This document shows positions 1 to 25,958 of a stretch of DNA of 25,958 bases, one piece after another. The position numbers and the translations under genes are program-made. The stretch lies in the IMG/VR virus record IMGVR_UViG_3300008448_000550, positions 1 to 25,958 of that record. The stretch is one strand, 5' to 3'. This DNA is from a virus. The first letter of the stretch is position 1; each line of letters begins with the position of its first letter. Below the pieces are notes generated by a model. That model ran no database searches. It was given only the letters and a program-made list of their open reading frames with translations, and had not been told where the DNA came from.

Positions 1-1
1 T

Positions 2-1897
2 TCGCTACATAATCATTGGGTATATCAAAATGCTAGCGGTTCAACTTATAACGGCGCTATGCTTATATCAGGTCCACGCAATACCGGATCACTAGGAGAT
101 GAACCTGAATTAACGCGTTGGTTTGTTACACGTGGAGATGGCGGCGACCATATCAATAGTACACAAATATTTAGTAGTGGCTCCGTACATCAAATAACCG
201 GTTCGTTAACTATAACTAATAATCTTTTTGTATCAAATAGTATTAATTCACAAACACGTAATCTATATAGTACTAATGGAGCCGTTAGTGTAGATTGGGA
301 TAATAAATTCCTTCGTGACCCAGCGGGGGGCCCATCGATTGATTGGAATTCTAGAGAGTTATATGATCAAAACAACGGTACCTCAGTGAATTGGGCTCTG
401 AGAGCATTAATTGATACTGTCGGAAGTACTAGTATAGATTGGGAAGGTAGAGCACTACAAACGCCCGCGGGCTACCAAATACTATGGGATAACGACAATT
501 TTTATCCAAGCCCTGATGATTCGGTTAATTTAGGTTTTAGTGATGGTGTTACCGATAAACGTTTTAGACGTGGTTACTTTTCTAGAGAAGTATATGCTAG
601 TGATTTTGTAGGTAATCTTGACGGTACCGCTTCTTATGCTACACAGGCATTATCTGCTTCTACTGCTAGTTTAGCAACTACAGCATCATATATCAATCCA
701 ACGTTTATATCAGCATCTGCAGCTGCAGCTGGATTTGGGTCAGGTGGTTCTATTAATACTAGTGCTTTTGCAACTACTGGTAGTAATACATTTAATGGCA
801 ATCAAACAATAACCGGATCTTTAAGAGTTACTGGGTCTTCTATATTGCCATCGATGGATTCTATTTTTGGTGGTGGCGAAGATGGAGATCTTGTATCGAC
901 ATCGGGTACTACAACATTAACACGAGATTTCTTTTATCGTAATATAACATTAGGAACATCTACCATTAACACAGGTAATTGGAGACTGTTTTGTCAAAAT
1001 TTAACTTTTAGTGGTAGTGGAGCAGCTATAGTAAATAATGGTGGTGCGGGAAGTAATGGTAGTAGTGCTGGTGGAGCCAATGGAGCTGGTGTTTCGGGCA
1101 TTGGATTTATAGGAAGTTCTCAAGCTGGTGGTAATGGATTCGGGCCTGGAACAGCGGGGCCGGCCGCTGGAGGTACAGCAACTGCTATTAGTACATTAAC
1201 TTTAGGTTTTACTTCTAATGTACCTGGAGCTAGTGGTAAAGGTGGTAACACTGCAGCACGTGCCGGTGGAGCTGCAGGTGCCACTAATGCCGTAACTAAT
1301 ATTAAATATATATCGACTATACCTTTTGTTGATCATTTAATACGAGCATCTGGTGTTAGTACATTTGCATTAGTACAAGGAGGTACTGGAGGGCGAGGAG
1401 GCAGTTCAGGAGCATCAGATGTAGCTACTCCTACTAGAGGCGGCGGCGGAGGTGGTGGTGGAGCAGGTAGTGTAGTTGTATTCGCAAAAACAATCAATAT
1501 CACAAATGCGGTAGCACCTGTATTTTCAGCTCAAGGAGGCGCTGGAGGTAATGGAGGTTCAACTTCAACTGCAGATGTAGCAGGTGGTGGAGGAGGAAGT
1601 GGTGGCTCTGGAGGATATATTATAGTAGTTTATAAAGAACTTATAGGAGGACCACTTGTTGGTGCATTAAATGCTTCAGGAGGTGCTGGCGGTAATGGAG
1701 GTTCAGGTGGAGTATCTGGAGCTGCTATAACTGGAGGTAACGGAGGCGGCGCCGGAGGCGGTGGTAGAATTGTACTTATTAATGTATCAACAGGTCTAGT
1801 AACGCATGTGTTAGGTACTAATGGAGCAAATGGATCCGCAGCAACAGGCACAGCGGGTGGTGCGGGTGCTACTTCTTCAGTAACAATAGATTTATAA
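2..1897 (+). CDS. Glycine-rich tail fibre / receptor-binding adhesin (5' end cut off by window)
   Basis: The reading frame is open to the left edge, so the true start lies upstream; the Met at 59 is internal. Counting from that Met, residues 71-150 hold five tandem units of about 16 residues with Trp at 80, 96, 112, 128 and 143, the kind of beta repeat seen in phage fibre shafts. Residues 155-210 look like the usual fibre linker (GTASYATQALS motif). From about 272 a TTLTRDFFYRN segment opens a C-terminal domain in which long Gly-rich stretches alternate with hydrophobic strand pairs near 471-490, 520-538 and 570-586, spaced about 50 residues apart. Gly-rich lobes of this type form polyglycine-II sandwiches in some T4-like adhesins. 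Role inferred: host recognition at the tail tip. Gene identity (long fibre, short fibre or separate adhesin) cannot be settled without the missing N-terminus. Confidence 0.8.
   Translation, partial: SLHNHWVYQNASGSTYNGAMLISGPRNTGSLGDEPELTRWFVTRGDGGDHINSTQIFSSGSVHQITGSLTITNNLFVSNSINSQTRNLYSTNGAVSVDWDNKFLRDPAGGPSIDWNSRELYDQNNGTSVNWALRALIDTVGSTSIDWEGRALQTPAGYQILWDNDNFYPSPDDSVNLGFSDGVTDKRFRRGYFSREVYASDFVGNLDGTASYATQALSASTASLATTASYINPTFISASAAAAGFGSGGSINTSAFATTGSNTFNGNQTITGSLRVTGSSILPSMDSIFGGGEDGDLVSTSGTTTLTRDFFYRNITLGTSTINTGNWRLFCQNLTFSGSGAAIVNNGGAGSNGSSAGGANGAGVSGIGFIGSSQAGGNGFGPGTAGPAAGGTATAISTLTLGFTSNVPGASGKGGNTAARAGGAAGATNAVTNIKYISTIPFVDHLIRASGVSTFALVQGGTGGRGGSSGASDVATPTRGGGGGGGGAGSVVVFAKTINITNAVAPVFSAQGGAGGNGGSTSTADVAGGGGGSGGSGGYIIVVYKELIGGPLVGALNASGGAGGNGGSGGVSGAAITGGNGGGAGGGGRIVLINVSTGLVTHVLGTNGANGSAATGTAGGAGATSSVTIDL
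269..508 (+). repeat. Five tandem 16-residue fibre repeats (48-bp period)
   Basis: Within the fibre gene the protein repeats a unit resembling G-x-S-V/I-D/N-W-x-x-R/K-x-L, with Trp at residues 80, 96, 112, 128 and 143 counted from the Met at 59. The period is 16 residues except for the last, slightly degenerate copy. The DNA has diverged much more than the protein pattern, so this is an old structural repeat and not a recent tandem duplication. Confidence 0.75.
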
Positions 1898-1900
1898 AAT

Positions 1901-2089
1901 ATGAAACGATTAACAGTACAATGTCCTTCTTGTCAAGAAATAATGATAACAATTGATAAAGAAGAATTTAATTTATTTGATTATCAAATACGAGAAGTCG
2001 TTAACGGCAATTTACGTATCACGTCTGCGTTTACATGTAGTTGCGGCGAAAATGTTATTGCTACAGAGAATGATATAACTGATATTTAA
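1901..2089 (+). CDS. Small zinc-ribbon protein, function unknown
   Basis: This 62-residue protein starts three bases after the fibre stop codon, so it is probably translated together with the fibre. It has a CPSC motif at residues 8-11 and a CSC motif at 46-48 (Cys8, Cys11, Cys46, Cys48), which together can bind one zinc ion; the residues between could form the short beta sheet of a zinc ribbon. I see no ribosome binding site of note and no other domain. Position directly after a fibre gene could mean a fibre assembly helper, but nothing in the sequence shows this. The coding call rests on the motif and the tight spacing. Confidence 0.65.
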   Translation: MKRLTVQCPSCQEIMITIDKEEFNLFDYQIREVVNGNLRITSAFTCSCGENVIATENDITDI

Positions 2090-2123
2090 TAGCGTTATAT
2101 CGTAATATAGTTTAATAACACGT

Positions 2124-2135
2124 GATATTTATAAG
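2124..2135 (+). promoter_or_regulatory. ATATTTAT motif copy 1 (candidate late promoter)
   Basis: The box GATATTTATAAG lies 14 bases (from the end of the 8-base core) before the ATG of the neck gene at 2147, followed by an AGAAAGG ribosome binding site. It is one of nine intergenic copies in this window. The promoter role is inferred from recurrence and position only. Confidence 0.5.
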
Positions 2136-2146
2136 AAAGGCGAAAT

Positions 2147-3313
2147 ATGTCAACTGACATTCCAATTTGGCCAGGTAGTTCTTCATTTTGTCCTGGAGAA
2201 ACGCCGTTCGGCTTTTACGATTACGATTATGAATTTCAAATCGATGCTGATAAAGTAGCCGATTGGTGCGCAAAGCGTTTGGGCTATCCTATCAATGATA
2301 TTGAATTGCAGGATATACAGTTTTATGCTTGTTTTGAAGAAGCTGTAACTGAGTACGGAGCTCAATTAAATGCGTTTAACATTCGTGATAATATGTTAGG
2401 TCTTATCGGTGGTAACACTGGTAGTAATTTAACAGGTAAACAAATCATTCCTAGTTTTGGTGGTATATTTAGTTTAGCATCGGCGTACGGAACAGAAGCT
2501 GGCTCTGGTGGTAACGTTACATATTATACCGGTAGTGTTGCAATGACGCCGGGTAAACAGATATATGATTTAACAGATTCCAATATTGTTAAATTGGAAG
2601 CAGGTAGTCTAGGTTTTGATAATATTGAAATCAAACGTATATATCATGAAGCTCCTCCAGCATTAGTAAGATTCTTTGACCCGTTTATAGGTACTGGTAT
2701 TGGTACACAACAAATGTTAGATTCATTTGGTTTTGGTAGTTATTCGCCAGGTGTATCATTTATGATGATGCCTATATATGCGGATATGCTTCGTTTACAA
2801 GCTATTGAATTTAACGACACGGTACGTCGTTCTGCATATTCATTTGATATTAGTAGAGACCGTTTACGTATATTTCCGATACCAGATGGACAAAATGTTA
2901 CCAAGGTACACTTTGATTATATTCTTAAATCAGAACGTGCTACAGGAGCATCAGCAGTTATAACTGGTACAATATCAGACTTTTCAAATGTACCGTACGA
3001 GAACGTAGTTTATCAGTATATTAATAGTGTCGGAAGGCGATGGATTTACCGTTACACTTTGGCTTTAGCAAAAGAATTGCTAGGTTATGTACGTAGTAAA
3101 TATTCATCATTACCTATACCAAATGCTGAAATAACACTTAACGGTTCTGAATTAGTTGCTAACGGCCAGACTGAAAAGGATGCATTGATAACAGAGTTGC
3201 GCGAGGTATTAGATACAATGTCACGCCAAGCACAATTAGAACGCAAGCAAGCTGAAGCTGATTCGTTAGCTTCACAATTGTCTAAAGTACCAATGAAAAT
3301 ATACATAGGATAA
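2147..3313 (+). CDS. Neck / head-tail connector protein, T4 gp13-like
   Basis: A 388-residue protein, longer than T4 gp13 (about 309). Residues 33-70 carry the most telling stretch: a DADKVADWCAKRLG segment, then a helix with many acidic residues (DIELQDIQFYACFEEAV), the pattern at the front of gp13-type neck proteins. The middle is beta-rich and glycine-rich; the end (about 335-380) is a charged helix that could be a coiled coil. In T4, gp13 and gp14 form the neck that closes the filled head and accepts the tail. Here it is the first of three genes (2147-4690) that look like the gp13-gp14-gp15 set, which is the main support for the call. AAAGG lies seven bases before the ATG. Sequence likeness alone is weak; context raises confidence. 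Confidence 0.6.
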   Translation: MSTDIPIWPGSSSFCPGETPFGFYDYDYEFQIDADKVADWCAKRLGYPINDIELQDIQFYACFEEAVTEYGAQLNAFNIRDNMLGLIGGNTGSNLTGKQIIPSFGGIFSLASAYGTEAGSGGNVTYYTGSVAMTPGKQIYDLTDSNIVKLEAGSLGFDNIEIKRIYHEAPPALVRFFDPFIGTGIGTQQMLDSFGFGSYSPGVSFMMMPIYADMLRLQAIEFNDTVRRSAYSFDISRDRLRIFPIPDGQNVTKVHFDYILKSERATGASAVITGTISDFSNVPYENVVYQYINSVGRRWIYRYTLALAKELLGYVRSKYSSLPIPNAEITLNGSELVANGQTEKDALITELREVLDTMSRQAQLERKQAEADSLASQLSKVPMKIYIG

Positions 3314-3314
3314 T

Positions 3315-3854
3315 ATGGCACTATTTGGCGGTCGACGTGACGTAAGTTTGATAAAGTCGATTAATCGTGAACTAGTTAATCGATATATTGATACAGAGAT
3401 TGTTCTGTACAAACTAAATCTACAGTCGACAAAAACAAACATATATAACGAATCGAACAATAAGTTTTATTATCAGCCAGTACGTTTGCATAGTTTAATC
3501 ACACGTGACGCCAGAACAAGTACATCAGATGATTATGGTATTGATACGGCACGTACAGCACAGTTTGCATTTTTTAAGCCTGAGCTTGCAGAACGCAATG
3601 TTGTGTTAGAAGTTGGCGATGTTATATACCATGATGCTAAGTATTATGAAATTGATAACTTATCTTATGCCCAAGAATACTTTGCCGGTAAGGATGAATT
3701 AACTGATTTGGGATATACACAAAGCGAACGTGGCGGATTTGGTCTAGACATTTCTGTTGTTGTTGAAGCACATATAACACGTATGAATATGATACAAATT
3801 GAACCTGTACGCTCTGGCATTAATAAAACCAATCAAGTACCTAGGAACCTATAA
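3315..3854 (+). CDS. Neck protein, T4 gp14-like
   Basis: A 179-residue protein starting one base after the previous stop. A segment of form FYYQPV near residue 51, a GDVIYHDAKYYEIDNL strand pair near residue 100, and the AQEYFAGKDEL stretch after it resemble the core of T4-like gp14 neck proteins (GDLIYFP...FEI in T4). It is shorter than T4 gp14 (256). The end is rich in beta-type residues. It probably sits with the gp13-like protein at the head-tail joint. The last base of its stop codon is the first base of the next start (TAATG), so translation is likely coupled. The call depends on both the motif and its place between the gp13-like and gp15-like genes. Confidence 0.55.
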   Translation: MALFGGRRDVSLIKSINRELVNRYIDTEIVLYKLNLQSTKTNIYNESNNKFYYQPVRLHSLITRDARTSTSDDYGIDTARTAQFAFFKPELAERNVVLEVGDVIYHDAKYYEIDNLSYAQEYFAGKDELTDLGYTQSERGGFGLDISVVVEAHITRMNMIQIEPVRSGINKTNQVPRNL

Positions 3855-4690
3855 TGGCTAAACCACAATTAAATAAAACATATTCTAGTTTTTCTAAGAA
3901 TCAAGGTATTGAACGCGCGCAAGAAATACGTCGCGATAATGATACTATCAAAACACCTAGTTGTACGATTTTTGATATTGATAATGCAATACTATCATAT
4001 GTAGCCGATGTAATACGTCCGGAGATTGTAGAAAATGAACAAGTTATACCCGTACCTGTAATTTATGCTTCAGGCGAAAAGTGGGCACAAATTAGAGCAA
4101 ACGGCTTTATGTATGATGCCGAGGACCGTATGATGACACCGGTTATAACGCTACGTCGTAATAGTATTACGGAACGTGATACGATGAAAAAGCTTGATGT
4201 TAACTGGAATCCAGAAACGCGCGATGATTATGCTAGAAATACATTAATGTTTGAAAATCGTTTTACAAAAACAAATCGTTACGATCGTTTTTCAGTACTA
4301 CAAGGTACGCGTCCGAGTAGAGAACTTTATGTTTCTAGTATACCTGAGTATGTAGATGTATCGTACGATTTGTTAATATGGACAGAGTATACAGAACAGT
4401 TAAATTCTGTTATTGAGCAGATAATGCCAACGGGTGGATTTGCTTGGGGTACAACTTGGAAGTTCGTTACTAATATACAAGACTATACCTTTGATACAGT
4501 TTCTACGCCAGGAGAAGATCGCGCAGTTAGAGCTACATTGCCGTTAATGACAAAAGGTACTTTACTAATGCCATATGAATTAAAACGTTCTAGTTTGCAA
4601 AAACGTTTTTCTACAAAGCGCATTACATTTGGTAATGAAACAACTTCATTCAATGCAAATACAGATACGCCGCCTCCGGGAGGATTTTAA
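3854..4690 (+). CDS. Tail sheath stabilizer / tail completion protein, T4 gp15-like
   Basis: At 278 residues this is close to T4 gp15 (272). Around residues 165-200 the protein reads as a strand (VDVSYDLLIWTEY) followed by a helix (EQLNSVIEQIMP), the pattern of gp15-like proteins, in which a ring at the top of the tail caps the tube and sheath and contacts the neck. The C-terminus (about 255-278) is low in structure and ends in prolines and glycines. Its start overlaps the previous stop by one base. Gene order neck-neck-terminator-sheath-tube agrees with this role. An unrelated tail terminator cannot be excluded. Confidence 0.6.
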   Translation: MAKPQLNKTYSSFSKNQGIERAQEIRRDNDTIKTPSCTIFDIDNAILSYVADVIRPEIVENEQVIPVPVIYASGEKWAQIRANGFMYDAEDRMMTPVITLRRNSITERDTMKKLDVNWNPETRDDYARNTLMFENRFTKTNRYDRFSVLQGTRPSRELYVSSIPEYVDVSYDLLIWTEYTEQLNSVIEQIMPTGGFAWGTTWKFVTNIQDYTFDTVSTPGEDRAVRATLPLMTKGTLLMPYELKRSSLQKRFSTKRITFGNETTSFNANTDTPPPGGF

Positions 4691-4692
4691 CG

Positions 4693-4704
4693 TATATTTA
4701 TTAA
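4693..4704 (+). promoter_or_regulatory. ATATTTAT motif copy 2 (candidate late promoter)
   Basis: The box TATATTTATTAA starts three bases after the stop of the gp15-like gene; 18 bases separate the core from the ATG at 4720, with AAAGG between. Role inferred from recurrence. Confidence 0.45.
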
Positions 4705-4719
4705 AAAGGTAAAAAGGTT

Positions 4720-4995
4720 ATGAGTCAAGAAATCAAGTTTACTCAAGAAGAGTTAGATCAAATCAAACAAATTCAAGACAAGAATACTGAAATTGTTTTT
4801 ACGTTAGGCGAAACGGAATTAGAAATACGTTTGTTAAAACAACAACTAGAATCTCTAGAGATAGAACGTGAACGTATACATTCATCATTCGCAGATTTGA
4901 GAAAACAAGAACGTAGTATAGTCGAAGAACTTAATAAAAAATACGGAGCCGGTCAGGTAGATTTGCAAAGTGGCATATTTATTCCAACTGTGTAA
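4720..4995 (+). CDS. Small coiled-coil protein, function unknown
   Basis: A 91-residue, highly charged protein. Residues 8-72 are a near-continuous heptad-like helix (many Glu, Leu, Lys, Arg, Gln), followed by a short ending with a KKYGAG and SGIFIP pattern. Similar small proteins with a coiled coil and a YGxG...G-FIP tail occur near the sheath gene in aquatic T4-like phages, but no function is known to me. It has its own motif box and an AAAAAGG ribosome binding site, and stands between the gp15-like and sheath genes. A helper in sheath or tail assembly would fit the place; this is a guess. Confidence 0.7.
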   Translation: MSQEIKFTQEELDQIKQIQDKNTEIVFTLGETELEIRLLKQQLESLEIERERIHSSFADLRKQERSIVEELNKKYGAGQVDLQSGIFIPTV

Positions 4996-5015
4996 AGTGT
5001 TTGGCAAATTGCTCC

Positions 5016-5027
5016 GATATTTATAAG
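5016..5027 (+). promoter_or_regulatory. ATATTTAT motif copy 3 (candidate late promoter of sheath gene)
   Basis: The box GATATTTATAAG lies in the 64-base gap before the sheath gene, with 35 bases between the core and the ATG and an AGGAG ribosome binding site in between. The flanks match copy 1 over twelve bases. Confidence 0.5.
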
Positions 5028-5059
5028 AAACATTTTATTAATAAATTAGGAGTAAACTA

Positions 5060-7210
5060 ATGGCCGAAACAATTGTTTCACCTGGTGTATTTACTAACGA
5101 AGTAGATCAGTCGTTTTTACCGGCTGGCGTTGCTGCTATCGGAGCTGCTATTATCGGTCCCACACAAAAAGGACCTGCAGGTATTCCGATTCGAGTAACT
5201 AGTTATGCTGACTTTTTACAAAAGTTTGGCGGCGCGTTTACAAGTGGTTCGGGTGCATCAGAAAAATCATACAAATATTTAACTAACTATGCTGTACAGG
5301 AATACTTGAAGTACGCCGACACGATGACAGTAGTTAGAATATTAGCTGGTAATTATAGTCCAGCATCATCTAGTATTAATTCATCGGGTGGCGCAGCTAC
5401 ACGCGCTGCTGCTAGTGTTAACTTATCTGCGTTAGGTACTGCAAGTTACAATTTTGGTAATGGATCTGCAGAAACTAACGGTATACGTATTGAAACAGCT
5501 AATGGAGCACTCATCGGAACGTTTATAAGTAGTTCAATAAGCACGTTTTATGGAGCAGCGAATCAAGGTTTATTTACGGGCGGTATTAGTGGATTAGTTA
5601 ATTTAATTAATAATACAGCTGAATTAAGTGCACAAATATCTGCATCTTTTAGTAGTACTACATTACAAATAACATCATCTGTAGCTGGTACGATTGGTAA
5701 CGGTATTAAAATTTTTACCGGTTCATATTATCAACTTTATAGTGATGTGCCAACCGCAGCAGTATTAGGTGCTACATTGAGTGGCGGTACTGATCAAAGT
5801 GTTGCGGTATTTACATTGACAACACTTAGTGACGGTGCTGATCAGAATAGCGAATCTACAGAAGGTACTAACGGAGTACTTCCATCGGGTAGTATCAATA
5901 ATATACGTTGGGAAGTAACATCACGTAACACTACAAAAGGTACGTTTAACTTGATTATACGTCGTGGTGATGATACTAATAATAGAAAGACAATTGTTGA
6001 ACAGTATAATAATTTAACACTCGATCCTAATTCACCTAACTATATTGCTTCAGTGATTGGTGATCAGTATTATACATTAACTGATTCTGGAACATCGGAT
6101 CCGTTCTTACAACTAACTGGTGATTATCCAAATCGTTCTAAGTATGTACGTGTTACGGTTCATAAGAACACTATCAATTATTTAGATAGTAACGGTAATG
6201 TACGTGATAGTAGCTTATCATACTTAATTCCAGCAGTAAGCTCAGGAAGCTTTGGTGGCGGTAGTAATGGTACTGTTGTACATCCAATATTATTTAACGA
6301 AAGTATTGATAATACAAATACCCAAGGATTTAACTTAGCTTCTGGCCAAGTTGGTAGAACAGCGTATATTGACGCAATCCGTGTATTAAAGAATCAGGAT
6401 GAATATGATATTAACTTGTTAGTTCTTCCTGGCGTTGTTGATAACTTTACGAACCACGCCGCTGTATTAACAGAAGCCGTTAATATGGTCGAAAGTCGTG
6501 GTGATTGTTTCTTAGTTATCGACCCGGTAGAGCATGGAGCATCTATTACAGACGCAACTAGTCAAGCCGGAGATCGTGATAGTAATTATGTTGCTGAATA
6601 TTGGCCATGGGTAAAAGTTCCAGATCCAGATCTAGGACGTAACGTATGGGTTCCTGCAAGTACTTTGATTCCGGGTGTTTATGCATTCTCTGATCGTGTT
6701 GCTGCTCCATGGTATGCACCAGCTGGTTTAAACAGAGGTGGTATTGATATCGCAGTTCAAACCGAACGTAAGTTGACCCAAGCTAATCGTGATACACTTT
6801 ATGAAGCTAGTGTGAATCCAATTGCAACTTTCCCTAACAGTGGTGTAGTTGTATATGGTCAAAAGACACTTCAGAAGAAAGCATCCGCATTGGATCGTGT
6901 TAATGTACGTCGTTTGTTAATCGCAGCTAAGAAATTTATTGCATCAACAACCAAGTTCTTAGTATTTGAAAACAATACGGCAGCGACAAGAAATAGATTC
7001 TTAGCTATTACAAACCCATACTTTGAAAACGTACAACAACGTCAAGGTTTATATGCGTTTAAAGTAGTGATGGATGAAACAAATAATACTGCAGATGTAA
7101 TTGACCGTAATGAAATGCGCGGAGCAATTTATTTACAACCTGCTAAATCTGCTGAATTTATTATTATCGACTTTAATATTCTTCCAACGGGTGCTTCATT
7201 CCCTGAATAA
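5060..7210 (+). CDS. gp18: Tail sheath protein
   Basis: The contractile sheath subunit that forms stacked rings around the tail tube and shortens on injection. It is 716 residues, a little longer than T4 gp18 (659). The N-terminus has the signature SPGVFTNEVD (residues 7-16), followed by IGPTQKGP. The first 420 residues are rich in Ser, Thr, Gly and Asn and hold the variable outward-facing domains. From about 430 the conserved core appears: DEYDINLLVLPGV, then the WPWVKVPDP and VWVPAS segments, and near the end a helix-strand region (TLYEASVNPIATFP...VVVYGQKTLQ) that makes the sheath-to-sheath handshake. AGGAG precedes the ATG. It forms a unit with the tube gene that ends in a strong terminator. 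Confidence 0.96.
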   Translation: MAETIVSPGVFTNEVDQSFLPAGVAAIGAAIIGPTQKGPAGIPIRVTSYADFLQKFGGAFTSGSGASEKSYKYLTNYAVQEYLKYADTMTVVRILAGNYSPASSSINSSGGAATRAAASVNLSALGTASYNFGNGSAETNGIRIETANGALIGTFISSSISTFYGAANQGLFTGGISGLVNLINNTAELSAQISASFSSTTLQITSSVAGTIGNGIKIFTGSYYQLYSDVPTAAVLGATLSGGTDQSVAVFTLTTLSDGADQNSESTEGTNGVLPSGSINNIRWEVTSRNTTKGTFNLIIRRGDDTNNRKTIVEQYNNLTLDPNSPNYIASVIGDQYYTLTDSGTSDPFLQLTGDYPNRSKYVRVTVHKNTINYLDSNGNVRDSSLSYLIPAVSSGSFGGGSNGTVVHPILFNESIDNTNTQGFNLASGQVGRTAYIDAIRVLKNQDEYDINLLVLPGVVDNFTNHAAVLTEAVNMVESRGDCFLVIDPVEHGASITDATSQAGDRDSNYVAEYWPWVKVPDPDLGRNVWVPASTLIPGVYAFSDRVAAPWYAPAGLNRGGIDIAVQTERKLTQANRDTLYEASVNPIATFPNSGVVVYGQKTLQKKASALDRVNVRRLLIAAKKFIASTTKFLVFENNTAATRNRFLAITNPYFENVQQRQGLYAFKVVMDETNNTADVIDRNEMRGAIYLQPAKSAEFIIIDFNILPTGASFPE

Positions 7211-7225
7211 GAATTACGGAATAAG

Positions 7226-7237
7226 AATATTTATATA
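7226..7237 (+). promoter_or_regulatory. ATATTTAT motif copy 4 (candidate late promoter of tube gene)
   Basis: The box AATATTTATATA sits between the sheath and tube genes; 25 bases separate the core from the ATG, with a strong AAGGAG site between. It would let the tube gene be transcribed separately from the sheath gene. Confidence 0.5.
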
Positions 7238-7259
7238 AAAGATTTAAGGAGAAAATAAA

Positions 7260-7748
7260 ATGGCAGAATTATTATCACCCAATGAAATATTTTATACGGC
7301 TTTCGAACCTAAACTTTCGATGCGCTTTATAATGTATGTAGAGGGTATTCCATCATATTTAATTAAAGCAGCTTCTCGTCCAAGTATTGATCAAGGTGAA
7401 GTAATTCTAGATCATATTAACGTTGAGCGTAAGCTAAAAGGAAAATCACGTTGGCAAGATGTAACAATTACATTGTATGACCCAGTAGTTCCTTCCGGCG
7501 CGCAAGCTGTAATGGAATGGGTTCGTTTACACCACGAATCAGTAACTGGTCGTGATGGTTATAGTGACTTCTATAAAAAGGATATCACTTTTAACAGTTT
7601 AGGTCCAGTAGGTGATAAAGTAGAAGAATGGACATTGAAAGGAGCTTTCATTAGTTCAGCTACTTTTGGAGATATGGATTGGGCAACTGAAGATCCGGTG
7701 AATATTGAATTAACTATTAAATACGATTACGCAATCTTGCAATTCTAA
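7260..7748 (+). CDS. gp19: Tail tube protein
   Basis: The 162-residue length equals that of T4 gp19 (163). The middle motif pattern is typical: FIMYVEGIPSYLIKAASRPS near residues 23-42, KGKSRWQDVTITLYDPV near 59-76, and the end DMDWATEDPVNIELTIKYDYA. This protein stacks in rings to make the rigid inner tube through which DNA leaves. The best ribosome binding site in the window (AAGGAG, nine bases before the ATG) suits a protein made in more than a hundred copies per virion. The sheath gene lies 49 bases upstream and a rho-independent terminator follows 24 bases after the stop. Confidence 0.96.
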   Translation: MAELLSPNEIFYTAFEPKLSMRFIMYVEGIPSYLIKAASRPSIDQGEVILDHINVERKLKGKSRWQDVTITLYDPVVPSGAQAVMEWVRLHHESVTGRDGYSDFYKKDITFNSLGPVGDKVEEWTLKGAFISSATFGDMDWATEDPVNIELTIKYDYAILQF

Positions 7749-7772
7749 TTCGTATTGAGATACTTTGTAAAG

Positions 7773-7795
7773 ACCCGTTTTCGAACGGGTTTTTT
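7773..7795 (+). terminator. Rho-independent terminator with UUCG tetraloop after the tube gene
   Basis: A perfect 7-bp stem (ACCCGTT / AACGGGT, 7773-7779 with 7784-7790) closes a TTCG loop and is followed by a run of T to 7795. UUCG is the most stable tetraloop known in RNA. It lies 24 bases after the tube stop codon and ends the sheath-tube unit. Confidence 0.93.
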
Positions 7796-7805
7796 ACTGT
7801 TCGTA

Positions 7806-7817
7806 GATATTTATATA
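7806..7817 (+). promoter_or_regulatory. ATATTTAT motif copy 5 (candidate late promoter after the terminator)
   Basis: The box GATATTTATATA restarts just after the terminator and only eight bases separate its core from the ATG at 7823. If it acts as a -10 box, the mRNA would begin at or next to the start codon. No ribosome binding site is visible. Confidence 0.5.
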
Positions 7818-7822
7818 AGATA

Positions 7823-8083
7823 ATGATAGATCCAATAGAACATTACGGCACAAAGATTAACGAATCTATTTCGGCTGCAATTGGTGCGGCTGTAGGAGCA
7901 GTTGTGTTAGGAATTAAAGTTAAGAACATTATCAAAGATATAATGAAACTCGGAAAAGAAGATTCTGAGTTAAAGTCAGCAGCTATAGATTATGTACATC
8001 AGGCACAACGTCTAAAGGATTTAGCTGATAGTTATTGCGAAAGAAATCCAGATGCCCCTGGGTGTAAAGGGCGAAAGAAATAA
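7823..8083 (+). CDS. Small protein with one possible membrane helix, function unknown
   Basis: An 86-residue protein. Residues 16-33 are a small-residue hydrophobic helix (ISAAIGAAVGAVVLGIKV) with GxxxG-like spacing, which could span or pack against a membrane. The rest is a charged helix, ending in a short tail with two cysteines (Cys72 and Cys80) and basic residues. I recognise no family. It lies between the tail tube and the gp26-like gene, right behind a terminator and a motif box with an unusually short distance to the ATG. Length, reading frame and neighbours support a real gene. It might be a structural minor protein or a membrane-acting protein; neither can be shown. Confidence 0.65.
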   Translation: MIDPIEHYGTKINESISAAIGAAVGAVVLGIKVKNIIKDIMKLGKEDSELKSAAIDYVHQAQRLKDLADSYCERNPDAPGCKGRKK

Positions 8084-8118
8084 ATTTACGTTTAAACAAA
8101 AGTTATTAAAGGATTATC

Positions 8119-8982
8119 ATGCCAACGGTTAATGATGAGTACAAAAAGTCTACGGAACAAATGTCTGATGCAACATTAAAAGCACTTGCTATCGAACAAT
8201 ATCAATCACAACAACAAACTTTAGCAAAAAGTACATATACAGGTCCTACGGAAATTGTAGAGTTACCTAGCGAAGGTAAACCATATCCAGCGGGTCATCC
8301 TTTAGCATCGGGTAAGATTGAAATGAAATATATGACTGCTAAAGAAGAAGATATTCTTACTAATCAGAGCTATATTAAGTCTGGTGTTGTATTAGATAAA
8401 TTATTTCAAGCTCTTATCGTAACACCAGTAGATTATAATGATCTTTTGTTAGGTGATAAAAATGCTATAATGGTAGCAGCTCGTGTTTTAGGTTATGGAT
8501 CTAAGTATAAAGCTAAAGTAGCTACACCATCGGGTAATACACAAGAAATTGAAGTTGACTTAACACAACTAGGTAATAAAGAAATTGATTGGTCTTTATT
8601 TACTGAACAAGGCAAGTGTGAATTTGATTTTGAATTGCCAGTAACAAAACGCACTGTAACGGTTAAGCTGTTAACTCAACGTGATAGTAAAAAAATAGAA
8701 GCTGAATTAGCAGGTCTTGCTAAAATTAAACAAGATGCTCAATTAACAACACGTATGAAATATATGATAGTAGCCGTCGACGGTAATCGTGACAGTGTTA
8801 CTACTCGTAAGTTTGTAGATGAAATGTTAGCTATTGAAAGTCGAGCTGTTAGAAACTTCGTAAATACTGTTACGCCTGATATCGAACTTAAAGTAGATTT
8901 GGTCGATGAGGTGACCTCAGAACCCTTTCGCGGTTCATTTACCTTCGGATTGGACGCTTTTTGGCCTGACGCCGGAATATAA
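8119..8982 (+). CDS. T4 gp26-like baseplate protein / probable tail assembly chaperone (short form)
   Basis: A 287-residue protein with the marks of the T4 gp26 (T4_baseplate) family: LPSEGKPYPAGHPLASG near residues 50-66, then MKYMTAKEEDILTNQSYIK, and VDYNDLLLGDKNAIMVAARVLGYG near 105-127. T4 gp26 (208 residues) is a hub assembly factor. Here the gene sits between the tube and tape-measure genes, exactly where simple phages carry a tail assembly chaperone (lambda G, P2 E). A second frame opens across its 3' end and continues to 9172 (separate entry), as in the G/G-T type of gene. AAAGG precedes the ATG. I infer that it coats the tape measure during tail building; the sequence family and its place are seen, the role is not. 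Confidence 0.8.
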   Translation: MPTVNDEYKKSTEQMSDATLKALAIEQYQSQQQTLAKSTYTGPTEIVELPSEGKPYPAGHPLASGKIEMKYMTAKEEDILTNQSYIKSGVVLDKLFQALIVTPVDYNDLLLGDKNAIMVAARVLGYGSKYKAKVATPSGNTQEIEVDLTQLGNKEIDWSLFTEQGKCEFDFELPVTKRTVTVKLLTQRDSKKIEAELAGLAKIKQDAQLTTRMKYMIVAVDGNRDSVTTRKFVDEMLAIESRAVRNFVNTVTPDIELKVDLVDEVTSEPFRGSFTFGLDAFWPDAGI

Positions 8983-9172
8983 GTTAACGATCAATCAAGA
9001 AATCTTCGATCTAGTATTTCACGGCAAGGGTTTTACGTATGAAGACGCGTATAATATGCCGGTTCACCTTAGACACTTCTTTATACGCAAATTACAAAAG
9101 TACTTTGAAGATAAGCGTGTAGCTGAAGAAAAAGCAGCAAAAGAAGCACGTAGTCGTAATCGTAAGAAATAA
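8963..9172 (+). CDS. Frameshift extension of the gp26-like chaperone (gp51-like C-terminal part)
   Basis: Downstream of the gp26-like gene, the +1 frame is open from 8915 (after TGA 8912-8914) to TAA 9170-9172 and reads as well-behaved protein: PEYKLTINQEIFDLVFHGK, then YEDAYNMPVHLRHFFIRKL, then a Lys/Glu/Arg-rich end. There is no ATG, GTG or TTG in this frame before the Met codon at 9056, which would remove the conserved-looking half. A +1 (or -2) shift at the T run 8958-8962 (0-frame GCT TTT TGG) would join Phe281 to 69 further residues and give a 350-residue protein. A CCC-T at 8923-8926 is a second possible site. The reading frame is seen; the shift mechanism is inferred. A sequencing error is possible but would need to produce a sensible stop (TAA 8980) as well. 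Confidence 0.72.
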   Translation, partial: GLTPEYKLTINQEIFDLVFHGKGFTYEDAYNMPVHLRHFFIRKLQKYFEDKRVAEEKAAKEARSRNRKK

Positions 9173-9181
9173 AAGCGTAAC

Positions 9182-9193
9182 GATATTTATTAA
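9182..9193 (+). promoter_or_regulatory. ATATTTAT motif copy 6 (candidate late promoter before the tape-measure unit)
   Basis: The box GATATTTATTAA starts ten bases after the frameshift-frame stop (9172) and its core is 18 bases from the ATG at 9209, with AAAAAGG between. The twelve bases are identical to those of copy 7 before the ferritin gene. Confidence 0.5.
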
Positions 9194-9208
9194 TAAAAAG
9201 GATATCGA

Positions 9209-9460
9209 ATGTCTTTTAATAAACTAGAATCTCGTTTACTTAAGGAAGGTTCATTTTACGAACGTATGTTCGCAGATATCATACAAGCTTTATTTCGTCC
9301 GGCTGCTCGTAAGTTTTTTAAACAAATAGCTAAAGATATAGATACTGATCCAAAAGTAGCTAGTGATTTCCAATCGTTAATTGATGCTAAAAAGGGTTGG
9401 GAACAATGGAAAAAAACAATGGAAAAAGAGTATCCCAATCTTAAAGGTAAGTTAGACTAA
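9209..9460 (+). CDS. Small helical protein before the tape measure, function unknown
   Basis: An 83-residue, strongly basic and acidic, helix-rich protein without cysteine; its most ordered-looking parts are ERMFADIIQALFRPAARKFF (residues 18-37) and a C-terminal amphipathic helix (64-80). A clear AAAAAGG lies eight bases before the ATG and the tape-measure gene starts one base after its stop, so the two are translated together. I know no family for it. A small partner of the tape measure or chaperone would fit the place, but nothing in the sequence proves it. Confidence 0.65.
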   Translation: MSFNKLESRLLKEGSFYERMFADIIQALFRPAARKFFKQIAKDIDTDPKVASDFQSLIDAKKGWEQWKKTMEKEYPNLKGKLD

Positions 9461-9461
9461 T

Positions 9462-11777
9462 ATGGCTAAAAAACTATCACCTGCTGAAGAACAAGCTAAA
9501 CTATTAAAAGAAGCTCAGTCATTGGGTAGAGCCCTAGGACTGGAGTATGAAAATATAGCAGATCTACAAGACTTGATTTTAAAAAATCAAGTCAAGTCAA
9601 CTGCACAGATAATTAATCAGTTAAAATTAGCTCGTGAAGCACAGGACGATTTAGAAACTGATATTAAATTACAAAAACAGAAAAACAAAACAGAAGAAAT
9701 TGGTTTAGACTTAGCTTCTAAGATGTTACAAACTAAAGAATCGATTGATACTGCACAAAAGTCAATATTTACAAATACAGAAGCTACATATAAAAAGTTA
9801 AAAGAAACTTTATCAACCAGAAAAAAAGAAATTTCTAAATTAGTAGCTATGGGCGATATTAGTAGTAAAGTTGCACAAGATTCGCTTAAACAATTAGAAT
9901 TAGAAGAAGAACGTATTGATTCGTTACAACGTATTCAGGATCAATATCAGTCACAGTTTGATACACTTACATCGATAGGAAACTATCTATCGAAAAACTT
10001 TGGTGCTGTTGGCAGTGTACTACAAAAAAGTATAAATAAAGGTATGTCGACATTTGTCGATGGTATAGCTGAAGGTAAATCTTCGACAGAAGCTATGCAA
10101 GGAGCTATGAAAGCTTTCGGCGGCCAAGCTACTGCCAGTATTACTAAAATGTTAAGTTTAGTTGGTATAGTAACATTGCTATATGATATTTTTGTAGATG
10201 CTAGTAATCAAGCTAAAGAATTAGCATTAAATACTGGAATTACGTTTTCTCAAGCTAGAAAATTAACAGATGAAGCACGTAATGCAGCTTCATCATATGG
10301 TATACAATTAGCTACTAGTAAAGAAATTTTAGAAGTACAACAAGCCACTATATCAGAGTTTGGTACCATGGCTATGATGTCAACTGATATTGCAGCACAG
10401 GTTGCTGAGACAGGAAAGGCTTTTGGATATGGAGCGCAACAAGCAGCTTTAGTTAACAATCAGTTTATGTCAATGGGCGCTAGTAGTGAAGACGCAGCTA
10501 ATATGCAGCGTGAATTAGCTGCAGAAGCTCTTAAAGCCGGTGTTAATGTTGGTACTGTAATGAAAGACATTACAGCTAATGCTAAACAAGCTAGTAAATA
10601 CTTTGGCGGTAATATTAAAGCCTTACGAGATGCTGCTGTTCAAGCTGCTAAGTTAGGTATATCTTTAAAGGATATGACTAGTATATCTGATAAATTGCTA
10701 GATATAGAATCGAGCCTACAGAGTCAGTTTGAATTACAAGCTATGACTGGTAAGCAGATTAATTTAGATAAAGCACGTGAGTTAGCATTAGAAGGAAAAA
10801 TATCAGAAGCATCGAAAGCTGTATATGAGCAAATCGGCGGTATTGCTGAATTTGAAAAAATGCGTCCGTTGGAACGTAAAAAGTTAGCTGAAATGATGGG
10901 CATGGAAGTTGATGAGTTGGGAAAATCATTAGCTATACAAGAAAAATTAGGTGACTTAACTGCGGAACAACAGGCAGCTGCTATGAATTTAGGTTTGAGT
11001 GCTGCTGAAATAGCAAATATGGATGCTGATCAACTAGAAAGTAAATTAGCACAACAACAAAGTTTGGAAAAAACAAATCAAGCTTTATCAGCTGCAAAAG
11101 ATCAAATAGCTAGCGGGTTATTACCAATAGCACAAGCATTTGCAGATGTATTAGCATCTATAGCTCCAGTACTTAAGTTTTTAGGAGATTTGGTTTGGGT
11201 TATAACATGGCCATTTGTAAAGTTAGTTGAACTAGCAAAAACATTTGGAGACTATTTATCATCATTTTTACCTAAATGGGAAGAAATGGGAGCTGTAGGT
11301 AAAACTATAGTTGGTATTCTTAAAGCATTAGCAATCGGTGCTATAATATGGGGTTCATGGTCAGCCTTTGGCGGTATTCCATTTATTGGTCCGGCGTTAG
11401 CTATCGGTACCGCAGCTGCTGGTATATCATTGGTAAATAGTATAGTAAAAACCGGTGACTTAGCAATGGGTGCAAATGGCGGTCCAATTGTTACGAACCC
11501 TAGAGAAGGAACAATATTCCAAGGTACTAAAAATGATGAAGTAGCTATGGGCCCTGGTGTTATTGAAGCTGCACAATCCGGTGGTGGTACGACAGTAGTA
11601 CAACAATCAGGCGGAACAGATACAGCATTAATAACAGCTTTAATGGCAAAAATGGATGCAATTGCAGCTGCGTTAGCAACACCAGTACCAGTACAAATCG
11701 GCGATCGTGTGATTACAGAAATAGGTACGCAATTAGCAGTAAATAAAACATATAGAACAGGTGTAGGAGGTAGATAA
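9462..11777 (+). CDS. Tape measure protein
   Basis: A 771-residue protein that sets tail length and is ejected before the DNA. Residues 1-160 are a long charged coiled coil rich in Lys, Glu, Gln and Leu. A hydrophobic helix near 225-246 is followed by an alanine-rich, methionine-rich helical middle (about 250-545), then a hydrophobic region of several helices (about 550-665) and a glycine-rich stretch before a short end. The layout and its place behind the chaperone gene match phage tape measures. With roughly 1.5 angstrom per residue the tail would be near 115 nm (inference). T4 gp29 is shorter (590). The start overlaps no other gene but the stop shares a base with the next ATG (TAATG at 11775-11779). 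Confidence 0.85.
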   Translation: MAKKLSPAEEQAKLLKEAQSLGRALGLEYENIADLQDLILKNQVKSTAQIINQLKLAREAQDDLETDIKLQKQKNKTEEIGLDLASKMLQTKESIDTAQKSIFTNTEATYKKLKETLSTRKKEISKLVAMGDISSKVAQDSLKQLELEEERIDSLQRIQDQYQSQFDTLTSIGNYLSKNFGAVGSVLQKSINKGMSTFVDGIAEGKSSTEAMQGAMKAFGGQATASITKMLSLVGIVTLLYDIFVDASNQAKELALNTGITFSQARKLTDEARNAASSYGIQLATSKEILEVQQATISEFGTMAMMSTDIAAQVAETGKAFGYGAQQAALVNNQFMSMGASSEDAANMQRELAAEALKAGVNVGTVMKDITANAKQASKYFGGNIKALRDAAVQAAKLGISLKDMTSISDKLLDIESSLQSQFELQAMTGKQINLDKARELALEGKISEASKAVYEQIGGIAEFEKMRPLERKKLAEMMGMEVDELGKSLAIQEKLGDLTAEQQAAAMNLGLSAAEIANMDADQLESKLAQQQSLEKTNQALSAAKDQIASGLLPIAQAFADVLASIAPVLKFLGDLVWVITWPFVKLVELAKTFGDYLSSFLPKWEEMGAVGKTIVGILKALAIGAIIWGSWSAFGGIPFIGPALAIGTAAAGISLVNSIVKTGDLAMGANGGPIVTNPREGTIFQGTKNDEVAMGPGVIEAAQSGGGTTVVQQSGGTDTALITALMAKMDAIAAALATPVPVQIGDRVITEIGTQLAVNKTYRTGVGGR

Positions 11778-14197
11778 TGCCATTAATGACAATGACGTCG
11801 GATTTATCGTGGTACGGAAATCCAGGCTGGACTCCGAATCCTAACACACAAACAACTGATTTTCAGTATAATGCGGACTTAACAACTACGGCTATACCAC
11901 GTGGTTTCGATCAAGCAGGACATCAAGTATCATTTATACCACGTACAACACAGGATGCGTATCCTATCGATACTGCATTGGGTCCTAATGGCAGTGCAAA
12001 GCGTAAGGCACAACGTGGTAATGGTAGTTTATTTCCGATCGGACCGAATGGACAAGTACATGTATTTGACACAAAACGTACGGGTTGGTATATTGAAGAT
12101 CGTTACGGCGATACATTTTCAAATAAAACATTAACGGGATTAGCAGCTACATATACAGCTAACTCTCCGATTGATGATATGTACAACAAGTTTAAAGTAC
12201 GTGATGAGGCATATAACCCATATGGAAATATGCCATTTATATTGAGAGGTATTCAACGTGATGGTAGTTCAGCCCCGCAACGTTGGGGAGATATAAACAC
12301 AAACTTTGAAATTAAAAGTCTCGCGGATATTGCTAAACTTAGATTTTTAACAGATACCAAAACAGTTGCCGGCGCAGTATCGGCATTGGACGTGCCGCGT
12401 GCCGGCATAGCAGCATTTACGGATCGTACGATACATGATACGATTCGTGTTGGTAAGTTCTTACTGCATCCACGTGGTAATGCGTTTATTGCAAAACAAC
12501 AGTTATTACGCTTAATGTCGCCTAACATTGAAGGCGTTTCTGGCAGTGTTTATAAGCTTAGTCCTCAGAAATTATATAATCCTGTTAACACGCTATTAAC
12601 AGTAGCAGGTGTTGGTATTGGGTTACATGCTAGAAATTACGGAATGTTACCAACCGGTGGTTTAAGTCGTTATGAAGATATACATAAAGCTAGGGAAATT
12701 GCGCAACTTGGTAGTGTTGCTAATCGTTTGGTACGTTTAAATGATCAACGTACTGGAAACAGAGTTTCGCAAGTAATACCTACATGGAACGTACTCACAG
12801 GATATACAGGTCCTGATAGTTTCGGCGGCATCGGTATTACTGACTTTAAACGTATTTCGGATTATGATACATACAGAACAAATGATATACAACCAGCTGC
12901 TATATTAGATTCGTTAACAGCTGAATATGATCGTTTTAATCCATATGTAAAATCTCGAGAAGGATTTGCTGCGCCAGGAGCATTTAGCGATCCTCAGAAC
13001 AGTGTAGATAGTCGTAATTTACAATCTATATTATCTACATATCGTAAAAATTCTCTTTTTACGCTCGGAACTCGTTTTTATATTAGTTCTGCAATACCAA
13101 AAGATAAAACTAGATTTCCAATCGGTAATAGTATTGATAGACAGTTAAATTTTCATAACGATACTATTAATAATTACGGCGACGCTCTTAAAATACGTTT
13201 TCGTACGACTAGCTATTCTGAACCATATGTAGGTGATAGAACTGATAGTAGTGCTACGATTACTAATAACACCAAACCGTTAACGGAAGACGGTGCTGAA
13301 AGTAAGCTTAAAGGTAGTTTAAAAGCTAAAGTAGATTCAAATACTTTTACTGGTATTCCTACTAAAGCTCCTAATCCAGCTAAATCAGAAGATAATACAC
13401 CTGCAATTGCTAAATATAAAACATTAGCATATGGTCGTATACCAGTACGACAAAGCAGTACTAACACATTAGACTTTAGAACGGGTACGGATTACAATGT
13501 ATCAGCAGTGCCGATGTCTAAACATGTAGATACTAGTAAGGATAAACGTTTAGATGTATCAGACAACGTCGATCATAGTTTGATTACTCTGACTATTGGA
13601 GGTCAATCATTTATAGCATATTTACAGTCTTTCAATGAAAGTAATAATGCTAGTATTTCTGATTTAAAAGCTTTAGGTATTTATCAAACATATATGTATG
13701 ATAGTTATGAACGTTCTATTGGTTTAACGTTTACGGTAGCTGCTAGATCAAAAGAAGAATTGGCTAAGAACTGGCAAAAGCTTAAAGCTTTACAAAATTT
13801 AACATTACCATCTATAAACTCAGAAAAGTTTTGGAGACCTAAAACCATATCACTTACAATAGGTGATATATACAGCGGTCGTCAAATAATTTTAACATCT
13901 GTTAATATAGATGTTGATACCGAGACGCCATGGGAAATAACAACCGGACAACAAGTACCGTACTACGTTACTGTCGATATACAAGCTACGATACCATCAA
14001 TTGATGGAGCTACATTCTCAGGATTTAGCGTTGATACAAGAGCAATTGCTAATTCTATTAAAGACTCACCACAAAAAGTTCAGCGTACGGTTAGTGAATT
14101 AAATTTGATTGACGGTAACGACCAACAAGTTGATAAAGATAGTAATATATCTAATGAACCGACAGACACAGTTGCGCCAATTACTGATATGGCATAA
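11777..14197 (+). CDS. Large baseplate/tube-initiator protein (tail tip)
   Basis: An 806-residue protein. The first 550 residues show many Thr, Asn, Arg and Tyr and no family I recognise. Around residues 590-760 a beta-rich domain appears, with ERSIGLTFTVAARS, then a helix (KEELAKNWQKLKALQNL), PKTISLTIGDIYSG and IDVDTETPWEIT, and a VPYYVTVDIQATIP end. This is the tail-tube/initiator type of fold pattern seen in T4 gp48/gp54-like and distal-tail proteins. The next gene encodes a LysM protein, the usual partner of tube initiators. The C-terminal 50 residues are acidic and unstructured. Its start shares a base with the tape-measure stop. I infer that it forms the ring between the hub and the first tube ring; the N-terminal part is of unknown role. 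Confidence 0.6.
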   Translation: MPLMTMTSDLSWYGNPGWTPNPNTQTTDFQYNADLTTTAIPRGFDQAGHQVSFIPRTTQDAYPIDTALGPNGSAKRKAQRGNGSLFPIGPNGQVHVFDTKRTGWYIEDRYGDTFSNKTLTGLAATYTANSPIDDMYNKFKVRDEAYNPYGNMPFILRGIQRDGSSAPQRWGDINTNFEIKSLADIAKLRFLTDTKTVAGAVSALDVPRAGIAAFTDRTIHDTIRVGKFLLHPRGNAFIAKQQLLRLMSPNIEGVSGSVYKLSPQKLYNPVNTLLTVAGVGIGLHARNYGMLPTGGLSRYEDIHKAREIAQLGSVANRLVRLNDQRTGNRVSQVIPTWNVLTGYTGPDSFGGIGITDFKRISDYDTYRTNDIQPAAILDSLTAEYDRFNPYVKSREGFAAPGAFSDPQNSVDSRNLQSILSTYRKNSLFTLGTRFYISSAIPKDKTRFPIGNSIDRQLNFHNDTINNYGDALKIRFRTTSYSEPYVGDRTDSSATITNNTKPLTEDGAESKLKGSLKAKVDSNTFTGIPTKAPNPAKSEDNTPAIAKYKTLAYGRIPVRQSSTNTLDFRTGTDYNVSAVPMSKHVDTSKDKRLDVSDNVDHSLITLTIGGQSFIAYLQSFNESNNASISDLKALGIYQTYMYDSYERSIGLTFTVAARSKEELAKNWQKLKALQNLTLPSINSEKFWRPKTISLTIGDIYSGRQIILTSVNIDVDTETPWEITTGQQVPYYVTVDIQATIPSIDGATFSGFSVDTRAIANSIKDSPQKVQRTVSELNLIDGNDQQVDKDSNISNEPTDTVAPITDMA

Positions 14198-14215
14198 TTA
14201 TAATAAATTACATGT

Positions 14216-14503
14216 ATGAATAGATATCGAGAAAATACACTGACAGGACGACGTTACGATACTACGGTATATCCTAATTTTACAGAACGTGAGTCTGACT
14301 ACTATATCTTTTCACGTGAAGGCGATCGTTTAGATTTATTAGCAAATGCTTTTTACGGCGATCCGTCGTTATGGTGGGTATTAGCTCAAGCTAATTATTT
14401 AGGTAAAGGTAGTTTAATGGTACCGGCCGGACTACAAATACGTATACCATTTCCAATTGATGAACTTAATTTTGAGTTAGAACGAGTTATAAAAGAACGA
14501 TAA
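14216..14503 (+). CDS. LysM-domain baseplate protein (P2 gpX / T4 gp53-like)
   Basis: A 95-residue protein. Residues 30-79 form one LysM module: YIFSREGDRLDLLANAFYGDPSLWW, VLAQANYL, then a VPAGLQIRIP ending, the usual opening strand, two helices and final strand. Phage LysM proteins of this length (P2 gpX, Mu-like and injection-system equivalents) staple the hub or tube initiator to the baseplate; they do not digest cell walls. The place between the tube-initiator-like and hub genes fits. The N-terminal RYRENTLTGRRYDTT stretch is basic. No good ribosome binding site is seen; the preceding 18-base gap holds an AT-rich TATAAT. Confidence 0.85.
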   Translation: MNRYRENTLTGRRYDTTVYPNFTERESDYYIFSREGDRLDLLANAFYGDPSLWWVLAQANYLGKGSLMVPAGLQIRIPFPIDELNFELERVIKER

Positions 14504-14504
14504 T

Positions 14505-16418
14505 ATGGCAGAAAATTTCTTTTTTAGAACGCCAACGGAAGCTAAAAAGTTTGTAGCTGAACATAAAGCTCAATACAAAGCAACGTCTCGTGTTGTTAAA
14601 CTTTATATAAATTCTGGCGGCCAACGTATATTTCCAATGGATAGTAACCCACGTGGTGGTCAATCTGCATTGACGTCTACTAATACTGTAATGCTAAAAG
14701 GAGCACAAATCAGTTTGGATGGTGATTACGGAACATTGCGTCGAGCTAAAGTTGAGTTAATATTTCCTAATCATGCTTCATTTGAACATTATGAAGTATA
14801 CTTAGGAATTGGTAAAGAATTACATATAACATACGGTTACCAAGACGGATCTATGAGCGAAATACTTAAGTTTCGTATATATAATCCAACGTTTAAACTA
14901 TTAGCTAACGGTACCGTTGAAATGACTGTACAGGCTGTTGGTACTGGTAATGAATTGTTAGAAAGTAATGCATTGGAAACGACTAAAATTGTAGAGTTGA
15001 ATCTTAGTTACGTAGCTGATTATGCCGGTATATTTCCGAACGTTACTCAACCCGTAACAACTATAGTAGACTATATAGATCATTGCGTTCAACAAGCTAC
15101 TCAGACATTAAGTAGTACATTGTTTCAACCTGATGAAGGAGGCCGCGGCCCAGGAGAAGTTTTTGTTGATGCTGGAAAATATCCTAAGGCCGGATTTGTA
15201 ATTAAATCAATCGATGATGACGTATATAAAAATAAAAACATAGCTTATCAAGATACTATGTGGACTGATGAATATAAACTAGTTTATGTTTCATTAGGAT
15301 GGATTATTGCGTTATTCAATCGTTTTATTCAACCAGCGCCGAATGGATTAGTAACGTCATTTGAATTAGTTTGTAATGGTTCTGAAGAAGCTAAAGTAAA
15401 ATTAGATTATCCAAACATAGGTAATTTACCTAGTGCAGACCCACTAACTATATTATTAACATATGGACAGGGAGACTTAACGGCTGATTACGCTACGTAT
15501 ACGACAAAGTATGTAGGTAAGGCTGCTACTGCAGTACAGGAAGCCGACGGGACGCCATTTGAAATATCAAAAGTGCCAAATATGTCAACGTTTAATTTAC
15601 GTGACGGTGATCCGAACGGTATATTGATTAATCGCGATGCTATTAAAAGTATCTATTACGAAACCAATCCAAATGCAGATACAAAAGAAGATAAACGTAA
15701 TGCTTCAAAAGTTTCTATCGATACATTTTTTCAAAAGCTGTTTAAACTTATAAAGGAAAATACAGGCGGAGCTATTGATTTATATTTAACAACTGATCCT
15801 GAAAATAAAGACGTTACTAAAGCTCGAATATTGGTTGTTAATGGAAAGCAGCCGGCTGAAAATGCAGTAACGCCGTTGAGTTTTGATATTGGCGATTATG
15901 CTACAAAAGAAATTTCGTTGGAATCTTCAGTACCAAAAGATTTACAAGCAACTATATTTGGAGCCGCGCCTGGCTCAGCCGAATCCGGTACTACAACTGG
16001 TCAGATCTTATCAGATAATTCTATACAAACGGCGATACTACCAACTGTCGATGATATAAGCGTAGCTAAGGCACGATGTGGTCAAGCAAATTTTGACCCA
16101 GAAAGTATCACTGCATTACGTGATTTAATTAAACGTGTTGTAGTTGATCAACCGCCGGCCGAAAAAGCTAAGTTTGGCACTGAACTATTACCACTGTCGT
16201 TAAAATTAAAACTCCATGGAACTGACGGGTTTAAATTTGGTGATACGTTAACTACTAATCTATTACCAAAAAAATATCGTACCGAAAAAAACGGAGCTCG
16301 TGTAGCATTTACATTGTTACGCTATACACATACGTTTTCTGGTACTGGACAAATATTATGGGAGACGGAAGTTGAAACTGCATGTCGTTTAATTGAAGCT
16401 AATAAATACTCAGGATAA
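14505..16418 (+). CDS. Baseplate hub protein, gp27/gpD-like
   Basis: A 637-residue protein beginning one base after the LysM stop. It is beta-rich throughout. Near residues 65-130 it shows ALTSTNTVMLKGAQISLDGD and GKELHITYGYQDGS, and near 575-630 a KLHGTDGFKFGDTLTTNLLP motif followed by ALLRYTHTFSG-type strands (FTLLRYTHTF, QILWETEVETACRL). That last pattern is the closing beta-barrel of hub proteins of the gp27/gpD/Mu gp44 kind. Hubs form a trimer at the end of the tube and carry the spike. It is larger than T4 gp27 (391). No spike or lysozyme part is visible, so the spike gene must lie elsewhere. Confidence 0.75.
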   Translation: MAENFFFRTPTEAKKFVAEHKAQYKATSRVVKLYINSGGQRIFPMDSNPRGGQSALTSTNTVMLKGAQISLDGDYGTLRRAKVELIFPNHASFEHYEVYLGIGKELHITYGYQDGSMSEILKFRIYNPTFKLLANGTVEMTVQAVGTGNELLESNALETTKIVELNLSYVADYAGIFPNVTQPVTTIVDYIDHCVQQATQTLSSTLFQPDEGGRGPGEVFVDAGKYPKAGFVIKSIDDDVYKNKNIAYQDTMWTDEYKLVYVSLGWIIALFNRFIQPAPNGLVTSFELVCNGSEEAKVKLDYPNIGNLPSADPLTILLTYGQGDLTADYATYTTKYVGKAATAVQEADGTPFEISKVPNMSTFNLRDGDPNGILINRDAIKSIYYETNPNADTKEDKRNASKVSIDTFFQKLFKLIKENTGGAIDLYLTTDPENKDVTKARILVVNGKQPAENAVTPLSFDIGDYATKEISLESSVPKDLQATIFGAAPGSAESGTTTGQILSDNSIQTAILPTVDDISVAKARCGQANFDPESITALRDLIKRVVVDQPPAEKAKFGTELLPLSLKLKLHGTDGFKFGDTLTTNLLPKKYRTEKNGARVAFTLLRYTHTFSGTGQILWETEVETACRLIEANKYSG

Positions 16419-16420
16419 CA

Positions 16421-16990
16421 ATGCCTAGACCTAGTTTATATACACCTAAAGAAAAAATACGTATTGGTTATACCGACGGACAAGAATTTGTCACGTTATC
16501 TTCACGTGAAGAGTATATTGGATTTTATCATGTTTATCCAAACGGATCCGTTTATTCAGAACGAAGTTATGATGTTTATAAAAGTGTAGAGTTATTAGAA
16601 GTATCGACAGCATATTTTAATGATCCTAACAATAAACGTTATACGGACATTAAAAAAGTTAAGTATGACAATTATATAACGCCTGTTTATTATTCTCCAA
16701 CGCCGACGGCAGATGATTATCGAGTTGGAATTTTAAATCGTTATATTGTACAAAAACGCAACGAGCCGTATATTATAATCGAAGTTTCAAAAGAACAAAT
16801 AAACACGTTGAACATTGTTAATACGCGCGGCATTGACGGAAATCTATATGTCGGAAAACGTATTGAGTGGTGTATAACGGGTAATCGAGAAGACGTAATA
16901 AAGTCTAACCTACGTATCCTAACAAATGCAGAAGATACTATTCCGGGAATTAGTAAATACTTATCAGACTTAACAGAATTTTTTAAGTAG
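16421..16990 (+). CDS. Baseplate-linked protein, function unknown
   Basis: A 189-residue protein starting two bases after the hub stop. It is rich in Tyr, Ile, Arg and Asn and looks all-beta in the first half: an EEYIGFYHVYPNGSVYSERSY segment near residues 30-50, then a basic and polar part, and a helical end after 150. Proteins with a similar GFYHxxPNG strand occur next to hub genes in related aquatic phages as I remember them, but the role is not known. Its position makes a baseplate or fibre-attachment role likely. Translation is probably coupled to the hub. The next gene has its own promoter. Confidence 0.65.
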   Translation: MPRPSLYTPKEKIRIGYTDGQEFVTLSSREEYIGFYHVYPNGSVYSERSYDVYKSVELLEVSTAYFNDPNNKRYTDIKKVKYDNYITPVYYSPTPTADDYRVGILNRYIVQKRNEPYIIIEVSKEQINTLNIVNTRGIDGNLYVGKRIEWCITGNREDVIKSNLRILTNAEDTIPGISKYLSDLTEFFK

Positions 16991-16993
16991 CAT

Positions 16994-17022
16994 TTGGACT
17001 TTTGAAAAATAGCACTTATAAT
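16994..17022 (+). promoter_or_regulatory. Sigma70-type promoter of the DNA polymerase gene, predicted leaderless
   Basis: TTGGAC (16994-16999), a 17-base spacer and a perfect TATAAT (17017-17022). Only six bases separate TATAAT from the ATG at 17029, so transcription would begin at about the start codon. There is no ribosome binding site. The helicase promoter has the same layout. Confidence 0.8.
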
Positions 17023-17028
17023 TAAGTG

Positions 17029-18369
17029 ATGTTTATTGAATCAGATCAAGATTTGCGGTATGTACGAGATGCATTACAGAGTGGTCCTAGTTTCTGGATT
17101 CCTGTTATTTCTGACCCATTTAAGCATTATACTCAGAATACCATAAGCTTTGTATACATATATAGTATTACAGAAGACACGGATTACATCATTCCGATAC
17201 GTCATATTGATTGTATAAACATTAATATAGAACGTTTAAAGGAGTTGAGTAGTCCACATAGTATCTTTGTATTATCTAAGAAACGATTTCAAAATACATA
17301 TGTCAAACCGTGTTATGACGCCGACCTTTTTGCTTGGTGGCATACCGGTCGTATGTTGCAATTAGATGAAACAAATACACCGGCACATGATATGTGGGGG
17401 AAGTGGTGGTACAATGAAACTAACACAAACGATTGGTTGCCAATAACACGTCATTTGGAACGTTGTCGTGCAATGCGTGATGTATTTATGTACATGTATA
17501 ACAAGTATCCCGTTACCGAAGAGTTTCAAAACTATGAACGTCATATGTTAGACAATTGTCATGCTATTGAAACTAACGGATTGCGTGTTGATGACGTTGT
17601 ATTACAAGAGCATTTCAATCAGCAATCTTCTCGAGGATTTCTGTATACAGAGTATAATCCATATACTAGTACCGGACGTCCTAGTAATAAATTCGGTGGT
17701 ATAAACTTTGCTGCATTGAATAAAGATGACGGCGGCCGTGCTATGATTACAAGTCGATTTAATCGCGGTATGCTAATCGAATGTGACTTCGATGCGTTCC
17801 ATATACGTCTTATTGCTAATTTGATAGGATATACGTTACCAGATGAATCTGTACATACATATTTCGGCCGTCAATACTTTGGTAAGACAGAGTTAACGGA
17901 TGCTGAATACGAACAAAGCAAACAAATGACGTTCCATTTATTATATGGTGGTATTGATGCTGAGTTCGAAAAGATTCCATTCTTTGGTAAGACTAAACGT
18001 TATATTGCAGATTTATGGCGACAATTTCGTAAGGATGGATTTATATTGACTCCTGTATTCAAACGACCAATAACGCGCGATATGATTACGGATCCAAATG
18101 CCGGTAAACTGTTTAACTATCTGTTACAATCATATGAGACGGAACATAACATGGGTGTTATCAATGAAGTAAATACATTGTTAACGGGATATAATAGTAA
18201 GTTGATTCTTTATACATATGACTCATTTCTTATTGATTTTGATATTACAGACGGCAAGCAGTTAATAACAGAAATCAAACATACTATATCTGCAGGTAAT
18301 TTTCCGGTAAAAATAAAGGCTGGCGTCAATTATCATAAAATGCAAGATATGACTAACAGAGTTTCCTAG
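17029..18369 (+). CDS. Reduced family A DNA polymerase, thumb missing and exonuclease degenerate
   Basis: A 446-residue protein using the ATG at 17029; a GTG at 17026 is in frame but overlaps the predicted mRNA start. Polymerase signatures: GRPSN at 216-220; motif A ECDFDAFHIR with Asp253 (E. coli Pol I D705); O-helix KQMTFHLLYG with Lys298, Phe302 and Tyr306 (K758, F762, Y766); motif C YTYDSF with Asp398 (D882). Altered positions: His258 for E710, Tyr294 for R754, Tyr397 and Ser399 for H881 and E883. From NGLRVD to GRPS there are about 28 residues; Pol I has roughly 120, so the thumb is gone. The first 180 residues resemble a proofreading domain with its acidic residues lost. Role inferred: phage genome replication, or a repair or gap-filling enzyme. 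Confidence 0.85.
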   Translation: MFIESDQDLRYVRDALQSGPSFWIPVISDPFKHYTQNTISFVYIYSITEDTDYIIPIRHIDCININIERLKELSSPHSIFVLSKKRFQNTYVKPCYDADLFAWWHTGRMLQLDETNTPAHDMWGKWWYNETNTNDWLPITRHLERCRAMRDVFMYMYNKYPVTEEFQNYERHMLDNCHAIETNGLRVDDVVLQEHFNQQSSRGFLYTEYNPYTSTGRPSNKFGGINFAALNKDDGGRAMITSRFNRGMLIECDFDAFHIRLIANLIGYTLPDESVHTYFGRQYFGKTELTDAEYEQSKQMTFHLLYGGIDAEFEKIPFFGKTKRYIADLWRQFRKDGFILTPVFKRPITRDMITDPNAGKLFNYLLQSYETEHNMGVINEVNTLLTGYNSKLILYTYDSFLIDFDITDGKQLITEIKHTISAGNFPVKIKAGVNYHKMQDMTNRVS

Positions 18370-18380
18370 ATATTTATTAA
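18369..18380 (+). promoter_or_regulatory. ATATTTAT motif copy 7 (candidate promoter of the ferritin gene)
   Basis: The box GATATTTATTAA begins in the last base of the polymerase stop codon, and its core is 16 bases from the ferritin ATG at 18394. It would give the ferritin and following genes a control shared with the structural genes. Confidence 0.5.
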
Positions 18381-18393
18381 TAAAAGAAAACGT

Positions 18394-18942
18394 ATGGCAG
18401 AATTACCAAAAGCTACGGTGCAAACAGTTATATCATCACAAGATAGTGTTATGCTACCAAGAACACTTACGCCGGAAATCGTTGACATATTAAACTCAGC
18501 AATTGCTGAAGAATATACAGCTCATTACTTTTATAGAGGAGCTGCTAACTGGTGTCAAGGTGTCGGCTATACAAAAGCAGCTGAGTTCTATACAAAAGAA
18601 GCAGCAGCTGAGTTAGAACATGCTGAAAAATTACAGAAATATATAGTCGATTGGAATGCAACTCCGTTATTACCAGCTATAAAGTTTAACGGCAACTTTG
18701 CACATTTAATTGACGTTGTTAACAAATCATATGCTATTGAATATCAATTAGGTGATAAGTATATGGCTTGGACACGACAAATGTTTGATACGCATTTAAT
18801 GACATTTAATTTCTTGCAAGGGTTTGTAGATTTACAAAACGATTCAATAGCCGAAATGTCTGACCTGTTAAATGCAGCACAACTAGTTGATGTTTCAAAT
18901 AAATTAGATCTATTACACTATGAAGAAAGATACTTTGGTTAA
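18394..18942 (+). CDS. Ferritin (non-heme type), phage-encoded
   Basis: A 182-residue, four-helix ferritin with about 23 extra residues at the N-terminus compared with E. coli FtnA (165). Against FtnA as I recall it, LNSAIAEEYTAHYFY matches helix A with Glu40 for E17; AAAELEHAEKL gives Glu73 and His76 for E50 and H53; YAIEYQ gives Glu116 for E94; FNFLQGFVDLQ gives Gln148 for Q127. So the core ferroxidase ligands are present. FtnA Glu130 aligns with Ser151, and the third iron site (E49, E126, E129) is not kept; the site resembles animal H-ferritin more. The heme Met of bacterioferritin is absent (Leu74). It should oxidise ferrous iron and store it in a 24-subunit cage. Its 3' end overlaps the next gene by 23 bases. 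Confidence 0.9.
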   Translation: MAELPKATVQTVISSQDSVMLPRTLTPEIVDILNSAIAEEYTAHYFYRGAANWCQGVGYTKAAEFYTKEAAAELEHAEKLQKYIVDWNATPLLPAIKFNGNFAHLIDVVNKSYAIEYQLGDKYMAWTRQMFDTHLMTFNFLQGFVDLQNDSIAEMSDLLNAAQLVDVSNKLDLLHYEERYFG

Positions 18943-20302
18943 GACAGTTGATCTAGATGCTATACTACAAACAGACTCTGTACAACTTGTAACAGAACCT
19001 GAAGTGATTGTGGAATCAGTCATCGAGTCGCCAACACGTACGATTTCAGAGTCTGAATACGATGAAATAATACACGAGTGGTTTTATCGCTTACCAAAAG
19101 GGTTTGCTGAATCTCCTTATACAGACGCAGAATACGCAGTATTGAATGAAATAATGGTAGAACGCGGCTATGATCCATTAACGTCATCTGTTATGCAATT
19201 GCAATTAGAATTAAGTGCTATTGATGACGTAGAAGAAGATGAGGCAATACTATCCGAAGCAGTAATGACTAAAGATGAGTTGATTGATATTATTAGATCT
19301 ACGGAATTGCCTGATCAGGTATTACAATATATTGCACGTCAAATTGATAGTCTATCGTCAGAAGCGGGTGTTATAGAAATACTTAAAGAAAAAGGTTATG
19401 ATGACCAACACAGCAAGCGTATTTTTGATAAAGCAGTTGAGTTAGATAGTTATAATGAATTGCGTGACTATTTAACAAATCCTAAAAAAGCTATACCGTT
19501 TTCTAAGCTTGGTATATCCGGTAACTTAAATTCTATACTACCAAAAATTGGATTATCAGATGCGTTTGTAGATTGGTTGTTTACATATAAACCGACGATC
19601 GGCGGTGTTAATTCAGGTAACGCTGAAAATTTACTACGTGTGATTTTAAAGGGCGGACATATTCCTAACAAAGGAGATGTTGGTACCGATAAATTTGACG
19701 TAGAAATGAAAACATCGAAAAAAGATAGCGGGTTTCGTTTTACAGGACAATCTGGTTACGGCACGGGATTAGAGGTTTCGACATTTATGTTTGAAGCTAT
19801 AGCTAGATTATACGGTAAAGATTTACCAGAAGACTTTCCAGACCTTAAGGGTAAAAACGATACACGTCTTCAGCTATATTATGATGCTAATAAAGAGTCT
19901 TTAGCAGATACATATATTAAAGATTTAATTAAACGTAAAAAGATTACTAAGAATCAGGTAGCCAAGTTATATGCAGCTGCGTTGCAACGAGCATATAAAA
20001 ATTATAACGGCGACATGTTAGGTGACGTTATATTACCTTCCATAGACAATTTTGGAAAATTAAATACAAAAGAGTTCTTTCCGAGATTAGCTGCTTTAGA
20101 ATTTAGATACTATGCCGATGCTGAAGAATGGGGTGCATTGATGGCAGTTAATGAAAAGCGCGATTATATTATTTTTGATAAGAATGCTACAATTGAAGAG
20201 TTAGCTAAGATTTTTAAAACTCGTTTTAAACTTTCCGCGCCAAATACAAAGCCTAAAGCTACTGTACAGGACTCTCGAGTTGGAATAGAATATAGAGGAT
20301 AA
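18920..20302 (+). CDS. Putative PD-(D/E)XK nuclease-fold protein
   Basis: A 460-residue protein whose ATG lies 23 bases inside the ferritin gene. Residues 1-115 are acidic and low in complexity; 116-225 are helical. The core lies at 226-285: GGVNSGNAENLLRVILKGG, KGDVGTDKFDVEMKTS, then FRFTGQSGYGTG. The spacing of Glu236, Asp253, Glu262 and Lys264 fits the E...D...ExK active site of PD-(D/E)XK enzymes, and related phage proteins carry the form G-G-E-x-L-L...GD...E-x-K. The C-terminal 180 residues are helical and basic. I cannot say what DNA it would cut; genome processing, recombination or attack on host DNA are all possible. A structural protein that only reuses the fold is the alternative. 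Nothing proves catalytic activity. Confidence 0.55.
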   Translation: MKKDTLVKTVDLDAILQTDSVQLVTEPEVIVESVIESPTRTISESEYDEIIHEWFYRLPKGFAESPYTDAEYAVLNEIMVERGYDPLTSSVMQLQLELSAIDDVEEDEAILSEAVMTKDELIDIIRSTELPDQVLQYIARQIDSLSSEAGVIEILKEKGYDDQHSKRIFDKAVELDSYNELRDYLTNPKKAIPFSKLGISGNLNSILPKIGLSDAFVDWLFTYKPTIGGVNSGNAENLLRVILKGGHIPNKGDVGTDKFDVEMKTSKKDSGFRFTGQSGYGTGLEVSTFMFEAIARLYGKDLPEDFPDLKGKNDTRLQLYYDANKESLADTYIKDLIKRKKITKNQVAKLYAAALQRAYKNYNGDMLGDVILPSIDNFGKLNTKEFFPRLAALEFRYYADAEEWGALMAVNEKRDYIIFDKNATIEELAKIFKTRFKLSAPNTKPKATVQDSRVGIEYRG

Positions 20303-20304
20303 AT

Positions 20305-20691
20305 GTGAAACCACAATTATTATGCACATTTGCACATCGTAAGGATCTTGATATTATCACAGATTATATCATCACGTCCTATACGATCGTGGAGCGTAGA
20401 TTGTTTGTATTTTCGGATGCAGATGTTCGTAATGATTTATACGTAACGTATAATGTAGATACAGCAGATACAAAAAGAATACCAAATACAATACTAATAC
20501 ATCGCAAGAAAGAAACAAATACAATGTATACCGTTAACGCGCTTAACACAATTATACGTGAAGCTAATAACGGCGTACTAGATAAAACATATGTTATAAA
20601 TTGGTTAACGTACCGTAACAGTTTAGTATTAACTAACGGCGATGGGTTACGTCATATACATTTACAACTATTTAAAAGGATTGATATATAA
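20305..20691 (+). CDS. Conserved-looking hypothetical protein
   Basis: A 128-residue protein starting at GTG 20305; the ATG at 20303 is read in another frame and ends at once, so GTG is the best start, two bases after the previous stop. Without clear motifs, it has a hydrophobic strand-rich first half (RRLFVFSDADVRNDLYVTY) and a helix-rich second half (MYTVNALNTIIREANNG, then KTYVINWLTYRNSLVL). It reads like a small alpha/beta domain. I recall similar short proteins near replication genes of aquatic T4-like phages, none with known function. The stop TAA overlaps the next ATG by one base. Confidence 0.6.
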   Translation: MKPQLLCTFAHRKDLDIITDYIITSYTIVERRLFVFSDADVRNDLYVTYNVDTADTKRIPNTILIHRKKETNTMYTVNALNTIIREANNGVLDKTYVINWLTYRNSLVLTNGDGLRHIHLQLFKRIDI

Positions 20692-21110
20692 TGGCATACA
20701 GAATAGTAGCTAAGAGCCCAGAAAAACTTGATGATATCCTAGCGGATATTAAAGAATGGTTTGCAAACACGAAAGACTATGTTTCAAAGTTCGAAACAGA
20801 AAAACGTAAATTTGCTGATCCAGCAACCAAACAAATCGTTTCAAAAGACATTGATGTTATCTATGTTAAAGACATGGCTACAAAAAAAGAGACTAAGATA
20901 ATGCTTATTCCTCTTTTAAAGCCGGGTGAAATGAAAGTTGAAATGGGCGGCGAAAATGAGCATGTTATGAAAGGTAAGATCAAAAACATGATGAAAGGTC
21001 GTGGTGATTTTAAGACTTATAATAAGGATACACTCCGTAAAATGGAAGCTGTAGAAACATTACGTAACATGGTTCGTGAAGAAATAAAGCGTATCATAAA
21101 GCAAGGTTAA
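20691..21110 (+). CDS. Hypothetical basic protein before the gp32 unit
   Basis: A 139-residue, Lys/Met/Glu-rich protein. A helical start (SPEKLDDILADIKEWFANTK), a beta-type middle (KDIDVIYVKDMATKKETK, then IMLIPLLKPG) and a helical basic end (about 110-138) are visible. No cysteine, membrane segment or known motif. A stop overlapping the terminator (21098-21133) marks it as the last gene of its unit, which begins with the ferritin or polymerase. Its function is unknown. The next gene downstream is single-strand DNA-binding protein, but it lies in a separate unit. Confidence 0.6.
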   Translation: MAYRIVAKSPEKLDDILADIKEWFANTKDYVSKFETEKRKFADPATKQIVSKDIDVIYVKDMATKKETKIMLIPLLKPGEMKVEMGGENEHVMKGKIKNMMKGRGDFKTYNKDTLRKMEAVETLRNMVREEIKRIIKQG

Positions 21111-21133
21111 TCATTCGGTTAGCCTTGCTTTTT
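21098..21133 (+). terminator. Rho-independent terminator overlapping a stop codon
   Basis: A 13-bp stem with one G-T wobble (21098-21110 with 21119-21131) closes an 8-base loop and is followed by T. The left arm includes the last codons and TAA of the 139-residue gene, so the gene and its terminator share DNA. It separates the ferritin/nuclease unit from the gp32 unit. Confidence 0.88.
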
Positions 21134-21134
21134 G

Positions 21135-21146
21135 TATATTTATATA
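21135..21146 (+). promoter_or_regulatory. ATATTTAT motif copy 8 (upstream of gp32 gene)
   Basis: The box TATATTTATATA follows the terminator directly, as copy 5 does after the tube terminator. The next ATG is 121 bases past the core. It could give late transcription of the gp32 unit beside the sigma70-like promoter nearer the gene. Confidence 0.45.
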
Positions 21147-21148
21147 AG

Positions 21149-21165
21149 AATAACAAATAACAATT
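21149..21165 (+). repeat. 17-bp direct repeat, copy A (gp32 control region)
   Basis: AATAACAAATAACAATT, repeated exactly at 21233-21249. The unit also contains an internal AATAACA pair. This copy is upstream of the likely start of transcription. Confidence 0.85.
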
Positions 21166-21188
21166 GAACAAACTTTTTTTACTTTTCC

Positions 21189-21218
21189 TTAGGAATTTAG
21201 AAAGAACTTACTTATACT
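21189..21218 (+). promoter_or_regulatory. Weak sigma70-like promoter for gp32 (TTAGGA-N18-TATACT)
   Basis: A TATACT box (21213-21218) with a poor -35 box (TTAGGA, 21189-21194) at 18 bases. Starting near 21225 the mRNA would have about 40 bases of A/U-rich leader before the ATG at 21265. The -35 match is only three of six, so an activator may be needed. Confidence 0.4.
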
Positions 21219-21232
21219 TATCAAGTAAATTA

Positions 21233-21249
21233 AATAACAAATAACAATT
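21233..21249 (+). repeat. 17-bp direct repeat, copy B (gp32 leader, possible autoregulatory site)
   Basis: The exact second copy of the repeat at 21149-21165. It lies in the likely leader of the gp32 mRNA, directly upstream of the AAAGG ribosome binding site. T4 gp32 represses its own translation by binding an unstructured A/U-rich stretch at this place, so this copy could be the operator. The role is inferred. Confidence 0.6.
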
Positions 21250-21264
21250 AATTAAAGGTTAAAG

Positions 21265-22047
21265 ATGGATTTAGAAGCAATTAAGAGAAAACTTAATCAG
21301 TTACAAAATCAGACAAAACGTCAAGATTTTCTTTGGAAGCCTGAACCAGGCAAACAACAAATCAGAATTGTGCCATATCAGCACAACAAAGACAATCCGT
21401 TCCAGGAATTGTATTTTCATTACGATCTAGGTAAAAAGAATTTCCTATCGCCAATTACTTACGGCAATCCTGATCCAGTAGTTGAATTCGCAGAAAAACT
21501 AAAAAATTCTGGTAATTCAGATGAATGGAAACTAGGTAAGAAGCTAGAGCCGAAGATGCGTTGCTATGTACCGATCATTGTACGTGGTAAAGAATCAGAA
21601 GGTGTTAAGTTTTGGGGCTTTGGTAAAACCGTATACACAGAACTATTAGGTTTTTGTGCAGACCCAGACTATGGTGATATTACAGATCCAATGAATGGTC
21701 GAGACATTGTAGTAGAATTTTCTCCAGCGGAAGGAGCAGGTTCATTCCCTAAAACTGCAATACGTGTTAAGCCAAACACGACACCATTAACGACAGATAG
21801 AAATATTGCTGAGAAAGTTGCACAGCAACAAGCAAATCTATCAGAAGTATTCAAAGAGCCAACTTATGATGAGTTGAAAGAAGCTTTAGAAACTTGGTTG
21901 ACGGGCGATACATCTACATCAGAAGAAGAAACATCAACTGCTAGTGCACCTGCATCTAGTGGTGGGGTAAGGCCAAATGAAAGCTTTATGGACGGTGTTA
22001 ATTCAGTAGATGATGTCGGAGCCGCATTCGATGAATTATTTAACTAA
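21265..22047 (+). CDS. gp32: Single-stranded DNA-binding protein, T4 gp32-like
   Basis: A 260-residue protein (T4 gp32: 301). It starts with the basic LAST-type helix (EAIKRKLNQLQNQTKRQ), then FLWKPEPGKQQIRIVPY (residues 22-38), the usual opening of the OB core, and PFQELYFHYDLGKKNFLSP. The T4 zinc ligands (a His and three Cys) are not visible; the matching region reads SPITYGNPDPV, so the zinc finger is gone. FGFGKTVYTELLGF-like strands (near 118-132) follow. The end is a Ser/Thr/Glu-rich linker and an acidic DDVGAAFDELFN tail, the part that recruits partners. It coats single strands for replication and recombination and works with UvsX and the helicase. AAAGG precedes the ATG; the leader holds a direct repeat. 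Confidence 0.92.
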   Translation: MDLEAIKRKLNQLQNQTKRQDFLWKPEPGKQQIRIVPYQHNKDNPFQELYFHYDLGKKNFLSPITYGNPDPVVEFAEKLKNSGNSDEWKLGKKLEPKMRCYVPIIVRGKESEGVKFWGFGKTVYTELLGFCADPDYGDITDPMNGRDIVVEFSPAEGAGSFPKTAIRVKPNTTPLTTDRNIAEKVAQQQANLSEVFKEPTYDELKEALETWLTGDTSTSEEETSTASAPASSGGVRPNESFMDGVNSVDDVGAAFDELFN

Positions 22048-22066
22048 TCTTTAAAAGGAGTTACAA

Positions 22067-23206
22067 ATGGCGGTATCTAAGAGTGAACTGTCCGATGAAT
22101 TAGCTGGCGAATTAGCTAGTAATCTTAACAAGAAGTTTAAGGGCTCCGGTTATAAGACTGCATACTTTTTGGAGGGGGATGAAGATTCCCCTTCAAATGT
22201 ATCTGGTTGGGTTGGTACTGGATCTAGCATGCTAGATTTAGCTATCTCAAATCGTCCACATGGAGGATTTCCAATTGGTCGTATAACCGAAATTACGGGT
22301 CTTGAAGCATCTGGTAAGTCTTTATTAGCAACGCATGCTTTAGCTGATACGCAGCGACAAGGCGGTTTAGCTGTATATATTGATACAGAAAGCGCTGTTA
22401 GTAAGGAATACTTAGAAGCAATCGGTATTGATTTAAAAAAGATGTTATATGTTCCGTTGGAAACAATGGAAGATATATTTGAAGCTATTGAATCAATCGT
22501 TGAATCTGTTCGTAAATCAAACAAAGATCGTTTAGTTACAATTGTAGTTGACTCAGTAATGGGCGCATCTACTAAAATTGAAATGGCAGCTGAGTTTGAT
22601 AAGGATGGTTGGGCAACTAGTAAAGCAATTATCTTATCAAAAGGTATGCGTAAGATCACTAATATGATTGCGCGCGAAAAGATTTGTTTATTGTTTACAA
22701 ACCAATTGCGTTCTCGCTTAGGTGTAAGTTTTGGTGATCCATGGACTACATCAGGTGGTAAAGCTATTCCATTCCACGCTTCAGTTCGTCTACGACTTAA
22801 GTCTGTAGGACAAATTAAAGCTAAAGATTCAAACGGCGTAGAACAGATTATTGGAATTAAAACTAGAGTACAAGTAATCAAGAATCGTATGGGTCCACCC
22901 CTTAAGTCAATTGATTATGACATTTACTTTGAATCGGGCATTGATAATTACGGTGGTTGGTTAGAAGTAATGAAAGAGTATAAGCTAGTAACGCAAGCCG
23001 GTGCTTGGTATACATATACTAAAGCTGATGGCAAAGCTGTAAAGTTTCTTTCAAAAGATTTCCAAGGAACGCTAGAAGCTGAACCGGCGCTAAAAGATGA
23101 AATTTACAATGCAATTTGTGAAGCTTATATCTTTAAGTATCAGTCTGGTGCCATTGGTATAGACGACATTTCGATTGATGAAGATTTTGTAAGTGAAGAA
23201 TCATGA
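22067..23206 (+). CDS. uvsX: Recombinase UvsX (RecA family)
   Basis: A 379-residue protein close to T4 UvsX (391). Walker A is GLEASGKS (78-85), the catalytic Glu is in YIDTES (Glu108), Walker B is VTIVVDSV with Asp162, and the DNA-binding loop 2 is NQLRSRLGVSFGDPWTTSGGKA (about 212-232). It forms filaments on single-stranded DNA, driving strand exchange and recombination-dependent replication. AAAAGGAG lies before the ATG, the strongest ribosome site of the replication unit. The start is 19 bases after gp32; the stop overlaps the exonuclease start (ATGA), so the two are translated together. The C-terminus is acidic (DDISIDEDFVSEES), as in UvsX and RecA tails. Confidence 0.95.
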   Translation: MAVSKSELSDELAGELASNLNKKFKGSGYKTAYFLEGDEDSPSNVSGWVGTGSSMLDLAISNRPHGGFPIGRITEITGLEASGKSLLATHALADTQRQGGLAVYIDTESAVSKEYLEAIGIDLKKMLYVPLETMEDIFEAIESIVESVRKSNKDRLVTIVVDSVMGASTKIEMAAEFDKDGWATSKAIILSKGMRKITNMIAREKICLLFTNQLRSRLGVSFGDPWTTSGGKAIPFHASVRLRLKSVGQIKAKDSNGVEQIIGIKTRVQVIKNRMGPPLKSIDYDIYFESGIDNYGGWLEVMKEYKLVTQAGAWYTYTKADGKAVKFLSKDFQGTLEAEPALKDEIYNAICEAYIFKYQSGAIGIDDISIDEDFVSEES

Positions 23207-24249
23207 ACCCAAAGTATTTAGAACTATTTAAACAAGTTACATCAGAACATGAACAAGCTCAAAGCGAAACAGCTGAGAGTAGAATTCTTGTTATAGATGG
23301 ACTAAATACATTTATTCGCGTCTTTTCAGCAGTACCTGCTTTAAATGACGACGGTGAACATATCGGCGGTGTAACGGGCTTTTTAAGGTCCGTTGCATCT
23401 GTCGTTCGCCAACTGAAGCCAACGCGTTGTATCATTGTATTTGATGGTAAAGGCGGTTCGGCTAAACGTAAAAAAATGTATTCTGGTTATAAAAGTAACC
23501 GAGCTGTAAAAACGGCATTTAATCGCTATCAGGAATTTGCTAATCTCGAAGATGAATCAGCATCGATGAAACGACAATTTGGTCGTGTAATTGAATATCT
23601 AGGTTTTCTTCCAGTAACTACTATAGCAATTGATAATGTTGAAGCAGATGATATCATTGCGTATATTGCTAATGAAGTATATACTGATGATAAACATAAA
23701 GTTACGATTGTATCTACAGACCGAGATTTTTTACAATTAGTAAATAATCGTATCAGTGTTTGGAGTCCAGTTAAAAAGATATTGTACACTCCAGAGGTGC
23801 TACAACAAGAAATTGGTTTACCGGCACATAACTATTTAATGTATCGCGCAATAACAGGTGATAAGTCTGATAATATTCCAGGCCTTAAGGGCGTTGGATT
23901 AAAAACACTTATCAAACATTTTCCAATTCTTCAGGAACAACGTGAAGTTGGTATTGATGAATTAATGACATATGCCGATACAGTACAAAAGAAACATAAC
24001 GTTCATGAGTCGCTTTTAGCTAATCGTGAACAATTGGTCATGAATCATGAACTAATGCAACTTAAACAAGTTGATATTGCAGGTAATGCTAAACTATTAG
24101 CATTGAATTTAGTCCGAGAACCAGTACGTAGAACAAATGTGTATGAGTTCAAAAAGATGTTTATGTTAGATAAGATGTATACGACAATTAAAGACGTTGA
24201 TTCTTGGCTAGCATCTTTTAGTACACTAAATGCTCATACAAGCATTTGA
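23203..24249 (+). CDS. 5'-3' exonuclease (FEN / Pol I N-terminal type)
   Basis: A 348-residue nuclease of the flap endonuclease family, to which T4 RNase H belongs. Acidic metal ligands appear in order: IDGLN (Asp32), VFDGKG (Asp81), EADD (Glu147, Asp149, Asp150), STDRD (Asp173, Asp175) and GDKSDNIPG (Asp220, Asp223), followed by the helix-hairpin-helix IPGLKGVGLKTL that grips duplex DNA. A YSGYKSNR stretch near 93-100 supplies conserved basic residues. It should remove RNA primers and 5' flaps on the lagging strand. The extra 25 residues at the start and 100 at the end are helical and unrecognised. The ATG shares bases with the uvsX stop. The 3' end carries the -35 box of the helicase promoter. 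Confidence 0.9.
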   Translation: MNPKYLELFKQVTSEHEQAQSETAESRILVIDGLNTFIRVFSAVPALNDDGEHIGGVTGFLRSVASVVRQLKPTRCIIVFDGKGGSAKRKKMYSGYKSNRAVKTAFNRYQEFANLEDESASMKRQFGRVIEYLGFLPVTTIAIDNVEADDIIAYIANEVYTDDKHKVTIVSTDRDFLQLVNNRISVWSPVKKILYTPEVLQQEIGLPAHNYLMYRAITGDKSDNIPGLKGVGLKTLIKHFPILQEQREVGIDELMTYADTVQKKHNVHESLLANREQLVMNHELMQLKQVDIAGNAKLLALNLVREPVRRTNVYEFKKMFMLDKMYTTIKDVDSWLASFSTLNAHTSI

Positions 24250-24274
24250 TTTTTTCAGAAATTGTTAATATAAT
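24246..24274 (+). promoter_or_regulatory. Sigma70-type promoter of the helicase gene, predicted leaderless
   Basis: TTGATT (24246-24251), a 17-base spacer and a perfect TATAAT (24269-24274), then six bases to the ATG at 24281. The layout equals that of the polymerase promoter. The -35 box overlaps the exonuclease stop TGA. No ribosome binding site is visible. Confidence 0.78.
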
Positions 24275-24280
24275 AATTGC

Positions 24281-25636
24281 ATGACAGACCGTTTATCAAG
24301 CTATGGATATGCCTTTCAAATTAAAGTCATTACGGCTTTGATGACCGATAAAGGCTTTTTACAACAGATAGCAGACATACTATCTCCAAAATATTTTGAA
24401 AGTGAAGCTAATGAATGGATTGTAGATACTTCTTTAGAGTACTTTAAACAATACAAGACATCGCCTACTTTAGAAGTAATGAAAGTTAAACTTCAAGAAG
24501 TAGATAATGATGTATTAGTAACACAGATTAAAGAACATTTAAAAGATGCTTGGAAATATACAGAAGCATCAGACTTAGATTTTATAAAACAGCAAGCTTT
24601 AGACTTCTGTAAGAATCAAGAAATCAAAAAAGCAATTATTGCATCAGTTGATTTGCTTAAAACTGGTCGTTACGATGACATTAAAGCAAAAATAGATGCA
24701 GCTTTAAAGTCCGGCGGTGATAAAGATATAGGTCATGACTACATGACTAGTATCGATGAACGTTACGCGGAGTCAGTACGCGATACACGAGAAACGCCAT
24801 GGGACATTATCAATGAGTTAACATCGGGTGGTTTAGGTAAAGGTGAGTTAGGAGTATTCGTAGCTCCAGCTGGTATTGGTAAGTCATGGGGTCTTGTAAA
24901 TATAGGAGCACATGCTCTTAAGAAAGGACTCAATGTTATTTACTATACTCTGGAATTGAATGGAGCATATGTCGGCTTACGCTTCGATAGTGTTATAACT
25001 GGTATAGCAAATCAAAACTTAAAACATTACCAAGATCAAGTTAAGGAAGAGTTAGCAAAACTAACTGGTAACCTAATCATTAAGTACTACCCAACTAAGA
25101 CATGTTCTGTAATGGGCTTGAGAGCTCATGTAGAAAAATGCATAATGCAAGGTATTACTCCAGATGTTATTATTGTTGACTATGCTGACTTGTTACGAGG
25201 ACATGGACAAGAGAAACGTCATGAACTAGAAGGTATATATGAAGACCTTCGTGGTATGGCAGGTGAATATGGAGTGCCAATTTGGACAGCATCTCAAGCA
25301 AACCGATCGGCACTTGAAGAAGATGTTATTGGAGCAGAGAAGATTGCTGAATCATATGGTAAAGTGATGGTTGCTGACTTCGTAATATCACTATCTCGTA
25401 AAGTAACAGATAAATTAGCTGGTACAGGTCGTTGGCACGTAATTAAGAATCGTTTCGGACCTGACGGTATTACATTGCCTAGTAAGATGAATATGTCTAA
25501 TGGACAGATTAACATATACGCAGAGACATCGGTGCAAGGCAAGGATACTAAAAAGCAAATGGAAAATGGAAATGAACTAGCACGTAAGATGATAGCTCAA
25601 AAATACAAAGAAATTCAAACAGATGACTTTGGGTAA
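24281..25636 (+). CDS. gp41: Replicative DNA helicase, T4 gp41-like (DnaB family)
   Basis: A 451-residue protein (T4 gp41: 475). Residues 1-140 form the helical N-terminal collar (FLQQIADILSPKYFESEANEW...). RecA-core motifs are clear: Walker A APAGIGKS (195-202), Glu225 in YYTLELN, Walker B VIIVDYADLL with Asp300, and motif H3 TASQANRSA with Gln339; an arginine-finger-like KNRFGPDG follows in the C-terminal part. Hexamers move along the lagging-strand template ahead of the polymerase. The start has its own promoter and a predicted leaderless mRNA. The C-terminus is basic and polar. A gp59-like loader or a primase is not in this window; no primase domain is fused to it. Confidence 0.93.
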   Translation: MTDRLSSYGYAFQIKVITALMTDKGFLQQIADILSPKYFESEANEWIVDTSLEYFKQYKTSPTLEVMKVKLQEVDNDVLVTQIKEHLKDAWKYTEASDLDFIKQQALDFCKNQEIKKAIIASVDLLKTGRYDDIKAKIDAALKSGGDKDIGHDYMTSIDERYAESVRDTRETPWDIINELTSGGLGKGELGVFVAPAGIGKSWGLVNIGAHALKKGLNVIYYTLELNGAYVGLRFDSVITGIANQNLKHYQDQVKEELAKLTGNLIIKYYPTKTCSVMGLRAHVEKCIMQGITPDVIIVDYADLLRGHGQEKRHELEGIYEDLRGMAGEYGVPIWTASQANRSALEEDVIGAEKIAESYGKVMVADFVISLSRKVTDKLAGTGRWHVIKNRFGPDGITLPSKMNMSNGQINIYAETSVQGKDTKKQMENGNELARKMIAQKYKEIQTDDFG

Positions 25637-25684
25637 AAACTAAATGTTTTCGTATAAAAATCGTTATGCTCGAATACCTCGACG

Positions 25685-25696
25685 TATATTTATATG
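25685..25696 (+). promoter_or_regulatory. ATATTTAT motif copy 9 (before the downstream terminator)
   Basis: The box TATATTTATATG lies 48 bases after the helicase stop. A terminator follows only 14 bases later, so a + strand transcript from here would stop at once. This copy is the least consistent with a simple late-promoter role. Confidence 0.35.
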
Positions 25697-25710
25697 CGAA
25701 AATCAAATGA

Positions 25711-25740
25711 AAATGTAACTTTTACGGGTTACATTTTTTT
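25711..25740 (+). terminator. Rho-independent terminator after the replication unit
   Basis: A perfect 9-bp stem (AAATGTAAC / GTTACATTT, 25711-25719 with 25728-25736) with an 8-base loop and a T run to 25740. It ends the gp32-uvsX-exonuclease-helicase unit and leaves the reductase gene to a separate transcript. Confidence 0.9.
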
Positions 25741-25769
25741 ACTCTATAACAAAACAATATTAAGGAAAC

Positions 25770-25958
25770 ATGATGGACATTTCGAATCGGATACTATCCG
25801 ACATTACCGTACACATGAAGTATGCTAAGTATATCCCGGAACTACAAAGACGCGAAACATGGGAAGAACTAGTTACTCGTAACAAAGAAATGCATTTAAC
25901 GAAGTATCCAAACTTAGCAGATGAGATTGAAGCTGCATATAAGTTTGTGTATGATAAG
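25770..25958 (+). CDS. nrdJ: Class II (adenosylcobalamin-dependent) ribonucleotide reductase, N-terminal part (cut by window)
   Basis: Two adjacent ATGs (25770 and 25773) follow an AAGGA site; the frame runs to the window edge, 63 codons. The start SNRILSDITVHMKYAKYIP, then RRETWEELVTRNKEMHL and a YPNLADEIEAAYKFVYDK end match the N-terminus of phage and bacterial B12-dependent reductases as I know them. The enzyme turns ribonucleotides into deoxyribonucleotides for phage DNA synthesis. The active-site cysteines and radical-site residues lie outside the window, so the class is recognised from the N-terminal pattern alone. An upstream terminator separates it from the replication unit; a weak TATAAC at 25745-25750 may belong to its promoter. 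Confidence 0.8.
   Translation, partial: MMDISNRILSDITVHMKYAKYIPELQRRETWEELVTRNKEMHLTKYPNLADEIEAAYKFVYDK

Follow-up and report, generated by a model that had tools for sequence, protein, structure and literature searches.

A recurrent intergenic AT-only box as a candidate late-type phage promoter, probably read by a strongly diverged sigma factor

A recurrent box in the gaps between genes

Does the short AT-only box that recurs between the genes of this viral DNA start late transcription, and if so, in which direction is it read? The stretch analysed (the window, 25,958 nucleotides) has all of its genes on the + strand, as the initial annotation had stated. They include genes for sheath, tube, neck, and replication proteins and belong to a distant relative of T4. 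That annotation had described nine copies of an 8-base core in gaps and one more inside a gene, and had proposed either a new late promoter, possibly read as its mirror image, or a signal at the RNA level. The observation itself is confirmed: there are ten copies of ATATTTAT, each exactly where it had been placed, nine in gaps and one in coding sequence at 4975, with ten of ten on the + strand and none on the - strand. The reverse complement is absent from the window gaps.

The gaps make up 3.7% of the window, with genes called mechanically as the longest open reading frames. In a test confined to these gaps, nine copies were observed against 0.26 expected, and the maximum among 2,000 dinucleotide shuffles was four; this control had been suggested together with the original observation, and it bears out the claimed enrichment. 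A shuffle of the whole window gave 10 copies against 5.7 expected, a mild enrichment only; pooling the two strands over the full length makes the effect look smaller than it is. The extended form ATATTTATNNN[AT][AG]A occurs eight times, always on the + strand, and accounts for eight of the nine gap copies. The remaining copy, at 25686, is the weakest of the nine. As had been noted, seven copies precede a start codon by 8-35 bases. The features are as follows, with distances counted from the end of the core.

2125..2138, + strand: box ATATTTATAAGAAA, before the neck gene (2147-3313); matches the extended motif; 14 bases to the ATG
4694..4707, + strand: box ATATTTATTAAAAA, before a small gene (4720-4995); matches the extended motif; 18 bases to the ATG
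4975..4982, + strand: core copy in coding sequence, inside gene 4720-4995; outside the extended motif; probably a chance occurrence
5017..5030, + strand: box ATATTTATAAGAAA, before the tail sheath gene (5060-7210); matches the extended motif; 35 bases to the ATG
7227..7240, + strand: box ATATTTATATAAAA, before the tail tube gene (7260-7748); matches the extended motif; 25 bases to the ATG
7774..7795, + strand: terminator-like hairpin CCCGTTTTCGAACGGG with a T run, 3' of the tube gene and ahead of the next box; read from the sequence and absent from the program's hairpin list
7807..7820, + strand: box ATATTTATATAAGA, just 3' of the hairpin and before gene 7823-8083; relaxed extended motif, with AGA replacing AAA; 8 bases to the ATG
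9183..9196, + strand: box ATATTTATTAATAA; gene 9209-9460 follows, and the tape-measure gene lies farther downstream; relaxed extended motif (TAA); 18 bases to the ATG
18370..18383, + strand: box ATATTTATTAATAA, abutting the stop codon at 18369 and before gene 18394-18942, which we take to encode a ferritin-like protein; relaxed extended motif (TAA); 16 bases to the ATG
21098..21131, + strand: strong intrinsic-terminator-like hairpin of 15 pairs, immediately before the next box
21136..21149, + strand: box ATATTTATATAAGA; the next long gene, for the single-strand-binding protein (21265-22047), starts 121 bases downstream; relaxed extended motif (AGA)
25686..25693, + strand: weak copy, core only, with no downstream A run and outside the extended motif; 76 bases to the next long gene; a hairpin with a T run follows on its 3' side (25712-25740)

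Conservation, direction, and alternative readings

The box was followed into about 80 contigs (80-81; 809 kb) that carry a related tail sheath. In the gaps of 81 contigs, ATATTTAT is the most over-represented 8-mer, with 384 copies against 22 expected under a second-order Markov model, 41 copies in coding sequence, and 4 reversed copies in gaps. The motif is present in 282 of 341 distinct gaps, and 279 of those 282 have the exact core. The window-clade consensus is S-ATATTTAT-W-NN-AAA, in which C or G precedes the core, A or T follows it, and A stands at +11, +12, and +13. In a logo of 65 window-clade sites the core persists and the A run at +11 to +13 is found in 91-95%, while upstream of -1 nothing exceeds 0.25 bit and no -35 element is seen. 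This logo was built anew from the different gaps of a few genomes, because many of the sites in the larger set are orthologous. The DNA around the A run, directly downstream of the box, is biased towards AT. The genes behind the boxes include structural genes and also others. No published mention of the box was found in the literature searched. A recombinase scan of the genome collection returned one archaeal match, which is irrelevant here. Scans of the window for sigma-70-like promoters gave matches at chance level only.

Two isolates carry all three of the related sheath, the box, and the candidate sigma factor described below: Flavobacterium phage immuto (MW353175) and Microcystis phage Mel-JY01 (PP395634). 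The immuto box frequently has C for its first A (CTATTTATA) and a less pronounced A run. The box of Mel-JY01 is weak (TATTTAT in gaps, 29 forward and 16 reverse) and has no A run. That phages of two such different hosts, Flavobacterium and Microcystis, have the box in common points to a reader encoded by the phage.

In direct orientation, TATTTATA is identical to the T4 late box TATAAATA at six of eight positions, and the two middle bases differ. When the same pipeline was applied to phages with gp55 (T4 and cyanophage S-RIM8) it returned TATAAATA forward, whereas for the window, two of its relatives (G001 and G004), and immuto it returned TATTTATA forward. Forward TATTTATA is absent from the gaps of S-RIM8. 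A + direction follows from the A run on the 3' side of the site and from its tight spacing to start codons. The pattern is that of a direct variant of TATAAATA in which the two central bases differ.

If the box acted only at the RNA level, it would be an AU-rich 5' untranslated element (a nuclease cleavage site or a translation aid) of transcripts begun elsewhere. Indeed, it consists of A/U only and many genes have it in what is presumably their leader, and in T4 primer-extension ends do not separate start from processing (PMC2988020). However, its distance to the start codon varies, the end of the box lying 12-36 bases ahead at 90% of sites, and the gaps are separately enriched for a purine-rich word (AAAGAGGA/AGGAG). 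Additionally, the boxes at 7807 and 21136 directly follow terminator-like hairpins, which is a natural place for a promoter, and the box differs from a known promoter by two bases and is accompanied by a candidate sigma factor. Between the two options originally offered, the promoter is thus the one that gains support, and a purely RNA-level signal is unlikely.

The box could also be the -10 (or -7) element of a host housekeeping sigma factor, serving early or constitutive expression, since AT-rich hexamers look like -10 elements and these phages also require early promoters. However, a -35/-33 partner is missing from the site logo, and the core is invariant whereas host promoters are variable. 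Furthermore, one box serves phages of Flavobacterium and Microcystis, whose promoter consensus differs, and the Bacteroidota -7 consensus, TAnnTTTG, is not matched, with A always at the position of the G. The window gaps that precede polymerase-like, recombinase, and helicase genes are without the box, an arrangement that fits a late class and is no proof of one. A host-type promoter is therefore quite improbable.

Since TATTTATA is also the reverse complement of TATAAATA, the T4 box stands on the minus strand at many sites, and a T4-type promoter might be read backward to yield antisense RNA. However, the window has no minus-strand genes for it to serve, and forward TATAAATA is absent from the window gaps. 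Spacing is tighter towards the start codon downstream than towards the stop codon upstream, and the box flips along with the genes: in contigs with all genes on the - strand the box is also on the - strand, as in G001 (127 kb), where 21 of 21 extended matches are on -. A backward promoter is thus very improbable, and the mirror pattern suggested by the initial annotation is not needed, as the box lies on the coding strand and resembles the T4 box directly. Finally, some large phages have polymerases of their own with short AT-rich promoters, but a promoter of this kind is scarcely credible here, as no beta-prime-type polymerase was found in immuto, Mel-JY01, or four long contigs by a search that was positive in 14 of 14 controls (a single-subunit polymerase search also gave no match, but its controls were likewise silent and it is hence uninformative).

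A candidate sigma factor in the relatives

The window record is a fragment too short to include a sigma gene, and the sigma assignment comes from relatives. It had been suggested that a gp55-like sigma factor be sought, and this search yielded a candidate protein in the relatives. Ordinary profiles for gp55, late sigma factors, and sigma region 2 had no match in G001, immuto, or Mel-JY01. Eight gp55s were then compared, profile against profile, with the families of proteins encoded by immuto and G001. One family stood out, made up of immuto gene 153 and a homologue in Mel-JY01: its probability was 25% in this first round, against 4.6% for the next best family. Against the enlarged sigma family, the gp55 profile reached 52% and then 87-89% (E 2-4e-6, over 100-133 columns). 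Among the 32 family members, Pfam Sigma70_r2 (PF04542) matched five, below its cut-off (best 0.0013), and PHROG 234 (late sigma) gave weak matches in four (best 0.0045) and missed whole genomes. A scan with the Mel-JY01 sigma alone and a search of PDB sequences with the sigma profile gave no matches. The first match of the gp55 profile, Mel-JY01 135140-135874, was dropped, as it had no relatives.

Two AlphaFold2 models of different members (pLDDT 75 and 86) have almost only sigma factors as structural matches. For instance, the predicted fold aligns with region 2 of SigB (Z 10.2, 2.4 A, 90 residues) and with region 2 of sigmaE in complex with its -10 strand (Z 8.2, 2.6 A, 92 residues). A Z of 8-10 is modest for helical proteins, and the Foldseek E-values of the models are non-significant on their own. 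The weight of the sigma call therefore lies in the agreement of several lines.

The candidate is a conserved, unannotated protein of 230-270 aa; its gene lies at 78174-78872 in immuto and, in a contig near the window's clade, at L202:1572-2321. It is found in six of 50,697 phage records, in each case hypothetical or unannotated (hypothetical in both immuto and Mel-JY01), and in hundreds of environmental contigs. Sheath, box, and sigma occur together on single contigs (G011, G012, G013, and G014) as well as in immuto and Mel-JY01. Near the window's clade, the sigma gene was reached by neighbourhood, via the baseplate wedge gene of G004, a contig that carries the window-type sheath. In contigs whose baseplate wedge protein shares 62-72% identity with that of G004, the candidate sigma gene lies approximately 2-4 kb upstream of the wedge gene. 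The candidate gene itself is without a box in 17 of 19 contigs, and a box often stands in the next gap, as expected if the sigma factor is made first and then used. The protein thus co-occurs with the box in the same genomes, and it is probably a strongly diverged, gp55-like sigma factor.

In the open complex of gp55, Y97 provides the stacking surface for the non-template A(-12), N13 and H95 contact A(-9), and T99 forms a bond with A(-8) (PMC7892883). If the T4 register holds, TATTTATA would retain A(-12) and A(-8), and -10 and -9 would become T. All 32 members of the sigma family have Y at the Y97 position, whereas the N13 position is N in seven of eight gp55s and T in every one of the 32 family members. 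At the T99 position the family has S, G, T, Q, or N. The H95 position is F in most members, and this change alone explains nothing, because cyanophage gp55s also have F. The 484-kb phage LR756508 shows no enrichment of the box in the 90 kb examined, although a related sigma is present, and a replacement motif was sought and none was found; its sigma has D at the family's T position, aligned with N13. Such co-changes of residue and box are correlative and depend on an alignment of distant sequences, with LR756508 as a single case.

The C-terminal half of the candidate (about 100 residues, helical) has no gp55 counterpart and no sequence similarity to T4 gp33 or sigmaE region 4. Alignments running through the C-terminus have an rmsd of 12-24 A, and because domain orientation inflates the rmsd, whole-length structural alignments settle nothing. 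This half may be the equivalent of sigma region 4 or of gp33. The failure to find any fused late sigma factor was raised as a question in a 2010 review (PMC2988020). A one-piece late sigma, with a gp55-like region 2, a C-terminal domain acting as region 4 or gp33, and a change at the N13 position that went with the AA-to-TT change in the centre of the box, is a tentative and rather doubtful proposal. If true, the split gp55/gp33 arrangement of T4 would not be universal.

A proposed late-type promoter compared with known systems

Overall, it is likely that the box marks a late-type promoter built like those of T4 but with an altered sequence, the reader of which is probably a strongly diverged phage sigma factor. 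The box, with its core TATTTATA, would be the lone -10-like element of a promoter on the + strand. A diverged, gp55-related phage sigma would position the host RNA polymerase at the box, its region 2 reading the melted non-template strand, and no -35 element would be used. The start site may lie roughly one helical turn downstream, at the A run or immediately beyond it, and the transcript would enter the gene starting a few tens of bases farther along, presumably late in infection. A gp45-like clamp is encoded in the window-clade contigs G001 and G002 (E 1.3e-9 and 3.7e-12). It was not detected in immuto, Mel-JY01, and others searched, and coupling to replication therefore cannot be assumed.

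Taken as a whole, the initial interpretation is partly supported, with its candidate late promoter well backed by gap enrichment, strand bias, the lack of a -35 element, and conservation. The proposal offers a late-transcription code for a broad, mostly uncultured group of phages from which the T4 late box and gp55 seem to be missing, and a likely function for a protein so far annotated only as hypothetical. Of the bases read by gp55 (-12, -9, and -8), one differs, as does one reading residue, so that the co-change of sigma and promoter can be tested, and the two isolates bring a bench test within reach.

T4 late promoters have an 8-bp TATA box with AT-rich DNA downstream and no -35 element (PMC2988020). 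Like these promoters, which depend on gp55, the coactivator gp33, and the sliding clamp gp45, the sites described here have a single 8-bp AT-only -10-like element followed by AT-rich DNA, lack a -35 element, and stand shortly ahead of structural genes. The T4 late box is TATAAATA at -13 to -6, whereas here it is TATTTATA. Region 2 of the candidate sigma aligns with gp55 but is too diverged for ordinary profiles, and the candidate has a C-terminal domain that gp55 lacks. T4 has gp33, but none was identified in the group studied, and the gp45 clamp was detected in only part of that group. In comparison to the bacterial sigma-70 family (SigB, sigmaE, sigmaS, and SigW), the region 2 fold is predicted for residues 7-104 (L183) and 33-135 (L202) at a very low identity of about 9-17%, and in these models the candidate has the fold and signature of region 2. 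The boxes of cyanophage S-PM2 and its relatives are in-silico variants of the T4 late box in phages with gp55 and are close to TATAAATA; similarly, Aeromonas phage Aeh1 has an in-silico variant with a/gC in place of TA at -13/-12. Cyanophage and Aeromonas late boxes vary at -13/-12, whereas in the box described here it is the central -10/-9 that has changed.

Overlapping reading frames between the tube and tape-measure genes

8119-9173, plus strand: gene for a 287-aa protein and an overlapping reading frame, between the tube and tape-measure genes; overlap near 8940-8985

The 287-aa gene itself occupies 8119-8982 of the window, and the second reading frame that overlaps it lies in the +1 frame. 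This second frame is conserved and reads DWTLFGLTPEYKL...RNRKK, and an obvious start codon is absent from it; the DNA at the overlap is GACGCTTTTTGGCC. Programmed frameshifting is a common way in which tail-assembly chaperones are produced, and a similar event may generate the +1-frame product here.

A polymerase-like protein, a conserved 128-aa protein and a relative of the candidate sigma factor

17026-18369, plus strand: 447-aa protein matching a family A DNA polymerase profile
20305-20691, plus strand: 128-aa protein
LR756508.1, 100321-100977 (locus L281): relative of the candidate gp55-like sigma factor, in a 484-kb uncultured phage

For the 447-aa protein, similarity to the family A profile is confined to the C-terminal part of that profile. 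Two members of the same group, the 127-kb contig G001 and the Microcystis phage Mel-JY01 (PP395634), also carry a family B polymerase. The 128-aa protein is kept in all genomes compared, near the genes for the single-strand-binding protein and recombinase. In the LR756508 relative of the candidate sigma factor, D replaces the otherwise invariant T, and the box is absent from the two stretches of this phage that were examined.

Sequences downstream of two boxes

25686-25740: weakest box, and a hairpin with a T run
21136-21264: box and leader of the single-strand-binding protein gene

A perfect hairpin (25712-25735), with a T run to 25740, lies at most 20 bases past the weakest box (25686), and it is so close that transcription from this box would yield a very short RNA. 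Alternatively, the hairpin could mark the end of the helicase transcript. At 21136, the box is separated from the single-strand-binding protein gene by a leader of approximately 120 bases, a length that differs from those at the other boxes of the window. The leader of T4 gp32 is a known site of autoregulation.

Follow-up and report, generated by a model that had tools for sequence, protein, structure and literature searches.

A probable tail assembly chaperone gene with a predicted +1 frameshift in relatives of phage T4

In phages lambda and P2, the tail assembly chaperone genes G/G-T and E/E' lie between the tube and tape measure genes, and each pair yields a short form and a rare long form by a -1 shift where two reading frames overlap near the end of the small gene. 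A 2016 review excepted T4 from this conserved G-T frameshifting (PMC5009743). In T4 the two forms are made from two separate genes on opposite strands, which encode gp26 and gp51. As cited in later papers, Vladimirov, Gautam and Davidson (Virology 2022, 566:9-15) identified T4-like gp26/gp51 as chaperones (PMC10885494, PMC12846349). The two citing accounts differ: one gives separate short and long chaperone genes for some T4-like phages (PMC10885494), and the other gives -1 poly-T signals (PMC12846349). The tail chaperone gene of the haloarchaeal myovirus HSTV-2 is reported as very likely +1 frameshifted (PMC5009743).

We analyzed a locus in the virus record IMGVR_UViG_3300008448_000550, whose 25,958 bases (positions 1 to 25,958) are called the window below. 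The locus very probably encodes a tail assembly chaperone in short and long forms, with the long form made by a +1 shift. It is likened to lambda G/G-T and P2 E/E' by gene layout rather than by sequence homology, and it differs from both in the direction of the shift. A first-pass annotation had proposed the likeness to G/G-T, which is upheld by a startless, overlapping second frame and a conserved junction site, with the tape measure assignment weak. HSTV-2 resembles the locus, by description, in having a probable +1 tail chaperone, but it is an archaeal virus.

Two overlapping frames in the window

The tail genes of the window are of T4 type and are arranged in the order sheath, tube, 86-aa ORF, gp26-like gene, 83-aa ORF, and probable tape measure gene (Table 1). 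Genes for UvsX, a single-strand binding protein, and a replicative helicase are located further along. The tube gene is indeed upstream, as expected from the position previously claimed for the chaperone gene between tube and tape measure, but an ORF intervenes before the likely tape measure gene. Three other features deserve mention. A ferritin-like protein (18394-18942; Pfam PF00210, E=7e-20) is encoded between the tail and replication genes. A 447-aa ORF that adjoins the baseplate genes (17026-18369) has a weak match to family A DNA polymerases (E=0.002, below the cut-off). Finally, a probable tail fibre or adhesin (2-1897) has a glycine-rich, repeat-like C-terminal region (GGAGG...) and no Pfam match.

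Table 1. The putative chaperone gene and its neighbors, in window coordinates
Feature	Coordinates	Strand	Evidence
Sheath	5060-7210		
Tail tube protein (gp19-like), upstream neighbor	7260-7748	+	PHROG 4542, E=7e-25
86-aa ORF on the upstream side of the chaperone gene	7823-8083		No significant family match
Putative tail assembly chaperone (gp26-like), short form, 0 frame, 287 aa, C-terminus FWPDAGI*	8119-8982	+	PHROG 150, E=9e-9; model pLDDT 87
Predicted slip site TTT_T	8959-8962	+	UUU_Y in 126/126 non-redundant +1 relatives; TTT in 81/81 closest loci
TGGCCT, frame-0 W-P; part of G-L once the predicted shift has occurred	8962-8967	+	Invariant in 81/81 first-set loci
+1-frame C-terminal domain, 69 aa, GLTPEYK...RNRKK*, in the predicted long form (350 aa) only	8963-9172	+	Homologues in +1 in 240 loci
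83-aa ORF after the end of the +1 frame, before the likely tape measure gene	9209-9460		No significant family match
Probable tape measure protein, 771 aa, downstream neighbor	9462-11777	+	Weak PHROG 2854 match (E=0.005), size, position

The coordinates first proposed for the overlap were all confirmed. A frame beginning at 8915 runs through 85 open codons to its stop, the TAA at 9170-9172, and lacks ATG, GTG, or TTG before 9056, and the 0-frame gp26-like gene stops within this span, at the TAA at 8980-8982. A run of five T nucleotides (8958-8962) is read in frame 0 as part of GCT TTT TGG CCT. Joined translation reproduces the proposed 350-residue form beside the 287-residue form, wherein a one-base slip from TTT to TTT within 8959-8962 connects 281 residues to 69. 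The +1 frame is meaningful across 8963-9172 only, since nucleotides 8915-8962 are read in frame 0.

The downstream frame is more than a chance opening, and the chief evidence for this is the homologous C-terminal domain in the +1 frame of related loci, described below. An open frame of 69 codons survives in 0.26% of dinucleotide shuffles. The window and its closest relative (L001) differ at 3, 2, and 19 sites in the first, second, and third positions of +1-frame codons, and 403 close pairs, which are not independent of one another, give 3600, 1565, and 8203 differences. Judged by these substitution patterns, the downstream +1 frame is under purifying selection.

Sequence comparisons show the gene architecture, the homology, and selection that acts on the slip codons as well as on each of the two frames. 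From these we infer a ribosomal shift, its +1 rather than -2 direction, the relative amounts of the two products, and the function as a chaperone. Most ribosomes would produce the short form (TAC-N, gp26-like). A minority would reach the TTT codon while the slow TGG codon waits, and the P-site tRNA-Phe would then move from 8959-8961 to 8960-8962, making GGC (8963-8965) the next codon. If the parallel with lambda G/G-T holds, the tape measure protein would be coated by the N part, and tube subunits would be recruited by the C part.

The junction in related loci

A scan of IMG/VR recovered 80 relatives of the window gene with 46-93% identity, and further scans brought the total to 330 loci. In the first set, the homologous downstream domain is in the +1 frame in every relative whose sequence reaches far enough. 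The frame of the domain was assigned with an HMM of the C domain; openness is ambiguous in about ten loci, where both frames are open. Outside the cyanophage group, this approach places 240 loci in +1 and 4 in -1, with 2 loci giving no match and 2 being too short. RM378 and L201 have no HMM match, and the +1 call for RM378 comes from the open frame only. The only exceptions to +1 among all loci are the 4-locus sublineage and the cyanophage-like group, both of which are -1; in the latter group, 45 of 81 loci lack an HMM match and are labeled -1 from the open frame. No in-frame fusion of the N part and C domain was seen among the loci scored. Removal of redundancy left 126 +1 loci (122 complete) and 35 S-PM2-like loci. 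All loci share phylogenetic descent, and so counts given here are not independent trials. Scans with other seeds added little: LR756508 gave no matches, SP-15 and RM378 returned only those phages, and GXN1 led to one distant locus.

The sequence of the junction is unusually constant. The codon preceding the P-site TTT is also TTT in 78 of the 81 first-set loci, the exceptions being GCT in the window and L001 and CTT in L008. Among 72 conserved degenerate codon columns, a single codon is used in 100% of cases only at both TTT codons and the CCT codon of TTT TTT TGG CCT, and the other Phe codons of the gene are 82% TTT. The constancy of CCT can be attributed to dual coding, because it contributes to W-P in frame 0 and to G-L in +1. 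Both TTT codons precede the shift, so the +1 protein offers no explanation for why they are constant. The junctions of the 126 non-redundant loci include TTT TTT TGG (99 loci), TTT CTT TGG (18 loci, called immuto-type), and single variants for the remainder. With GCT TTT TGG and its single slip codon, the window is a minor exception. The proposal of a programmed +1 shift therefore draws support from the frame relation in 240 loci, the invariant slip codons, and selection on the +1 frame.

UUU_Ynn sites are reported to be especially prone to +1 shifting in bacteria (PMC5009743). However, UUU_U is less shifty than CUU_U in E. coli (work cited in PMC5009743), which counts against a +1 shift at this site. 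The prfB (RF2) CUU_U site and UUU_Ynn sites are alike in that the P-site tRNA slips one base onto UUU, and the immuto-type site contains CUU_U. Sites of the prfB type have a stop codon in the A site and an SD-like stimulator, whereas the window has TGG and no upstream SD-like stimulator, and so its site falls outside that class. Across the +1 loci, we looked for a stimulator in the form of downstream RNA structure or an upstream SD-like motif and found none: the z value for predicted structure is weak, at -0.8 +/- 1.2, and only 22 of 126 loci have an SD-like motif. A downstream RNA stimulator was rejected on the basis of this z value.

A -2 ribosomal shift, for which a precedent has been proposed in phage Mu, would reach the same frame as +1. 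In 99 of 122 loci, another TTT stands two bases upstream, and tRNA-Phe could pair again there. In the window, however, tRNA-Phe would land on CTT, and in GXN1 on TCT, while at immuto-type TTT CTT TGG sites tRNA-Leu would land on TTC. In addition, every locus retains the UUU_Y needed for +1 slipping. These mismatches make a -2 shift improbable. The two directions predict different junction peptides for the window, namely GSFTFGLDAFGLTPEYK by +1, with one Phe fewer than GSFTFGLDAFFGLTPEYK by -2.

Three further explanations were rejected. Transcriptional slippage on the T run could produce mixed mRNAs, and many relatives have seven consecutive T nucleotides. The run in the window is only five, and no more than three are found in immuto-type junctions (TTTCTTTGG) and LR756508 (TTTCTATTC), which nevertheless keep the frame relation, so we consider slippage very unlikely.

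An equally poor prospect is that the +1 ORF constitutes a small gene in its own right, with its own start or with re-initiation after the 0-frame stop. It is annotated in this manner in SP-15 (ORF 46) and immuto (ORF 232), and 24 of the 122 complete non-redundant loci have an ATG within the first 22 post-shift codons. However, 77 of the 122 have no start codon in this region, 4 have none across the whole ORF, and start positions are not conserved. Moreover, a separate gene would have no need for nucleotide-level constraint on the slip codons. Alignment of homologous loci, the check suggested at the outset, reveals that the frames overlap and the slippery site is kept, with no relative carrying a consistent standalone start. 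An error of sequencing or assembly, or a pseudogene in decay, is conceivable for one metagenomic contig but has a negligible chance of being correct. The +1 frame is under purifying selection, and 240 loci share the arrangement, as do six named phage records (cultured or assembled), which excludes a missing or extra base.

Direction of the shift

PHROG 150 was searched in 13 isolate and reference records, of which CP81 received no direction call. The arrangement is +1 in Microcystis phage Mel-JY01, immuto, SP-15, GXN1, LR756508, and RM378, and it is -1 in S-PM2, HTVC008M, phiM12, KVP40, and probably AG3; T4 has two genes for the two forms. The suggestion that frameshifted chaperones are not standard in T4-like phages must therefore be tempered, since the C-terminal part is in the -1 frame in the latter five (probably so in AG3). 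The cyanophage S-PM2, the pelagiphage HTVC008M, phiM12, and KVP40 share with the window group the gene family, a homologous Phe-Phe shift position, and a homologous C domain. They differ in that their apparent -1 shift is on T_TTT_TTC/T, whereas the +1 group has UUU_Y and avoids a preceding T.

The S-PM2-like junction is T_TTT_TTC in the 35 non-redundant loci (33 as scored, with the other two, GCT TTT TTC, also containing the heptamer). The heptamer T_TTT_TTN is present in 1 of the 126 +1 loci, which places the +1 site outside the -1 X_XXY_YYZ class. Likewise, the two-codon site follows a T in 1 of 126 loci of the +1 group, versus 26% for other Phe codons of the same genes. When the preceding codon specifies N, D, or S (AGY), 57 examples in the +1 group end in C and 1 in T, although these codons elsewhere in the same genes have T in 72-79% of cases. 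In the -1 group, the corresponding numbers are 0 ending in C and 16 ending in T. Because the preceding base is the frame-0 wobble position and is outside the +1 reading, coding does not explain the bias. Rather, it is explained by avoidance of the -1 heptamer U_UUU_UUN.

The four-locus sublineage (L332, L345, L346, and L349; three non-redundant) has TTC TTC TGG CCT TCC CGG TAG without UUU and carries its domain in -1. This junction shows no good -1 heptamer, and the only candidate shift site there is T_TTC. A tree built from 55 N parts nests the sublineage within the +1 group with good support. The starred branches force at least two changes in direction, in a tree whose bootstrap had not settled and in which the sister of the TTC TTC sublineage is unsure. 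We slightly favor a model with two or more switches of direction between +1 and -1, in which the preceding base sets the direction: T, which completes the -1 heptamer, is required in -1 and purged in +1, and the sublineage lacking UUU has gone back to -1.

Relation to gp26 and gp51

Both T4 proteins match PHROG 150, gp26 at positions 14-235 and gp51 at positions 13-280, and by this coverage gp51 consists of gp26 plus a C-terminal part. Fused products of four relatives (L018, L059, L061, and L069) match the same profile across the junction to positions 264-278, as gp51 does. For example, residues 33-328 of the L018 product align with profile positions 11-278. Because all of these proteins fall on one profile, the short form corresponds to gp26 and the long form to gp51, with the shift placed where gp26 ends. 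Thus, the window locus is like T4 in gene family, in a long form with one extra C-terminal domain, and in a short form that ends at the shift point, but it uses one gene and a predicted +1 shift where T4 uses two genes. The profile is the better test, as hhalign of small alignments against gp51 and gp26 alignments gave weak scores only.

The N and C parts were folded separately for structure models. BFVD matches of the N model (pLDDT 87) are T4-like hub assembly proteins and SP-15, and among PDB entries the HK97 tail assembly chaperone 2ob9 ranks second with a weak match (E=1.0, prob 0.57). The C domain model is all-helical (pLDDT 89), and its BFVD matches, none of them significant, include P-HM1 Gp51 and the Moogle tape measure chaperone. 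The N part is single-copy in each of 12 large relative contigs of up to 197 kb, which offers no evidence for a separate gp51-like gene, though most contigs are fragmentary. The first-pass view of gp26/gp51 as the T4-like counterparts of the chaperone pair holds up through the shared PHROG 150 match and the fused relatives that span the junction, but it is not new, having been published by Vladimirov et al. in 2022, as cited in the papers above.

In contrast, the +1 direction looks new for this chaperone family. In the literature searched, where Vladimirov et al. is known via citations, no paper describes +1 shifting in the gp26/gp51 family or a switch in direction. RM378 is a cultured member of the Far-T4 phages (PMC4360716) and carries TTT TTT TGG with an open +1 frame, as in the +1 group. 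Together with the aquatic metagenomic relatives, this suggests that the +1 group overlaps the Far-T4 phages; the gene for the major capsid protein (g23), by which such phages are placed, is outside the window.

With this locus, the range of frameshifted tail chaperones would come to include a large branch of T4 relatives that is mostly uncultivated. The +1 mode has been missed by general annotation, in which the second part is a separate hypothetical ORF in Mel-JY01, immuto, and SP-15. Specifically, Bacillus phage SP-15 ORF 46 (L083, 6809-6928) and Flavobacterium phage immuto ORF 232 (L082, 6833-6943) are annotated as small hypothetical proteins, but each is the terminal part of the upstream hub gene's +1 frame. 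Because the site is short, has no evident stimulator, and occurs in natural variants (UUU_U, UUU_C, UUU_CUU_U, and loss of UUU), the family amounts to a natural experiment on the factors that make bacterial ribosomes slip forward rather than backward, or the reverse, on U runs.

Follow-up and report, generated by a model that had tools for sequence, protein, structure and literature searches.

The window analysed here, a 25,958-nt stretch of viral DNA, encodes on its plus strand a family A DNA polymerase without a thumb, together with a downstream set of replication and recombination genes. The features discussed below, with the basis of each assignment, are as follows.

17029..18369 (+): divPolA1-type thumbless family A DNA polymerase, 446 aa (ORF, PHROG, profile, AlphaFold2)
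17029..17577 (+): exonuclease-like N-terminal domain, residues 1-183 (D355/E357 positions aligned by hand)
17593..17673 (+): place of the missing thumb, residues 189-215 (model and 56-member alignment)
17677..17679 (+): R217, equivalent to Klenow R668, invariant (profile alignment)
17785..17802 (+): motif A, D253-F-D-A-F-H258, with the equivalents of catalytic Asp705 and the E710 steric gate (profile alignment)
17908..17946 (+): O-helix with Y294 (R754 in Klenow), K298 (K758), F302 (F762) and Y306 (Y766) (profile alignment)
18127..18129 (+): Q367, equivalent to Klenow Q849, invariant (profile alignment)
18217..18225 (+): motif C, Y397-D398-S399, equivalent to H881-D882-E883 (profile alignment)
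20305..20691 (+): conserved 128-aa protein (HRKKETNTxYTxNALN), candidate divPolA1 partner (linkage, model)
21265..22047 (+): gp32-like single-strand DNA-binding protein (Pfam/PHROG matches, conserved position)
22067..23206 (+): UvsX-like recombinase (Pfam/PHROG matches, conserved position)
23203..24249 (+): 5′-3′ exonuclease, homologous to the Pol I N-terminal domain (Pfam/PHROG matches, conserved position)
24281..25636 (+): DnaB/gp41-like replicative helicase (Pfam/PHROG matches, conserved position)

The polymerase ORF comprises 446 codons and a stop, with an alternative GTG start one codon upstream at 17026. Tail genes occupy the DNA upstream of it (5060-16990, tail sheath at 5060-7210), and the gene that adjoins it, 16421-16990, lies upstream of divPolA1 in 60 of 62 relatives. 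Downstream, a ferritin-like gene (18394-18942, PF00210 6.6e-20) that is found in only 6 of 78 relatives splits the polymerase from the replication genes. The 460-aa protein at 18920-20302 contains a D-x-E-x-K stretch (DVEMK), possibly that of a nuclease, and matches no family; this ORF lies between divPolA1 and gp32 in 24 of the 50 loci that extend at least 4 kb downstream.

Searched alone, the window polymerase matches Pfam DNA_pol_A at E 0.0018, under the family cut-off, and phrog_17 at 7.5e-13. The PF00476 search of the window's own record returned no match despite the polymerase gene there, which marks the protein as highly divergent. A family profile built from 56 relatives matches Klenow at 5.3e-8, with motif A, the O-helix and motif C aligned. 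The AlphaFold2 model, made from the 56-sequence alignment (pLDDT 94.1, pTM 0.90), aligns with Mycobacterium smegmatis Pol1 in VIA-align 2 over 405 of 446 residues (Z 28.1, rmsd 3.2), and Bst fragments give similar values. The palm and fingers fold of Pol I is present (Foldseek E 7e-18), complete and with both catalytic aspartates kept. Against gp001 of Flavobacterium phage immuto the identity is 30.9% (E 4e-56, 90% coverage), and the protein is a diverged member of divPolA1. Because the thumb is absent, we describe it as family A by fold, on a divergent branch, rather than as a canonical member.

In family A polymerases, the thumb counts as essential for gripping the duplex. A sequence-only reading of this DNA had held that it is missing here, and the model, which has the fold of the Pol I large fragment without a normal thumb, bears this out. 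Between NGLRVD and GRPSN there are 27 residues (189-215), in which the model has a single 8-residue helix (189-196). The G184-G216 interval measures 31 residues in the window polymerase and 18-35 in all 56 aligned relatives, against roughly 120 in Klenow (chain positions, profile alignment).

The same reading had taken the N-terminal part for an exonuclease domain stripped of its acidic residues, and this too agrees with the model and alignments. Residues 184-446 can supply 263 of the 405 aligned positions, so 142 or more of residues 1-183 must align with the Pol I large fragments, and the N-terminal part has an exonuclease-like fold. By hand alignment to Klenow, the positions of D355 and E357 are V26 and S28; across the 56 members the first is never acidic, and the second is Ser, Cys, Thr, Lys or Asn, with one Glu. 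Motif I was judged from this alignment, while for motifs II and III we follow Yutin et al. 2024 (PMC11348598), who describe all three exonuclease aspartates as replaced in divPolA1. Going by its residues, which lack the catalytic acids, the domain is dead as a 3′-5′ exonuclease of the Pol I type. Five loci (L091-L093, L100, L103) encode divPolA1 of 338-342 aa, some 100 N-terminal residues fewer (L091:6203-7219, L100:9998-11011, L103:3253-4278), those of L091-L093 being the same protein as judged by search scores. In L091, L100 and L103 the DNA upstream of the shortened gene holds the previous gene and stops, so much of the N-terminal domain is dispensable.

The active site combines an intact catalytic core with a fixed set of replacements. 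Counts refer to 56 diverse aligned members, and Klenow numbering comes from the profile alignment. D253, R217, K298, F302, Q367, N363 and D398 are invariant, and Y306 is kept in 55, as expected from the earlier claim that the catalytic aspartates and the O-helix Lys, Phe and Tyr survive. The replacement of E710, R754, H881 and E883 by His, Tyr, Tyr and Ser, also proposed from the single sequence, holds across the family: His at the steric-gate position (H258) and Tyr at the H881 position (Y397) occur in all 56, Tyr at the R754 position (Y294) in 54, and the E883 position (S399) is Ser in 52 and Ala in 4. Y395 is likewise constant, D255 is found in 52 members, and H276, at the H734 position, in 55. 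Chance decay would not have settled on identical replacements in 56 members, and we therefore regard them as a signature and not as degeneration. In Pol I the steric gate is Glu710 (PMC13228545), which makes the constant His a naturally occurring variant of the active site. Loss of the R754, H881 and E883 equivalents could mean weak or different chemistry.

The family is large. A first scan for polymerase relatives gave 7 loci, and a profile scan of IMG/VR found at least 576 stretches that encode them, far beyond chance. Among GenBank phages, relatives that cover most of the length occur in Flavobacterium phage immuto (four records), Microcystis phage Mel-JY01 and an uncultured phage of 484 kb. 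Scanning bacterial and archaeal genomes gave relatives on five contigs, two of them labelled Flavobacteriales or Flavobacteriaceae. The order divPolA1, 128-aa gene, gp32, UvsX, exonuclease, DnaB is kept even among members at 28-35% identity. In loci of sufficient length, gp32 follows divPolA1 in 38 of 39, UvsX in 33 of 34, the exonuclease in 26 of 27 and the helicase in 22 of 25.

Loss of the thumb and of the exonuclease is not new. Yutin et al. 2024 (PMC11348598) describe divPolA1 in 14 phages, immuto included, with the palm kept, the thumb truncated and replication genes conserved downstream. The window polymerase shares with immuto gp001 the missing thumb, the dead exonuclease and the downstream gene order; in immuto and other long relatives a regular polymerase stands beside it. 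To the 14 phages of that paper the present scans add the IMG/VR stretches, a genome of 484 kb and members with a shortened N-terminus. Neither the His/Tyr signature nor the 128-aa gene is mentioned in the text available, and both may partly show in that paper's alignments and gene maps. What is added to the published family is the conserved active-site signature and the linked 128-aa gene, both of which are testable. The literature yielded no biochemistry for any divPolA1 member.

Klenow and Bst share with the window polymerase the palm, fingers and exonuclease-like fold and the equivalents of D705, D882, K758, F762, Y766, Q849 and R668, but they possess a thumb and have E710, R754, H881 and E883 where the window polymerase has His, Tyr, Tyr and Ser. 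The divPolA2 of barbaviruses likewise provides, next to PolB, a second palm of family A that lacks a standard thumb, but as described in PMC11348598 it differs in having an unrelated N-terminal domain and a variable gene neighborhood. Rhodothermus phage RM378 is also a T4-related phage with an unusual arrangement, a split polymerase. Its p092, however, has family B motifs (read by eye), and its first 50 kb gave no real match to the window polymerase, and on these grounds we reject a split polymerase of the RM378 type.

divPolA1 is a second polymerase: the large T4-related phages in which it occurs also possess a normal one. A regular enzyme accompanies it in 15 of 16 long relatives, and since the window is itself a 26-kb fragment, we infer its own replicase from these. 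Family B polymerases occur in 14 of the 16 long records with divPolA1, most holding full-length enzymes of 816-866 aa, while immuto has a full family A enzyme of 777 aa. In the 484-kb phage L010 (record LR756508, positions 260623-266900 and 47415-48068), family B matches fall in two separate ORFs, of 1022 and 625 aa, alongside a DnaE-like protein of 575 aa. The 101-kb contig L078, which may be a fragment, has a primase, but divPolA1 is the only polymerase of families A, B or C detected on it. A search for a sliding clamp with PF02916 found no match, and its controls were silent too, which makes it uninformative.

The sequence-only reading had proposed a specialized role and a need for a partner. 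The separate replicase in relatives and a candidate partner gene support this, although the enzyme belongs to a published family and is not a lone oddity. That candidate is the 128-aa protein: in 49 of 50 loci that extend 4 kb or more downstream, a relative of it separates divPolA1 from gp32, whereas other ORFs, the 460-aa one apart, recur there in few loci. A tblastn search of 50,697 phage records found it in exactly six, those with a divPolA1 match over 80% of its length. A second scan, seeded with the 128-aa protein, recovered divPolA1 in all loci with about 7 kb or more upstream, several of its contigs overlapping those of the first scan. In the 128-aa protein L5, C7, F9, H66, R67, Y75, N78 and N81 are invariant. 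Its AlphaFold2 model is alpha/beta (pLDDT 91.7), and comparison with the PDB gave nothing significant, the best match being to origin-binding domains of the polyomavirus T-antigen (VIA Z 5.0), with Foldseek E above 0.5. BFVD gave a single homolog, from an uncultured phage, and Pfam and PHROG scans of the family gave weak, scattered matches only. Mirror-tree partial correlations (0.61 for the polymerase with gp32, 0.46 with the 128-aa protein) come from pairs that are not independent and are suggestive only.

The 128-aa protein is thus a candidate partner by linkage, but gp32 and UvsX are no less constant there, and clade-wide inheritance could yield the same pattern. The linked gene does not establish a separate thumb subunit nearby: an alpha/beta protein with no significant PDB match is not a recognizable thumb, and a helical thumb subunit next door is not supported. 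The 139-aa ORF at 20691-21110 was also rejected as a partner, since it occurs in 3 of 45 loci, all close relatives. A two-subunit enzyme made of divPolA1 and the 128-aa protein, with the small protein in place of the thumb and nucleotide choice altered by the His gate, seems to us rather improbable.

We think it probable that divPolA1 is an active, non-proofreading accessory polymerase that works on short tracts within the gp32-UvsX-exonuclease-DnaB module and is held on DNA by partners. Yutin et al. 2024 (PMC11348598) take the same view of its activity and propose a replication role. Bulk genome copying would fall to a separate replicase, usually of family B. divPolA1 would extend recombination intermediates within the module and, with the neighboring 5′-3′ exonuclease, fill primer and repair gaps; the two would in effect amount to a Pol I divided between two proteins, and it is the adjacency of an exonuclease of the Pol I type that suggests such a division, serving to remove primers and fill gaps. 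In place of the thumb, partners such as gp32 or the linked 128-aa protein would hold the duplex.

Other roles would fit parts of the same evidence. An error-prone or damage-tolerant enzyme that bypasses lesions at UvsX intermediates is unlikely, but such work might suit a loosely gripping polymerase that lacks both thumb and proofreading and has UvsX and gp32 as neighbors. The motif A spacing DxDA(F/Y)x resembles, by analogy, that of the Y-family motif, whereas in its fingers and O-helix the protein is a normal member of family A. The place of divPolA1 in the conserved replication core would suit a main replicase made processive by the module proteins, with PolB or PolA as the auxiliary; PMC11348598 places the regular polymerase among genes for chaperonins and nucleotide metabolism, and immuto gp199 adjoins groES/groEL. 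With neither a thumb nor a proofreading site in divPolA1, and full-length family B enzymes in most long records, we consider such a role rather doubtful.

The steric-gate position raises the question of sugar selection. A His there in all 56 aligned members could admit ribonucleotides, for priming or for RNA-DNA patches, but the equivalents of Phe762, Tyr766 and Gln849 are kept and His is itself bulky. Of the 16 long records, 8 encode a homolog of immuto gp091, a primase of the DnaG type, so divPolA1 need not be a primase, and we hold altered sugar selection to be quite improbable. Replacement of the R754, H881 and E883 equivalents might even point to an inactive, polymerase-like scaffold; with D253, D398, K298, F302, Q367 and R217 invariant throughout, this is the reading to which we give very little credence.

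The invariant His steric gate and the Tyr-Asp-Ser/Ala motif C offer a natural variant for studies of nucleotide selection. If the two-subunit enzyme of divPolA1 and the 128-aa protein were real, it would represent an alternative design for enzymes of family A. More broadly, a large and conserved family that lacks the thumb and lies beside gp32, UvsX, a 5′-3′ exonuclease of the Pol I type and the 128-aa protein allows a direct test, in a cultured Flavobacterium phage, of how a thumbless polymerase holds DNA.
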